Assembly (NCBI RefSeq): GCF_016907315.1
Contig: NZ_JAFBBS010000001.1
Span: forward strand, 1,488,001-1,552,000
Source of the DNA: Microbacterium esteraromaticum
Lineage (GTDB): Bacteria > Actinomycetota > Actinomycetes > Actinomycetales > Microbacteriaceae
Direction of reading: 5' to 3'
Length of the DNA stretch: 64,000 bases
Within the stretch, counting starts at the first letter, position 1, and each line of letters opens with the position of its first letter. This document shows positions 1-64,000 of the stretch, piece by piece. The notes below the pieces were generated by a model, which was given only the letters and a program-made list of their open reading frames with translations, was not told the origin of the DNA and searched no databases. The position numbers were made by a program, and so were the translations under genes.

Positions 1-83
1 CCACGATCACCACACGCATCTGGCATGTGACGATCGATGCGGTCGACGACACCTCGGCGATCGTCGTCGGCACGAAGGTGTGA
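1..83 (+). CDS. C-terminal end of a cut-off protein, possibly a hotdog-fold thioesterase
   Basis: Only the last 26 codons are inside the window, ending at TGA 81-83. The peptide ends in TRIWHVTIDAVDD followed by a short beta-rich tail. This resembles the last strands of PaaI-type hotdog acyl-CoA thioesterases, where a GR-T-x-x-W pattern is common, but too little is present to be sure. It converges on the NCS2 permease gene and is followed at once by a strong hairpin terminator. Confidence 0.4.
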   Translation, partial: TITTRIWHVTIDAVDDTSAIVVGTKV

Positions 84-86
84 CGA

Positions 87-119
87 AGACGAGCCCGGTC
101 GTGGCGACCGGGCTCGTCT
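87..119. terminator. Bidirectional hairpin terminator
   Basis: Perfect inverted repeat with about 14-bp arms (87-100 and 106-119) and a 5-base loop, between two convergent genes. It could end transcription from both sides. Confidence 0.75.
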
Positions 120-142
120 CACGGTGTCAGGTGCCAGGCCGG

Positions 143-1600
143 CTAGTGGTCGGCCCGCTCGACGTCGACCTCGTTGCCGTCCTTGTCGACGACCTTGCCG
201 TCGACGACCGAGTCGCCGTCTTCCAGGGCATCCAGGATGTAGATCGGGATGCTGCGGGTCGGAGCCGACACGAACGCGTTCTTGCGCTTCACGCCACCGA
301 GGTGGTTGAACAGCAGGTTCAGGAAGATCGCGGCGACCGCTGCCGAGCTGATGCCCGAGTGGAAGATCGTGTTGAACCAGTCGGGCATCTGGTCGTAGAT
401 CGTCGGAGCGGCGATCGGCAGCATGCCGATGCCGAGCGACGCCGCGACGATGATCAGGTTCATGTTGCCGCGGTAGTCGACCTTCGCCAGGGTGCGGATA
501 CCGGATGCCGCGACCGAGCCGAACAGCACGATGCCCGCTCCGCCGAGCACCGGCGAGGGGATCTCGCCGACGACGCGTCCGAGGACCGGCAGCAGACCGA
601 GGATGACGAGCACGACACCACCGGCGGTGACGACGAAGCGGCTCTTGACACCGGTGATGGCGACCAGGCCCACGTTCTGAGCGAAGGCCGACTGGGTGAA
701 GGTGCCGAAGATCGGCGACACGGCGCTGGAGAGCATGTCGGCGCGCAGGCCGTCGGCGATGCGCTTCTTGTCGACCTTGGTGTTGACGATCTCGCCGACG
801 GCGAGGATGTCGGCCGTGGTCTCGGTGAGCGTCACGAGGATGACGATGAACATCGAGATGATCGCGGCGATCTCGAACGTCGGCCAGCCGAAGGCGAACG
901 GCGTCGGGAACGCGAAGATCGCGCCCTCGCCGACCTGCGAGAAGTCGACGCGTCCGAGGAACGCGGCGAAGATGGTGCCGGCGACGATCGCGAGCAGGAT
1001 CGACAGGCGCGAGACCGCGCCGACGGGCACCTTGCTGAGGATCAGCACGAACAGCAGCGTGACGAAGGCGAGCAGCAGGTTCTCGGGTGCGCCGAAGTCG
1101 TCGGCCGTGGCGTTTCCGCCCATCGCCCAGCGTGCCGCGACCGGCAGCAGGGTCAGGCCGATCGTGGTGATCACGACACCGGTGACGACCGGCGGGAAGA
1201 ACCGGATGACCATCGCGAAGATCGGCGCGATCAAGAGGCCGATCACCGACGCGGCTATCACCGACCCGAACACCGCCGGCAGACCGCCGCCGTTGGTGAC
1301 GATCGCGCCCATGGTCGCGACGCCGGCGAACGAGACGCCCTGCACGAGAGGCAGCTGCGAGCCGAAGAACGGGATGCCGACCGTCTGCAGGATCGTCGCG
1401 AGACCGCCCATGAAGAGGCACGACGCGATGAGCACGCCGATCTCTGCAGGGTTGAGTCCGGCGAGCTGCCCGATGATCAGCGGCGGGGCGATGATGCCGC
1501 CGTACATCGTGAGCACGTGCTGGAGCCCGTACCCGAAGGTGGCGCCGATGGACAGGCGCTCGTCCTCCGGGCGGAGCGCTTCCTTCGTCTGCTTACTCAT
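143..1600 (-). CDS. NCS2-family purine (urate/xanthine) permease
   Basis: This 485-residue multi-pass membrane protein belongs to the nucleobase:cation symporter-2 (NAT) family, which imports xanthine, urate or uracil with protons. The family signature is visible at about residues 308-317 as QNVGLVAITG, followed by VKSR. This closely follows the QNNGVIQMTGVASR pattern of the xanthine carriers and favours urate/xanthine over uracil. It lies 48 bp downstream of 8-oxoguanine deaminase on the same strand, so the two are probably one operon for uptake and deamination of oxidised or normal purines. The start ATG at 1600 is the first good methionine before a conserved hydrophilic N-terminus. Exact substrate is inferred. 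Confidence 0.85.
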   Translation of the reverse strand: MSKQTKEALRPEDERLSIGATFGYGLQHVLTMYGGIIAPPLIIGQLAGLNPAEIGVLIASCLFMGGLATILQTVGIPFFGSQLPLVQGVSFAGVATMGAIVTNGGGLPAVFGSVIAASVIGLLIAPIFAMVIRFFPPVVTGVVITTIGLTLLPVAARWAMGGNATADDFGAPENLLLAFVTLLFVLILSKVPVGAVSRLSILLAIVAGTIFAAFLGRVDFSQVGEGAIFAFPTPFAFGWPTFEIAAIISMFIVILVTLTETTADILAVGEIVNTKVDKKRIADGLRADMLSSAVSPIFGTFTQSAFAQNVGLVAITGVKSRFVVTAGGVVLVILGLLPVLGRVVGEIPSPVLGGAGIVLFGSVAASGIRTLAKVDYRGNMNLIIVAASLGIGMLPIAAPTIYDQMPDWFNTIFHSGISSAAVAAIFLNLLFNHLGGVKRKNAFVSAPTRSIPIYILDALEDGDSVVDGKVVDKDGNEVDVERADH

Positions 1601-1648
1601 TTTCTGGACCTCTTCGTCGAGTGGGGTGGATCGGTGTTTCGGGGGATG

Positions 1649-3016
1649 TCAGGAATGTCGGGCGAGAAGGCCGCGGGCCGCCTCGCTGTGGTGGGCGATG
1701 AGCTGGGGAAGGTCGAGGCCGACGATCTGACCGTCGAGCACCCGCCACGCGCCGCCGACCATGACGCGGTCAGCACGCTCTGCGCCGCAGAGCAGCAGAG
1801 CCGCGACCGGGTCGTGGCTGCCTGAGAAGCGCAGCTCGTGGAGCGTGAACATCGCGAGATCTGCCTGCTTGCCCGGTGCGAGCACTCCGACGTCGTTGCG
1901 GCCGAGTGCCCTGGCCGACCCCTGGGTCGCCCAGTCGAGGGCGCGCTCGGGGGTGACCGCGGCGGCGCCGTAGCGCAGTCGCTGCAGGTAGAGCGCCTGG
2001 CGCACCTCCTGGATCATGTTCGATCCGTCGTTGGATGCCGAGCCGTCGACGCCGAGCCCGACCGGCACGCCGGCTTCCTGCAGCTCGACAGCGCGGGCGA
2101 TGCCCGACGCGAGTCGCATGTTCGAGGTGGCGCAGTGCGAGACGGCAGTGCCGGCGGCACCCAGCCGCGCGATCTCGTCGTCGTCGAAGTGGATGCCGTG
2201 GGCGAGCCACGTGCGGCCGCTCAGCCACCCGACGCTCTCGAGGTAGTCGACCGTGCGCAGGCCGAACATCTCGCGGCAGAAGTCCTCTTCGTCGAGGGTC
2301 TCGGCGAGGTGGGTGTGCAGGCGCACGTCGAGGTCGTGGGCGAGCTGGGCGGTGTCGCGCATGACGCCCGTCGTGACGGAGAACGGCGAGCACGGCGCGA
2401 GGCCGATCTGCACGAAGGCGCCCTCGCCGCGCTCGTGGTACGCGCCGATGAGGCGCTCGCTGTCGGCGAGGATCGTCTCGGCGTCCTGAACGGTCTGCTG
2501 CGGCGGCAGCCCGCCGTCCTTCTCACCGAGCGACATCGAGCCGCGGGTGAGGGTCGCGCGCATGCCGAGCTTCTTGACGACGTCGACCTGCACGTCGATG
2601 CCCTCTTCGAGGCCGTTCGGGAACAGGTAGTGGTGGTCGGCCGCGGTGGTGCAGCCCGACAGCAGCAGCTCGGCGAGGGCGGCGGTCGTCGCGAGCTCGA
2701 GGTCGCGCGGAGTGAGCCCTGCCCATACGCCGTACAGACCCTTCAGCCAGCCGAACAGCTCGGCGCTGACGACCGGGGTCCAGGCACGGGTGAGCGTCTG
2801 GTAGAAGTGGTGGTGCGTGTTGATCAGACCGGGGATGATCACGTGTCTCGACGCGTCGATGGTCTCATCGACCGGGCGCGTGGGCGCGCCGCCCGCCGGG
2901 ACGGCCTCGAGCACACGCGAACCCTCGACCACGATGCCGCCGCGGGCGTCGGCGGTGTCACCGGTGTAGATGCCGAGCGGGTTCTTCAGCCAGATGCTGC
3001 GCTGCGGTGCGGTCAT
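1649..3016 (-). CDS. 8-oxoguanine deaminase (amidohydrolase superfamily)
   Basis: Predicted to deaminate 8-oxoguanine to urate, feeding the urate branch elsewhere in this window. The N-terminal metal site is NTHHHFYQTLTRAW (about residues 66-79), the form typical of 8-oxoguanine deaminases within the amidohydrolase superfamily. Further metal or base ligands are visible in LAHGIHFDDDE and GLGVDGSASND. I chose ATG 3016 because GGAG sits nine bases upstream; this gives 455 residues, the usual family length. An upstream in-frame ATG at 3031 lacks such a site. A general guanine or cytosine-type deaminase is the main alternative. Confidence 0.82.
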   Translation of the reverse strand: MTAPQRSIWLKNPLGIYTGDTADARGGIVVEGSRVLEAVPAGGAPTRPVDETIDASRHVIIPGLINTHHHFYQTLTRAWTPVVSAELFGWLKGLYGVWAGLTPRDLELATTAALAELLLSGCTTAADHHYLFPNGLEEGIDVQVDVVKKLGMRATLTRGSMSLGEKDGGLPPQQTVQDAETILADSERLIGAYHERGEGAFVQIGLAPCSPFSVTTGVMRDTAQLAHDLDVRLHTHLAETLDEEDFCREMFGLRTVDYLESVGWLSGRTWLAHGIHFDDDEIARLGAAGTAVSHCATSNMRLASGIARAVELQEAGVPVGLGVDGSASNDGSNMIQEVRQALYLQRLRYGAAAVTPERALDWATQGSARALGRNDVGVLAPGKQADLAMFTLHELRFSGSHDPVAALLLCGAERADRVMVGGAWRVLDGQIVGLDLPQLIAHHSEAARGLLARHS

Positions 3017-3166
3017 GGGGGTGTGCTCCATCTCGGGATCAGCGAAGCCGGCGGATCCGGCTCTCGGGGTGAGCCAGCTCAGTTCGCCTGTCTGCTGATC
3101 CAGGTGCCTCCGTCTTCGGAGGCACTCCCGATCATGACCGATCGCCGGGAGCAACGTCAATAGTTT

Positions 3167-3202
3167 TTCCGAATATCGAACGCAAGCTTCCATATCATGA
3201 AA
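3167..3202. promoter_or_regulatory. Operator pair for the purine regulon (pair 1)
   Basis: Two 15-bp palindromic sites lie 21 bp apart: TTCCGAATATCGAAC at 3167-3181 and TTCCATATCATGAAA at 3188-3202. The second fits TTYCR-N5-YGRAA fully and the first misses one position. On the minus strand they sit upstream of the 8-oxoguanine deaminase/permease operon, next to a weak -10-like CAATCT (3203-3208). Confidence 0.65.
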
Positions 3203-3254
3203 AGATTGCGAGCGTCGGCCGGTGTGTGCCATCCGTGAGCGGGAGGACCATCGG

Positions 3255-3260
3255 TAGCGT
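3255..3260 (+). promoter_or_regulatory. Putative -10 box for a leaderless transcript
   Basis: TAGCGT lies seven bases before GTG 3268, the same geometry as five other genes in this window whose start codon would be the first transcribed base. Confidence 0.5.
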
Positions 3261-3267
3261 GGGGCCT

Positions 3268-4833
3268 GTGAACGCCCATCCGCCTGCCGACGCCGCCGCC
3301 TCGCGTGACCTGCGCCTCCAGCGTGAGATGAACACCGCGATCACCAAGGGACGTCGGGCCGTCGTGGTCTCGGCCTTTGGAGCCGCTTTCTTCTCCTCGG
3401 TTCTCGCCTACCTCGCGGTGACCCTACTCGATCCGCCCGCTGTCGACTTCGGCAGGACGCTCGAAGGCCTGCACCGAGACCTCGTAGGTCAGCTCGCCGA
3501 CGGCACCCAGCCTCACGACATCGATCCCGACGCCCGAATCTACGGGTTTCTGGCTGTCTTCGCCGCCATCGCGATCGCTCTCGCGGTAGCCCTCGACGCG
3601 ACAGGACGCCGGCTCCACGCCCTCGACGAGAGCCGGCCGACGGGGAGGCCCTTCTGGGAGAACGAGTTCACGGCCTACTCCGCGTGGGCCCAGGCGGGCG
3701 CGGCCTTTCGCGTGCTCACGTTCATCGAGCTGCTGGTCCTGAGCGCAGTCACCGGCCTTTCAGCGCTCGTCGCGCTCTCTCTCAGCGTCGGCGGAGCAGG
3801 GCGTCTGCCTGCACTCACCGCGTGGCTGCTGACAGCGCTGCTGCTTCTCGAGGCGACCCGAGGCTTCTACGTCTGGCTCGTTGCGAGCGATCTGAAGACC
3901 GTGCCCGATGCGGCCGAGCTGCAGCGACGCGTGGAGGAGCTTCGGCGCCCCGCTCTCCGTCGACGCGTTCGCCGGCTGACGACTAGCGCGCTTCTGCTCG
4001 TCTCTCTACTCGTCCTCGCGGTGTCTTCGTGGAGCACGGTCGGGCCGGCGGCGGCCGGCCCGATCATCGGCGCCGTCATCCTGTCCGCAGCGGTGTGGCT
4101 CGGAAGCCGCGCGATCGCCCGCGGCGCGGTTCTCGAGTGGGGAGCGACCCGCATGACCACGGTGGCGATGGCGTCGATCCTGGCGGCCCTCTTTCTGCTC
4201 TTCTTCGCGCTGACCCTCGTCGCCGAGATGGCCGCTGCCATGTCGGCGGGGCGTGCCGCGTCCGACACGCCACTCTGGTGGGCGCTGGGCGCGGTCGTGG
4301 GCCTCACGACGGCGGGAATCGCCGGGGTGCTCGACGCAGGCGGCGTCTTCCCGCGATCATCCTCCGCTCTGGACTGGCAGACCTCAGCGCCGCTGTCTCA
4401 GCCGCACCCCCAGACGCCCAGGCGCAGCGTGGGCCTGCTCGCGCTCATCACGTTCGCAGGAGGCCTTGCCCTCGCCGACGGCCCGTCGGATCTGGGACCC
4501 GCGCTCATCGTCAGCGCGACGGTCGTCACGGTGGTCTCGCTGCTGCACTGCGCCAGTGGCCGCACGCGATTCATGCTGAACCTCGGCGTCACCACGGTTC
4601 TCGCCGCCATACTGGCCCATCGACTCGGCGAAGCCGACACGGTGCATGCGTTTCTCGCCATCCTGCTGTTCGCTGTGGTGCTGATCGCGAATCTCGCGTC
4701 GACTCGCACGCGCACCACCGCGGCCTTCTCCGTTCTCACCCCGGTCGCAGAGGGAATCCGGCGAAGGCGGCTCAAGGCGTGGGAGGCGCGTCTCGCAGCG
4801 GTGGGGATCACCGCGCCGACGCCCGTCGACTGA
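3268..4833 (+). CDS. Polytopic membrane protein of unknown function
   Basis: I do not recognise a family. The 521-residue product has a short charged N-terminus, then a hydrophobic segment at about residues 30-52, a loop with an acidic stretch, and roughly ten further hydrophobic segments in two blocks separated by a basic linker near residues 210-235. The C-terminus is basic and cytoplasmic-looking. GTG 3268 is chosen because a -10 box sits seven bases upstream; a start at 3226 would lie upstream of the transcript start predicted from that -10 box. It stands alone between the divergent deaminase operon and convergent clpB. No purine operator faces it closely. Confidence 0.7.
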   Translation: MNAHPPADAAASRDLRLQREMNTAITKGRRAVVVSAFGAAFFSSVLAYLAVTLLDPPAVDFGRTLEGLHRDLVGQLADGTQPHDIDPDARIYGFLAVFAAIAIALAVALDATGRRLHALDESRPTGRPFWENEFTAYSAWAQAGAAFRVLTFIELLVLSAVTGLSALVALSLSVGGAGRLPALTAWLLTALLLLEATRGFYVWLVASDLKTVPDAAELQRRVEELRRPALRRRVRRLTTSALLLVSLLVLAVSSWSTVGPAAAGPIIGAVILSAAVWLGSRAIARGAVLEWGATRMTTVAMASILAALFLLFFALTLVAEMAAAMSAGRAASDTPLWWALGAVVGLTTAGIAGVLDAGGVFPRSSSALDWQTSAPLSQPHPQTPRRSVGLLALITFAGGLALADGPSDLGPALIVSATVVTVVSLLHCASGRTRFMLNLGVTTVLAAILAHRLGEADTVHAFLAILLFAVVLIANLASTRTRTTAAFSVLTPVAEGIRRRRLKAWEARLAAVGITAPTPVD

Positions 4834-4890
4834 CGCGGTGAAGGGCGGCCAGCCCTCCACAGCCCGGCCGACGGACGTCGGGTGGGCGGT

Positions 4891-7044
<2,154 letters not shown>

Positions 7045-7071
7045 TCGTCCTCCTGCGGAGACTCCTTCAAA

Positions 7072-7092
7072 GTTGAGTGTTGATGACTCAAG
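7072..7092. promoter_or_regulatory. HAIR operator (HspR binding site) of clpB
   Basis: GTTGAGT-N7-ACTCAAG matches the HAIR consensus CTTGAGT-N7-ACTCAAG at 13 of 14 defined positions. It overlaps the -10 box, so bound HspR would block RNA polymerase. Confidence 0.9.
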
Positions 7093-7119
7093 TTTACGTC
7101 GAGAGGCGAATCACGGCAA
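7091..7119 (-). promoter_or_regulatory. Vegetative promoter of clpB
   Basis: On the minus strand TTGCCG (7114-7119), a 17-bp spacer and TAAACT (7091-7096). The -10 box runs directly into the HAIR element, the same layout as at dnaK. Confidence 0.75.
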
Positions 7120-7277
7120 CCCAGTGACATTCTTCACCTGCTGACCGCCCCCATCAGCAGCACGGCCGCAGCCGATCCTGACGACTGTTCATGCCATCTG
7201 AACAGCGTTTCAGCCAGAATGCAGGGGATTCACCCCACTCCGCGTCACGAATCGGAGCGCGCCCACTCTCTTCAGAT

Positions 7278-7679
7278 ATGGGAGCGATTCAGCGCGTTGA
7301 CGACACGACACACCCCGAGACCACTGGGGGGCCGCTGGGCAGCGACATCTACCGGGACCTGCTTCGGGGCAGCGCCGACGGCGCGCTGCTGCACCGCCAC
7401 ACCTGGGAGATCCTGAACACCATGGTCGAGCGTGAGCTGCAGCAGCCCGAACCGCCGACCGAGGAATCACTGTTCGCGGCGAGCACCATCGGCGGGCCGC
7501 TGCGCGCCCGTCGCTTCCGCCGTCGCCTCGACCACCTCGTCCGCCTGGGACTCGCTCAGCGCCAGGAGCGCTGGGTGCGGCCGACCGTCGCCGGAGTCGC
7601 CGCCGTGCGCCCGCTGTGGTCGCAGGTCGACGGCCCCGTGCGCACGAAGCTCCGCTCCCTCATGCCCGACGACGCCTGA
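7278..7679 (+). CDS. Small protein, possibly winged-helix, unknown role
   Basis: Family not recognised. From ATG 7278 the product has 133 residues. The C-terminal half contains a basic helical run (RARRFRRRLDHLVRLGLA) followed by QERWVRPTVAGV, which looks like a recognition helix and wing of a winged-helix fold, so DNA binding is possible. No clear ribosome binding site is visible and the frame stays open upstream to 7191, so the start is uncertain. It lies between the divergent clpB promoter and the purine-regulated promoter at 7719. Confidence 0.6.
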   Translation: MGAIQRVDDTTHPETTGGPLGSDIYRDLLRGSADGALLHRHTWEILNTMVERELQQPEPPTEESLFAASTIGGPLRARRFRRRLDHLVRLGLAQRQERWVRPTVAGVAAVRPLWSQVDGPVRTKLRSLMPDDA

Positions 7680-7718
7680 ACTGCCGCCACCCGCTCACCC
7701 GCGACGCCTCACGGGTGC

Positions 7719-7784
7719 TTGACCGCCTCCCGGCACCCCGCGTACACTGACCGGTGATCAGAAAGAAGTTTCCGAATCCTGGAA
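7719..7784 (+). promoter_or_regulatory. Promoter with purine operator pair 2
   Basis: TTGACC (7719-7724), an 18-bp spacer and TACACT (7743-7748) form a good promoter. The operator pair begins at the next base: a weak site GACCGGTGATCAGAA (7749-7763) and, 21 bp on, a strong site TTCCGAATCCTGGAA (7770-7784). It drives a 25-codon ORF and may read on into xdhA. Confidence 0.65.
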
Positions 7785-7840
7785 CTCGCAGACGATTCGG
7801 AATACAGCGAAGACTGGACTCAGTGAAGAGAGGGGCCGTG

Positions 7841-7918
7841 ATGCACGTCGACGTTCACGCCACCGCCCCCTCCGAGAGTGCCACCGCATGGGGGAACTGG
7901 TACGCCCACGGCGCCTGA
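7841..7918 (+). CDS. 25-residue small ORF behind a purine-regulated promoter
   Basis: ATG 7841 is preceded by the purine-rich run GAAGAGAGGGG ending six bases before the start, a strong ribosome binding site. The peptide begins MHVDVHATAPSE and ends in a Trp/Tyr-rich stretch (AWGNWYAHGA). It has no recognisable domain. It lies between an operator-controlled promoter and a hairpin, 197 bp before xdhA. It could be a leader peptide affecting xdh expression or a free small protein. There is no homology evidence; reality rests on promoter, Shine-Dalgarno and hairpin. Confidence 0.5.
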   Translation: MHVDVHATAPSESATAWGNWYAHGA

Positions 7919-7930
7919 GTCGCCGCCTAC

Positions 7931-7953
7931 GGAATCGCCTTCATCACGATTCC
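7931..7953 (+). terminator. Hairpin after the 25-codon ORF
   Basis: GGAATCG and CGATTCC pair around a 9-base loop, 12 bases after the small ORF stop. There is no T-run, so it may be a weak terminator or attenuator rather than a full stop. Confidence 0.4.
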
Positions 7954-7976
7954 GAGGCCTCGCCATCGGTTCGCAC

Positions 7977-7982
7977 TAGACT
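7977..7982 (+). promoter_or_regulatory. Possible -10 box of a second xdhA promoter
   Basis: TAGACT lies about 130 bp before the xdhA start. No convincing -35 box is seen. Transcription from here would begin just before the structured leader at 8020-8110. Confidence 0.35.
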
Positions 7983-8019
7983 CACGGCAACCGCGCGCGA
8001 CGTCGCCATGTGATCGCCC

Positions 8020-8110
8020 GGTGCGAGCGCAGTGCGGCGCTCACCCCTCGGGATCTCAGCAGGCACGCGAGCAGCGTGCGCAGAGACGCCTCCGCGTCAT
8101 ACCCGAGGAG
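8020..8110 (+). ncRNA. Structured xdhA leader: candidate cis-regulatory three-way junction
   Basis: A hairpin (8020-8045, core GAGCGC/GCGCTC) is followed by a closing stem P1 (8046-8052 with 8102-8108, CCTCGGG/CCCGAGG). Inside P1 are two hairpins: P2 GCACGC/GCGTGC (8063-8068 with 8074-8079) and P3 GACGC/GCGTC (8085-8089 with 8094-8098). The xdhA Shine-Dalgarno GAGGAG (8105-8110) overlaps the 3' strand of P1, so folding would hide it. The layout resembles translation-controlling riboswitches, but it does not match the purine or Moco consensus I know. High GC content makes chance pairing possible. Confidence 0.45.
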
Positions 8111-8115
8111 AGACA

Positions 8116-11960
<3,845 letters not shown>

Positions 11961-11961
11961 C

Positions 11962-12783
11962 ATGGTCGACTGGCTGGATGCCCTGCGCGCGCTGCGCGAG
12001 AGCCGCACCCCCGCGGTGATCGTGACGCTGGCCATGGTGCGCGGGCACGCGCCCCGCAACGGCGGCGCGAAGATGATCATCTCGCCGAGCGACCAGTTCG
12101 GCACGATCGGTGGCGGCAACCTCGAGGCCACCGCCACCGATCGTGCGCGTGAGATGCTCGCGGCCGGCACCGCCGAGCCGCAGCTGCTCACGCTGACGCT
12201 CAGCGACAAGGCGACGACAGAGTACGGAGTGCAGTGCTGCGGAGGAGAGGTCACGATCATGCTCGAACCGGTACGGGTCGTGCCCTCGGTGGCGGTGTTC
12301 GGCATGGGGCACGTGGGGCTCGAGCTCGCGCGCATCCTGTCGCGTCATGAGCTCTCGCTGCACCTCATCGACTCGCGTCCCGAGATGCTCGATCCCGACC
12401 GCCTGGCGCCTGTCACGGCGGCTGCCGTCGCCGACATCCGGCCGCATCATGCGCCCGTACCAGAGGCGGCTCTGCTCGACCTCCCCGCCGGCGCACACGT
12501 GCTGGTGATGACGCACGACCACGTAGAAGATCTCGCGATCGTCGATCAGTCCCTGCGCACGCGGGCGCTCGGATCCATTGGCTTGATCGGGTCGGCGTCG
12601 AAGTGGGCGCGCTTCCGCAAGAAGCTGCTCGAGCTCGGTCACACCGATGCCGAGCTGGAGCGGGTGACGACACCCATCGGCGTCCCCGAGGTGTCGGGCA
12701 AGCAGCCTGCGGTCATCGCGGTGAGCGTTGCCGCTCGCATCCTGCAGCTGATCGAGGAGGCCGCGCCGGCGGCATCCGGCTGA
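11962..12783 (+). CDS. xdhC: XdhC-type molybdenum cofactor insertion chaperone
   Basis: XdhC proteins bind Moco, help its sulfuration and hand it to XdhB. The 273-residue product starts with an XdhC/CoxI N-terminal domain (GHAPRNGGAKMIIS, GTIGGGNLEA) and includes a conserved QCCGGEV cysteine motif. A Rossmann-like domain (VAVFGMGHVGLELA) fills the second half, with LIGSASKWARFRKKL near the end. ATG 11962 lies one base after the xdhB stop. The operon ends at the strong terminator at 12800. Confidence 0.92.
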   Translation: MVDWLDALRALRESRTPAVIVTLAMVRGHAPRNGGAKMIISPSDQFGTIGGGNLEATATDRAREMLAAGTAEPQLLTLTLSDKATTEYGVQCCGGEVTIMLEPVRVVPSVAVFGMGHVGLELARILSRHELSLHLIDSRPEMLDPDRLAPVTAAAVADIRPHHAPVPEAALLDLPAGAHVLVMTHDHVEDLAIVDQSLRTRALGSIGLIGSASKWARFRKKLLELGHTDAELERVTTPIGVPEVSGKQPAVIAVSVAARILQLIEEAAPAASG

Positions 12784-12799
12784 TCCACTCCTTATATAT

Positions 12800-12846
12800 A
12801 GAGAGAGGAACCCCGACCCGCTGAGCGGGTCGGGGTTCCTCTCTCT
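12800..12846. terminator. Strong bidirectional terminator
   Basis: Perfect 22-bp arms (12800-12821 and 12825-12846) around a TGA loop, with AG-rich and CT-rich flanks that give a T-containing tail in either direction. It lies between convergent xdhC and the NCS2 permease gene. Confidence 0.9.
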
Positions 12847-12857
12847 GGGCGTTGGAC

Positions 12858-14378
12858 TCAGCCGGCGGCCCCGCTCAGGAGCGCCTCGATCGGGCCGCGC
12901 GCGAAGTAGATCGCGAATCCGGCTGCGACCACCCACAGCAGCCAGTGCACCTTGCGCCCACGGCCCGCGAGGGTGTTGATCAGCGCCCACGCGATGAAGC
13001 CTGCGCCGATGCCGTTTGCGATCGAGTAGGTCAGCGGCATCGTCACGATCGTGAGGAACGCAGGCATGGCGACCGAGAACTTGTTGAAGTTGATCTCGCG
13101 GATCTGCGCCATCATCAGCGCACCCACGATCACGAGCGCTGCGGCCGCCACCTCGATCGGCACGATCGCGGTGAGCGGGGTGAGGAACATCGAGAACAGG
13201 AACAGCGCACCGGTGATGACTGAGGCGAGGCCCGTACGGGCGCCCTCGGCGATGCCCGCGGCGCTGTCGATGAACACCGTCGCCGACGAGCTCGACGTGC
13301 CACCGCCGACCACGGCACCAGCACCCTCGACCACGAAGGCGCTGCGCAGACGGGGGAACGTCGCATCCTTGTTCGCGATGCCGGCCTGCTTCGCGAGCCC
13401 GGTCATGGCGCCCATGGCGTCGAAGAAGTTCGTGAACAGCAGAGTGAAGACGAGCATGATCGCGGCCAGTGCGCCAATGCGTCCGAACGAGCCGACGAGG
13501 TCGAACTGACCGATCAGCGAGAAGTCGGGCAGGCTGAACCAGTTCGTCGGCACGCCGGGAACGGTCATGTGCCAGCCTGCCGGGTTGACCTCACCGTCGC
13601 TGCCGACGGTCGGACCGAGCTTCAGAAGGCCCTCGACGATGATCGACACGACGGTGCCGGCGACGATGCCGATGAGGATCGCACCGGGTACTCGCCTGGC
13701 GATCAGCACGCCCATCAGCACCATCGTGCCGATGAAGATCAGCGTGGGGACCGAGCTGAGCGAGCCGCCGTCGCCGAGCTGCACAGGAGGGCCGGCGGGC
13801 GTGCGGTTGACGAAGCCGGAGTCGACGAAGCCGATGAAGGCGATGAACAGGCCGATGCCGACCGTGATGGCCGCTTTGAGCGCGTGGGGCACGGCATGGA
13901 AGATCGCGGTCCGGATGCCCGTGGCACCGAACAGCACGATCAGCACGCCGTTGATCATCACCAGGCCCATCGCCTCGGGCCAGGTGACCCCCTGCACCAC
14001 GGAGACGGCGAGGAACGAGTTGATGCCGAGGCCCGCGGCGAGCGCGAACGGGACGCGGGCGATGAAGCCCATCAGCAAGGTCATGACGCCGGCCGTAAGA
14101 CCGGTGACGGCGCCGACCTGAGCGAAGTCGAGGGAGTTGCCGACGGCGTCGACGCCTCCTGAGAGGATGATCGGGTTGAGGATGACGATGTAGGCCATCG
14201 CGAAGAACGTGACGACGCCGCCGCGGATCTCCTGCGGAACCGTGGACCCGCGCTTGGTGATCTCGAAGAAGCGGTCGAGCGCGCTGCGCGGCTCGGGGGC
14301 ACTCGTGGTGTTCGTCGTGTTCGTGGTGCTCTTGCGGGGAAGGTCCGCGTCTTCGCGGATGCCGGTGGTCTGAGACAT
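12858..14378 (-). CDS. NCS2/AzgA-type hypoxanthine-guanine permease
   Basis: A 506-residue membrane protein of the AzgA-like branch of NCS2, which imports guanine, hypoxanthine or adenine. After a polar, Thr/Asn-rich N-terminus (about residues 1-35) comes the family opening RFFEITKRGSTVPQEIRGGVVTFFAMAYI, quoted here only as its conserved order FEITKRGST then EIRGG. LAAGLGINSFLA follows near residue 110, then GIRTAIFHAVPHALKAA. It is downstream of guanine deaminase on the same strand, matching uptake plus deamination of guanine. ATG 14378 is the first methionine after a repeat-filled 130-bp gap. Confidence 0.85.
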   Translation of the reverse strand: MSQTTGIREDADLPRKSTTNTTNTTSAPEPRSALDRFFEITKRGSTVPQEIRGGVVTFFAMAYIVILNPIILSGGVDAVGNSLDFAQVGAVTGLTAGVMTLLMGFIARVPFALAAGLGINSFLAVSVVQGVTWPEAMGLVMINGVLIVLFGATGIRTAIFHAVPHALKAAITVGIGLFIAFIGFVDSGFVNRTPAGPPVQLGDGGSLSSVPTLIFIGTMVLMGVLIARRVPGAILIGIVAGTVVSIIVEGLLKLGPTVGSDGEVNPAGWHMTVPGVPTNWFSLPDFSLIGQFDLVGSFGRIGALAAIMLVFTLLFTNFFDAMGAMTGLAKQAGIANKDATFPRLRSAFVVEGAGAVVGGGTSSSSATVFIDSAAGIAEGARTGLASVITGALFLFSMFLTPLTAIVPIEVAAAALVIVGALMMAQIREINFNKFSVAMPAFLTIVTMPLTYSIANGIGAGFIAWALINTLAGRGRKVHWLLWVVAAGFAIYFARGPIEALLSGAAG

Positions 14379-14437
14379 GGCGATAGTGCTCTCTGTCGGG
14401 TGGAGAGGGATGGGTGGACGAGCGGTCGCTCGAGCGT

Positions 14438-14501
14438 CGGTGCTCGGGCTTCGGTGCTCGGGCTTCGGTGCTCGGTGAGTCGGTGCTCGGTGAGTCGGTG
14501 C
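14438..14501. repeat. Short tandem repeats between guanine deaminase and its permease
   Basis: Two copies of the 14-mer CGGTGCTCGGGCTT (14438-14465) are followed by two copies of the 15-mer CGGTGCTCGGTGAGT (14466-14495) and a partial fifth unit. The shared core is CGGTGCTCGG. Such arrays can change copy number. Confidence 0.85.
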
Positions 14502-14508
14502 GGAGTGC

Positions 14509-15012
14509 TCAGTACTCGGTGCGGGCGGAGTTCTGATTCCACTCGGTGAAGGGCGCGACACGCGTGCCGGCGTCGAGGGTCTCGCGTGCGACCGGCATGA
14601 TCTCGCGGTCGGCGGGGCCGCCCTCGAAGTACCGGTAGAACACGGCGTCGTCGAAGCCCGCATCCGCCGCGTCCTCGCGATCTGCCGCGAAGTAGACCCG
14701 GTCGATGCGCGCCCACAGCGAGGTGGCGAGGCACATCGGGCAGGGTTCGCAGCTCGTGTAGAGCGTGGCGCCGGTGAGGTCGAATGTGCCCAGCCCCTGG
14801 CAGGCGTTGCGGATGGCGGTCACCTCGGCATGAGCCGAGGGATCGAGATTCGCGGTGACACGGTTGACCCCTTCGAAGATCTGGCCGTCTGCCGAGACGA
14901 CGATCGCTCCGAACGGACCGCCCGCGTTGCGGACGTTCTGCACGGCGATGTCGACGGCACGGGCGAGGTACTGGGCAGGTGTGAGCTGTGCCCCGAGAGC
15001 GGTGGTTGACAT
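14509..15012 (-). CDS. guaD: Guanine deaminase (cytidine deaminase fold)
   Basis: Converts guanine to xanthine, feeding xanthine dehydrogenase. The 167-residue protein has the zinc motifs of the CDA fold: HAEVTAIR (His ligand and catalytic Glu, about residue 64) and SCEPCPMC (two Cys ligands, about residues 91-98). The C-terminal aromatic segment with TEWN and a final Tyr is typical of the small GuaD family, which is unrelated to the large amidohydrolase guanine deaminases. A role as tRNA adenosine deaminase is less likely given the neighbouring guanine-type permease and purine cluster. Confidence 0.85.
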   Translation of the reverse strand: MSTTALGAQLTPAQYLARAVDIAVQNVRNAGGPFGAIVVSADGQIFEGVNRVTANLDPSAHAEVTAIRNACQGLGTFDLTGATLYTSCEPCPMCLATSLWARIDRVYFAADREDAADAGFDDAVFYRYFEGGPADREIMPVARETLDAGTRVAPFTEWNQNSARTEY

Positions 15013-15184
15013 GCTTGAGAGCTTCCTTGCAATCTCACAGCAGTGATACGGCTTATCGGGTCGGATCCGGATCGGAACGTTCCACGAGATATACGTCGAA
15101 CCGCTTGTTCTTCTGTTGTCGACTCGGAACTCCTGGTGACGGTTCCGCGCTGAGAAGACGGTAACAGGATCTTCGGCACACGTC

Positions 15185-15220
15185 CAGCTTCGTGTGAAAG
15201 TTTGTTTTCACCATGTGGTA
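15185..15220. promoter_or_regulatory. Possible operator pair 3, between guaD and moaA
   Basis: A strong site TTTCACCATGTGGTA (15206-15220, nine of ten positions) has a much weaker partner at exactly 21 bp, CAGCTTCGTGTGAAA (15185-15199), in which only the TGAAA half is good. It lies in the divergent guaD/moaA gap and touches the moaA -10 box, so it could control both genes. Confidence 0.45.
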
Positions 15221-15224
15221 TACA
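15219..15224 (+). promoter_or_regulatory. Putative -10 box of leaderless moaA
   Basis: TATACA ends six bases before ATG 15231, so the transcript would begin at or beside the start codon. No ribosome binding site is visible there, which agrees with leaderless translation. Confidence 0.5.
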
Positions 15225-15230
15225 GGCTCC

Positions 15231-16259
15231 ATGCTCACCGACGAACTCGATCGCCCTCTGCGCGATCTGCGCATCTCGGTGACCGACCGCTGCAACTTCC
15301 GTTGCGTGTACTGCATGCCGAAGGAGATCTTCGGCCGCGACTATGCCTTCCTCGACCGCGACGAGCTGCTGAGCTTCGAGGAGATCACCCGGATCGCCAC
15401 CGTCGCCGCCGCGCACGGCGTGCAGAAGCTGCGGCTGACCGGGGGCGAGCCGTTGCTGCGTCGCGGCATCGAGGCACTCATCGAGCAGCTCGCCGCGATC
15501 CGCACGCCGGAGGGCGAACCGCTCGACCTCGCCCTGACCACCAACGGCTCGGCACTCGCCGTGAAGGCCGAGGCGCTCAAGGCGGCGGGACTGAAGCGGG
15601 TCACGGTCTCTCTCGACTCGCTCGACGACGAGCTGTTCCAGCGGATGAACGACGTGCGCTTTCCCGTGACGAGGGTGCTCGACGGCATCGATGCCGCCCA
15701 CGCGGCGGGCCTCGGCCCGATCCGGCTGAACATGGTCGTGAAGCGGGGCGTCAACGACGGCGAGATCATCGACATGGCCAGGCGCTTCAAGGGCACCCCG
15801 TACACCCTGCGCTTCATCGAGTACATGGACGTCGGCAATACCAACGGCTGGTCGCTCGACGAGGTCGTGCCCTCTGCCGAGATCATCGAGCGCATCGCGG
15901 CGGAGTTCCCCCTCGAGCAGGCGGCGTCCACCGTGCAGGGCGAGACCGCGAAGCGCTGGCGCTACGCCGACGGAACGGGCGAGATCGGCGTGATCTCCAG
16001 CGTCACCAACGCGTTCTGCGGCACGTGCACGCGCGCGCGGATCTCGACCGAGGGAAAGCTTTTCACCTGCCTGTTCGCCTCGAACGGTCACGACCTGCGG
16101 GCGCTCATGCGCGGCGGCGCCGACGATGTCGAGCTCGCCGCGGCCATGGCATCCATCTGGGGCGGCCGCAGCGACCGCTACTCCGAGATCCGCGCCGGGC
16201 TCACCCCGGCGCTGCGCACGCAGCGCAAGCGCATCGAGATGTCGTACATCGGCGGCTGA
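15231..16259 (+). CDS. moaA: GTP 3',8-cyclase MoaA
   Basis: First enzyme of molybdenum cofactor synthesis, a radical-SAM protein acting on GTP. The N-terminal cluster motif is CNFRCVYC (about residues 20-27), followed by [14 protein letters not shown]; the C-terminal cluster uses CGTCTRARI plus a later Cys in LFTCLF. The 342-residue length is normal. The last residues are SYIGG; the C-terminal Gly-Gly tail is a known MoaA feature needed for activity. I chose ATG 15231 over an in-frame ATG at 15213, which lies inside the operator and upstream of the -10 box. The only other Moco-related gene seen is xdhC. Confidence 0.92.
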
Positions 16260-16281
16260 CGCGCCCGCCGCGGCGACCGGG

Positions 16282-17511
16282 TCAGTCGAGAACGTCGGCG
16301 ATGACATCCCAGACATCGTCGGCGACCGACCGCTTGCTTCCGGATGCCCTGGCCACGACCGCACCGCCGTCGCCGATGACGTGCACGGCGTTCTCCCCCG
16401 ACTCGAAGCCTCGGTCCCAGCCGACCTCGTTGACCACGAGCAGATCGACGCCCTTGCGCTCGCGCTTGCGCCGTGCGCGCTCGAGCAGTTCGTCACGGTC
16501 ATCCGGCGTCTCGGCGGCGAACGCGACCACGACCTGGCCCGGATGGCGCCGCGCAGCCAGGTGGGCGACGATGTCCTCGTTCTGCACCAGCTCGATGCTC
16601 TCGAGCGGGCCCGACTCCTTGGTCAGCTTGCGGTCGGAGACGTCGGCCGGGCGGTAATCGGCGACGGCCGCGGCCATCACGATCACCGCCGCGTCCTCCG
16701 ATGCGCGACGCATCGCCTCGCCGAGCTCGGCCGCGGTTCCCGCATGCGCGATGCGGATGCCGGGGTGACGCTCGGCGTCGGCCAGCACCGCGCCGTCGAT
16801 GTGCGCGGCGACGAGCTCGACCTCGGCACCGCGGTCGGCCGCGGCGAGGGCCAGAGCGACCCCCTGGCGCCCGCTGGAGCGGTTGCCGAGAAAGCGCACA
16901 GGGTCGAGGGGCTCGCGGGTACCGCCGGCCGAGACCACGACGCGCAGCCCGTCGAGATCCTGCTCGTCGCCGGCAGCCGTCGGGGTCGAAGCGATCAGGG
17001 CGAGGGCTTCGGCCATGATCTGCTCGGGCTCGAGCATCCGGCCAGGACCCGAGTCCCCTCCCGTCAGCTCGCCCTCGCCTGGTCCGAGGATCGCGACGCC
17101 GCGCTCGCGCAGGGTGGCGATGTTCGCCTGGGTCGCGGGGTGCCGCCACATCTCGGTGTGCATGGCCGGGGCGATCGCGACCGGGGCGGTGGTGGCGAGC
17201 AGCGTGGTGCCGAGCAGGTCGTCAGCCAGGCCCGCCGCCATCTTCGCGATCGTGTTCGCGGTGGCCGGGGCGACGATCACGAGGTCGGCGGCCTGGCCGA
17301 GGGCGACATGGCGCACCTGCGCGACGTCCTCGTGGACGCTCGTGGTGACCGGCCTGCGGCTGATCGCCTCCCAGGTGGGCAGCCCGACGAAGCGCAGCGC
17401 GTCTTCGGTCGGCACGACGGTGACCTCATGACCCGCCTTGATCAGCAGGCGCACCAGGTGCACGCTCTTGTACGCGGCGATCCCGCCGGTCACGGCGACG
17501 ACGATGTTCAC
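16282..17511 (-). CDS. coaBC: Bifunctional phosphopantothenoylcysteine decarboxylase/phosphopantothenate-cysteine ligase
   Basis: Makes 4'-phosphopantetheine for coenzyme A in two steps. The N-terminal flavin-dependent decarboxylase (CoaC) opens with VAVTGGIAAYKSV and has APATANTIAKMA and the substrate motif APAMHTEMW. The C-terminal ligase domain (CoaB) starts near residue 190 with VVSAGGTREPLDPVRFLGN and carries AAVADYRP and a lysine-rich KLTKE. GTG 17511 begins the conserved N-terminus; the frame stays open upstream without homology. Total 409 residues, as expected. It converges on moaA and is unrelated to purine use. Confidence 0.95.
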   Translation of the reverse strand: MNIVVAVTGGIAAYKSVHLVRLLIKAGHEVTVVPTEDALRFVGLPTWEAISRRPVTTSVHEDVAQVRHVALGQAADLVIVAPATANTIAKMAAGLADDLLGTTLLATTAPVAIAPAMHTEMWRHPATQANIATLRERGVAILGPGEGELTGGDSGPGRMLEPEQIMAEALALIASTPTAAGDEQDLDGLRVVVSAGGTREPLDPVRFLGNRSSGRQGVALALAAADRGAEVELVAAHIDGAVLADAERHPGIRIAHAGTAAELGEAMRRASEDAAVIVMAAAVADYRPADVSDRKLTKESGPLESIELVQNEDIVAHLAARRHPGQVVVAFAAETPDDRDELLERARRKRERKGVDLLVVNEVGWDRGFESGENAVHVIGDGGAVVARASGSKRSVADDVWDVIADVLD

Positions 17512-17552
17512 GCTTCGATTCTGCCTCAGGCCGCAGGGGTGCGGGGCGCGCA

Positions 17553-17558
17553 TAGACT
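17553..17558 (+). promoter_or_regulatory. Putative -10 box for a leaderless transcript
   Basis: TAGACT lies seven bases before GTG 17566, the leaderless geometry seen repeatedly here. Confidence 0.45.
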
Positions 17559-17565
17559 CATGCTC

Positions 17566-18282
17566 GTGTGCACCGTCGTGATCGATGTCGCCCCCGCTTC
17601 AGGCGAGCACGCGCGGCTGCTCGCCGTGCGGGATGAGGATCCGGACCGCCCGTGGGACGACCTGGGCGAGTGGTGGCCTGACGAGAGGCCCGGTGTGATC
17701 GGCATCCGCGATCGCCGCGCCGGCGGCGCCTGGCTCGCCGCCGACCCTGCCGCCGGGCGCCTCGCCGTGCTGCTCAATCGCGCCGATGTGCTCGACCTGC
17801 CGGCCGACCAGACGCTCTCGCGCGGCTCGCTTGCGCTGGAGTCGGTTGCTGGCCGGTCGCCTGATGCCCCCGGGCACGGCGATCTGGTGAAACGGATGCA
17901 CGGGTTCAATCTGCTCGAGGTGAGGCCGGACGGGGCGCGGGTGCTGTCGTGGGATGGCGTCGAGCTGCGCGAGACGCGGGTTCCCGAGGGCGTGCACATG
18001 ATCGCGCACGATGACCTCGACGACCCGCGCACCGCGCGGATCGAGACCTGGCTCCCGCGTTTCGCCGCCGCCGCCCCGGAGGACGACGGCTGGGCGTCAC
18101 GCTGGGTGGATGTACTCGGAGAGAGCGCCGCGCTGTCTCCTGAAGACGACAGGGCGATCGTGCGCGACAACCACGTGCACGGCTACCCGACCATGTCGCT
18201 GCTGTTCTGCACGGCCGAGGTCGCCCCCGGCGCGGTGACCGTGCAGTCGCGCGTGCTGCCGAGCCCTGGACGCTGGGACTGA
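17566..18282 (+). CDS. NRDE-family protein (TANGO2-like)
   Basis: The family is named after an Asn-Arg-Asp-Glu motif; function is not firmly known in bacteria. The fold is Ntn-hydrolase-like, and Cys2 directly after the start would be the N-terminal nucleophile. From GTG 17566 the protein begins (M)CTVVIDVAP, with LLAVRDEDPDRPWD near residue 26, RAGGAWLA and LLNRAD following. I preferred this start over ATG 17560 because it places Cys at position 2 and fits the -10 spacing. A Cys and Thr near the C-terminus (LLFCTAEV) are as expected. 238 residues. Confidence 0.8.
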   Translation: MCTVVIDVAPASGEHARLLAVRDEDPDRPWDDLGEWWPDERPGVIGIRDRRAGGAWLAADPAAGRLAVLLNRADVLDLPADQTLSRGSLALESVAGRSPDAPGHGDLVKRMHGFNLLEVRPDGARVLSWDGVELRETRVPEGVHMIAHDDLDDPRTARIETWLPRFAAAAPEDDGWASRWVDVLGESAALSPEDDRAIVRDNHVHGYPTMSLLFCTAEVAPGAVTVQSRVLPSPGRWD

Positions 18283-18335
18283 CGGGGTCACTCCGGCCAT
18301 CGGGCGGCGACGCGCCCGCCTTCCCCGATTTGACG

Positions 18336-18421
18336 TTGCGCATCGTGGAAGGCTATTGACTCTTCGGTGACCCCGTGCGTACTCTTTTCATACAGCAAGA
18401 CGATTCTTCCACTTTATGGAA
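18336..18421 (+). promoter_or_regulatory. Promoter with purine operator pair 4 plus an upstream site
   Basis: TTGACT (18356-18361), 18-bp spacer and TACTCT (18380-18385). The operator pair starts at the next base: a half-good TTTCATACAGCAAGA (18386-18400) and a perfect palindrome TTCCACTTTATGGAA (18407-18421), 21 bp apart. A further site TTGCGCATCGTGGAA (18336-18350) sits just upstream of the -35 box. This is the most elaborate control region of the set, yet it serves a 48-codon gene. Confidence 0.7.
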
Positions 18422-18439
18422 ACGAGAACGGAGAGGGAC

Positions 18440-18586
18440 ATGAGCGCACACGCGATCGAGGCGAACGGGTACGTCCCGTCCGCAGAGAACCCGTCGGTCA
18501 ACATCGACCCCGACTTCCACCTGCCGGCCGACGAGGGCAACGGCTTCATCCGCGCATTCCGCATCCTCTTCCCGAAGGCGGCCTGA
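18440..18586 (+). CDS. 48-residue small protein under purine-type control
   Basis: Not recognised. ATG 18440 follows GGAGAGGG with good spacing. The peptide is acidic in the middle (NIDPDFHLPADEGN) and ends in a basic-aromatic segment (FIRAFRILFPKAA) that could form an amphipathic helix; there is no signal peptide or membrane span. It has its own operator-controlled promoter and its own terminator 15 bp after the stop, so it is a complete monocistronic unit. Codon use is like its neighbours. It might be a small regulator or a partner of a purine enzyme; no function is shown by sequence alone. Confidence 0.7.
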   Translation: MSAHAIEANGYVPSAENPSVNIDPDFHLPADEGNGFIRAFRILFPKAA

Positions 18587-18601
18587 GGACTCACACGCGA
18601 G

Positions 18602-18644
18602 AAGAGGGGATCGGCGCCGCCCACCGGCGGGCCGATCCCCTCTT
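18602..18644 (+). terminator. Terminator of the 48-codon gene
   Basis: Arms AAGAGGGGATCGGC (18602-18615) and GCCGATCCCCTCTT (18631-18644) enclose a second small stem. It also faces the end of glycerate kinase on the other strand. Confidence 0.8.
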
Positions 18645-18728
18645 GCGCGTCTGCGGCTCCATCCTGCGCGCGAGACCTGCGTCGCAGCACGAGACAGAGC
18701 GTCCGGAGCGCTGCTCCGCGGGCCGGAC

Positions 18729-19859
18729 TCAGGAATCGAGCAGTGCGGGAGCGTCGACGCCGATCGCACGGCCGATCTCACGCAGCAGCGGCACCGCGTT
18801 GGCCATGCTCTTCGCCGGTTCGGGCTCGATGGCGCTCAGCGCATAGACCTTCGCGAAGCCCGCAGACGTCGCCTGCGCAGCATCCAGCGTCGTCCGGCCG
18901 CACACCGCGACGACGGGCTTGCCCGCTCTCGCCGCCGCCGCTGAGACGCCCAGCGGAGTCTTGCCGCCGAGGCTCTGATCATCGAGGCTGCCCTCGCCGG
19001 TGATCACCAGGTCGGCGTCGGCGATACGCGCCTCCAGCCCCGTCAGGCGCTGGATGACGTCGATGCCGGGCTCGCGCACGGCGCCGAGCACCGCGAGCGC
19101 GGCGTAGCCGACTCCCCCGGCCGCGCCCGCACCGGGCGCGGATGCCGAGGGTCGCACGCCGGGCAGCGAGTCGACGAGCTCTGAGAGACGCGAGAGGCCT
19201 GCCTCGAGGACGGCGACATCGTCGGCGCTCGCCCCCTTCTGCGGCGCGAACACCGCAGCAGCCCCCCGGTCTCCCAGAAGAGGATTGTCGACATCAGCGG
19301 CGAGCACGAAGCTCACGCCGTCGAGTCGGGGGTCGAGGCCCGAGATGTCGGCCGAGACCAGGTCGACCAGACCCGCGCCCCCAGGGCGGACGGGCCGGTC
19401 TTCTGTGCGCAGCGCCACACCCAGCGCCTGCAGCATGCCCGCACCGCCATCTGTGCAGGCGCTGCCGCCCACGCCGAGCACGATCGACGTCGCACCCCTG
19501 TCGAGCGCGGCGACGATGAGCTCACCCGTGCCGCGGCTGGTGGCGCCGAGGGCGTCCTTCTCGCCGTCCGGCAGCACGTCCAGCCCGCTCGCCGCCGCCA
19601 TCTCGATGATCGCCTCGTCGTCCCGCAGGGCGAAGGTGGCATCCACCTGCCGCCCGGTCGGGCCCGTGACCGATACCGTCACCGGAGTGAAGCCGCTGGC
19701 GACGGCCGCGTCGACCGTACCCTCGCCGCCGTCGGCGACGGGAGCCGCGTCGACGACGGCATCCGGGATGATCTCCCGGATGCCGTCGGCGACCGCCGCC
19801 GCCACCTCGGAGCCCGTCGCCGAGCCCTTGAACTTGTCAGAGGCGATGAGGATGCGCAT
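18729..19859 (-). CDS. glxK: Glycerate kinase
   Basis: Phosphorylates glycerate, the last step of the glyoxylate-to-glycolysis route. The 376-residue protein has the GlxK/GarK-type opening MRILIASDKFKGSATGSEVA, the central GVGGSACTDGGAGMLQALG motif (about residue 130) and TGEGSLDDQSLGGKTP near residue 290. It begins five bases after the gcl stop, making it the last gene of hyi-glxR-gcl-glxK. Whether it yields 2- or 3-phosphoglycerate cannot be read from sequence; the family mostly yields 2-phosphoglycerate. Confidence 0.92.
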   Translation of the reverse strand: MRILIASDKFKGSATGSEVAAAVADGIREIIPDAVVDAAPVADGGEGTVDAAVASGFTPVTVSVTGPTGRQVDATFALRDDEAIIEMAAASGLDVLPDGEKDALGATSRGTGELIVAALDRGATSIVLGVGGSACTDGGAGMLQALGVALRTEDRPVRPGGAGLVDLVSADISGLDPRLDGVSFVLAADVDNPLLGDRGAAAVFAPQKGASADDVAVLEAGLSRLSELVDSLPGVRPSASAPGAGAAGGVGYAALAVLGAVREPGIDVIQRLTGLEARIADADLVITGEGSLDDQSLGGKTPLGVSAAAARAGKPVVAVCGRTTLDAAQATSAGFAKVYALSAIEPEPAKSMANAVPLLREIGRAIGVDAPALLDS

Positions 19860-19864
19860 GTCGA

Positions 19865-21652
<1,788 letters not shown>

Positions 21653-21661
21653 GATGTGTCC

Positions 21662-22546
21662 TTAGTTGTTGTCGCGGCCCGAGAGCTCAGCGGTGAGCTT
21701 GAAGAGGCCGGAGTGGTCGAGGCCGCCGTCGCCGCGGGCGACGAGCGAGGTGACGAGCTGGGCGACAGCCGCGCCGAGGGGCACCGCCACGCCGGCGCCG
21801 CGGGCAGCGGCGGTGACGATGCCGAGGTCCTTGTTGTGCAGGGCCAGGCGGAAGCCGGGGGCGAAGTCGCGGTCGAGCATCTTCTGCCCCTTCTGGTCGA
21901 GGACCTTGGAGCCTGCGAGGCCGCCGCCGAGCACCTTGAGGGCCGCATCGGTGTCGACGCCGTACGCCTCGAGGAAGACGATCGCCTCGCTGAGCGCCTG
22001 GATGTTGACAGCCACGATGAGCTGGTTGGCTGCCTTCACCGTCTGACCGGCACCGGCGGGGCCGACGTGCACGATGGTCTTGCCGATCGCCTGCAGCACG
22101 GGCTCGGCCTTGGCGAAGTCCTCTGGCGAACCGCCGGTCATGATCGACAGCACGCCGTCGATCGCGCCCTGCTCGCCACCCGAGACGGGGGCGTCCACGG
22201 CGCCGAACCCTGCGGCCACGGCCTCTTCGGCGAGCTCCTTCGCGACGTCGGGGCGGATCGACGAGTTGTCGATCCACAGCGCGCCCGGCTTCGCATTGGC
22301 GAAGACGCCCTCCTCGCCGCGGACCACGCCCTCGACATCCGGGGAATCGGGAACCATCGTGATGATGACGTCGGCGTCCTTGACGCCCTCGGCGATGCTC
22401 GCCGCTCCCTTGCCACCGGCTTCGACGAGCTTCTCGACGGCCTCGGGGCTGCGGTTGACGCCGGTGACGGTGTACCCCGCCTTGACGAGGTTCTTCGCCA
22501 TGGGAAGGCCCATGATGCCGAGACCGATGATGGTGATGTTGGTCAT
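21662..22546 (-). CDS. glxR: Tartronate semialdehyde reductase (2-hydroxy-3-oxopropionate reductase)
   Basis: Reduces tartronate semialdehyde to glycerate with NAD(P)H. Member of the beta-hydroxyacid dehydrogenase family: N-terminal dinucleotide motif IGLGIMGLPMAKNLVKAG, substrate-binding DAPVSGGEQGA (about residue 118) and catalytic-lysine motif GQTVKAANQLIV (about residue 165). 294 residues is the usual length. Its place between hyi and gcl distinguishes it from 3-hydroxyisobutyrate dehydrogenases. Confidence 0.92.
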   Translation of the reverse strand: MTNITIIGLGIMGLPMAKNLVKAGYTVTGVNRSPEAVEKLVEAGGKGAASIAEGVKDADVIITMVPDSPDVEGVVRGEEGVFANAKPGALWIDNSSIRPDVAKELAEEAVAAGFGAVDAPVSGGEQGAIDGVLSIMTGGSPEDFAKAEPVLQAIGKTIVHVGPAGAGQTVKAANQLIVAVNIQALSEAIVFLEAYGVDTDAALKVLGGGLAGSKVLDQKGQKMLDRDFAPGFRLALHNKDLGIVTAAARGAGVAVPLGAAVAQLVTSLVARGDGGLDHSGLFKLTAELSGRDNN

Positions 22547-22574
22547 GTCGTCGCTCCTTCGCGGAAGTGGGATG

Positions 22575-23360
22575 TCAGTTCTTGGTCCAGGCGAACGGGT
22601 CTGCCTGGGTGGCCTTGTACTCGAGGCCGATGACGCCGTCGTAACCCCCGGCGCGCGCCGCGTCGATCCACTCGGCGATGGGCAGCTCGCCGGTGCCCGG
22701 TTCGCCGCGGCCGGGGGCGTCGGCGATCTGGATGTGACCGAACTCGCTCGCGTGGCCGGCGATGACCGCGGCCACGTCGTCGCCGTTGACGGCGAGGTGG
22801 TAGAAGTCGGCGAGCAGCTTGACGTTGTCGACGCCGTGCTCGTCCTTGACGCGCGCGATGATGGCGAGCGCGTCGGCGGCGGTCTTCAGCGGGTAGGCGT
22901 CGGCGCCGGAGACGGGCTCGAGCAGCACGATGCCGCCGATTCGGGCCACGGCCCTGCCTGCGATCGCGAGGTTCTCAACGGCGAGGTCGTCCTGGGTCTT
23001 CGCGTCGACGCCGTCCTGCCGCAGGCCGTAAAGGGCGTTGAACGCCTTTGTGCCGGTGCGCTCTCCGATGCCGACGACGACCTCGACGTTGTCGCGGAAC
23101 TCGCTCTCGCGGCCGACCCATGAGACCAGTCCGCGGTCGCCCGCAGCCATGTCGCCTGCGAAGAAGTTCAGACCGGTGAGCTGCACGCCCGCATCCTGGA
23201 TCGCGGCGACGAACGCGTCGACCTCCTGCTGCGCGGGCACAGCCGAGGCGAAAGGCCACCAGAACTCGACGGCGTCGAAGCCGGCGGCCTTGGCGGCGGC
23301 GGGACGCTCGTTCACGGGGAGGTCGGTCAGCAGGATCGAGGCGTTGACGGTGTAGCTCAT
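22575..23360 (-). CDS. hyi: Hydroxypyruvate isomerase
   Basis: Interconverts hydroxypyruvate and tartronate semialdehyde; a TIM-barrel of the xylose-isomerase type. Visible landmarks are DAVEFWWPFAS near residue 30, a metal-site stretch LLEPVSGADAYP, KLLADFYHLAVNGDD and HIQIADAPGRGEPGTGE. ATG 23360 has AAGGA at good distance; an earlier in-frame ATG at 23366 is closer to the operator and has none. At 261 residues it matches Hyi. It is the first gene of the operon and lies directly behind operator pair 5. Confidence 0.9.
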   Translation of the reverse strand: MSYTVNASILLTDLPVNERPAAAKAAGFDAVEFWWPFASAVPAQQEVDAFVAAIQDAGVQLTGLNFFAGDMAAGDRGLVSWVGRESEFRDNVEVVVGIGERTGTKAFNALYGLRQDGVDAKTQDDLAVENLAIAGRAVARIGGIVLLEPVSGADAYPLKTAADALAIIARVKDEHGVDNVKLLADFYHLAVNGDDVAAVIAGHASEFGHIQIADAPGRGEPGTGELPIAEWIDAARAGGYDGVIGLEYKATQADPFAWTKN

Positions 23361-23372
23361 GATCATCCTTGA

Positions 23373-23437
23373 TTTCGGATTACGGAATAAAAGTTCCTAG
23401 TGATGAAAGCGTAGGACGGGCATGAGCACCCTGTCAA
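23373..23437 (-). promoter_or_regulatory. hyi operon promoter with operator pair 5
   Basis: On the minus strand TTGACA (23432-23437), 18-bp spacer and TACGCT (23408-23413), followed directly by the pair. The plus-strand sites are TTTCGGATTACGGAA (23373-23387, full match) and TTCCTAGTGATGAAA (23394-23408, nine of ten), 21 bp apart. Bound repressor would cover the transcription start. Confidence 0.75.
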
Positions 23438-23502
23438 CGAAGGGCGGCCCGCATTCCAGCATCCGGAACGCACTGCGGGGAGAGACGTTTCATGGGCACA
23501 TT

Positions 23503-23538
23503 TTCCGCACTGCGGATATCAGCTTCTTCATTGCGGAA
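23503..23538 (+). promoter_or_regulatory. Operator pair 6 upstream of the MFS transporter
   Basis: TTCCGCACTGCGGAT (23503-23517, nine of ten) and TTCTTCATTGCGGAA (23524-23538, one good half) are 21 bp apart, preceded by a weak -10-like CACATT (23497-23502). The start codon follows at 23629. Confidence 0.6.
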
Positions 23539-23628
23539 GCTGAGGGAGCGCGGCTACAGTTCTCGAGCGCCCTCAGGTCGGGGAGCGCCCAGACTCAACT
23601 CGATGTCGAGCAAGAGAGGTCTCACACC

Positions 23629-25008
23629 ATGTCATCTATCGGTCATCCCGATCCCGCCAAGATTCCCAAGACGGGGCTGATCATCCCGCGCCCAGCCAGA
23701 GTCGGCCGAGTGCGATGGGGTATAGCGTTCCTGCTGTTCTTCGCCGTCCTCGTCAACTACATCGACCGCAGTTCCATGTCGGTCGCAGAACACGAGATGC
23801 GACTGGAGTTCGGCATGACAGCCGGCCAGATGGGCATCATCCTGGGCTGCTTCGGCTGGTCGTACGCCCTGATGCAGATCCCGATGGGAATGCTGCTCGA
23901 CAAGATCGGCATCAAGTGGGTGATGCGTGTCGCAACCGTGCTGTGGGCCGTCTCCTGCTTCCTCACCGCCATGATCAGCGGCATGGGTCTGCTGCTGATC
24001 GCGCGGCTCATCCTCGGCTTCGCCGAGGCGCCGATCTTCCCCGGTGCGATGAAGGTGACCAGCTACTGGTTCCCCCGCACGGAACGAGGGATGGCGACGG
24101 TCATCTTCGACAGCGGCCAGCGTCTGTCCAATGTGATCGGGTTCCCGATCGTCGGTGCCGCGGTCGCGATGTTCGGATGGCGGGGCGCCTTCGTGGCCAT
24201 CGGCATCCTGAGCCTCGTCTGCACGGTGCTGTTCTTCCTGCGCTACCGCGACCCGAAGGAGATGAACCGGGAAGGCAAGCTCAGCGACGCCGAGCTCGCG
24301 CACATCCTCGACGGCGGCGCACAGCACGAAGACGCCCCCAAGCCCGACCCGCTCGCGAACCTCGGCTACATCCTGCGCCAGCGGAAGGTCTGGGGCATGT
24401 CGCTCGGCCTCGGCTGCGCCGGCTACGTGCAGTGGATGCTGCTGACCTGGCTGCCCGGCTTCCTGCAGGCCGAGATGGACATGGACGTCGCTCGCTCGGG
24501 CCTGGTCACGGCCATCCCGTGGCTCTTCGCCGTCATCGTGCAGTATCTGCTGCCCGGGTTCTGGCTCGACCGTCTGATCAAGAACGGCAAGTCCAGCACA
24601 CTCGTGCGGCGGGCCTTCATCATCGGCGGCATGCTGCTGGCGATCACGATCGCAGGAACGGCGTTCACCGACGACCTGTTCTGGGCTCTGGTGTGGATCA
24701 CGCTGGGGACGACGGGCATCACCATCGCGTTCAGCGTGACCAACTCGCTGCCTGCCCTGATCGCCCCCGAGGGTTCGGTGGGTGCAACCGGAGCGGTCAT
24801 GAACACCGTGAACAACCTCATCGGAACGACCGCCCCGATCGTCACGGGCTTCATCGTTCAGCTGACCGGCAGCTTCGCCGCCGCGTTCGTCGTCGCCGGC
24901 GTCATGCTGGTGCTCGGCGTGTTCTTCTACACCGTCGTGCTGGGGCGGATCGAGCAGATCCCGACCGCAGCGGAGCGCGCCGCCGCGAAGGCGGCCGGCA
25001 CGGCCTGA
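23629..25008 (+). CDS. MFS transporter of the anion:cation symporter type
   Basis: A 459-residue, 12-span major facilitator resembling the ACS branch (hexuronate, glucarate, phthalate carriers): NYIDRSSMSVA in the first span, GWSYALMQIPMGMLLDKIG at the span 2-3 loop, and FAEAPIFPGAMK in span 4. The substrate is not shown by sequence. Position opposite the hyi-gcl operon, and its own operator pair, suggest an organic acid linked to glyoxylate or ureide use, such as glyoxylate, glycerate or allantoate. ATG 23629 has AGAGAGG ten bases upstream. Confidence 0.8.
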   Translation: MSSIGHPDPAKIPKTGLIIPRPARVGRVRWGIAFLLFFAVLVNYIDRSSMSVAEHEMRLEFGMTAGQMGIILGCFGWSYALMQIPMGMLLDKIGIKWVMRVATVLWAVSCFLTAMISGMGLLLIARLILGFAEAPIFPGAMKVTSYWFPRTERGMATVIFDSGQRLSNVIGFPIVGAAVAMFGWRGAFVAIGILSLVCTVLFFLRYRDPKEMNREGKLSDAELAHILDGGAQHEDAPKPDPLANLGYILRQRKVWGMSLGLGCAGYVQWMLLTWLPGFLQAEMDMDVARSGLVTAIPWLFAVIVQYLLPGFWLDRLIKNGKSSTLVRRAFIIGGMLLAITIAGTAFTDDLFWALVWITLGTTGITIAFSVTNSLPALIAPEGSVGATGAVMNTVNNLIGTTAPIVTGFIVQLTGSFAAAFVVAGVMLVLGVFFYTVVLGRIEQIPTAAERAAAKAAGTA

Positions 25009-25010
25009 GC

Positions 25011-25068
25011 CGCGCCCGAACGAGAAGCGGGGCCCGCCGACGCGGGCCCCGCTTCTCGTTCGGGCGCG
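25011..25068. terminator. Very strong bidirectional terminator
   Basis: Perfect 26-bp arms (25011-25036 and 25043-25068) with a six-base loop, three bases after the MFS stop codon. Confidence 0.9.
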
Positions 25069-25073
25069 AGCAC

Positions 25074-25110
25074 GATGAAGGCGCCGCCCCGTGGGGGCGG
25101 CGCCTTCATC
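25074..25110. terminator. Second hairpin terminator
   Basis: Perfect 17-bp arms (25074-25090 and 25094-25110) around GTG, five bases beyond the first hairpin. It probably serves the convergent allE-side operon. Confidence 0.85.
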
Positions 25111-25120
25111 AGACGATGCG

Positions 25121-25930
25121 TCAGGTGAGCTTGATCTGACGGTTCATGTCCTTGTAGAGCAGGTAGCGGAAGTCACCGGGACCGCCGGCATAGCAGGCCT
25201 GCGGGCAGAACGCGCGGAGCAGCATGTAGTCGCCCGCCTCGACCTCGACCCAGTCACCGTTGAGGTGGTAGACCGCCTTGCCCTCGAGCACGAAGAGGCC
25301 GTGCTCCATGACGTGCGTCTCGGCGAACGGGATCGAGCCGCCCGGCTTGAACGTGACGATGTTCACCTGCATGTCGTGCGCCATGTCGTTCGAGTCGGCG
25401 AAGCGGGTGGTGAGCCACGCATCGGTGCCGACCATCGGAGTGGGCTCGATGTCCTGATCGCGGGTGACGAACGACGCGGGAGCATCGACGCCCTCGAGCC
25501 ACTCGTACGCCTTGCGGATCCAGTGGAAGCTCGTGATCTCGTCGCCCTCGTTCTTCAGCGACCAGTTGGCGCCGGGCGCGAGGAACGCATAGCCGCCCTC
25601 TTCGAGCACGTGCGTCTCACCCTCGAGCGAGAGGGTGAGCGCGCCGGTCGTGACGAAGATGACCCCCTCGACACCGGCCTCGGGCTCCGGCTTGGCGGCC
25701 TCGCCGCCGGGCGAGATCTCGACGATCAGCTGCGAGAAGGTCTCAGCAGAACTCGGGGTGGGCTTGGCGATGATCCATGCACGGGTGTTCGAGAAACCGG
25801 GCAGGCTGCTGGTGACGATGTCTCGCAGAACGCCCTTGGGGATCACCGTGTAGGCGAGCTTGACGATCGCGCGGTCAGTGAGCAGCTCGGTCTGCCCCGG
25901 CAGTCCGCCGGTCGGGGTGTAGTAGGACAT
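25121..25930 (-). CDS. allE: (S)-ureidoglycine aminohydrolase
   Basis: Releases ammonia from ureidoglycine, giving ureidoglycolate, in allantoin breakdown. The 269-residue protein is a bicupin. The second cupin carries metal ligands in the ETHVMEHGLFVLEGK region (about residues 195-210) and a late MLLRAFCPQACYAGG that is typical of this family. ATG 25930 overlaps the stop of the DUF6986 gene by one base. AllE needs allantoate amidohydrolase to supply its substrate, and that gene is not in this window. Confidence 0.88.
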   Translation of the reverse strand: MSYYTPTGGLPGQTELLTDRAIVKLAYTVIPKGVLRDIVTSSLPGFSNTRAWIIAKPTPSSAETFSQLIVEISPGGEAAKPEPEAGVEGVIFVTTGALTLSLEGETHVLEEGGYAFLAPGANWSLKNEGDEITSFHWIRKAYEWLEGVDAPASFVTRDQDIEPTPMVGTDAWLTTRFADSNDMAHDMQVNIVTFKPGGSIPFAETHVMEHGLFVLEGKAVYHLNGDWVEVEAGDYMLLRAFCPQACYAGGPGDFRYLLYKDMNRQIKLT

Positions 25931-27195
25931 CAGGCCTCCTTGGTGGCGAGTTTGGGATGGGCGAGGCGGGTGAGCTCTGCGGGCGAGGCGCCGGTCGAGG
26001 TGCGCACCTCGTCTTCGGTGAGCGCACCGCATTCCAGGCCGCGCACGACGAATCGTGCGAGCGCGCGTGCGGTGGCCGGCTCATCCATGATGGTCGCGTC
26101 GTTGCCGTGCAGGTAGTTGTCGAGTCGGCGTGCGGCCGCCTCAAAGCCCTCGCGGTAGAACGCGTAGGTGGCCAGGTACCGGGTCGGCAGCTGGTTGGCG
26201 TGCAGATCCCAGCCCTGGTAGTAGCCGCGCTCGAGCGAGCGCCGCACCAGACGGGCGTGCAGCTTCCAGGCATCCTGGGCCTTCTCACCCACCGGGATGA
26301 CGTTGGTCGACCCGTCCGAGAGGCGCACTCCGGTCTCGGCGACCGCGACCTGCATGACCTGCTTGGCGTAGTCGGCGGCCGGGTGCTCCATCGACTGGTA
26401 CGCCGCGGCGATCTGCAGCGAAGCGCTGTAGTCGTAGGTGCCGTAGTGCAGGGCCGACACGCGACCCTGCCCGCTGTGCAGCAGCGTCGCGACCGGGATG
26501 GTGCCGTCGGCCGCGACGATGAGCTGCGGCGTCTCCATCTGCACCTCGAAGCGCAGACGGCCCGGTGCCAGGCCCAGGCGCTCTTCGAAGCGCTCGCAGA
26601 GCGCCACCATCGCCTCGACCTGCGCGACGGTGGTCACCTTGGGCAGGGTGAGGATCAGCCCGTCGGGCAGCTCGCCGGCGGCGGCGAGCGTCGTGACGAA
26701 CCGGTCGAGGGTGCGGATGCCGCGGCGCCGGGTCGGCGCCTCGAAGCACTTGAACCGGATGCCGATGAACGGCGTCGCCGTGCCTGCGGCGACCGCCTCT
26801 GCGACGCGCTCGGCGGCGAGGACGGCAGCGGCATCCTCTTCGTCGTCGCCGCGAGTGCCGTAGCCGTCCTCGAAGTCGAGTCGCAGATCTTCTATGGGCT
26901 CCCGACGCAGCTTGGCGTCCACCAGCGGCGCGAGCTGATCGGCGAGGTGCCCCAGTCCGACCGACTCGGCGAGCTCCGCCATGCCGCCGGCCGCATCGAC
27001 GGCGTCGAGGGCCTCCGCGCCGAAGCGCGCGGGCAGAGCGGGGTCGAAGCGGTCGGCGGGCACGTACAGCGTGTGCACCGGCTGGCGACTGCCGTCGTCA
27101 CCCGGGTACGAGTTCGTGAGCAGGGCGTCGGTCTGCGCCAGACGCGAATCGATGTCGGCGAAGTCGTCTTCGCGCAGGGATGTATTGGCTGACAC
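25930..27195 (-). CDS. DUF6986 protein, aldolase/malate-synthase-like TIM barrel
   Basis: A 421-residue protein of the actinobacterial DUF6986 type, resembling HpcH/CitE and malate synthase barrels. Candidate acidic metal ligands are in DLRLDFEDGYG (about residue 88) and FEVQMETPQLI (about residue 215); FKCFEAPTRRRGIRTLD, GYYQGWDLHANQLPTRY and SALHYGTYDYS are further conserved-looking blocks. GTG 27195 fits a GGAG overlapping the end of the malic enzyme gene. Position between malic enzyme and ureidoglycine aminohydrolase suggests it condenses or cleaves a glyoxylate-derived acid, possibly making malate from glyoxylate and acetyl-CoA. That role is inference. Confidence 0.75.
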   Translation of the reverse strand: MSANTSLREDDFADIDSRLAQTDALLTNSYPGDDGSRQPVHTLYVPADRFDPALPARFGAEALDAVDAAGGMAELAESVGLGHLADQLAPLVDAKLRREPIEDLRLDFEDGYGTRGDDEEDAAAVLAAERVAEAVAAGTATPFIGIRFKCFEAPTRRRGIRTLDRFVTTLAAAGELPDGLILTLPKVTTVAQVEAMVALCERFEERLGLAPGRLRFEVQMETPQLIVAADGTIPVATLLHSGQGRVSALHYGTYDYSASLQIAAAYQSMEHPAADYAKQVMQVAVAETGVRLSDGSTNVIPVGEKAQDAWKLHARLVRRSLERGYYQGWDLHANQLPTRYLATYAFYREGFEAAARRLDNYLHGNDATIMDEPATARALARFVVRGLECGALTEDEVRTSTGASPAELTRLAHPKLATKEA

Positions 27196-27200
27196 TCCGG

Positions 27201-28595
27201 TCACTCCTTCTCTGCGGCCTTGACGACGCGGACGATCGCCTCTGCCACCGCTCCGGCGACCTCGGGGTCGAAGACGCTGGGGATGATGAAGCTCGCGTTG
27301 CGCTCTTCGTCGTCGACGCGCGATGCGATGGCCTCGGCGGCTGCGACCAGCATAGGCGGGGTGATGTCGGACACACCCGCGTCGAGCAGGCCGCGGAAGA
27401 AGCCGGGGAAGGCCAGCACGTTGTTGATCTGATTGGGGAAGTCGCTGCGACCGGTGGCGACGACGGCGGCGTGCTTGGAAGCAACGACCGGGTCGACCTC
27501 GGGAGTGGGGTTGGCCATCGCGAAGACGATCGCGTCGTCTGCCATGGCGGCGATGTCGTTCTCGTCGAGCACGTTCGGCGCGCTGACGCCGATGAAGACG
27601 TCTGCGCCCACCATGGCCTCCTTGAGGGTGCCCGTGAAGTTGCGCGGGTTCGTGTTCGCCGCGAGCTCGACACGGTGCGCGTCGGTGTACTCCTCGTCGC
27701 GGTTGATGGCGCCGTTGCGACCGCAGGCGACGATGTCCTTCGCGCCCTGCTCGAGCAGCAGCTGGGCGATCGCGTTGCCGGCCGCTCCGACACCGGAGAG
27801 CACGATGCGCACGTCTTCGATCTTCTTGCCGACGACCTTCAGAGCGTTGACGAGCGCGGCGAGGGTGACGATCGCCGTGCCGTGCTGGTCGTCGTGGAAG
27901 ACGGGGATGTCGAGCTCTTCGCGCAGTCGCGCCTCGATCTCGAAGCAGCGGGGAGCGGCGATGTCCTCGAGGTTCACGCCGCCGTAGACGGGGGCGATCG
28001 CCTTCACGATCTTGATGATCTCCTCGGTGTCCTTGGTGTCGAGGCAGACCGGCCACGCGTCGACGTTGGCGAACTGCTTGAACAGCGCCGCCTTGCCCTC
28101 CATCACGGGCAGAGCGGCCTCGGGGCCGATGTCGCCGAGGCCGAGCACGGCGGTGCCGTCGGTGACGACGGCGACGGTGTTGCGCTTGACGGTGAGGTTG
28201 CGCGCCTTGCTCTTGTCTTCGGCGATGGCCATGCAGACGCGGGCGACACCGGGCGTGTAGGCGCGCGAGAGGTCGTCGCGGTTGCGCAGCGGGACGCTGG
28301 GCACGACTTCGAGCTTGCCGCCGAGGTGCATGAGGAAGGTGCGGTCGCTGACCTGGCGCACGTGCACGCCCTCGAGCGCCTGCACCGCGTCGCGGATGCG
28401 CGAGGCGTGGTCGTCGTCGATGGTGTTGCAGGTGAGGTCGACGACGATCGAGGTCGGGTGCGACTCGACCACGTCGAGCGCGGTGATGGCAGCGCCGGCG
28501 GATGCCGCGGCTGCGGCGAGCTCGCTGGTGACGCTGAAGTTGGAGGGAGCGTCGATACGAAGTGTGATCGAGTTACCGGGACCGGGATTGGCCAT
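27201..28595 (-). CDS. NAD(P)-dependent malic enzyme with N-terminal ACT-like domain
   Basis: Decarboxylates malate to pyruvate. The first about 85 residues form an ACT-like regulatory domain ([11 protein letters not shown] then [16 protein letters not shown]). The malic enzyme core follows: [28 protein letters not shown], catalytic Lys in [11 protein letters not shown], metal site [11 protein letters not shown] and the dinucleotide motif [14 protein letters not shown]. 464 residues. It leads the operon malic enzyme - DUF6986 - allE and is preceded by operator pair 7. NAD versus NADP preference is not visible. Confidence 0.9.
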
Positions 28596-28665
28596 GTTTC
28601 CTCTTCCCTGAGGTGTGCCGCACGCCTCTGCGCCGACTCACGTGAGCTGATGGACTTCTTCGTGC

Positions 28666-28713
28666 TTTCGCATCGTGGAGACTATTGTCTATCTTACGAA
28701 AGTTCGATGCAAT
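28666..28713. promoter_or_regulatory. Divergent promoters with operator pair 7 (malic enzyme / iclR)
   Basis: Sites TTTCGCATCGTGGAG (28666-28680) and GTCTATCTTACGAAA (28687-28701) are 21 bp apart. Leftward promoter: TTGCAT (28707-28712 on the minus strand), 17 bp, GACAAT (28684-28689). Rightward promoter: TTGTCT (28685-28690), 17 bp, TGCAAT (28708-28713). One pair would therefore cover both, implying autoregulation. An extra single site TCTCGCATGATGGAA lies at 28751-28765. Confidence 0.6.
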
Positions 28714-28790
28714 CAACGATGATGGATGCGCCAGGATTTTCGCTCACACTTCTCGCATGATGGAATCATCTCGGTACCTAGGAGGACCTG

Positions 28791-29558
28791 ATGGCCGAAA
28801 GCAAGACTCCGCGCGGCAGCGGATCAGGAGTGCAGTCCGTCGAGCGCGTGTTCGAACTGCTCGAGCTGGTGACCGATGCCGGCGGTGACGTGACCCTGAG
28901 CGAGCTCGCATCGTCGACCGATCTCCCGCTCCCGACGATCCACCGCCTGCTGCGCACGCTCGTCTCGCTCGGCTACGCGCGCCAGCTGCCGAACCGCCGC
29001 TACGCGCTGGGGCCACGGCTGATCCGCATCGGAGAGGGTGCGTCCCGGCAGTTCGGCGCGCTGGCCCGACCGCAGTTGAAGGGTCTGGTCGACCAGCTCG
29101 GCGAGAGCGCGAACATGGCCGTGCTCGACGGCAACATGGTCGTGTACGTCGCCCAGGTGCCCTCGCTGCACTCGATGCGCATGTTCACCGAGGTCGGCCG
29201 CCGAGCGCACACCCACGACACCGGTGTCGGCAAGGCGATCCTGGCGCAGCTGCCCGACGACACCGTCCGCAGCATCGTCACGCGCGCCGGCATGCCCACC
29301 CCGACCGAGTTCAGCATCGGCGACGTCGATGCCCTGATCGCCGAGCTCGACCGCATCCGCGAGCGCGGCTACGCGATCGACGATCAGGAGCAGGAGATCG
29401 GCGTGCGCTGCTTCTCGATGGCCGTTCCCGATGCGCCCACTCCGACCGCCGTCTCGGTTTCGGGCCCCATCTCACGCGTCGACGAGGCATTCGGCGAGCG
29501 CGCCGTGCCCATGCTCCGCAAGGCCGCCGAGGCGATCAGCGCCGAACTGGTCTCCTGA
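28791..29558 (+). CDS. IclR-family transcriptional regulator, likely controller of the purine/glyoxylate genes
   Basis: 255 residues: an N-terminal winged helix-turn-helix (VQSVERVFELLELV, then LSELASSTDLPLPTIHRLLR, about residues 12-55) and a C-terminal IclR effector domain (LKGLVDQLGESANMAVLDG, HTHDTGVGKAILAQLP and a late GIRCFS-like GVRCFSMAVPD). IclR proteins such as AllR sense glyoxylate or allantoin-pathway metabolites. It is the only IclR gene in the window and is divergent from the glyoxylate-handling operon, with an operator pair between. I infer it binds the TTYCR-N5-YGRAA sites. ATG 28791 has AGGAGG with good spacing. Confidence 0.88.
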   Translation: MAESKTPRGSGSGVQSVERVFELLELVTDAGGDVTLSELASSTDLPLPTIHRLLRTLVSLGYARQLPNRRYALGPRLIRIGEGASRQFGALARPQLKGLVDQLGESANMAVLDGNMVVYVAQVPSLHSMRMFTEVGRRAHTHDTGVGKAILAQLPDDTVRSIVTRAGMPTPTEFSIGDVDALIAELDRIRERGYAIDDQEQEIGVRCFSMAVPDAPTPTAVSVSGPISRVDEAFGERAVPMLRKAAEAISAELVS

Positions 29559-29582
29559 CAGCCCGAGCGCCGCATGCAGAGA

Positions 29583-29613
29583 GAGGCCCGGATGCGATGC
29601 ATCCGGCCCTCTT
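29583..29613. terminator. Hairpin between iclR and aceE
   Basis: AGAGGCCCGGATGC pairs imperfectly with GCATCCGGCCCTCT; the following TCTT gives a short T-rich tail. It separates the convergent iclR and aceE genes. Confidence 0.7.
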
Positions 29614-29631
29614 GGCGTCTCGTGACGAGGA

Positions 29632-32358
29632 TCAGGCGTCGCCGCCCGCGTTTCCGCTCGTCCCGGCGTTCACGTCGTGCAGGCGGTAGCGCTCGGCGGC
29701 CTGAGCGGGAGCCGCGGCATCGACCTCTCCCCTGGCGGCGAGCAGCTGCAGCGCGCGCACCACGACCGAGTGCGAATCGATCTTGAAGAAGCGGCGGGCG
29801 GCGGCTCGGGTGTCCGAGAAGCCGAAGCCGTCGGCGCCCAGCGTGGCCCAGTCGTTCTTCACGAACTGGCGGATCTGGTCTGGCAGGTCCTTCGCATAGT
29901 CGCTGACCGCCACGATGGGGCCGTGCGCGTCTGCCAGCTGCTGCCGCACGAACGGTGTGCGCACGCCGTTCTCTGGGTGCAGGAACGCCTCCTCCTCGGC
30001 ACGCACCGCGTCGCGGCGCAGCTCGGTCCACGAGGTGACCGAGAACACGTCGGCGGCCACCCCCCACCCGTCGCGCAGCAGCTGCTGCGCCTCGAGGGCC
30101 CAGGTGACGCCGATGCCTGACGCCAGCAAGTGCGTCCGTGGTCCCTCCCCCTGCGCGGGAGAGATGCGGTGGATGCCCCCGAGGATGCCCTCGACATCGA
30201 CCCCATCGGGCTCTGCAGGCTGCACGATCGGCTCGTTGTAGACCATGAGGTTGTAGATCCAGTTGCGATCGGTCGAGTCCTGGCCGTACATCCGCTCGAT
30301 GCCTGCGCGCATGATGTGACCGATCTCGTAGCCGTACGCCGGGTCGTAGGTGATCACGGCCGGGTTGGTGGCGGCGAGCAGCGGCGAGTGGCCGTCTGCG
30401 TGCTGCAGGCCCTCACCCGTCAGCGTGGTCCGACCCGCTGTCGCCGAGATGAGGAAGCCACGGGCCATCTGGTCGGCCGCGGCCCACAGCGAATCGCCCG
30501 TGCGCTGGAAGCCGAACATCGAGTAGAACACGTAGACCGGGATCAGCGGCACGCCGTGCGTGGCGTACGCGGTGCCGGCGGCGGTGAAGGCGGCGATCGA
30601 GCCCGCCTCGTTGATGCCGACGTGCACGATCTGCCCCGACGTCGACTCCTTGTACGAGAGCACGATGTCGCGGTCGACCGCGAGATAGTTCTGTCCGTTG
30701 GGGTTGTAGATCTTCGCGGTCGGGAAGAACGCGTCCATTCCGAAGGTGCGCGCCTCATCGGGGATGATCGGCACGATGCGCTTGCCGAACTCCTTGTCTC
30801 GCATGAGGTCCTTCAGCACGCGCACGAACGCCATGGTCGTCGCGGCCTCCTGCTTGCCGGAGCCTCGGGCGGCCACCTCGTAGGCCCTGGCATCGGGCAG
30901 TGTGATCTCGCCCGCCGCGTGGGGACGGCGTTCGGGCAGGTATCCGCCCAGCTCCCGGCGGCGCTCCTGCATGTACCGGATCTCCGGCGCATCGGCGCCC
31001 GGGTGGTAGTACGGCGGCTGATACGGGTCGGCTTCGAGCTGGGCATCCGTGATCGGCACACGCAGGTGATCGCGGAAGTCCTTCAGGTCCTGCAGCGTGA
31101 GCTTCTTCATCTGGTGGGTGGCGTTGCGCGCCTCGAAGCGCTGCCCGAGGCCGTAGCCCTTCACCGTCTTCACGAGGATGACAGTCGGCTTGCCGTTGCG
31201 CTGCATCGACTGCTGATACGCCGCGAACACCTTGTGATAGTCGTGGCCGCCGCGCTTCAGACCCCAGATCTCGTCGTCCGTGAGGTTCTCGACCAGGGCC
31301 GCCGCGCGCTCGTCGCGCCCGAAGAAGTTCTCGCGGATGAACCCGCCCGACTCCGCCTTGTACGTCTGGTAGTCGCCGTCGCGCGTGGTGTTCATGATGT
31401 CGACGAGCGCGCCGTCCTCGTCGCGGGCGAGCAGGTCGTCCCACTCCCGGCCCCAGATCACCTTGATGACGTTCCAGCCGGCACCGCGGAAGAAGCCCTC
31501 GAGCTCCTGGATGATCTTGCCGTTCCCTCGCACCGGACCGTCGAGACGCTGCAGGTTGCAGTTGACGACGAAGGTCAGGTTGTCGAGGCCGTCGTTGGCG
31601 GCGAGCTGCAGCAGGCCTCGCGACTCGGGTTCGTCCATCTCGCCGTCGCCGAGGAACGCCCAGACGTGCTGGTCACTCGTGTCCTTGAGGCCACGGCCCT
31701 GCAGGTAGCGGTTCGACTGCGCCTGGTAGATCGCGTTCATGGGACCGATGCCCATCGAGACGGTGGGGAACTCCCAGAACTCGGGCATGAGCCGCGGGTG
31801 CGGGTACGAGCTGAGCGCGTGCCCCTCGCGCGACTTCTCCTGACGGAAGCCGTCGAGGTCCTCTTCGCTCAGACGACCCTCCATGTACGCGCGGGCGTAC
31901 ATGCCCGGCGACGCGTGGCCCTGGAAGAAGACCTGATCGCCGCCGCCGGGGTGGTCCTTGCCGCGGAAGAAGTGGTTGAACCCGACCTCGTAGAGCGTCG
32001 CCGCGCCCGCGTAGGTCGAGATGTGGCCGCCGACGCCGATGCCGGGCCGCTGCGCGCGATGCACCAGCACGGCCGCATTCCAGCGCATCCACGCCCGGTA
32101 GCGGCGCTCGAGCTCTTCGTCGCCGGGGTACTCGGGCTCGTCGGCCGCGGCGATCGTGTTCACGTAGTCGGTGGTGGCGCTGGGTTCGTCGCGCAGGCCG
32201 GCGCGCTCGACCAGGCTGCGCACGAGGTGCTCGCCGCGGGCCGGGCCGCGCGCGCTCACGACGGCGTCGAGGGACTCGAGCCATTCGGCGGTCTCCTCCG
32301 GATCGATGTCGCCGGGGGCTGAGTCGAGGATGGATGCTGAGGCGCGATCGTCGTTCAC
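29632..32358 (-). CDS. aceE: Pyruvate dehydrogenase E1 component, homodimeric
   Basis: Thiamin-diphosphate enzyme that decarboxylates pyruvate for the pyruvate dehydrogenase complex. The 908-residue single-chain form is usual in actinobacteria. Landmarks are [20 protein letters not shown], quoted only as GGHISTYAG near residue 125, the ThDP motif [10 protein letters not shown] (about residue 240) and [20 protein letters not shown] 32358 follows AAGAAAGG. No E2 or E3 gene is nearby. It is next to the glyoxylate-to-pyruvate genes, though no purine-type operator is seen at its start. Confidence 0.95.
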
Positions 32359-32428
32359 TTTCGGCCTTTCTTGTTAGATGGAGTGAGGCTGCCGGTCAGG
32401 CAGGCGAACAGAAGCGGAAGGGGTGGCT

Positions 32429-33175
32429 GTGAGCGATCGCATCGCCGTCGTCACGGGTGCAGGTTCAGGGATCGGCCGGGCGGTCACCGTGGCGATGCTC
32501 GACGCCGGATTCAAGGTCGCCCTGGCGGGTCGACGGGCGGATGCCCTCGAGCAGACCGCGGCAGGGCATCCGGATGCCCTGGTCGTGCCGACCGACATCA
32601 CCATAGCGGCGGAGGTCGACGCGCTTTTCGAGCGGGTCGTGGCCGAGTGGGGCCGGGTGGACGTTCTGTTCAACAATGCCGGGGTGTTCGGCCCGGCCGC
32701 ATCGGCCGCCGAGATCGACCCCGAGGAGTTCACGCGCACGATCGAGGTGAACGTGACGGGCGCCCTGCTGTGCGCAGGTGCGGCGATGCGCACGATGATC
32801 GCGCAGCAGCCCTCGGGCGGACGCATCATCAACAACGGCTCGATCTCGGCGCAGGTGCCCCGCCCGCAATCGGTGGCCTACGCGGTCAGCAAGCATGCGA
32901 TCACGGGGCTGACCCGGTCGATCGACCTCGATGGCCGTCGCCACGGGATCAGCTGCGGCCAGATCGACATCGGCAACGCCGCCACGCAGATCATGTCGGA
33001 GATCGGCGTGGGCTCGGGCGCCCTGCAGGCAGACGGATCGCGCCTGGTCGAGCCGACCTTCGATGTGGCGGATGCCGCTCGGGCCGTGCTGTTCATGGCG
33101 CAGCTGCCCGCGGAGGCGAACATCACCTCGCTCACGGTGGCGGCTGCGGGCATGCCGTTCGGCGGCCGCGGCTGA
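32429..33175 (+). CDS. Short-chain dehydrogenase/reductase of unknown substrate
   Basis: A 248-residue classical SDR. It shows the cofactor motif TGAGSGIG (about residues 9-16), NNAG at about 88, a catalytic Ser in NNGSISAQV and YAVSK for the Tyr/Lys pair. An Arg at AGRRADA suggests NADP(H). GTG 32429 is chosen because GGAAGGGG lies five bases before it; a GTG at 32423 would overlap that site. It is divergent from aceE. Substrate cannot be read from sequence. Confidence 0.85.
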
Positions 33176-33196
33176 CCCTGCGCTGCGGTCCCGGAT

Positions 33197-33236
33197 GCCC
33201 CGAGGGCCCGTCGGCATGGCCGACGGGCCCCGGGGT
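33197..33236. terminator. Hairpin between the SDR and urate oxidase
   Basis: GGGCCCGTCGGC and GCCGACGGGCCC pair around ATG with further outer pairing (CCCCG/CGGGG). Shared by two convergent genes. Confidence 0.85.
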
Positions 33237-33264
33237 GCGCATGCGGTGATCGCCGGGCGCAGGA

Positions 33265-34158
33265 TCAGCAGAAGCCGGCGATGCCGTCCCACGACCAGTG
33301 GTCGGTGTCGGCGCCCTCGCGAAGGAACGACGCCTCGATGAGACCGTACGGGCGGTCGGCCGCGTAGAAGACCTCGTTGGGGTTCTCGAGACCGAACGGC
33401 GACAGGTCGACCACGAAGTGGTGGCTGTTCGGGGTCGAGAAGCGGATCTCGTCGATCTCGGGGTGTGCCTCGAGCACGGCCTCGGCCATCTCCTTCAGCG
33501 TGTGCTGCAGGGCGTACGAGTAGTTGCGCGAGAATCCCGCGAGCAGCAGGCGGCGGACGTCGGCGAAGACCTCGTTGTAGTCGAGGTCGTTGCGGTTGTA
33601 GCGCCACTTGGCGGTGACCGAGGTGGCGAGGATGCGGTCCTCGGTCTCGGGCAGCGTCGTGTACTTGTCCTTCGGGTAGCCGACGAAGCCGCTCTGGGTC
33701 GACTTCAGCACCTTGAGGTCCTGCAGGCCCGCGATCACGACCGTGTCGTCGCCGTCGATCTGCACGACGGACGTGCGGGTCTCGGTGCCCCCGCGCACGA
33801 ACGAGTGGTCGTGCTCGCCGTCGTCGCCCTGGATGCGCTGCCAGGTGTACTGCTCGGCCTCCCAGCGACCGCCGGTGATCCAGTCGAACTCACCCGTGAA
33901 GTGGCGGCCGAGGCGGAGCAGGAACTCCTCGGGGCTGCCGACGCCGTCCTTGGCGAAGGCGTACACCGTGTTCTTCTGCGTGTCGGTCGGGACGACGTGC
34001 TCGTTGTTGCCCTCGAAGTGGGCGCTGTCGAGGTCGCCCCGCAGCTGCGACGTGACGTTGAGGTCCTCGATCTCGTGACGTGCGGTGTCGCGCGTGACCC
34101 GGACGACTCGGACCTCGGCCTTGCCGTACTGGTTCTTGCCCAGAATGATGTTGGTCAT
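33265..34158 (-). CDS. uox: Urate oxidase (factor-independent uricase)
   Basis: Oxidises urate to 5-hydroxyisourate with O2, without cofactor. The 297-residue protein is a tandem T-fold. Landmarks are KAEVRVVRVTRD (Lys of the catalytic pair near residue 13), the motif VVPTDTQKNTVYAFAK (about residues 56-71, with the catalytic Thr), and the late NSHHFVVDLSPFG with the active-site His. Third gene of uraD-uraH-uox, nine bases after uraH. Hydrogen peroxide is a by-product; a peroxiredoxin gene sits just upstream of the operon. Confidence 0.95.
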   Translation of the reverse strand: MTNIILGKNQYGKAEVRVVRVTRDTARHEIEDLNVTSQLRGDLDSAHFEGNNEHVVPTDTQKNTVYAFAKDGVGSPEEFLLRLGRHFTGEFDWITGGRWEAEQYTWQRIQGDDGEHDHSFVRGGTETRTSVVQIDGDDTVVIAGLQDLKVLKSTQSGFVGYPKDKYTTLPETEDRILATSVTAKWRYNRNDLDYNEVFADVRRLLLAGFSRNYSYALQHTLKEMAEAVLEAHPEIDEIRFSTPNSHHFVVDLSPFGLENPNEVFYAADRPYGLIEASFLREGADTDHWSWDGIAGFC

Positions 34159-34167
34159 GATTTCTAC

Positions 34168-34509
34168 TCAGCTTCCTCGGTAAGTGGAATAGGCGAACGG
34201 GCTCAGCAGCAGCGGCACGTGATAGTGCGCCTGCTCAGCGTCGACCTGGAAGGTCAACACCACCTCCGGGAAGAAGGTGTCCGTGTCGATGCCGGCGAAG
34301 TAGGCCGCCGTGTCGAACCGGAGTCGGTACGCACCGCTCTCCAGCCGCTCGGGGCCCAGTTCTTTCACCCGCCCGTCAGCATCTGTGGATCCTGAGCCGA
34401 TCGCGACCCACTCGTCGCCCTGACGGGCTTCGAGCGCGACCGCGACGTCGGGCGCGGGGCGCCCGACCGAGGTGTCCAGGATGTGGGTGGTCACGTGGGA
34501 AACGCTCAT
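34168..34509 (-). CDS. uraH: 5-hydroxyisourate hydrolase
   Basis: Transthyretin-like hydrolase turning 5-hydroxyisourate into OHCU. The 113-residue protein has the family hallmarks: THILDTSVGRPAPDV at the N-terminus (active-site His), a central FDTAAYF and the C-terminal YRGS that distinguishes the enzyme from transthyretin. It is spaced 11 bp after uraD and 9 bp before urate oxidase. Confidence 0.95.
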   Translation of the reverse strand: MSVSHVTTHILDTSVGRPAPDVAVALEARQGDEWVAIGSGSTDADGRVKELGPERLESGAYRLRFDTAAYFAGIDTDTFFPEVVLTFQVDAEQAHYHVPLLLSPFAYSTYRGS

Positions 34510-34520
34510 GTCGCGCTCCT

Positions 34521-35009
34521 TCAGCTCTCGAGGGCTCCGGCCAGGCGCAGCGCCGCGATCTCGCGCAGCTGCTGGTCGACCACGACGAGCTCCTGTTCGG
34601 GGGTGTTGCCCAGCCGCTCCTGCAGCAGGGCGAGGATCTCTTCCGCCGAGCGTCCGGCGGCGCGCACCAGGTACACGCGGTCGAACCGCTGCTCATAGGC
34701 CTTGTTGCCCTCGGCGAGCCGCGCTGCGGTGTCGGCGTCGACGCCCGGCTGCTCCTTGCGTGAGAGCGCTGCCTCGGCGGTCTCGCCCTGGGGGCGCTCG
34801 CCGATACGAGGGTGGTGCGCCAGGGCGCCGTCGATCTCGGCCTCGGTGAGCGGGGCTGCGACGGTGGCGGCTGCGGCCGCGACCTCGTCGATGCTCTGGT
34901 ACGGCCGGCCGTCGATGATCCCATCGATCCAGCGAGCGATGTCGAGCGCCGGCTTCACGACGGCGACGGCTTCTTCGCGAGCGGCCACATTGAAGTTCTC
35001 GAGCAACAT
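34521..35009 (-). CDS. uraD: OHCU decarboxylase
   Basis: Decarboxylates 2-oxo-4-hydroxy-4-carboxy-5-ureidoimidazoline to (S)-allantoin. The 162-residue protein shows HPRIGE (active-site His, about residue 67), SRKEQPGVD and YEQRFDRVYLVRAAGRS, all typical of UraD. It is the first gene of the urate operon, right behind operator pair 8. ATG 35009 lies 80 bp downstream of the nearest operator base. Confidence 0.93.
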   Translation of the reverse strand: MLLENFNVAAREEAVAVVKPALDIARWIDGIIDGRPYQSIDEVAAAAATVAAPLTEAEIDGALAHHPRIGERPQGETAEAALSRKEQPGVDADTAARLAEGNKAYEQRFDRVYLVRAAGRSAEEILALLQERLGNTPEQELVVVDQQLREIAALRLAGALES

Positions 35010-35089
35010 CTTCGATCCTCAAGCAGATGCTGGCATCCGGCGCGAAGGCTATACGGAAACCCCTGACGGAGTCTTCACGAGAAGGTTAC

Positions 35090-35157
35090 TTCCGTATGCC
35101 GGAACTGTTATTTCAGCATGTGTAAGTATTGTGCGGGCCGCCGGAGTCGTTTGTCAA
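35090..35157 (-). promoter_or_regulatory. uraD operon promoter with operator pair 8
   Basis: On the minus strand TTGACA (35152-35157), 18-bp spacer and CACAAT (35128-35133). Downstream of the -10 lie TTTCAGCATGTGTAA (35111-35125, nine of ten) and the perfect palindrome TTCCGTATGCCGGAA (35090-35104), 21 bp apart. A single extra site TTTCACATTGTGGAG lies at 35174-35188, just past the end of the peroxiredoxin gene. Confidence 0.72.
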
Positions 35158-35172
35158 CATCCCCGGCGGCCC
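35135..35172. terminator. Hairpin between peroxiredoxin and uraD
   Basis: GGGCCGCCGG (35135-35144) pairs with CCGGCGGCCC (35163-35172). It can end peroxiredoxin transcription, although its loop also contains the -35 box of the uraD promoter. Confidence 0.6.
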
Positions 35173-35188
35173 TTTTCACATTGTGGAG

Positions 35189-35656
35189 TCAGACTCCGAG
35201 TTCTGCGCGCAGACGGGCCACGTGACCCTCTGCATCCACACCATATTCTGCCCGCTGCACGACGCCCTCGCCGTCGAGGACGAAGGTCGAGCGGATCACG
35301 CCCTCGAACGTGCGGTCGCCGACCGTCTTCTCGCCCCACACGCCCCACGCCTTGGCGACCGCGGCGTCCCTGTCGGCGAGCAGCGGGAAGGTGAGGTGCT
35401 CGGCTTCGGCGAACGATCGGATCTCCTCGACCGAGTCCGGCGAGACGCCGATGACCGCGTAGCCGGCGGCGTCGAGAGCCGAGAGGCTGTCGCGGAAGTC
35501 GCAGGCCTCGGTGGTGCAGCCGGGGGTGGCCGCCTTCGGGTAGAAGTAGACCACCACGTTGCGGCCCCGGTAGTCGGCGAGCGAGGTGGTGCGGCCCTCG
35601 GCGTCGGCGAGGGCGAAATCGGGCGCCGTGCTGCCGGCGGTGAGCTTGTCGGTCAT
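35189..35656 (-). CDS. bcp: Peroxiredoxin, Bcp/PrxQ type
   Basis: Thiol peroxidase of 155 residues. The peroxidatic Cys is in ATPGCTTEACDFRD (about residues 43-56); the second Cys four to five residues on is the PrxQ-type resolving Cys. It begins 45 bp after the HpcH/CitE-like gene and probably shares its transcript behind operator pair 9. That would place a peroxide scavenger in the same regulon as peroxide-producing urate oxidase. Confidence 0.9.
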   Translation of the reverse strand: MTDKLTAGSTAPDFALADAEGRTTSLADYRGRNVVVYFYPKAATPGCTTEACDFRDSLSALDAAGYAVIGVSPDSVEEIRSFAEAEHLTFPLLADRDAAVAKAWGVWGEKTVGDRTFEGVIRSTFVLDGEGVVQRAEYGVDAEGHVARLRAELGV

Positions 35657-35701
35657 GATGACTCCGTTCTGTTCGGGGATGGATGCTGGGTCGCGGCGCT
35701 G

Positions 35702-36559
35702 TCAGCGCGCGACGGGGAGCACGTCGAAGGCCTCGGCGAGCTGCATGATCTTGCGGGCCCGGCCGAGGCGGGGCAGATCGCTGCCGTCTCGCACGATCCG
35801 CCCGCGGGCGTCGAAGTCGGCGAGGAACTCGTGTGCCCACTCGACGTCGGTGCGGGTGGGGCTGATGACCTCGTTGACGACGGGGGCCTGGTCGGCCGAG
35901 AGGCAGAGCTTCCCGGTCATGCCCATCGAGACGGTGGTGGCCGACTGCTCGCGCAGGATGGGATGGCTCGATCCGACCGTGGGACCGTCGATCGGACCGG
36001 GCAGGCCGCCGACCCGGCTCGAGATGACCAGGCGGGCACGCGGATAGGCCATGGCCTCGCGATCGGCCGACATGCCCGTGTCGCGGCGGAAGTCACCGCT
36101 TCCGAAGGCGAGGCGGAACACGCCCTTGGCCCGGGCGATCTCACTGGCGTTCTCGATTCCGATGGCCGACTCGACCAGCGCCACGATCGGGACACGGGCG
36201 CCGAGACGGTTGTAGGTGTCCATGACCTGACCCCCGAGCTCGGTCTTGGCGAGCATCACGCCCTGCAGACCCGGCGCCGTGCGCAGCTCCTCGATGTCGT
36301 CGGCCCAGTAGTCGCTGCCGGCGTCGTTGATGCGCACCCAGGCACGACCGCCCTCGCTCAGCCATCGCACCACATCGGCGCGGGCCGACTCCTTCTTGCT
36401 GGCGTCAACGGCATCCTCGATGTCCAGCACGACGGCGTCGGCGTGCGAGGCCGCCGCGGCGTCGAAGGTCTCGGGACGCGTGGCAGCCACGAGCAGCCAC
36501 GAACGCGCGAGTTCGGGGGCGATCTCGCGTCGCGTAGTAGAGGTGAGTGAAGCGTTCAT
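35702..36559 (-). CDS. HpcH/CitE-like aldolase or CoA-ester lyase
   Basis: A 285-residue protein of the CitE/HpcH barrel family. Landmarks are SWLLVAATRPETFDAA at the N-terminus, ADAVVLDIEDAVDASKKE (Asp/Glu metal site, about residue 48), VRINDAG, VALVESAIGIENA (metal Glu) and FGSGDFRRDTG. The family cleaves or forms C-C bonds in malyl-CoA-like or hydroxyacid substrates. In this context a glyoxylate-related reaction is plausible but unproved. I chose ATG 36559; a TTG further upstream at 36574 would lie inside the operator. Confidence 0.75.
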   Translation of the reverse strand: MNASLTSTTRREIAPELARSWLLVAATRPETFDAAAASHADAVVLDIEDAVDASKKESARADVVRWLSEGGRAWVRINDAGSDYWADDIEELRTAPGLQGVMLAKTELGGQVMDTYNRLGARVPIVALVESAIGIENASEIARAKGVFRLAFGSGDFRRDTGMSADREAMAYPRARLVISSRVGGLPGPIDGPTVGSSHPILREQSATTVSMGMTGKLCLSADQAPVVNEVISPTRTDVEWAHEFLADFDARGRIVRDGSDLPRLGRARKIMQLAEAFDVLPVAR

Positions 36560-36564
36560 GCCAG

Positions 36565-36606
36565 TTCCGATCAACGAAAATCAAGTTCTGCTATACGAAA
36601 AGTCTA
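36565..36606 (-). promoter_or_regulatory. Operator pair 9 with a -10 box
   Basis: TTCCGATCAACGAAA (36565-36579, full match) and TTCTGCTATACGAAA (36586-36600, nine of ten) are 21 bp apart. On the minus strand the -10 box TAGACT (36601-36606) ends exactly where the pair begins. It would control the HpcH/CitE-like gene and bcp. Confidence 0.7.
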
Positions 36607-36645
36607 ACGCGAGGGGTCACCCCGCGCCACAGCCCCGGAGTCCAC

Positions 36646-36709
36646 TTGACAGGCGAGCCGCGCTGTGTTCGAATAACGTACTACGAAAGAATACTTTCGC
36701 AATACGAAA
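36646..36709 (+). promoter_or_regulatory. NCS1 permease promoter with operator pair 10
   Basis: TTGACA (36646-36651), 17-bp spacer and TCGAAT (36669-36674). The pair begins at the last -10 base: TAACGTACTACGAAA (36674-36688) and the full-match palindrome TTTCGCAATACGAAA (36695-36709), 21 bp apart. Confidence 0.75.
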
Positions 36710-36774
36710 TATCGGAGCAGAATCACATGCTCCACTCATTCCCGACGGCGTAGTCCGGATATTGGAGTCCCGCA

Positions 36775-38304
36775 ATGGCAACCGAAGAGTACGCGCATCC
36801 GCGCAGCCGCGCTTCTGAAGGTCTCGACGAGGCCCCTTCGGGGACTTTCGCCGTTCAGATGGGTCTGAGCCCCCGTCTCTACAACAGCGACCTCGCGCCG
36901 ACCACCCGTGAAGGGCGGCACTGGAGCGCCTACAGCATCTTCGCACTGTGGGCGAACGACGTGCACAGCCTCGGCAACTACGTCTGGGCGATCGGGCTCT
37001 TCTCGCTCGGCATGAGCGGCGGCGCGATTCTGGGGTCGCTGGCGTTCGGCGCCCTCTTCCTCTTCCTGCTCCTCACCCTGTCGGGATTCATGGGCGAGAA
37101 GACGGGTGTTCCGTTCCCCGTCATGAGCCGCATCTCCTTCGGCATCTACGGCGCGCAGATCCCCGCACTCCTGCGAGGCGGCGTCGCCATCGCCTGGTTC
37201 GGCATCCAGACGTATCTCGCCTCCCAGGTGCTGCAGGTCGTGATCATCGCTCTCCTCCCGGGCGCAGCCGCGTGGCAGCAGGGCTCGTTCCTCGGACTGT
37301 CGGGCCTCGGCTGGCTGACGTTCCTCGTGCTCTGGGTGCTGCAGTCGATCATCGTCAGCTACGGCATGGAGATGATCCGCAAGTACGAGGCCTTCGCCGG
37401 CCCCGTCATCCTCGCGACCTTCGTCGCACTCGCCGTCTGGGTCCTCGTCCAGGCCGACTTCCAGATCTCGTGGACGAACGACTCACCCCTGCAGGGAGCC
37501 GACCTCTGGCTGCACATGCTCGGCGGCGCATCGGCCTGGGTCGCCATCTACGGCACGTTCGTGCTCAACTTCTGCGACTTCACCCGCGGCGCCAGGTCCA
37601 AGAAGTCGATCGTGAAGGGCAACTTCTGGGGCATCCCGATCAACATGCTCTTCTTCGGCACCGTCGTCGTGGTGCTCGCGGGCGGCTCGTTCACGATCAA
37701 CGGCGTCGCGATCGCCTCCCCCGCCGACGTCGTCGCCGCGATCCCGAACACCCTGCTGCTCGTGCTCGCCTCGCTCGCGCTGATCGTGCTCACGATCGCC
37801 GTGAACCTGATGGCGAACTTCGTCGCCCCGACGTACGCGCTCACCAACCTGTTCCCGCGGCACCTGAACTTCCGCAAGGCGGCGCTGCTCTCGGCGGTCA
37901 TCGGCCTCGTGATCCTGCCGTGGAACATGTACAACTCGCCCGTCGTGATCGGCATCTTCCTGAACGGTCTCGGCGCTCTGCTGGGCCCGCTGTTCGGCAT
38001 CATCATGGTCGACTACTGGCTCATCAAGAAGCAGCGCATCAACGTGCCCGAGCTCTACTCCGAGCACGTGACCGGCGAGTACTACTACGCCCGCGGCTTC
38101 AACCCGCGAGCCGTGATCGCCCTCGCCATCTCGGGTACCATCGCCCTGCTGCTCACCTTCGTGCCCGCCTTCCAGGTCGTGAGCCAGTTCTCGTGGTTCC
38201 TCGCCGCCGGTCTCGGCGCCATCGCGTACGGCATCCTCGCCGACCGCCGCGGCCCCTTCGCCGATGTCGAGGGCACCGACATCGCCGTCACCCCCACGCA
38301 CTGA
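36775..38304 (+). CDS. NCS1-family permease for allantoin or a related ureide/nucleobase
   Basis: A 509-residue, 12-span nucleobase:cation symporter-1 protein. The N-terminal signature LAPTTREGRHWSAYSIFALWANDVHSLGNY is seen in its ordered parts (APTTREGRHWS, then FALWANDVHSLGNY); the similar PucI/AllP allantoin carriers have the same W-N-D-V-H-S-x-G-N-Y pattern. A QTYL-like substrate motif follows in WFGIQTYLAS. Allantoin or hydantoin is favoured by the following racemase-like gene and allantoinase, which share its operon. ATG 36775 has TTGGAG nine bases upstream. Confidence 0.87.
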   Translation: MATEEYAHPRSRASEGLDEAPSGTFAVQMGLSPRLYNSDLAPTTREGRHWSAYSIFALWANDVHSLGNYVWAIGLFSLGMSGGAILGSLAFGALFLFLLLTLSGFMGEKTGVPFPVMSRISFGIYGAQIPALLRGGVAIAWFGIQTYLASQVLQVVIIALLPGAAAWQQGSFLGLSGLGWLTFLVLWVLQSIIVSYGMEMIRKYEAFAGPVILATFVALAVWVLVQADFQISWTNDSPLQGADLWLHMLGGASAWVAIYGTFVLNFCDFTRGARSKKSIVKGNFWGIPINMLFFGTVVVVLAGGSFTINGVAIASPADVVAAIPNTLLLVLASLALIVLTIAVNLMANFVAPTYALTNLFPRHLNFRKAALLSAVIGLVILPWNMYNSPVVIGIFLNGLGALLGPLFGIIMVDYWLIKKQRINVPELYSEHVTGEYYYARGFNPRAVIALAISGTIALLLTFVPAFQVVSQFSWFLAAGLGAIAYGILADRRGPFADVEGTDIAVTPTH

Positions 38305-38327
38305 TCGACAGCGAACGGAGAACACCC

Positions 38328-39053
38328 ATGCGCATCCTGGTTGCGAACGTCAACACCACCCAGACGATGACCGACGGCATCGCCGAGGCGGCCCGAGCTG
38401 CCGCCTCGGCCGGCACCGAGATCATCGGCCTCACACCGGACTTCGGGGCCGACTCGTGCGAGGGCAACTTCGACAGCTACCTCGCCGCCGTAGGAGTGAT
38501 GGACAAGGTCGTGCGCTACGAGGGCGAGTACGACGCCGTCATCCAGGCGGGCTACGGCGAGCACGGCCGCGAAGGGCTGCAGGAGCTGCTCGACGTGCCC
38601 GTCGTCGACATCACTGAGGCGGCCGCCTCCACCGCGATGTACCTGGGCCGCACCTACTCGGTCGTCACGACCCTCGATCGTGCGGTTCCGCTGATCGAGG
38701 ACCGCCTGATCCTCGCGGGCCTGCACGATCGCTGCGCGTCAGTGCGCTCCTCGGGGCTCGGAGTGCTCGAGCTCGAGAGCGACCCCGACCGCGCGGTCGA
38801 GGCCATCGCCGCCGAGGCGAAGCTCGCCGTCGAGGTCGACCGCGCCGAGGTCATCGTGCTGGGCTGCGGCGGCATGGCCGAGCTGAAGGACCGCATCGTC
38901 GAGCTGTGCGGCGTACCCGTCGTCGACGGCGTGCAGGCGGCGGTCGTCGTCGCCGAGGGCCTGGTCAATCTCGGCCTGAAGACCTCCAAGGTGCGCACCT
39001 ACGCCCCTCCGCGCGCGAAGCGGATCACGGGTTTCCCCGGTCTCGTAGGCTGA
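38328..39053 (+). CDS. Asp/Glu/hydantoin racemase-family protein, one catalytic Cys apparently replaced
   Basis: 241 residues, with the family opening ILVANVNTTQTMTD. In hydantoin and allantoin racemases two cysteines act as the acid/base pair. The C-terminal one is present (VLGCGGMAEL). At the usual first position, where relatives read roughly ACFGDPG, this protein reads QAGYGEHG, so Cys seems to be Gly. It lies 23 bp after the NCS1 permease and 69 bp before allantoinase, fitting a role on allantoin or a ureide. With one Cys it may not racemise; the single-Cys arylmalonate decarboxylases in the same superfamily are a precedent for other chemistry. Confidence 0.75.
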   Translation: MRILVANVNTTQTMTDGIAEAARAAASAGTEIIGLTPDFGADSCEGNFDSYLAAVGVMDKVVRYEGEYDAVIQAGYGEHGREGLQELLDVPVVDITEAAASTAMYLGRTYSVVTTLDRAVPLIEDRLILAGLHDRCASVRSSGLGVLELESDPDRAVEAIAAEAKLAVEVDRAEVIVLGCGGMAELKDRIVELCGVPVVDGVQAAVVVAEGLVNLGLKTSKVRTYAPPRAKRITGFPGLVG

Positions 39054-39122
39054 GGCCACCCCGCACCCATCACCCCCACAGAACACAAGCCCGGCGGAGC
39101 GCCGGCAGAAGGGACGCGCGAC

Positions 39123-40520
39123 ATGTCGCACGAGACCGAAGAGCACGACGGGGAATCCGTCTCGCTCGATCCGACCGGCGAGCACTACGACCTCGTCATC
39201 CGCGGTGCGCGAGTGCTGACGACCGCGGGCATCCGCCCGCGCGAGGTGGGCGTGCGCGGCGGCGTCATCGTCGCCATGCAGCCGCTCGGCAACAATCTCG
39301 CCGGTGACGAGGTCATCGAGCTCGCCGACGACGAGACCCTGATCCCCGGCCTGGTCGACACACACGTGCACGTCAACGAGCCCGGCCGCACCGAGTGGGA
39401 GGGCTTCGCCTCCGCCACTCGCGCGGCCGCCGCCGGCGGCGTGACGACCATCATCGACATGCCGCTGAACAGCATCCCGCCGACCGTCAGCGTCGACGCG
39501 CTCGAGACCAAGCGCGAGGCCGCTCGCGGCCAGACCCACGTCGACGTGGGCTTCTGGGGCGGTGCGATCCCGGGCAACACGGCCGACCTGCGCCCGCTGC
39601 ACGACGCCGGCGTGTTCGGCTTCAAGAGCTTCCTGCTGCACTCGGGTGTCGACGAGTTCCCCCCGCTCGACCCCGATGAGCTCGAGACGGACATGCGCGA
39701 GCTCGCCACCTTCGACTCGGTGATGATCGTGCACGCCGAGGACTCCCGTGCCATCGACCGTGCACCCCAGCCCGAGGGCGACGACTACGGCAAGTTCCTG
39801 GCCTCGCGTCCCCGTGGTGCCGAGAACCTCGCCATCGCCGAGGTCATCGAGCGCGCGCGCTGGACGGGCGGGCGGGCGCACATCCTGCACCTGTCTTCGT
39901 CTGACGCGCTGCCCATGCTGCGCAGCGCCAAGAGCGACGGGCTCAAGCTCACCGTCGAGACCTGCCCGCACTACCTGACGCTGACGGCCGAGGAGATCCC
40001 GCACGGCGCGACCGCCTTCAAGTGCTGCCCGCCGATCCGCGAGGCCGGCAACCGCGAGCAGCTGTGGCAGGGACTCGAAGACGGCACGATCGACTTCATC
40101 GTGTCGGATCACTCCCCCTCGACGCTTGACCTCAAGGACCTCGAGAACGGCGACTTCGCGGTTGCATGGGGCGGCGTCGCATCACTGCAGCTCGGCCTGT
40201 CGCTGATCTGGACCGAGGCGCGCCAGCGCGGACTGTCGCTCGAGACCGTCGTCGGCTGGATGAGCGAGCGCCCCGCGCAGTTCGCCGGCCTCACCGGCAA
40301 GGGACGCATCGCCCCTGGATACGACGCCGACTTCTCGATCTTCGCCGCCGACGACGCCTACGTGGTCGACGTCAAGAAGCTGCACCACAAGAACCCGCTC
40401 ACCCCGTACCAGGGCAAGGCGCTCGCGGGTGTCGTGCGCAGGACGTGGCTGCACGGCGAGGTCATCGACTTCGAGAACGCCCGCGGTCGTCTGCTGCGCC
40501 GTGGCATGACCAACGCCTGA
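39123..40520 (+). CDS. allB: Allantoinase
   Basis: Opens the allantoin ring to allantoate. The 465-residue amidohydrolase has the first metal motif DTHVHVNEPGRTEWEGF (about residues 80-95), the bridging Lys in FGFKSFLLHSG near residue 165, HILHLSS and the final metal Asp in DFIVSDHSPS. The NEPGRTEWEGF form separates allantoinase from dihydroorotase. Last gene of the permease - racemase-like - allB operon and followed by a clear terminator. Confidence 0.94.
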   Translation: MSHETEEHDGESVSLDPTGEHYDLVIRGARVLTTAGIRPREVGVRGGVIVAMQPLGNNLAGDEVIELADDETLIPGLVDTHVHVNEPGRTEWEGFASATRAAAAGGVTTIIDMPLNSIPPTVSVDALETKREAARGQTHVDVGFWGGAIPGNTADLRPLHDAGVFGFKSFLLHSGVDEFPPLDPDELETDMRELATFDSVMIVHAEDSRAIDRAPQPEGDDYGKFLASRPRGAENLAIAEVIERARWTGGRAHILHLSSSDALPMLRSAKSDGLKLTVETCPHYLTLTAEEIPHGATAFKCCPPIREAGNREQLWQGLEDGTIDFIVSDHSPSTLDLKDLENGDFAVAWGGVASLQLGLSLIWTEARQRGLSLETVVGWMSERPAQFAGLTGKGRIAPGYDADFSIFAADDAYVVDVKKLHHKNPLTPYQGKALAGVVRRTWLHGEVIDFENARGRLLRRGMTNA

Positions 40521-40540
40521 GCGCTCGAGCTGAGGTCGAC

Positions 40541-40576
40541 AGAAGAGGTTCCCGCCGTCCGGCGGGAACCTCTTCT
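40541..40576. terminator. Bidirectional terminator after allB
   Basis: Perfect 16-bp arms (40541-40556 and 40561-40576) around GTCC, serving convergent allB and the GlxA-family regulator gene. Confidence 0.9.
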
Positions 40577-40581
40577 CCGTC

Positions 40582-41550
40582 TCAGGCGGGCATCAGCTCG
40601 TCCCGGCACGAGAAGCGCGCCCGGTAGGCGGTCGGCGTCGTGCCGAGAACCCGGGCGAAGTTCTGTCGCAGGATGGCCGCCGAGCCGAACCCGCTCTCTT
40701 CTGCGATGCGGTCGAGCCCGAAGTCGGTGCGCTCGAGCATTCGCTGCGCGCTGATCACCCGCTGGCGGGTCAGCCACGCGGCGGGCGTCGCCCCGAACTC
40801 GGCCTTGAACCGCCGCGCGAAGGTGCGCGCCGACATGTGCGCGTGGTCGGCCAGCTGGTCGACCGAGAGATCGTCGTGCAGGTTCTGCACCGCCCAGTCG
40901 GCCACGGATGCCAGCGACCCGCCCACATCGACCGGCAGCGGGCGGTCGATGTACTGAGCCTGACCGCCGTCGCGCTGCGGCGGCACGACCATGCGGCGCG
41001 CGATGCGCCCGGCCATCTCGGCGCCGAGCTCGATGCGCAGCAGGTGCAGGCACGCGTCGATGCCCGCGGCGGTCCCGGCGCTGCTGATGATGCGGCCGTC
41101 CTGCACGAAGAGCACGTCGGGATCGACGTCGATGAGCGGATACATCTCGGCCAGGGTGTGCGCGTACATCCAGTGGGTCGTCGCACGGCGTCCGTCGAGC
41201 ACGCCGGCGGCGGCGAGCGCGAAAGAGCCGCTGCAGACGCTCATCACCCAGGCATCCCGTTCGACGGCCGACCTCGCCAGATCGATCAGCCTCGGATCCA
41301 CATTCGTCCACTGACTGCGCGGCATGGGGCAGAAGATCACGAGGTCGGCCTCGTGGGCGAAGCTGAGGTCGTGCTCGACCTCGACCGCGAATCCGATCTT
41401 CGAGCGCACCAGCCCCGGCTCGGGGGCGACGACGCGGAAGTCGAAGTTCGGCACGCCGTCGTCCGCGCGATCGAGGCCGAAGGCCTCGCACGCGACGCCG
41501 AACTCGAACGGTGCGAAGCCGTTGTCGATCACGCAGGCGACGGTCTTCAT
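40582..41550 (-). CDS. GlxA-family regulator (DJ-1/PfpI domain plus AraC helix-turn-helix)
   Basis: 322 residues. The N-terminal DJ-1/PfpI-like effector domain opens VACVIDNGFAPFEFGVACEAFG and includes MSVCSGSFALAAAGVL with a nucleophile-elbow-like Cys; in this family the domain senses small molecules. The C-terminal AraC domain (about residues 215-315) has two helix-turn-helix motifs, LADHAHMSARTFARRFK and IAEESGFGSAAILRQNFARV. Starts at 41550 and 41565 are both possible; neither has a strong binding site. Target unknown. It closes the ureide region and has a 16-bp palindrome upstream. Confidence 0.85.
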   Translation of the reverse strand: MKTVACVIDNGFAPFEFGVACEAFGLDRADDGVPNFDFRVVAPEPGLVRSKIGFAVEVEHDLSFAHEADLVIFCPMPRSQWTNVDPRLIDLARSAVERDAWVMSVCSGSFALAAAGVLDGRRATTHWMYAHTLAEMYPLIDVDPDVLFVQDGRIISSAGTAAGIDACLHLLRIELGAEMAGRIARRMVVPPQRDGGQAQYIDRPLPVDVGGSLASVADWAVQNLHDDLSVDQLADHAHMSARTFARRFKAEFGATPAAWLTRQRVISAQRMLERTDFGLDRIAEESGFGSAAILRQNFARVLGTTPTAYRARFSCRDELMPA

Positions 41551-41606
41551 CGGGGCTCTTCTCATGCGGTGGATGCTTGGCAGCAATCCTACGCATGATG
41601 TCCTGT

Positions 41607-41622
41607 CTGCCACTAGTGGCAG
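41607..41622. promoter_or_regulatory. Perfect 16-bp palindrome between divergent genes
   Basis: CTGCCACTAGTGGCAG lies 57 bp before the GlxA-family regulator and 28 bp before the small membrane protein gene. It is unlike the TTYCR-N5-YGRAA sites, so it may be the regulator's own operator. Confidence 0.45.
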
Positions 41623-41649
41623 TTCTGAACCGATCGTAGCGTTACTGCC

Positions 41650-41793
41650 ATGTTCATCGTCATCATCATCAGCGCGCTGGCCCTCTGGGGTGCGGCGGCC
41701 ACCATCGCCGAGCTCCGCCGCGACGGATTCCGTGCGACTCCAACCGACTGGGCGCGCGTCGCCGAGAACGACCGCACCGTTCCGACACGCTGA
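41650..41793 (+). CDS. 47-residue single-span membrane protein
   Basis: Starts with a hydrophobic span (MFIVIIISALALWGAAA), then a positively charged stretch and a soluble tail, so the N-terminus is probably outside or in the membrane with the tail inside. A -10 box TAGCGT (41637-41642) lies seven bases before ATG 41650 and no ribosome binding site is seen, pointing to a leaderless transcript. Function unknown. It is separate from the ureide genes. Confidence 0.65.
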   Translation: MFIVIIISALALWGAAATIAELRRDGFRATPTDWARVAENDRTVPTR

Positions 41794-41819
41794 CCCTGCC
41801 CGGGCATCCGGCGCCGAGC

Positions 41820-42998
41820 TCAGGCGGGCAGCGGCTCGTCACGGTAGAGCGCCTCGAAGGTGTCGAGCGTGCGGTTGATGTCATGCACCGCGACACCGTC
41901 GAGTGAGGCGCGCTGCATGCGCTCGTACTCGGCGGGCGACGCGGCCAGCACCTGCGTGAGCTTGTCGGCGAGGTCGTCGACGTTGCCGGGCTCGAAGAGG
42001 TGGCCGTTCTCGCCATCGTGCACGAGGTGCGGCAGCGCGACGGCGTTGGCTCCGACGACGGGCAGGGCGGACGCCATGGCCTCCATCGTCACGATCGACT
42101 GCAGCTCGGCGATCGACGCGATCGCGAACACCGACGAGCGCGAGTAGAGCTCCCGCAGCTGCTCGTCGGTCACCCGCCCGTGGAAGGTGACACGATCGGC
42201 GATGCCGAGCTGCGCGGCGAGCGCCTCGAGAGCCTTGCGCTGATCGCCGCCACCGGCGATGTCGAAGTGCACGTCGAGCGCCGGGTCGAGCTTCGCGACG
42301 GCGCGCAGGACCACGTCGACCTGCTTCTCGCCGGTCAGACGGCCGACGAACAGGATGCGGTTCCTGTCGCGGGGCGCGATCACCGGCGTGTAGTTGCGGC
42401 GGTCGATGCCGCAGCTGATCGGTACGACGCCCTGCGTCCTGATGGTTCGCTCGAGGAAGTCCGCCGCCTTGCGGGTCGGCGTGGTGACCGCGCGCGCCAT
42501 GTCGAAGGTGCGCTTGGCGTCAGCCCACGCGAAGCGCAGCACGATGTCGTCGACGAACTTCGGCATGGCCGTGTGATCGAGGATGTTCTCGGCCATGACG
42601 TGGTTGGTCGCGATCACCGGGATGCCGCGCTCGTGGGCGATCCGGGTCAGGCCCCGTCCGATGATGATGTGCGACTGGATGTGCACGATGTCGGGCTGCA
42701 CCTCGTCGAGCACCTTGCGCGCCCAGTGCTTCGACCGCCACGGCCACACGAAGCGCACCCAGTCGTGGGGCAGCCAGCGCAGGGCGGGGAGGCGGTGCAT
42801 GGTCATGGGCTCGCCCTCGATCACCTCGGTGTGCGCGGGCGAGCGACGGTAGGCGGTGTTCGGCGCGACCACGTGCACGTCATGGCCGCGCTGCACGAGG
42901 CCGGCGGCGAGGCGCTCGGCGAAGCGAGCGGCTCCGTTGATGTCGGGCGCGAACGTGTCGCATCCGATGAGGATCTTCAGGGGGCGTCCGGAGGTCAC
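41820..42998 (-). CDS. Glycosyltransferase family 4
   Basis: A 392-residue GT-B enzyme acting at the inner membrane face. The N-terminal acceptor domain opens ILIGCDTFAPDINGAARFAERLA; the donor domain has ILFVGRLTGEKQVD (about residue 208) and the retaining-GT motif SIAELQSIVTMEAMASALP, where the first Glu of the EX7E pair is followed by TMEA. It resembles actinobacterial enzymes glycosylating diacylglycerol or phosphatidylinositol. GTG 42998 is the start. Acceptor and sugar are not shown by sequence. Confidence 0.82.
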   Translation of the reverse strand: MTSGRPLKILIGCDTFAPDINGAARFAERLAAGLVQRGHDVHVVAPNTAYRRSPAHTEVIEGEPMTMHRLPALRWLPHDWVRFVWPWRSKHWARKVLDEVQPDIVHIQSHIIIGRGLTRIAHERGIPVIATNHVMAENILDHTAMPKFVDDIVLRFAWADAKRTFDMARAVTTPTRKAADFLERTIRTQGVVPISCGIDRRNYTPVIAPRDRNRILFVGRLTGEKQVDVVLRAVAKLDPALDVHFDIAGGGDQRKALEALAAQLGIADRVTFHGRVTDEQLRELYSRSSVFAIASIAELQSIVTMEAMASALPVVGANAVALPHLVHDGENGHLFEPGNVDDLADKLTQVLAASPAEYERMQRASLDGVAVHDINRTLDTFEALYRDEPLPA

Positions 42999-43080
42999 GG
43001 GAAGTCAGCTGCCTATCTCTAGCCTTGGGCGCCCGTCACTCTACCCGAGGGGACTGTGCCCGCCCGGGAGGCGGGCCGCG

Positions 43081-43086
43081 TACCGT
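43081..43086 (+). promoter_or_regulatory. Putative -10 box for a leaderless transcript
   Basis: TACCGT ends six bases before ATG 43093, again the leaderless geometry. Confidence 0.4.
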
Positions 43087-43092
43087 GGGGTC

Positions 43093-43677
43093 ATGCGCCT
43101 GATCTCGTCTGCCGACCGCGCCCTCTGGATCCCCGTGACCGGCTCGCTCGGCTTCACCGGCCGGCGACACCGCAAGGCCGCCATCCGGATGCTGATGGCC
43201 CAGGCCGGCACTGGCCTCGGGCGCGAGACGCTGCCTGGCGCCCGCTTCGGCAGCTGGCTGGCGAGTCAGGCCATCCCGTTCGCGATGCGCAAGGCCGACG
43301 GCCGGGTGCTCGCCTGGACATGGAAGGCCGAGCCCGAGCTGGTGGTGGCCATGGCGACGGTGCAGGAGCTCACTCCTCAGCTGCGTGCCGCGCGCGCCAT
43401 GATGCCGATGGAGTACGACGACACCGAGGACTTCCGCACCGCGCTCGGTCAGGGCGAGAAGCTGTGGATGCCTGTGCCGCCGAACCCGGCATCGCCCTCT
43501 TCGGCGACATACACGTGGGACACCGGGACGCACCTCATCACCCTCACGGCGGTGTGCAGCGACCGCGAGCGCTTCGGCACGCTGCAGGGCGCCCTCGACG
43601 ACCTCGCGCGCAGCATCCGGATCGCCACCGACCTGACCGGCGGCGAGGGCGACGTTCTTCGCCTGCCGCCTGCCTGA
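43093..43677 (+). CDS. Conserved-looking protein of unknown function
   Basis: 194 residues, no family recognised. No signal peptide or clear membrane span is visible. The N-terminal half is basic (TGRRHRKAAIRMLM, near residue 20) and the rest is a mix of predicted strands with an acidic loop (EYDDTEDFRT). Tryptophans in VLAWTWKAEPE and ATYTWDTGTH stand out. ATG 43093 is supported by a -10 box six bases upstream. It is divergent from the glycosyltransferase gene with about 95 bp between. Confidence 0.6.
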   Translation: MRLISSADRALWIPVTGSLGFTGRRHRKAAIRMLMAQAGTGLGRETLPGARFGSWLASQAIPFAMRKADGRVLAWTWKAEPELVVAMATVQELTPQLRAARAMMPMEYDDTEDFRTALGQGEKLWMPVPPNPASPSSATYTWDTGTHLITLTAVCSDRERFGTLQGALDDLARSIRIATDLTGGEGDVLRLPPA

Positions 43678-43701
43678 GCGCTCATCCCCCTTTCCTGCGT
43701 C

Positions 43702-43901
43702 TAGAATCGACGGGTCGTACGAGCAACGGAAGCGAGGTGGTGCCGCATGTCCAGTGACAGTCACAGTCGCAGACACGATCTCCCCCCGCTTCCGCACCGC
43801 TGAACTGAGCCACGAGGCGGCGTCTGCTGCGACGCGCGCCCCCTTGCGCCCTTGTCAGGGCGATCCCGTTCGACGCGGTGCCCTTCCCTGAAGGCGCCAC
43901 C
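43702..43901 (+). promoter_or_regulatory. Long mgtE leader with hairpins and upstream ORF
   Basis: A -10-like TAGAAT (43702-43707) would give a leader of about 190 bases. It carries an 18-codon ORF and then three hairpins: GCGTC/GACGC (43820-43835), CGCCCT/AGGGCG (43847-43862) and CCTTC/GAAGG (43882-43894). The last one hides the mgtE Shine-Dalgarno GAAGG. I could not match it to the M-box magnesium riboswitch. Confidence 0.5.
43747..43803 (+). CDS. 18-codon proline-containing upstream ORF of mgtE
   Basis: ATG 43747 has GAGGTGG six bases upstream, a strong ribosome binding site. The product is MSSDSHSRRHDLPPLPHR, rich in charged residues and ending in a Pro-Pro-Leu-Pro run. Short leader peptides with acidic and proline codons control magnesium transporter genes in enterobacteria (mgtL) by making ribosomes stall or fall off when Mg2+ is low. 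A similar mechanism here is an inference from position and composition only. Confidence 0.5.
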   Translation: MSSDSHSRRHDLPPLPHR

Positions 43902-45260
43902 ATGACCCCCTCCCAGCTGCAGACCGTCTCCGAAGCCGCGGATGACATCCGCCACCTGATCGCAGAGAACGACCTGGCCGGCGCGTCCGCCGCGCTCACA
44001 CCCCTCGCCGTTCCCGAGCTCGTCGAGGTCGTCGACCGCCTCGGCATCGACGACGCCGCCATCGTCTACCGGCTTCTCGCGAAGTCTCGAGCTCTCGAGG
44101 TGTTCGAGGCGCTCTCGCCGGGCACCAGAGGCGATCTCGTCGGCGCCCTGCGCAAGGCCGAGGTCGCCGCGCTGTTCGCCGAGATGGATCCGGATGACCG
44201 GGTCTGGCTGCTCGAGGAGCTGCCGGCGTCGGTCGCGCCTCAACTGCTGCGTGGGCTGAACCGCCGAGAGCGCGATCTCACCGCCGCGATGCTGGGGTAT
44301 CCGCAGGACTCGATCGGTCGCCGCATGAGCCCTGAGTTCGTGACGACTCATCCGCACTTGAGCGTCGCGCAGACGATGACGCGCGTGCGGTCGGCGCTCA
44401 GCAGCGCCGAGACGGTGTACACGGTGCCTGTGACCGACGGCGGGCGCAGGGTCGTCGGCGTCGTGAGCCTCCGCGACCTGCTGTCGGCCGAGCCGGACGA
44501 CGGCATCGCCGACCTCATGAGCGAGGCGCACGTCGCGGTGGCCACCGAGGACGCAGAGGCGGCCGCACGACGCACCACCGACCTGGCGCTCCTGGCGCTG
44601 CCGGTCGTCGACAGCGAGCAGCGGCTGGTCGGCATCCTCACGATCGACGACGCAGCACGCATCCTGAAGCAGGAGGAGAGCGAGGACGCCGCCAGGCAGG
44701 GCGGTGTCGAGCCGTTGCGCCGTTCCTACCTGTCCACCCCGATCCGCCAGCTGGTGCGCTCGCGCGTGGTCTGGCTTCTCGTGCTCGCCGTCGGCGCGAC
44801 GCTCACCGTGCAGGTGCTCGACACCTTCGAGGCGACGCTCGCGCAGATGACGGTGCTCGCGCTGTTCGTGCCGCTGCTCATCGGCACCGGCGGCAACACC
44901 GGCAACCAGGCGGCGACGACCGTCACCCGCTCGCTTGCGCTCGGCGAGGTCACCCCGCGCGATGTGAAGCGGGTGCTCTCCCGCGAGGTCAGAGTGGGCT
45001 TCAGCCTCGGCCTGCTGCTCGGCACGCTCGGCTTCGCGCTCGCGGGCCTCGTGTACGACTGGCACATCGGCGTCGTCATCGGACTCACCCTCGTCGCGGT
45101 GTGCACGGTGGCCGCGTCGATCGGCGGCATCATGCCCCTCGCGGCACGCGCGATCAAGGTCGACCCGGCGGTCTTCTCGAACCCCTTCATCACGACGTTC
45201 GTCGACGCGACTGGGCTGATCATCTACTTCCTCATCGCGAAGGCGGTGCTCGGCCTCTGA
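43902..45260 (+). CDS. mgtE: Magnesium transporter MgtE
   Basis: Mg2+ channel of the cytoplasmic membrane, 452 residues. N-terminal MgtE domain of helical repeats (about 1-125), then two CBS domains (about 130-250, for example VPVTDGGRRVVGVVSLRDLL and VVDSEQRLVGILTIDDA), then five membrane spans with the selectivity signature PLLIGTGGNTGNQAAT (about residue 322). ATG 43902 follows GAAGG by seven bases; an upstream GTG at 43878 would overlap the leader hairpin. Confidence 0.93.
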   Translation: MTPSQLQTVSEAADDIRHLIAENDLAGASAALTPLAVPELVEVVDRLGIDDAAIVYRLLAKSRALEVFEALSPGTRGDLVGALRKAEVAALFAEMDPDDRVWLLEELPASVAPQLLRGLNRRERDLTAAMLGYPQDSIGRRMSPEFVTTHPHLSVAQTMTRVRSALSSAETVYTVPVTDGGRRVVGVVSLRDLLSAEPDDGIADLMSEAHVAVATEDAEAAARRTTDLALLALPVVDSEQRLVGILTIDDAARILKQEESEDAARQGGVEPLRRSYLSTPIRQLVRSRVVWLLVLAVGATLTVQVLDTFEATLAQMTVLALFVPLLIGTGGNTGNQAATTVTRSLALGEVTPRDVKRVLSREVRVGFSLGLLLGTLGFALAGLVYDWHIGVVIGLTLVAVCTVAASIGGIMPLAARAIKVDPAVFSNPFITTFVDATGLIIYFLIAKAVLGL

Positions 45261-45305
45261 GCTACGACACAGCGACGTTCTCCGACGTGCGGCCCCGGAA
45301 CGGAA

Positions 45306-45340
45306 GAACCCGCCCCCTGCACGAGTGCGGGAGCGGGTTC
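45306..45340. terminator. Hairpin terminator between mgtE and the lipoprotein genes
   Basis: GAACCCGC (45306-45313) pairs with GCGGGTTC (45333-45340) around an inner GC stem; a T-rich end follows. Confidence 0.7.
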
Positions 45341-45362
45341 TCGTCAGCGATCAGTGCGCTGA

Positions 45363-45836
45363 TCAGCCGTTGCAGGCCTCGCCGAGCTTCTTGCTGGCGT
45401 CGGTGACCTTGGTGACGGTGTCGCTCATCTTCTCCATGGCCTCGTTGGCCTTCGACGGGTCGGACGAGACCTCGCCGATGATGGTCGAGAACTCGCCGTA
45501 TGCCGTGACGAACTCGTTGTAGACGGGCGAGATCTCCTCGTTGGTGATCTTCTCGCCGAGAGCCTCGAACTCCTTCTGCACGTCCTCGAGCGCGGCAGCC
45601 GCGGCGGCCGGGTCGGTGGAAGCGGAAGCCGAGAGCTCCTGAGCCTTGTTGCTGATCTCGGTGCCCTCGTCGACGAAGAGCTTGCAGGCGTCGGCGACGC
45701 TCTGGCTGCTCGCGGCCGGCTTGTCTTCGGTCTTCTGGCCGTTGCCGTCTCCGGCCGGTGCGCCCGAGCAGCCGGTGAGGCCGACGGCGAGGGCGAGAGC
45801 GGTGACGAACAGAGCGGTCTTGGGTGCGGTGCGCAT
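45363..45836 (-). CDS. Putative lipoprotein, paralogue A
   Basis: 157 residues, starting with a lipoprotein signal peptide: basic MRTAPK, hydrophobic core and lipobox LTGC near residue 23, then an acidic low-complexity linker. The mature part is a predicted helical bundle rich in Ala, Glu and Lys with a Cys near the C-terminus (LGEACNG). It is clearly a paralogue of the next gene (shared EALGEKITNEE...SPVYN pattern). Family and function unknown; probably surface-exposed on the membrane. Confidence 0.8.
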   Translation of the reverse strand: MRTAPKTALFVTALALAVGLTGCSGAPAGDGNGQKTEDKPAASSQSVADACKLFVDEGTEISNKAQELSASASTDPAAAAAALEDVQKEFEALGEKITNEEISPVYNEFVTAYGEFSTIIGEVSSDPSKANEAMEKMSDTVTKVTDASKKLGEACNG

Positions 45837-45978
45837 GGATTCTCCTCCGGTGACAGGCCGAAGGCCCGCCTTGCGCAGCCCCCCGACTGGGACGAGCCTA
45901 TTGCACGTGTCAGCCTCGGCGCGAGGCGATGCCTCGTGACTCGCGCACGGCCACGGCCCACGGGCCCGGCTCACATCG

Positions 45979-46458
45979 TCATTGCGAGCAGGTCTGGTCG
46001 ATCTGCGTGCCCGCGTCGACGAACCTCTCGATGGCCGCCTGCATCTCGTCCATCGCGTCGGGGTTCTCGCCCTGCGCGGCGATCTCCGCGACCTTGCTGT
46101 ACGCGTCGCTGAACGAGTTGTAGACCGGAGAGACGGCATCGTTGGTGATCTTCTCGCCGAGGGCCTGGAACTTCTGGTCGAGTTCCTGCACGGCCGCGAC
46201 GCTCGCCTCCGGATCGTTCTGCGTCGAGGCGGAGACCTCCTTCGCCTCGTCTACGAGGGCGCCGCCTTCATCGGCGATGATCGCGCAGGCCTCGTCGATG
46301 CTCTGCATGGTCGCCGTCGGCGAGGGCGACGACTTCTCATCGCTCTTCGGGGCGCTCTCGCTCGTGCTCTCCGCTGCTGGGGCTCCCGAGCAGCCTGTGA
46401 GAGAGACGGCCAGGGCGATCCCGGCGATGAGCAGACCTGTTCTGGCGGCAGTGCGCAT
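45979..46458 (-). CDS. Putative lipoprotein, paralogue B
   Basis: 159 residues, with signal peptide MRTAARTGLLIAGIALAVS and lipobox LTGC, a Ser/Thr/Pro linker, then the same helical domain as its neighbour (FQALGEKITNDAVSPVYNSF). Two Cys in the mature part (DEACAII and a C-terminal QTCSQ) match the two in paralogue A and could form a disulfide. A 142-bp gap separates the two, so each may have its own promoter. This looks like a local tandem duplication followed by divergence. Confidence 0.8.
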   Translation of the reverse strand: MRTAARTGLLIAGIALAVSLTGCSGAPAAESTSESAPKSDEKSSPSPTATMQSIDEACAIIADEGGALVDEAKEVSASTQNDPEASVAAVQELDQKFQALGEKITNDAVSPVYNSFSDAYSKVAEIAAQGENPDAMDEMQAAIERFVDAGTQIDQTCSQ

Positions 46459-46589
46459 GGTTCCTCCTCGTCATGAGGCGGGAGACATGCCCGATGCAGT
46501 GCCCCAGCCTGTGCGCGAAGACTAGACCCCCTCCGATCAGCGCGAAAGAGCCTTCCGCGCCGGTGGCAGCATCGGCTCCAGGGGCGCGG

Positions 46590-47048
46590 CTACCCCTCCC
46601 GCGGACCCGCCTGCTGCTGGTCGTCAGACGGGTGTTCGGCTCCGCGCGGATGCCAGAGCACGACCTCCGTCGAACGGCGGATGCGCCGACCCGACGGCAG
46701 GGTGACGACCTGCCCGGTCGCCCCGGCGGCGAACACGCGCACACCGGGGCGATTCTCGCGCTCGGCGCGCAGCGAGCCCTCGAGCTCGCTGACGCGGCGC
46801 CGCAGCATCCGCACCTCGTCTTCCAGATCGAGCAGGCGGGCGATGGCAGGCAGGCTCATCCCCTCGCTCGAGAGCTGCGCGACCTCGCGGAGCTGCTCGA
46901 TGTCGCGCATCGAGTAGCGCCGCGAGCCGCCGCGGGTGCGGCCGGGCACCACCAGACCGATGCGGTCGTACTGCCGCAAGGTCTGAGGGTGCATTCCGGC
47001 GAGCTCCGCGGCGACCGCGATCGCGAAGACGGGCGAATCGGCATCCAT
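46590..47048 (-). CDS. hspR: Heat-shock repressor HspR
   Basis: MerR-type DNA-binding repressor of 152 residues that binds HAIR sites with DnaK as co-repressor. The helix-turn-helix is AVAAELAGMHPQTLRQYDRIGL (conserved pieces AELAGMHPQTLRQYD, then GGSRRYSMRDIEQLR), followed by a coiled coil (LDLEDEVRMLRRRVSELEGSL). It starts two bases after dnaJ, completing dnaK-grpE-dnaJ-hspR. HAIR sites at dnaK and clpB give a closed feedback loop in this window. Confidence 0.93.
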   Translation of the reverse strand: MDADSPVFAIAVAAELAGMHPQTLRQYDRIGLVVPGRTRGGSRRYSMRDIEQLREVAQLSSEGMSLPAIARLLDLEDEVRMLRRRVSELEGSLRAERENRPGVRVFAAGATGQVVTLPSGRRIRRSTEVVLWHPRGAEHPSDDQQQAGPREG

Positions 47049-47050
47049 CG

Positions 47051-48034
47051 TCAGGCCTTCGCCTTGGCCATCATCTCGGCCCGCGGGTTCTCTTTGGGCT
47101 CGAGCTCATGGAAGCGCTCGAGGGCCTCGCGCGCGGCCTCGTCGAGGTGCGCGGGTACGGCGACCTGCAGCTCGGCGAGCAGGTCGCCGGTGCCCTTCGA
47201 CGACGTGACGCCACGTCCCTTGACCCTCAGCACGCGCCCGGAGGGCGTGCCAGGCGCGACCCGGAGCTTGACCGTCTCGCCGCCGAGCGTGGGCACCTCG
47301 ATCGTCGCGCCGAGAGTCGCCTCGGTGAACGTCACCGGCACCGTGAGGCGCAGGTTCAGTCCGTCGCGGGTGAACACGGGGTGCGGGCGCACCTTGACCT
47401 GCACGACGATGTCGCCTGGTTCGCCGCCGTCGGGCGACGGGCGCCCGCGACCGCGCAGGCGGATCTTCTGCCCGTCCTTCACGCCGGCGGGGACCTTCAC
47501 CTTGAACGGCTTGCCGTCGGCCGCCTGCAGGGTGATCGTGTCGCCCTGCACGGCCGTGACGAAGTCCAGCGTCGTGGTGGCCGTGACGTCGGTGCCCTTC
47601 TGCGGTCCGCCGAAGCCGCGGTATCCGCCCGACGGCTGGCCGAACCGGCCCGCGCCGAACGAGCCGCCGCCCTGCGAGAACATCGAGAAGATGTCGTCGA
47701 AGTCGGCCTGGCTGCCCCGGCCGCCCTGCCCGAACCGGCTGAAGACGTCTTCGAAGCCGCCTGCGCCGCCCGAGCCTGGCGCCGTGAACCGGGCACCAGA
47801 GCCCATGGCGCGGATCTCGTCGTACTCCCGACGCTGCTCGGCGTCGCTCAGCACGCTGTACGCCTCGCTGATCTCCTTGAACTTCGCCTCGGCCGCGGCA
47901 TCACCCTGGTTGGAGTCGGGGTGGTACTTGCGGGCGAGCTTGCGGTACGTCTTCTTGAGATCGGCGTCCGAGACGTCTTTCGAGACGCCCAGCGTCTTGT
48001 AGAAGTCCTTGTCGAACCAGTCCTGGCTAGCCAT
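47051..48034 (-). CDS. dnaJ: DnaJ co-chaperone without zinc finger
   Basis: J-domain protein of 327 residues that stimulates DnaK ATPase. The J-domain (about residues 8-75) has the HPD motif in RKYHPDSNQGD; a Gly/Phe-rich region follows (about 80-145, GAGGFEDVFSRFGQGG), then the two beta-sandwich C-terminal domains. No CxxCxGxG zinc repeats are present and I see no cysteine at all, so it is of the CbpA/DnaJB type despite lying in the dnaK operon. Start eight bases or less after grpE. Confidence 0.92.
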   Translation of the reverse strand: MASQDWFDKDFYKTLGVSKDVSDADLKKTYRKLARKYHPDSNQGDAAAEAKFKEISEAYSVLSDAEQRREYDEIRAMGSGARFTAPGSGGAGGFEDVFSRFGQGGRGSQADFDDIFSMFSQGGGSFGAGRFGQPSGGYRGFGGPQKGTDVTATTTLDFVTAVQGDTITLQAADGKPFKVKVPAGVKDGQKIRLRGRGRPSPDGGEPGDIVVQVKVRPHPVFTRDGLNLRLTVPVTFTEATLGATIEVPTLGGETVKLRVAPGTPSGRVLRVKGRGVTSSKGTGDLLAELQVAVPAHLDEAAREALERFHELEPKENPRAEMMAKAKA

Positions 48035-48041
48035 CGATCAC

Positions 48042-48689
48042 CTACTCTGCGGGTACGGCGACGACGACCTTGGCCGGACGCAGCTCGACGTCGCCGAGCC
48101 GGTAGCCGACCTCGACGACCTCGAGGATCGTCGACGTCGTGGCACCGGGGGTCGGCTGCTGGAAGATCGCCTCGTGCTGCTGCGGGTCGAACTCGTCGCC
48201 CTGCTCGCCGTAGGCGACCACGCCGAGCCGTTCGACCGCCGCGCGCAGCTTGTCGGCGATCACGGCGAACGCCGAGCCCTCGGCGAGGTCGCCGTGCTGC
48301 TGGGCGCGCGCGAGGTCGTCGAGCACGGGCAGCAGCCCCTTCGCGACCTCGCCCTTGGCGCGGGCGATCTCGACGTGGCGCTGCTCTTCGGTGCGGCGGC
48401 GGTAGTTCGCGTACTCGGCGGTCAGGCGCTTCAGGTCTGTCAGCAGAGCGTGCTCGGCGTCGGCGATGCCGGCGTCGGAGCCGTCTGCGCTGGCCGCCTC
48501 GTCGATCTGCTCGGCGTTCAGGATGTCGTCGACCGTGAGGTCGTCGTCAGAGCCCTCGGCCGCTGCGGCCTCGGTCGAGTCGGGGTTGTCTGGAGCGCTC
48601 TGGTTCTGCGACGCGGGGCCGGATGCCTGAGCATCCGACCCCTCGCCGGGAACCTCGGCGCTGTTGTCGTCGAAGTTCTTGTCCGTCAT
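48042..48689 (-). CDS. grpE: Nucleotide exchange factor GrpE
   Basis: Releases ADP from DnaK. 215 residues with a long acidic, disordered N-terminus (about 1-75), a coiled coil (LKRLTAEYANYRRRTEEQR, about residues 85-105) and a C-terminal beta-wing domain with GVVAYGEQGDEFDPQQHEAI. Starts two bases after dnaK. Confidence 0.94.
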   Translation of the reverse strand: MTDKNFDDNSAEVPGEGSDAQASGPASQNQSAPDNPDSTEAAAAEGSDDDLTVDDILNAEQIDEAASADGSDAGIADAEHALLTDLKRLTAEYANYRRRTEEQRHVEIARAKGEVAKGLLPVLDDLARAQQHGDLAEGSAFAVIADKLRAAVERLGVVAYGEQGDEFDPQQHEAIFQQPTPGATTSTILEVVEVGYRLGDVELRPAKVVVAVPAE

Positions 48690-48691
48690 GA

Positions 48692-50668
<1,977 letters not shown>

Positions 50669-51235
50669 TCAGGTTTTCTCCGGCTGGTTCGCGAGAGCGC
50701 GATCCAGCAGGCTCGTGAGAGGCACGGGCATCCGCTCCAGGGGGATCACGTCGATGAGATCCGCCGCGAAGCGCGACTTGCGACCGGCTGCGGTGCCCGC
50801 GAAGCGGTGCAGCTGCTCCTGGATGCTGCGCACGCGCTGCGCCGGTTGACGCTGGAACCTCCTGAATCGCGCGAGCTCGCCGCGCTCGGCGAGCGTCTCG
50901 AGCACGAGCTCAGGCCCGGCGGCGCGGATCACCTCGTCTTCCAGGTCGCGCTCGCACCCGAAGAAGCCGGCCGCCTCGAGATCGGTGACGCCGAAGGCCT
51001 CGAGAACGCGAACGACATAGTGCCGCTCGGCCCCGTCGTAGAGCCCGACCACGCGGTCGGTGCCGGTCGCGAGCAGCTCAGCGCGCAGGTTGGTGATCCC
51101 GCCGAGGTCGACGATCTCGACGCCCTGCAGCGAATCACCGCGCCTCCGTGCGAGCGCCTGCAGCGCCAGCCGGTCGCTCGCACCCTCGACGAGCAGCCTC
51201 GCCGCAGCAGATCGCCGCTCGACCACGTCCGACAT
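50669..51235 (-). CDS. Stand-alone TOPRIM-domain protein of the OLD type
   Basis: 188 residues matching the TOPRIM half of OLD-family nucleases but with no ATPase domain. TOPRIM landmarks: LLVEGASDRLALQALA (catalytic Glu, about residue 17), a central strand VEIVDLGGITNL and GLYDGAERHYV, where the usual acidic pair is reduced to D and E, and ERDLEDEVIR. A C-terminal FRRFQRQPAQ block looks conserved. Likely acts on DNA or nucleotides, but no substrate is known. It ends beside the dnaK promoter and has no operon partner. Confidence 0.72.
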   Translation of the reverse strand: MSDVVERRSAAARLLVEGASDRLALQALARRRGDSLQGVEIVDLGGITNLRAELLATGTDRVVGLYDGAERHYVVRVLEAFGVTDLEAAGFFGCERDLEDEVIRAAGPELVLETLAERGELARFRRFQRQPAQRVRSIQEQLHRFAGTAAGRKSRFAADLIDVIPLERMPVPLTSLLDRALANQPEKT

Positions 51236-51324
51236 GGCACGACGATAGCGCGGCCGTCTTCGCGCCGTGCCGCTCTGCATTTCCCTGTTTGACGCCGCGC
51301 GCGACGCATCCGGTTCCGGCGACC

Positions 51325-51330
51325 TAGAGT
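51325..51330 (+). promoter_or_regulatory. Putative -10 box for a leaderless transcript
   Basis: TAGAGT lies seven bases before ATG 51338. Confidence 0.45.
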
Positions 51331-51337
51331 CGCCCGC

Positions 51338-52027
51338 ATGGCCAGACCAGCGCTGCTCGCCGTCTCGCACGGCACTTCAGACCTCGACGGCGCGCGGTCG
51401 ATCGCGGCTCTCGTCGCACGGGTGGCCGATCGGATGCCCGATGTCGACGTGCGCGAAGGGTTCGTCGACGTGCAGCAGCCCGACGCGGCGAGCGCGCTGG
51501 CCGCAATCGACAGGCCGGCCGTGATCGTGCCGCTGCTGCTCTCGCAGGGGTTCCACGTGCATCACGACCTGCACGGCATCGCGAGCGGGCGCGCGGATGC
51601 CGTGGTCACCGCACCGCTCGGCCCTGACTCCCTGCTCGCCGAGGTGCTCGCGCTGCGGCTCGACGGGATCGGCCGCCCCGGCTCCCCCGTCGTGCTGGCT
51701 GTCGCGGGGTCGCGCGACGAGCGCTCGGTTCCGGATGCCGAGGGCATGGCCGCTCTGCTGCGTGCCCGCACCGGACGCCGCGTCGACATCGGATACCTCG
51801 CGGCACGGCATCCGGATCTGCCGACGGCGCTGGCCGCTGCTCCGGATGCCGTCGTCGCGACCTACCTGCTCGGGCGCGGATTCTTCTTCGATCTCGCGGC
51901 ACGGCAGGCGGGCGATCACGTCATCACCCCTCCCCTGCTCGACGATCTGCAGGCCGACGACGGCATCCCGGAGGCCCTCGTCGACCTCGTGGTCTCCCGA
52001 TACGAGCAGGCCGAGTCCCGGAGCTGA
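51338..52027 (+). CDS. Sirohydrochlorin chelatase, CbiX/SirB type
   Basis: Inserts iron (or cobalt) into sirohydrochlorin; here iron for siroheme of the sulfite reductase 300 bp downstream is the likely use. 229 residues in two CbiX repeats: LLAVSHGTSDLDGARS with the first metal His (about residue 10), VIVPLLLSQGFHVHHDL with a His pair near residue 73, and a second half with VATYLLGRGFFFD. ATG 51338 seems leaderless. A CobA-type methyltransferase for the same branch is in the following operon. Confidence 0.85.
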   Translation: MARPALLAVSHGTSDLDGARSIAALVARVADRMPDVDVREGFVDVQQPDAASALAAIDRPAVIVPLLLSQGFHVHHDLHGIASGRADAVVTAPLGPDSLLAEVLALRLDGIGRPGSPVVLAVAGSRDERSVPDAEGMAALLRARTGRRVDIGYLAARHPDLPTALAAAPDAVVATYLLGRGFFFDLAARQAGDHVITPPLLDDLQADDGIPEALVDLVVSRYEQAESRS

Positions 52028-52053
52028 GTCAGCGAGAACAGGAGAACACGCGA

Positions 52054-52086
52054 GAACAGGACGGATTCCGCGGTTCCGTCCTGTTC
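52054..52086 (+). terminator. Terminator of the chelatase gene
   Basis: Perfect 12-bp arms GAACAGGACGGA (52054-52065) and TCCGTCCTGTTC (52075-52086) with a 9-base loop, followed by a T-poor tail. Confidence 0.75.
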
Positions 52087-52089
52087 CCG

Positions 52090-52335
52090 TTGAAGATCCT
52101 GTGCTCGGGCACTCCCGCCTGCTCGTGCACCCCCGCCTGCTCGTGCACCCCCGCCTGTGCGCGTGCCCGCCGCCGGATGCACAGATCCGGCGAGCGCGCC
52201 ACCCCTCTGGCGTCATGTTTCGCGTCACATGACGCCGTGTGTCGTCCGTGGTCGCTGCGTGTCATGAACGCTTCCGGCTCGCACAGGACAGTCCGTACGT
52301 TGATCCCCAGCCATTCAACCGAGGGGGCGAGATGA
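52090..52335 (+). CDS. Cysteine-codon-rich reading frame overlapping the sulfite reductase start
   Basis: Open from TTG 52090 through 81 codons to TGA 52333-52335, overlapping the sulfite reductase ATG (ATGA). The first 23 codons hold six cysteines in the pattern C-S-G-T-P-A-C-S-C-T-P-A-C-S-C-T-P-A-C; two more follow. Cysteine-rich leader ORFs that sense cysteine by ribosome stalling are known upstream of sulfur operons in mycobacteria. Weak points are the TTG start and lack of a Shine-Dalgarno. Another frame from GTG 52101 (stop 52230-52232) is Leu/His-rich and is an alternative. Confidence 0.4.
   Translation: MKILCSGTPACSCTPACSCTPACARARRRMHRSGERATPLASCFASHDAVCRPWSLRVMNASGSHRTVRTLIPSHSTEGAR
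52114..52167. repeat. Three 18-bp tandem repeats
   Basis: Unit CCCGCCTGCTCGTGCACC at 52114-52131 and 52132-52149, with a degenerate third copy to 52167. As the unit is 18 bp, repeats keep frame and add one Cys-Ser-Cys block each in the frame from 52090. Confidence 0.85.
52209..52236 (+). promoter_or_regulatory. Strong stem-loop in the sulfur operon leader
   Basis: Perfect 10-bp arms GGCGTCATGT (52209-52218) and ACATGACGCC (52227-52236) with an 8-base loop, between the cysteine-rich codons and the sulfite reductase gene. It may be an attenuator structure or a DNA operator. No T-run follows. Confidence 0.6.
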
Positions 52336-54053
52336 CCATTCAGCAGCCGGCGGCGATCCGCGGCGCGAGGACGCGCACCAGCCGCACACCGACCAAGCCG
52401 CACGGCCAGTGGGCGATCGACGGCACCGAGCCGCTGAACGGCAATGAGGAGTTCAAGCTCGCCGACAACGGCCTCAACGTGCGCGAGCGCATCGAGACGA
52501 TCTACGCCCAGGGCGGGTTCGAGAGCATCGACCCGACCGACCTGCACGGACGCTTCCGCTGGTGGGGCCTCTACACGCAGCGCAAACCAGGCATCGACGG
52601 CGGACGCACCGCTCAGCTCGAGCCTCACGAGCTCGAAGACGAGTACTTCATGCTGCGCGTGCGCATCGACGGCGGGCAGCTGACCACCGGGCAGCTGCGC
52701 GTCATCGGCGAGATCTCGACCGAGTTCGCCCGCGACACGGCCGACATCACCGACCGGCAGAACGTGCAGCTGCACTGGGTCGAGGTGCAGAGCGTGCCGG
52801 AGATCTGGCGTCGCCTCGAGGCCGTCGGCCTCAGCACGACCGAGGCCTGCGGCGACGTGCCCCGCGTCATCCTCGGCTCTCCTGTGGCCGGCATCGCGGC
52901 GGACGAGCTCATCGACCCGACCCCGCAGATCCGCGAGATCGCCGACCGGTTCCTGGGCGACGAGACCCTCTCGAACCTGCCGCGCAAGTACAAGACCGCG
53001 ATCACCGGGCATCCCAGCCAGGACGTCGTGCACGAGATCAACGACTGCGCCTTCGTCGCGGTCGAGCACCCTGAGCTCGGCATCGGCTACGACCTGTGGG
53101 TCGGCGGCGCGCTGTCGGTCGTGCCGCGACTCGGCGAGCGCCTGGGCGTCTTCGTCGCACCAGACCGGGTCGCCGAGGTGTGGCACGGTGTCACGCAGAT
53201 CTTCCGCGACTACGGCTACCGGCGCCTGCGCAACAAGGCGCGGCTGAAGTTCCTGCTCGCCGACTGGGGCACCGAGAAGTTCCGCGACGTGCTCGAGAAC
53301 GAGTACCTCGACAGCCCGCTGCCCGATGGACCCGCGGCACCCAAGCCGAAGAGCCTGGGCGATCATGTGGGCATCCACAGGCAGAAGGACGGCCGGTTCT
53401 TCGTCGGTGCCGCCCCGCTCGTCGGTCGTGTCTCGGGCAGCACCCTCACCGCGCTGGCCGACCTCGCCGAGGCGCACGGCTCGCAGCGCGTGCGCACCAC
53501 CCCGCATCAGAAGCTGCTCGTGCTCGACATCGACGAGAGCCACGTCGAGAGCCTCGTGGCCGGTCTCGACGCCATCGGCCTGTCGGCTCGCCCGAGCCTG
53601 TTCCGCCGCGGCACGATCGCGTGCACCGGAATCGAGTTCTGCAAGCTCGCGATCGTCGAGACGAAGGTCAACGCCGCCCGCGCCATCGAGCAGCTGGAGG
53701 AGCGCCTCGGTGCCCTCGAGCCGGAGATCGGCCGCCCGATCACCCTGCACGTGAACGGATGCCCGAACTCGTGCGCTCGAATCCAGACCGCGGACATCGG
53801 GTTGAAGGGTCAGCTCGTGCTGATCGACGGCGAGCAGGTGCCCGGCTACCAGGTGCACCTCGGCGGGGGACTGGCGAACGTCGACCGCGAGGAGGCCGGC
53901 CTCGGGCGCACCGTCCGCGGGCTGAAGGTGCCCGCCGACGGCATCGCCGACTACGCCGAGCGGGTCATCCGCCGCTATCTGGCCGACCGGGAGAGCGCCG
54001 ATGAGACCTTCGCGCAGTGGGCCCACCGTGCAGACGACGAGGCCCTGCAATGA
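52332..54053 (+). CDS. sir: Ferredoxin-dependent sulfite reductase (NirA/Sir type)
   Basis: Siroheme and 4Fe-4S enzyme reducing sulfite to sulfide with six electrons. 573 residues; two half-domains, with cluster/siroheme ligands in TGIEFCKLAIVETK (about residue 437) and NGCPNSCAR (about 477). Nitrite reductases look alike, but the next genes are all sulfate activation genes, so sulfite is the likely substrate. ATG 52332 has GAGGGGG upstream. Electrons probably come from the FprA/ferredoxin pair at the operon end. Confidence 0.92.
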   Translation: MTIQQPAAIRGARTRTSRTPTKPHGQWAIDGTEPLNGNEEFKLADNGLNVRERIETIYAQGGFESIDPTDLHGRFRWWGLYTQRKPGIDGGRTAQLEPHELEDEYFMLRVRIDGGQLTTGQLRVIGEISTEFARDTADITDRQNVQLHWVEVQSVPEIWRRLEAVGLSTTEACGDVPRVILGSPVAGIAADELIDPTPQIREIADRFLGDETLSNLPRKYKTAITGHPSQDVVHEINDCAFVAVEHPELGIGYDLWVGGALSVVPRLGERLGVFVAPDRVAEVWHGVTQIFRDYGYRRLRNKARLKFLLADWGTEKFRDVLENEYLDSPLPDGPAAPKPKSLGDHVGIHRQKDGRFFVGAAPLVGRVSGSTLTALADLAEAHGSQRVRTTPHQKLLVLDIDESHVESLVAGLDAIGLSARPSLFRRGTIACTGIEFCKLAIVETKVNAARAIEQLEERLGALEPEIGRPITLHVNGCPNSCARIQTADIGLKGQLVLIDGEQVPGYQVHLGGGLANVDREEAGLGRTVRGLKVPADGIADYAERVIRRYLADRESADETFAQWAHRADDEALQ

Positions 54054-54790
54054 GCATCCCCTTCGCCGCCAGCACGGGGCGCCGGCCCGCCGCCGACCTC
54101 AGAGCCCTGGCCGAGCGGGGCAACGTCGAGCTGCGCAGCCGCCGCCCGGATGAGGCGACCCCGGCCGAGGTCGTGGCCTGGGTGGCCGAGAACTTCGCCG
54201 TCTCGCAGGCGGCCGTCGCATGCTCGATGGCGGATGCCGCGCTTCCCCACCTCGTCTCCCAGAGCCTCTCGGGTGTCGACGTGCTGTTCCTCGACACGGG
54301 CTACCACTTCGCCGAGACGACGTTCACGCGCAACGAGGTCGCCGCACGTCTCGACGTGACGGTCGTCGATGTGAAGCCGGTGCAGTCGGTGCGGGAGCAG
54401 GATGCCGAGTTCGGCACGGACCTGTTCGCCCGCGACCCTGGTCTGTGCTGCGCACGCCGCAAGGTCGAGCCCCTGCAGCGGGCGCTCGGCGGCTACGAGG
54501 CGTGGTTCACCGGGGTGCGCCGCGACGAGGCGCCGACACGCTCAGCGACCGAGCTGGTCGTGTGGGACGAGCGCAACGGGCTCGTGAAGGTGAACCCGGT
54601 CGCGGCGTGGAGCTTCGACGACCTCATCGACTACGCCACCGCGCACGACGTGCCGGTGAACCCCCTGATCGCGAACGGGTACCCCTCGATCGGCTGCGCT
54701 CCGTGCACCAGGCCGGTCGCGCCCGGCGAAGACCCCCGATCCGGCCGCTGGGCCGGACTGACGAAGACAGAATGCGGGCTGCACGTATGA
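54050..54790 (+). CDS. cysH: Adenylyl-sulfate (APS) reductase
   Basis: Reduces APS to sulfite. 246 residues. The 4Fe-4S cluster ligands that mark APS rather than PAPS reductase are present as GLCCARRK (about residue 138) and CAPCTRP (about 221); the catalytic Cys is in the C-terminal ECGLHV. LFLDTGYHFAET and FTGVRRDEAP line the substrate site. Start overlaps the sir stop (ATGA) and its own stop overlaps cysD, giving coupled translation. Confidence 0.95.
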   Translation: MSIPFAASTGRRPAADLRALAERGNVELRSRRPDEATPAEVVAWVAENFAVSQAAVACSMADAALPHLVSQSLSGVDVLFLDTGYHFAETTFTRNEVAARLDVTVVDVKPVQSVREQDAEFGTDLFARDPGLCCARRKVEPLQRALGGYEAWFTGVRRDEAPTRSATELVVWDERNGLVKVNPVAAWSFDDLIDYATAHDVPVNPLIANGYPSIGCAPCTRPVAPGEDPRSGRWAGLTKTECGLHV

Positions 54791-55701
54791 GCACCACCAT
54801 CGATCAGACAGCGCTGAGCACGCTCGACCTGCTCGAGGCCGAGGGCATCCACATCATCCGCGAGGTGGTCGCCGAGTTCGAGCGCCCCGTGCTGCTGTTC
54901 TCGGGCGGCAAGGACTCGGTCGTCGTGCTGCACCTCGCGGCGAAGGCCTTCGCCCCTGGCCGCGTGCCGTTCCCGGTTCTGCACGTCGACACGGGTCACA
55001 ACTTCCCCGAGGTCATCCGGTTCCGCGACGAGACGGTCGCACGTCTCGGCATCGACCTCGAGGTCGCCAGGGTGCAGGACTACATCGACGACGGCAGGCT
55101 GTTCGAGCGCCCCGACGGCACCCGCAACCCGCTGCAGACCCAGCCCCTGCTCGACGCGATCGCCGCCGGCCGCCACGACGCGGTGTTCGGCGGCGCCCGC
55201 CGCGATGAAGACAAGGCGCGGGCCAAGGAGCGCATCATCTCGCTGCGCGACGAGTTCGGGCAGTGGGATCCGCGCAATCAGCGCCCCGAGCTGTGGAGCC
55301 TCTACAACGGCCGCCACCTGCCGGGTCAGCACGTGCGGGCCTTCCCGATCTCGAACTGGACCGAGCTCGACATCTGGCGCTACATCGACCGCGAGGGCAT
55401 CTCGCTGCCTCCGCTCTACTACGCGCACGAGCGCGAGGTGTTCCAGCGCTCGGGCATGTGGTGGGCGGTCGGAGAGTTCTCGCAGCCGCGTGAGGGCGAG
55501 CAGGTGGTGCGCCGCACCGTTCGCTACCGCACCGTCGGCGACATGAGCTGCACAGGAGCGGTGGAGTCCGATGCCGCCGACACGGCGTCGATCGTCGACG
55601 AGGTCGCCCGCACGACCCTCACCGAGCGCGGTGCCACCAGGGCCGATGACCGCATCAGCGAGGCCGCCATGGAAGACCGCAAGAAGGACGGGTATTTCTG
55701 A
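54787..55701 (+). CDS. cysD: Sulfate adenylyltransferase subunit 2
   Basis: With CysN, makes APS from sulfate and ATP. 304 residues, PP-loop ATP pyrophosphatase fold with FSGGKDSVVVLHLA (about residue 38), VLHVDTGHNFPEV, FGGARRDEDKARAKER and WTELDIWRYI. Overlaps both neighbours by a base or four. Confidence 0.96.
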   Translation: MSTTIDQTALSTLDLLEAEGIHIIREVVAEFERPVLLFSGGKDSVVVLHLAAKAFAPGRVPFPVLHVDTGHNFPEVIRFRDETVARLGIDLEVARVQDYIDDGRLFERPDGTRNPLQTQPLLDAIAAGRHDAVFGGARRDEDKARAKERIISLRDEFGQWDPRNQRPELWSLYNGRHLPGQHVRAFPISNWTELDIWRYIDREGISLPPLYYAHEREVFQRSGMWWAVGEFSQPREGEQVVRRTVRYRTVGDMSCTGAVESDAADTASIVDEVARTTLTERGATRADDRISEAAMEDRKKDGYF

Positions 55702-56999
55702 TGAGCGCCGAGACCACGCTGTTCCGGTTCGCGACCGCCGGCTCGGTCGACGACGGCAAGTCGACTCTCGTCGGGCGGCTGCTGCACGATGCGAAGGCGA
55801 TCCTCGCCGATCAGCTCGACCAGGTCGCCGCCACGTCGCGCGCTCGCGGGTTCGCGCACGGCGCGTTCGACTTCGCCCTGCTGACCGACGGCCTGCGCGC
55901 CGAGCGCGAGCAGGGCATCACGATCGATGTCGCGTACCGCTACTTCGCTACCGACCGGCGCAGCTTCATCCTCGCCGACTGCCCTGGGCACGTGCAGTAC
56001 ACGCGCAACATGGTCACCGGCGCCGCCACGGCCGATGCCGTGGTCGTGCTGGTGGATGCCAGGAAGGGCGTCGTCGAGCAGACGCGGCGCCACCTGGCCG
56101 TGGCCTCGCTGCTCCGGGTGCCGCACGTGATCGTCGCGGTCAACAAGATCGATCTCACGGGCTTCGACGAGCAGACCTATGTCGACATCGAGCTGGAGGC
56201 GCTGCGTGTGGCCGACGAACTCGGCATCCGCGCCGTGCGCGTGCTGCCCGTCTCGGCGCTCGAGGGAGACAACATCGTCGATCGCTCCGAGCGCACGCCC
56301 TGGTACCGGGGCGAGACGCTGTTCGAGCTGCTCGAGACACTGCCCGTCCGCACCGACGCCGAGGCGCCGCTGCGCCTGCCGGTGCAGCTCGTGCTGCGCC
56401 CGCAGGGCGGCCTGTCGCCCGAGATCGATGCCGACGAAGCCGAGCGGCTGCGCGATTTCCGCGGTTTCGCTGGTCGCATCTCAGCCGGAGCCGTCTCGGT
56501 CGGCGACCGCGTGCAGGTGCTGCCCTCCGGTCGCACGACCGAGGTGACCGGCGTGCATGTCGCAGGAGCCGACGCGGGCAGCGCGGGAGCGCGCCAGTCG
56601 GTGACGCTGACCCTGGCAGACGAGATCGACGCCGCTCGCGGCGCGCTGATCGTCGCCGAGGGCTCAGCCCCCGCGCTGCGCAGGGATGCCGTGGTCGAGC
56701 TCTTCCAGCTGAACGCTCGCGCCACGGTCGCCGGGGCCCGCGTGCTCGTGAAGCACGGCACGGCGACGGTGCAGGCGATCGTCGCCGAGGTGCTCACCCG
56801 TCGTGACCTCGAGACCCTCGCGCACCACGACCTGACAGCAGCGGGCTCCCTCGCCGAGAACGAGATCGGCCGGGTGCGCCTTCGTCTGGCATCCGATCTG
56901 CCTCTCGAACCGTACGCGCAGAGCCGCGAGGGCGGCTCGCTGCTGCTGATCCACCCCGCAGACGGCGCCACGCTCGCCGCCGGCACCGTCATCGATTGA
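55701..56999 (+). CDS. cysN: Sulfate adenylyltransferase subunit 1 (GTPase)
   Basis: GTPase that drives APS formation. 432 residues, EF-Tu-like: G1 GSVDDGKSTLVGRL, G3 DCPGHVQYTRNM, G4 NKIDL, then two beta-barrel domains. It stops without a fused CysC APS-kinase domain and no cysC gene follows, which fits direct use of APS by CysH. Confidence 0.95.
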   Translation: MSAETTLFRFATAGSVDDGKSTLVGRLLHDAKAILADQLDQVAATSRARGFAHGAFDFALLTDGLRAEREQGITIDVAYRYFATDRRSFILADCPGHVQYTRNMVTGAATADAVVVLVDARKGVVEQTRRHLAVASLLRVPHVIVAVNKIDLTGFDEQTYVDIELEALRVADELGIRAVRVLPVSALEGDNIVDRSERTPWYRGETLFELLETLPVRTDAEAPLRLPVQLVLRPQGGLSPEIDADEAERLRDFRGFAGRISAGAVSVGDRVQVLPSGRTTEVTGVHVAGADAGSAGARQSVTLTLADEIDAARGALIVAEGSAPALRRDAVVELFQLNARATVAGARVLVKHGTATVQAIVAEVLTRRDLETLAHHDLTAAGSLAENEIGRVRLRLASDLPLEPYAQSREGGSLLLIHPADGATLAAGTVID

Positions 57000-57053
57000 C
57001 CCCGCAGACCCGCACCACCCACACCGCACCACCGAGCCTAAGGAGGCGAAACC

Positions 57054-58136
57054 GTGAACATCACCCGTAAGAACAGGACATTCACCGCACTGGGGGGCCT
57101 GGCGATGGGCCTCACCGCTCTGGCGCTCGCGGGCTGCGCCCCGGCATCCGGCGCGGCCGCCGAAGGCGGGAAGGACGACCTCGCCGAGGTGCGTCTCGGC
57201 TACTTCGCCAACGTCACCCACGCGCCGGCTCTCGTCGGCCTGTCGGAGGGTCTGTTCCAGGATGCCCTGGGCGACGTCGACCTGAAGACCGAGGTCTTCA
57301 ACGCCGGCCCCGCCGCGATCGAGGCCCTCTCGGCCGGCGCGATCGACGCGACCTACATCGGACCCAACCCGTCGATCAACACGTTCATCCAGTCGGGCGG
57401 CACGTCGGCGCACATCATCGCCGGCGCCACCTCCGGCGGAGCGGCGCTGGTCGTGCGCGACGGCATCGACTCGCCAGCCGATCTGAAGGGCGCGAACATC
57501 GCGACCCCGCAACTCGGCAACACGCAGGACGTCGCGCTGCGCAGCTGGCTCGCCGACGAGGGCTTCGAGACCTCGGTGTCGGGCGGGGGTGACGTGAACG
57601 TGACGCCCACCGAGAACGCGCAGACGCTGACGCTGTTCCAGGACGGGCAGCTCGACGGCGCGTGGCTGCCCGAGCCGTGGGTGTCGCGTCTGGTCGTCGA
57701 GGCGGGTGCGCATGTGCTCGTCGACGAAGCGGACCTGTGGAAGGACGGCGCCTTCCCGACCACGGTGCTGCTGGTGCGGGCGGAGTTCGCGGAGCAGCAT
57801 CCCGACGTCGTCGAGGAGCTGCTCGAGGGGCACATCGCCGCCGTGGAGTGGCTCGACGAGAACTCCGACAAGGCGCCCGCCGTGATCAACGATGCGCTCG
57901 ACGAGGCCACGGGCAAGACGCTCGACGATGCGGTGCTCGCCCGTGCACTCGAGAACGTGACCTTCACGGTCGACCCGGTGGCGTCGACCTTCGAGACGCT
58001 CGTCGACAACGGCCTCGCGGCCGGCACGCAGAAGGACGGCTCGATCGACGGCCTGTTCGACCTTCGGGCGCTGAACGCGCTGCTCGAGGAGGCGGGCACC
58101 GAGCCCGTCTCGGCGGCAGGCCTCGGGGAGGAGTGA
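57054..58136 (+). CDS. ssuA: ABC transporter substrate-binding lipoprotein, sulfonate type
   Basis: 360 residues. Lipoprotein signal with lipobox LAGC near residue 26, then a periplasmic-binding type 2 fold: RLGYFANVTHAPALVGLSEG, GPNPSINTFIQSGG and an ARLE-like DGAWLPEPW segment. Similar to SsuA/TauA/NrtA proteins; place in a cysteine operon favours aliphatic sulfonates or sulfate esters. GTG 57054 has TAAGGAGG upstream, the only well-spaced ribosome binding site inside this run of overlapping genes. Confidence 0.88.
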   Translation: MNITRKNRTFTALGGLAMGLTALALAGCAPASGAAAEGGKDDLAEVRLGYFANVTHAPALVGLSEGLFQDALGDVDLKTEVFNAGPAAIEALSAGAIDATYIGPNPSINTFIQSGGTSAHIIAGATSGGAALVVRDGIDSPADLKGANIATPQLGNTQDVALRSWLADEGFETSVSGGGDVNVTPTENAQTLTLFQDGQLDGAWLPEPWVSRLVVEAGAHVLVDEADLWKDGAFPTTVLLVRAEFAEQHPDVVEELLEGHIAAVEWLDENSDKAPAVINDALDEATGKTLDDAVLARALENVTFTVDPVASTFETLVDNGLAAGTQKDGSIDGLFDLRALNALLEEAGTEPVSAAGLGEE

Positions 58137-58990
58137 TGGGCGCCACCGCGGGCAAGACGACCCTGGCTGCACCGGCGGCCGCCCCCGAACCGGGCACCCC
58201 GCTGGCGCCGAGCTTCGACGGCGTCACGCCGCTCGCGGCGCCGGCGCCGGTCGTCGAGCCCGCGGTGCGCATCACCCGTGTGACCAAGCGCTACGGCGCG
58301 GGTCCGGTGGTGCTCGACGACATCTCGCTCGACATCGCCCCCGGCGAGTTCGTGTGCCTGCTCGGGGCATCCGGATGCGGCAAGTCGACACTGCTCAACC
58401 TCATCGCCGGGCTCGAGCCGCTCACCTCCGGCGAGCTCACGACACCGGCATCCGGCTCGGCGGTGATGTTCCAGGAGTCGGCTCTGATGCCGTGGCTGAC
58501 AGCCCGCAGGAACGTCGAGCTGGCGCTGCGGCTGCGAGGGATGCCCCGAGCCGAGCGCCGTGCGGAGGCCGAGAGGCTGCTCGGCACCGTCAACCTGACC
58601 GAGGCGGCCGACAGACGTCCGCACGAGCTCTCGGGAGGGATGCGCCAGCGCGTGGCCCTCGCGCGCGCTCTTGCGCAGGACCGCTCGGTGCTGCTGATGG
58701 ACGAGCCGTTCGCCGCACTCGATGCGATCACCCGCGACCTGCTGCACGAAGAACTGGAGCGGGTGTGGCGGGCGACGGGACGCACCATCGTGTTCGTGAC
58801 GCACAACGTGCGCGAGGCTGCGCGCCTCGGGCAGCGCGTGATCCTGCTCTCGAGCCGCCCCGGCCGCATCGCCGGCGAATGGCGCATCCAGAACACCACG
58901 GGACGACGCATCGAGTCACCCGAGGTCGCGGCGCTCGCCACCGAGATCACCGCCGAGCTGCGGAAGGAGATCGCCCGAAATGCCGCGTGA
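58136..58990 (+). CDS. ssuB: ABC transporter ATP-binding protein, SsuB type
   Basis: 284 residues with Walker A GASGCGKST (about residue 78), signature HELSGGMRQRVALARAL, Walker B LLMDEPFAALD and switch His in VFVTHNV. An Ala/Pro-rich N-terminal tail of about 40 residues precedes the domain. It starts in the ssuA stop (TGATG) and overlaps ssuC by 11 bp. Confidence 0.92.
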   Translation: MGATAGKTTLAAPAAAPEPGTPLAPSFDGVTPLAAPAPVVEPAVRITRVTKRYGAGPVVLDDISLDIAPGEFVCLLGASGCGKSTLLNLIAGLEPLTSGELTTPASGSAVMFQESALMPWLTARRNVELALRLRGMPRAERRAEAERLLGTVNLTEAADRRPHELSGGMRQRVALARALAQDRSVLLMDEPFAALDAITRDLLHEELERVWRATGRTIVFVTHNVREAARLGQRVILLSSRPGRIAGEWRIQNTTGRRIESPEVAALATEITAELRKEIARNAA

Positions 58991-59885
58991 GCTGACCCAG
59001 CCCCGAGCCGAGGCGGGCGAGACCGCCGACCTCGACACCCTCTCCGCCGGCCTCGACCGCCTGCAGTCCGACACCGCCGAGCGTCAGCCGCTCGGCCGCA
59101 CCCTGCTCGGCAAGGTCGTGCCGCCTGTCGCCCTTCTGCTGGTGCTGCTGGCCGTCTGGCAGCTGTACGTCGTGATCGCGAACCCTCGCCCCGACAAGGC
59201 GCCCAGCCCTGCCGCCGTCGCCGGCGCCTTCGGCGACGCCTGGGAATCGGGCCGTCTGCAGGAGGCCGTGGTCACGAGCCTCGAGCGCGGCGTGATCGGC
59301 TTTCTCATCGCGATCGTCGTCGGCACGGCGCTGGGCATGCTGCTCGCCGAGTGGCGGCTGCTGCGGCGGGCCGCAGGCCCCCTGATCTCGGGCCTCACCG
59401 TGCTGCCATCGGTCGCATGGGTGCCCGCCGCGATCATCTGGTTCGCGCTGAGCGACGCGACCGCGTACTTCGTGATCCTGATGGGCGCCATCCCGTCGAT
59501 CGTGAACGGCCTGCTCTCGGGCATCGATCAGGTGCCGCCGCAGCTGCGCCGCGTGGGAACCGTGCTCGGCGCCAGCCGCTGGCAGCTCGCCACGGCGGTG
59601 ACGCTGCCCGCGGCGCTGCCCGGATACTTCGCCGGCCTCAAGCAGGGCTGGGCGTTCTCGTGGCGCTCGCTCATGGCCGCCGAGATCATCACGAGCGGCG
59701 GGTCGATCGGCTTCGGCCTCGGCACGATGCTCAACCAGTCGCGCGAGCTGGCGGACCTCGCCGGCGTGCTCGCCACCATCCTGCTCATCCTCGCGATCGG
59801 CATCGTCATCGAGCTCGTGCTGTTCGGGCCGATCGAAAGGCGCATGCTGCGCAACCGCGGACTGCTGCTGGGAGGCACCCGATGA
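58980..59885 (+). CDS. ssuC: ABC transporter permease, SsuC type
   Basis: 301 residues; six predicted membrane spans, with the BPD-type cytoplasmic loop that docks the ATPase in GASRWQLATAVTLPAALPG (conserved EAA-like region, about residue 195). The N-terminal 40 residues are polar and cytoplasmic. Overlaps ssuB by 11 bp and the methyltransferase gene by four. Confidence 0.92.
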   Translation: MPRELTQPRAEAGETADLDTLSAGLDRLQSDTAERQPLGRTLLGKVVPPVALLLVLLAVWQLYVVIANPRPDKAPSPAAVAGAFGDAWESGRLQEAVVTSLERGVIGFLIAIVVGTALGMLLAEWRLLRRAAGPLISGLTVLPSVAWVPAAIIWFALSDATAYFVILMGAIPSIVNGLLSGIDQVPPQLRRVGTVLGASRWQLATAVTLPAALPGYFAGLKQGWAFSWRSLMAAEIITSGGSIGFGLGTMLNQSRELADLAGVLATILLILAIGIVIELVLFGPIERRMLRNRGLLLGGTR

Positions 59886-60976
59886 CCGCCGCATCGACCA
59901 CCCCCGGGCGCGTGCGCCCGACCGGCACCGTGACCCTGGTGGGTGCGGGCCCGGGAGACGCGGGCCTGCTCACGCTGCGCGGGCTGCGCGCTCTCGAGAA
60001 GGCGGACGTGATCGTCGCCGACCGGCTCGGCGCCCGCAGCGTTCTCACCCAGCTCGAGGCCGAGGGCACGACGATCGCTGCCGAGGTGATCGACGTCGGC
60101 AAGCTCCCCGGCCATCACCGCGTGCCTCAGGATGCCATCAACGAACTGCTCGTCGAGCTCGCGCAGGCTGGCCGCGAGGTCGTGCGCCTCAAGGGCGGCG
60201 ATCCGTTCGTGTTCGGTCGCGGACGCGAGGAGCAGCTGTTCTGCGAGGCCGCCGGCGTGCGCGTCGAGGTCGTGCCCGGCGTGACCAGCGCCGTCTCGGT
60301 GCCCGCGGTCGCGGGCATCCCGCTGACCCACCGCGGCGTCGCGGCGTCGTTCAGCGTCGTGAGCGCCCACGATCAGATCGAGCCGGGCGGATCGGTGAGC
60401 ACCTCGGGGTCCGACCACACGCTCGTGCTGCTGATGGGAGTCAGCACGCTCGGGCACTCGGCGCACGTGCTCGCCACCGGCACCCGTGGCGCCGACTGCC
60501 CCGTCGCGATCGTCGAAGACGGCTACGGCGCGGGCGAGCGGGTGACGATCGGAACTCTCGGCACGATCGCGCAGCTCGCGGCAGTCAGGCAGGTGCGCTC
60601 GCCCGCGGTCGTCGTGATCGGCGAGGTGGTGCGGCTCAGCCCGCACGCCGCGTCGCTCACCCCGGCAGCGGTCCCCGCACCGAGGAATGCGTCGCCTGTG
60701 CCGGCGGATGCGTTCCCTGTGCCGGCGGATGCCGGTGACGCCGCGACCACGGCATCCCCGACGACCACGACGTCCGCGACGATCACGGCATCCGGACCCA
60801 CATCCGGCACCGCCTCGTCCGCAGCACCCGGAAGCCCGTCCCGGCCCGTGCGCCGGCGTGCCCGTTCGCGTCTCGCCGCGGCGCTCGACGCCGGCCTCGC
60901 GGTCGACACCGGGCTCATCCGCGCAATCGACGCCCACTCCCCCTCCCCCTCGTCCCGAAAGGCACCCCTGTCATGA
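59882..60976 (+). CDS. cobA: Uroporphyrinogen-III C-methyltransferase with a long disordered tail
   Basis: Methylates uroporphyrinogen III to precorrin-2 for siroheme. The catalytic domain (about residues 12-262) has VTLVGAGPGDAGLLTLRG, VIVADRLG, RLKGGDPFVFGRGREE and VPGVTSAVSVPAVAGIPLTHRG. After that come about 100 residues of Ala/Pro/Ser/Thr low complexity with a repeated PVPADAFPVPADA unit and a basic RPVRRRARSRLAA patch. No CysG-type oxidase domain is fused, so precorrin-2 oxidation must come from elsewhere; the upstream CbiX-type chelatase can do the iron step. Confidence 0.92.
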   Translation: MTAASTTPGRVRPTGTVTLVGAGPGDAGLLTLRGLRALEKADVIVADRLGARSVLTQLEAEGTTIAAEVIDVGKLPGHHRVPQDAINELLVELAQAGREVVRLKGGDPFVFGRGREEQLFCEAAGVRVEVVPGVTSAVSVPAVAGIPLTHRGVAASFSVVSAHDQIEPGGSVSTSGSDHTLVLLMGVSTLGHSAHVLATGTRGADCPVAIVEDGYGAGERVTIGTLGTIAQLAAVRQVRSPAVVVIGEVVRLSPHAASLTPAAVPAPRNASPVPADAFPVPADAGDAATTASPTTTTSATITASGPTSGTASSAAPGSPSRPVRRRARSRLAAALDAGLAVDTGLIRAIDAHSPSPSSRKAPLS

Positions 60977-62358
60977 CCCTCTCCACGCTGCGCGTCGCGA
61001 TCGTCGGCGCAGGCCCGGCCGGCATCTATGCGGGCAACCTCCTCGCCCAGGCCGTCGCGGCGCACGACGCCATCGGCGCCGTCGAGATCGACCTGTTCGA
61101 GTCGCTGCCCGCCCCCTACGGCCTGATCCGCTACGGCGTCGCACCAGACCACCCGCGCATCAAGGGCATCGTCACCTCGCTGCACGAGATGCTCGACGCC
61201 TTCCCCGAGACGGGTAGCGCGCGACGCACGATCCGGTTCATCGGCAACGTCGAGGTGGGGCGCGACATCGCCCTCGACGAGCTGCGCGAGCGGTACCACG
61301 GCGTGATCCTCGCCACCGGGGCGCTGCGCGACGCCGCACTCGACCTCCCCGGCGTCGACCTGACCGGCTCGTACGGAGCCGCGGACTTCGTGGCCTGGTA
61401 CGACGGGCATCCCGACGTGCCGCGAACCTGGCCGCTCGACGCGTCGTCGGTCGCGGTGATCGGCAACGGCAACGTCGCCCTCGACGTGGCTCGCGTGCTC
61501 GCCAAGCACGCGGTCGACCTGCGCACCACCGAAGTGCCAGACAACGTGCTCGCCGGCCTCGAGTCGTCTGCGGTGACCGACGTGCACGTGTTCGGCCGCC
61601 GCGGGCCCGCCGACATCAAGTTCACCCCGATCGAGCTGCGCGAGCTGGGCGACGTGCGCGACGTCGACATCGTGCTGTACGACGACGATTTCGAGGGCGT
61701 CGACCCGACCGCCGCATCGAACAACCAGCTCAAGGTCATGCTGCGCACGCTGAACTCGTGGCGCGACCGGCCGTCGACGGGGGCGTCCCGCAGACTGCAC
61801 CTGCACTTCTGGCACGCGCCGGTCGAGATCACCGGTGACAGCCGCGTCGAGGGCATCCGGTTCGCCCGCACCGCACCCGACGCCGACGGCGCACCCGTGC
61901 CGACCGGCGAGGTGCGCGAGTACGACGTGCAGGCGGTGTACCGCGCCATCGGCTACTACGGCACCCGCGTCGAGGGTGCCGACTTCGACGAGCACCGCGG
62001 CGTCGTGCCCAACGACGAGGGCCGCGTGCTCGGCCAGCCGGGCCTGTACGCCACGGGCTGGATCAAGCGAGGGCCGGTCGGCCTGATCGGGCACACGAAG
62101 TCCGACGCGCTCGAGACGATCGGGCACCTCGTCGCAGACGCCGCAGCCGGCGCTCTCACGGCGCCGGCCGTCGAGACCGACGTGCTCGACCTGCTCGACG
62201 AGCGCGAGACCGCGTACACGACCTGGGATGGATGGCTGGCGCTGGATGCCCACGAGCGCGCCCTGGGTGAGAACCACGAGCATGTGCGTGAGCGCGTGAA
62301 GGTCGTCGGCCGCGACGAGCAGGTCGACATCTCGCGGCCGGGGGTGCTGGCCCCGTGA
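60973..62358 (+). CDS. fprA: FprA-type NADPH-ferredoxin reductase
   Basis: 461 residues, glutathione-reductase fold: FAD motif [33 protein letters not shown] and the NADP motif [17 protein letters not shown], then [19 protein letters not shown] in its conserved parts. It resembles adrenodoxin reductase and mycobacterial FprA, which pass electrons to 7Fe ferredoxins. ATG 60973 overlaps the cobA end; the next gene is the ferredoxin, making an electron chain for sulfite reductase. Confidence 0.92.
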
Positions 62359-62684
62359 CCTACGTGATCGCGCTGCCGTGCGTGGACGTGAAGGACCGCG
62401 CCTGCATCGACGAGTGCCCTGTGGACTGCATCTACGAGGGCGAGCGCTCGCTCTACATCCACCCCGACGAGTGCGTCGACTGCGGCGCCTGCGAGCCGGT
62501 GTGCCCAGTCGAGGCGATCTACTACGAAGACGATCTGCCCGAGGAGTGGGCCGACTACTACAAGGCGAACGTCGAGTTCTTCGACGAGATCGGGTCACCG
62601 GGCGGGGCGTCGAAGGTCGGGACGTACGACTTCGACCACCCCGTCGTGGCAACTGTCGCGCCGCAGGAGACGGCGCATGGCTGA
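62355..62684 (+). CDS. fdxA: 7Fe ferredoxin
   Basis: 109 residues with a 3Fe-4S/4Fe-4S ligand set: [17 protein letters not shown] at residues about 8-24 and [12 protein letters not shown] at about 40-51. It starts inside the fprA stop and overlaps the next gene by eight bases. It should carry electrons from FprA to sulfite reductase. Confidence 0.94.
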
Positions 62685-63597
62685 CTACGACGTGCTCATC
62701 GTCGGAGGGGGCCCGGCCGGTCTCTCGGCGGCGCTGAACCTCGGCCGCTCCCTCGCCCGCGTGCTCGTCGTCGACGCCGACCGGCCCCGCAACGCCGCGA
62801 CGCTCAACTCGCACGGCTTTCTCACGCGCGACGGTGTTCCGCCGTTCGAGTTGCGGCGCATCGCCCGTGAGGAGCTCTCCGCCTACCCGAACGTCGAGAT
62901 CCGCTCACGAGTGCGGGTGGGCTCTCTGACGACGACGGATGCCGGCTTCGCCGCCGGCATCGGGCGACGCGAGCCCTCTGAGCACGTGACGGCGAGGTCA
63001 GTGCTGCTCGCCACAGGGCTGCGTGAGACTCTGCCCGAGGTGCCGAACCTGCGCGGCTTCTACGGAATGACCCTGTTCAGCTGCGCGGCGTGCGATGCGT
63101 GGGAGCTGCGCGGCCGCAGCCTCGCTCTCATCGGCGAATCCGCCGACCTCGCCGACCGCGCCAGGCTCATCTCGCACTGGACGCCGCAGCTCACCGTGTT
63201 CACCCACGGATCCGACGCGGTGACCACCGCCGAAGAGGCAGAGCTCGCGACGGCCGGCGTCGCCGTGGTCCGCTCGCCGATCGTCGAGCTGGCCGGCGAG
63301 CGCGGCCGGATCGAGGCGGTGCGCACCGCCGACGGCACCGCGCGCCCCATCGACGGCGGCTTCGTGCGCCCCGACTGGGAGGCCGACCTGTCGTTCCTCG
63401 ACGGCATCGCGCCCGACCGCGACGAGGCAGGACACCTGCTGACCGACAGGTCCGGCCGGACGAGCTTCCCCGGCCTGTACGCGGCCGGAGACGTCGCCGC
63501 TCCCGGTCCGCAGCAGCTGATCGTCGCCGCCGGCGCCGGAGCCCGCGTCGCCGCCGTGATCACCCACGATCGCATCGGCGTCGCCACCGCGCACTGA
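62677..63597 (+). CDS. Thioredoxin reductase-like FAD oxidoreductase
   Basis: 306 residues, with FAD motif [20 protein letters not shown], a redox-active CAAC in [10 protein letters not shown] (about residue 131) and the C-terminal FAD motif GLYAAGDVA. The middle NAD(P)-binding domain lacks the usual GxGxxA/G pattern (it reads [14 protein letters not shown]), as in ferredoxin- or other-donor members of the family. Overlap with fdxA suggests it takes electrons from ferredoxin or serves thiol redox in sulfur assimilation, for example for APS reductase. Confidence 0.78.
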
Positions 63598-63642
63598 GGG
63601 GTTCCGTGCGCAGCTGTGCCGAGGCGCGACCGAGCGCGCTGG

Positions 63643-64000
63643 TCAGCGGCCGCCGGGAGGGCCGACCAGCAGCAGGATGCTGAAGATCGCCGCCACCGCG
63701 ACCAGGATCAGCAGACCGAGCACCCACGGCCGGTGCAGGAACCAGCGCATCGTGCGGTCGTACCAGGTGCGGTCGCGCGGGTCATCCGTTTCGGTGAGCC
63801 GCCACTGACCATCGAGGCGTCCGCTGCGGTGCAGCCAGATCTCGACGGGGATCGTCGCGTAGGGCACGACGGCGCTCGCAACGGCGACGATCGCCGCGCC
63901 GACGTTCCAGCGCTGGTGGAAGGCGAGCAGCACCGCCGTGGCGCCATAGGCGAGGAAGACGAAGCCGTGGATGCCTCCCGCGATCGTGACGAGCACGGCG
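63643..64000 (-). CDS. DUF3817-type membrane protein, cut by the window end
   Basis: At least 119 residues, open to the window edge. The sequence TIAGGIHGFVFLAYGATAVLL near the visible N-terminus is the DUF3817 pattern (a PIHG-like motif in a membrane span), with a second span (VAVASAVVPYATIPVEI) and a third near the C-terminus (VLGLLILVAVAAIFSILLL). The true start is probably upstream, outside the window. Function unknown. Confidence 0.7.
   Translation of the reverse strand, partial: AVLVTIAGGIHGFVFLAYGATAVLLAFHQRWNVGAAIVAVASAVVPYATIPVEIWLHRSGRLDGQWRLTETDDPRDRTWYDRTMRWFLHRPWVLGLLILVAVAAIFSILLLVGPPGGR

Follow-up and report, generated by a model that had tools for sequence, protein, structure and literature searches.

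The window examined here, the whole stretch of 64,000 nucleotides from Microbacterium esteraromaticum, contains ten pairs of the 15-bp palindrome TTYCR-N5-YGRAA. A sequence-only reading had proposed operator pairs at ten positions, with starts 21 bp apart, and all ten are present in the sequence. Each site was scored by its match to the palindrome (maximum 10 per site and 20 per pair, with both site scores given in brackets below), and a sum of at least 17/20 was chosen by us as the pair threshold; nine of the ten pairs reach it, all but the one at 15185. Promoter boxes were read by eye and their letters then checked against the sequence.

The first pair (3167..3202, minus strand, 9+10) is upstream of an 8-oxoguanine deaminase gene. 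The open reading frame (ORF) of this gene extends to 3232, but since the family match begins only at residue 78 the true start is probably 3031 or 3016. A poor -10 box, CAATCT, abuts the pair on the minus strand, and a TTGACG element is found just downstream of the pair, toward the deaminase gene. The second pair (7749..7784, plus strand, 7+10) is upstream of xdhA (8032-9600) and is abutted by a predicted promoter at 7719..7748 on the plus strand (TTGACC 7719-7724, TACACT 7743-7748). Among eight relatives with xdhA, this pair is clear in two (sum 19) and weak in a third (15); neither the two closest relatives nor the three others have a convincing xdh pair. A weak candidate pair (15185..15220, plus strand, 6+9) overlaps the listed moaA start (15213). 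Its sum of 15 is within the chance level and, among ten moaA orthologues found, the six closer ones have no such pair at that position, so it was rejected as a regulon member. The pair at 18386..18421 (plus strand, 8+10) is upstream of a 48-aa ORF (18440-18586), is kept in the related loci L001 and L002, and has a predicted promoter at 18356..18385 on the plus strand (TTGACT 18356-18361, TACTCT 18380-18385).

Two pairs stand close together between the glyoxylate genes and a transporter gene. The pair at 23373..23408 (minus strand, 10+9) is upstream of hyi-glxR-gcl-glxK (23366 to 18729, minus strand), and its predicted promoter (23408..23437, minus strand; TTGACA 23437-23432, TACGCT 23413-23408) overlaps it by one base. 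The pair at 23503..23538 (plus strand, 9+8) is upstream of an MFS transporter gene and has no TTGAC box. The pair would fall within the longest ORF of this gene, which starts at 23422; the MFS domain is not reached until residue 105 of that ORF, and the gene likely starts at 23629. The pair at 28666..28701 (9+8, assigned to neither strand) lies between iclR on the plus strand and the genes for malic enzyme, DUF6986 and ureidoglycine aminohydrolase on the minus strand. Upstream of uraD-hiuH-uox (35009 to 33265, minus strand) is a pair at 35090..35125 (minus strand, 10+9) that is near-identical in the ten Microbacterium-type loci displayed; its predicted promoter (35128..35157, minus strand; TTGACA 35157-35152, CACAAT 35133-35128) is two bases away. 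A further match at 35111/35132 (9+7), also with a spacing of 21, was set aside as a weak third site. The pair at 36565..36600 (minus strand, 10+9) is upstream of an HpcH/HpaI aldolase-family (CitE-like) gene (36559 to 35702, minus strand) and is abutted by a predicted -10 box, TAGACT (36601..36606, minus strand), without a TTGAC box. The last pair (36674..36709, plus strand, 8+10) is upstream of an NCS1 allantoin-type permease gene (36775-38304), and its predicted promoter (36646..36674, plus strand; TTGACA 36646-36651, TCGAAT 36669-36674) overlaps it by one base. The pairs may tie several uncharacterised genes, those for DUF6986, the CitE-like aldolase and the 48-residue ORF, to purine or glyoxylate metabolism.

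In the window, a spacing of 21 gives nine pairs with a sum of at least 17, and every other spacing from 8 to 60 gives between zero and two. In 100 dinucleotide shuffles of the window, the mean at spacing 21 was 0.05 with a maximum of one, and no spacing gave more than two. As a control, 20 stretches of 20 kb each, spaced along the same genome and amounting to 400 kb of its 3.24 Mb, had a single pair with a sum of at least 17, located at a paralogous IclR gene, and 21 pairs with a sum of at least 15. The pairs are therefore rare in the sampled rest of the genome and concentrated in the window, not scattered at random rates. With a model built from 60 pairs of relatives, every match at E up to 10 in the 3.24-Mb genome fell inside the window, and these matches took in five of its ten pairs; the 60 pairs were drawn from neighbourhoods similar to those searched later. 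A model made from the ten window pairs themselves is circular when applied to the window, and it was not counted as evidence.

The spacing is also kept in relatives. In 80 loci around orthologues of the window iclR, 211 pairs at 21 bp were found in 75 loci, with 21 as the dominant spacing; a pair with a sum of at least 17 was absent from the other five of the 80. Family- and class-level searches yielded 41 loci, two of them in the window's own genome; these loci had 50 pairs at 21 bp, and no other spacing between 17 and 26 reached more than four. Class-level genomes of 5-11 Mb have window-IclR orthologues that are about 60% identical, with 21-bp pairs nearby. When tblastn with 37 window proteins was used to assign target genes, up to a distance limit of 400 bp, 193 of the 211 pairs were near the start of a window-gene homologue, 18 had no assigned gene, and a pair near the iclR start was assigned in 68 of the 80 loci. 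Conservation at orthologous promoters, on which the sequence-only reading had staked its regulon, is therefore present, although the loci are related by descent and the counts are not independent. This relatedness, together with the orthology of several promoter types across genera, would also fit palindromes that are bound independently by separate dimers, with 21 bp reflecting descent from an ancestral promoter and not contact between dimers. Such an origin is distinctly unlikely, given that different promoters of a single genome, and promoters throughout the class, keep 21 bp despite variation in the spacer sequence, and that among 64 pairs with a spacing of 20 or 22 bp just three stand apart from any 21-bp pair, the other 61 overlapping one.

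The proposed binder is encoded by iclR itself (28791..29558, plus strand), whose product has both domains of the IclR family: HTH_IclR (PF09339, 8.3e-18) and IclR_C (PF01614, 5.5e-37). Its best NCBIfam match is BhcR (NF045644) at 183.2 bits, below the cut-off of 350; it is also below the cut-offs of the Escherichia coli AllR equivalog NF007548 (106.1 bits against 406) and the E. coli IclR equivalog (144 bits against 380). By sequence, E. coli AllR and IclR belong to the same family as the window IclR, with allantoin or glyoxylate genes as targets. AllR of Streptomyces coelicolor (Navone 2015) is reportedly an IclR-family repressor of allantoin-pathway genes. The window regulon also holds 8-oxoguanine deaminase and xanthine dehydrogenase. 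In a sequence alignment with numbering mapped by hand, four of the five oxygen-binding positions of E. coli IclR are identical in the window IclR (G160, D212, S239 and S241), so that its glyoxylate-contact residues are mostly conserved; A161 is replaced by V, and the same position is Ile in BhcR. Of the methyl-binding patch, M146 is unchanged, with S, A and V standing in for L143, L154 and L220, respectively. The residue list for glyoxylate/pyruvate binding in E. coli IclR was taken from PMC11323563.

The pairs follow this gene across the genus. Under stricter match filters, operators were found in 11 of the 12 congeneric genomes with the window iclR gene versus three of the 67 without it (79 genomes; Fisher p 5e-10). 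The exceptions are G394, a gene-positive congener with no operator-model match, and three gene-negative genomes with one model match each. In gene-positive congeners, 36 of the 39 distinct operator places are at most 25 kb from the iclR gene, and in G121, from another family of the order, three of the six distinct model places are on contigs other than the gene's. This correlation and the conserved pair upstream of the gene support the earlier link between the pairs and the regulator at 28791-29558. A chance origin of the nine pairs that reach the threshold is rejected by the shuffles, the 400-kb control and the genus-wide co-occurrence.

The genome has six other IclR-like genes, and at five of these loci (L083-L087) no 21-bp pair with a sum of at least 15 was found. 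The sixth, the paralogue G000:C1:1959143 (locus L082), is 51% identical to the window IclR, has an HTH that looks alike by eye, and has a 7+10 pair at 21 bp at its own start, as would be expected if the paralogue bound the pairs, alone or with the window IclR, in a regulon shared or divided between them. We regard such binding as rather unlikely, since the window gene is the one that belongs to the cluster and has a conserved pair ahead of it, and is the one that the operators follow among congeners, a count that concerns the distribution of this gene only. The paralogue gene adjoins an HbpS-like gene and a gene for malate synthase G.

The sequence-only reading had also placed at least five pairs within one base of a -10 box, which by eye is true for 7749, 18386, 23373, 36565 and 36674. 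For the 80 related loci, one of the 211 pairs was too close to a locus end and was dropped; a TTGAC -35 box was found for 100 of the remaining 210, at 26-33 bases before the pair, and the -10 box therefore abuts the pair. The box was on one side in 93, on both sides in seven and on neither side in 110, so that 107 of 420 sides have TTGAC between -33 and -26 relative to the pair; it occurs only once elsewhere within -45 to -16. In class-level loci, 20 of 23 TTGAC occurrences are at -32 to -27. The claim that one site is near perfect and the other has one good half is broadly correct by the site scores, and the asymmetry has a direction: among the 103 distinct pairs flanked by TTGAC on a single side, the site nearer the promoter is the weaker one in 99, matches the other site in strength in four and never exceeds it. 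These comprise 83 distinct pairs from L001-L080 (93 before identical ones were removed, from 64 loci) and 20 class-level pairs in 35 loci, ten of which were fetched by the operator model. The sites are palindromic and mostly between genes, which would also fit RNA hairpin segments or accidental matches in intergenic DNA rich in A and T; both readings are extremely improbable in view of the spacing, the register with the promoter, the polarity and the way the pairs accompany a single regulator gene.

The palindrome and its tandem arrangement have counterparts in the literature. In Suvorova and Gelfand 2021 (PMC8222616), the IclR-family group 1 motif includes the subgroup WTTYCRYW3RYGRAAW, and tandem palindromes about two turns apart, at 18-22 nt and mainly 19-21, are predicted for the family. 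The window motif has the same half-sites, a 5-bp YWWWR-type spacer and tandem sites. By column counts over 107 promoter-oriented sides, the WTT-11-AAW form of the subgroup consensus, the WTTYCRYWWWRYGRAAW palindrome, is present and is matched best by the distal site, and the 21 bp of all ten window pairs and of the 211 pairs in 75 of the 80 loci falls within the 18-22 nt between centres. The E. coli motifs tabulated in the same source have the other half-site arrangement. The window system is thus a further case of a known type, with a published subgroup motif, tandem sites and the AllR precedent. The fixed 21 bp, the pair set against the -10 box where TTGAC is found, and the weaker proximal site were not found stated in the consulted text of PMC8222616. 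No description of this regulon or of a polar tandem operator was found in the literature searched, which included parts of PMC8222616, PMC11323563, PMC12772271 and PMC12694930. TtgV, matched by the window IclR in sequence and with a different target, is an IclR-family protein that PMC8222616 cites as sitting on its operator as a tetramer (2xro; Lu 2010).

From the site sequences, spacing, conservation, register, polarity and co-occurrence observed in this analysis, we infer binding, a tetramer, repression and an effector for the window IclR. The pairs are very probably operators of the regulator at 28791-29558, acting as an AllR-type repressor whose dimers are paired at the -10 box and released by a product. 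One dimer would bind each 15-bp palindrome, and two dimers would sit side by side on the same DNA face, 21 bp or about two turns from each other, and together they would probably form a single tetramer. Because the pair begins at the -10 box at most promoters, the bound protein would cover the transcription start and block RNA polymerase; the downstream site is the strong one, and the site next to the promoter is held at lower strength. The complex would be loosened by a product of the pathway, with glyoxylate or an upstream ureide the likeliest candidates, and release would jointly switch on the genes that deaminate purines, oxidise xanthine and urate, break down ureides and use glyoxylate. 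The roadblock proposed by the sequence-only reading agrees with the position of the pairs where a TTGAC box is present (100 of 210 pairs), but not with 28666 and 23503, which have no good promoter abutting. Its purine/glyoxylate regulon is supported, with pairs rare elsewhere and spacing kept in relatives, apart from the moaA pair at 15185.

The regulator might also activate some targets instead of repressing all. Neither 3167 nor 28666 has a good promoter abutting the pair, TTGACG is just downstream of the former, and BhcR of Paracoccus has been proposed to play both roles (PMC11323563); but at 7749, 18386, 23373, 36565 and 36674 the pair is at and downstream of the -10 box, where a block is expected, and activation has little probability. 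What emerges is a candidate regulator, together with an operator grammar and the genes it would control, for the breakdown of purines in Microbacterium and relatives, all the way from deamination to glyoxylate use.

The arrangement TTGACA-N17/18-(-10 box)-weak site-N6-strong site could, tentatively and with some doubt, form a polar two-step switch, in which the strong dimer stays, the weak site is filled only via the tetramer, and the effector dissolves the tetramer so that the start site empties first. If so, polarity would set the amount of effector needed at each promoter. Polarity also offers a handle on why IclR-family operators are tandem and how DNA could read the oligomer state. The inner half of the weakened proximal site often has YARAA for YGRAA.

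All ten operator pairs proposed in the sequence-only reading are present at their coordinates, with the starts of the two palindromes (TTYCR-N5-YGRAA) 21 bp apart, and nine of the ten have a summed score of at least 17 out of 20 against this pattern. Pairs of that strength number nine in the window at spacing 21 versus zero to two at every other spacing from 8 to 60; 100 dinucleotide shuffles of the window gave a mean of 0.05 pairs and a maximum of 1 at spacing 21, and a pattern scan of the window allowing up to three mismatches returned 9 matches versus 0.02 expected. Random occurrence genome-wide had been named as the result that would speak against the pairs; twenty spaced 20-kb stretches (400 kb of the 3.24-Mb genome) contain a single pair of sum at least 17, located where a paralogous IclR gene begins, against the nine in the window. 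The pair at 15185, which family models place upstream of moaA, is doubtful and does not hold up as an operator of the regulon: its sum is 15, and since the control stretches contain 21 pairs of sum at least 15, it is not beyond chance. Of ten moaA orthologues, the six closer ones were examined and none showed the pair at this position; one genome (G375) has a 7+9 pair further upstream. Single sites scoring 9-10 out of 10 lie close to pairs but outside them at 23454, 28751, and 35174, the last at a distance of exactly 4 × 21 bp from 35090.

Where genes start and how far operons extend is our own reading of the open reading frames (ORFs). By family models, the remaining pairs lie upstream of genes for 8-oxoguanine deaminase (3167), xanthine dehydrogenase (7749), hyi-glxR-gcl-glxK (23373), an MFS transporter (23503), the divergent iclR and malic enzyme, DUF6986, and ureidoglycine aminohydrolase genes (28666), uraD-hiuH-uox (35090), a CitE-like aldolase (36565), and an NCS1 allantoin-type permease (36674), while the 18386 pair precedes a 48-residue ORF. 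The longest ORFs of the deaminase and MFS genes would include the pair, and with the family matches setting in only far into these ORFs, a later start was assumed for both. The 48-residue ORF (18440-18586, + strand) stands right behind its operator pair, has an identical length and stop in two orthologue loci (L001 and L002), and is possibly an unannotated small protein of the regulon. A 25-residue ORF (7841-7918, + strand) between the xdh operator and xdhA, with DNA largely kept in L182 and L183, is a possible leader peptide; a long ORF at 3226-4833 (+ strand) matched nothing in NCBIfam or Pfam under the thresholds applied and may not be a gene. In the stretches 26032-27198 and 29632-32358 (both - strand) and beside them, the DUF6986 gene adjoins that for malic enzyme, with a pyruvate dehydrogenase E1 gene near them, and has a weak HpcH/HpaI aldolase match; a malate-synthase-like role for DUF6986 in glyoxylate oxidation is a guess.

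The spacing is retained in relatives, as had been predicted. Eighty orthologue loci, the best 80 of 558 matches, with named records from Microbacterium, Arthrobacter and relatives, Cryobacterium, Kocuria, Cellulosimicrobium, and others, contain 211 pairs of sum at least 17 at 21 bp, spread over 75 loci, versus 37 at spacing 20 and 27 at spacing 22, and 61 of these 64 overlap a 21-bp pair. The 41 loci from family- and class-level searches (L119-L159, including two from the window genome itself) contain 50 pairs at spacing 21 and no more than four at each of the other spacings between 17 and 26. The start of a window-gene homologue could be assigned to 193 of the 211 pairs, leaving 18 without assignment; as the loci are centred on the regulator, they should contain homologues of the genes around it, and what is informative is that the pairs stand at gene starts. 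L013, L022, L036, L038, L041, and L059 each have two overlapping 21-bp pairs in succession, giving three sites at 0, 21, and 42; at least some of these precede the 8-oxoguanine deaminase gene. For xdhA, a clear upstream pair (sum 19) is found in two of eight gene-bearing relatives (G365 and G431), and G422 has a weak one (sum 15) with an abutting promoter; in the two closest relatives the promoter is kept with no convincing pair found, and no pair was found in three further relatives.

A sequence-only operator model built from the pairs of 60 relatives gave eight matches in the window genome at E up to 10, all inside the window, where they account for five of the ten pairs. The remaining five and the pair of the paralogue go undetected, and the model is therefore specific but not sensitive. 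Among 79 congeneric genomes, the IclR gene (E up to 1e-90) was called in 12 and operator-model matches (E up to 0.5) in 14. Matches occur in 11 of the 12 congeners with the gene versus 3 of the 67 without it (Fisher p 5e-10), for a model trained on neighbourhoods of the same kind, whose sources may include some of the 79 genomes, though not G304 and G396. In the gene-positive congeners, 36 of 39 distinct operator places lie within 25 kb of the IclR gene. A separate set of 16 chosen genomes gave matches at E up to 3 in 12, and the four lacking one are congeners in which no IclR match was found at E up to 1e-40; in G121 of this set, from another family, three of six distinct places lie on contigs other than that of the gene. 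The reading of the pairs as a real regulon of an IclR-family regulator has good support from sequence.

Domain models identify the product of iclR (28791-29558, + strand) as an IclR-family protein, with the nearest named models (BhcR, PcaR/PcaU type, IclR, KdgR, and AllR) all under cut-off. Its closest named neighbours belong to an Actinomycetales isolate (97% protein identity) and Microbacterium commune (95%). PMC11323563 lists the ligand residues of E. coli IclR and describes that protein as a tetramer stabilised by pyruvate and weakened by glyoxylate. In an alignment to E. coli IclR, four of the five residues binding glyoxylate/pyruvate oxygens are identical and the fifth is changed from Ala to Val, while Met146 alone is retained from the hydrophobic patch; a glyoxylate-type effector would fit this pattern, which is no proof of one. 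The genome encodes a second IclR protein, a 51% identical paralogue beside an HbpS-like gene and malate synthase G. At its locus (L082, G000:C1:1957643-1961371) the paralogue gene is divergent from both and has a 7+10 pair with 21-bp spacing at or overlapping its own start, and some pairs might be bound by either protein.

Work by Navone in 2015 is said to have identified S. coelicolor AllR as an IclR-family repressor of allantoin genes. PMC12772271 has an S. coelicolor IclR-family homologue repressing allantoin genes, worded there as "biosynthesis." The motif equals an IclR subgroup consensus of Suvorova and Gelfand (2021, PMC8222616), who also give tandem sites 18-22 nt apart for the family. 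Motif, spacing, and type of regulon are thus already known; relative to the open article texts consulted, the analysis adds the set of genes found for this genus, how tightly the spacing is held, the register to the promoter, and the polarity.

The promoter register was counted in the 80 orthologue loci for both sides of 210 pairs (420 sides), one of the 211 pairs being left out for its closeness to a locus end. On 107 sides TTGAC begins at -33 to -26 from the pair, with one occurrence elsewhere in -45 to -16, and 100 of the 210 pairs have the box on at least one side; of 23 occurrences in the class-level loci, 20 lie at -32 to -27. The upstream peak of TANNNT is the position abutting the pair (52 sides), and a larger peak lies at +11, inside the first site (90 sides). 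At least five window pairs had been claimed to lie within one base of a -10 box, and inspection by eye agrees for 7749, 18386, 23373, 36565, and 36674; with the box so placed, the transcription start should fall inside the first site.

The least expected point of the regulon is that the operator is polar. In distinct pairs that have the TTGAC box on one side only, the site proximal to the promoter scores below the distal site in 79 of 83 pairs from L001-L080, equal in four, and above in none, and below in 20 of 20 from the class-level loci; many of the counted promoters are orthologous, so the independent cases are fewer. At position 12 of the pair, which lies in the proximal site's inner half, G is replaced by A in 58 of the 83 and 10 of the 20; the distal site has G at the matching base in all 103. 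Promoter overlap could explain part of the weakness in the first half-site and is not obviously the cause of that in the second. In the window, the distal site scores 10 out of 10 in the pairs at 7749, 18386, 23373, 35090, 36565, and 36674.
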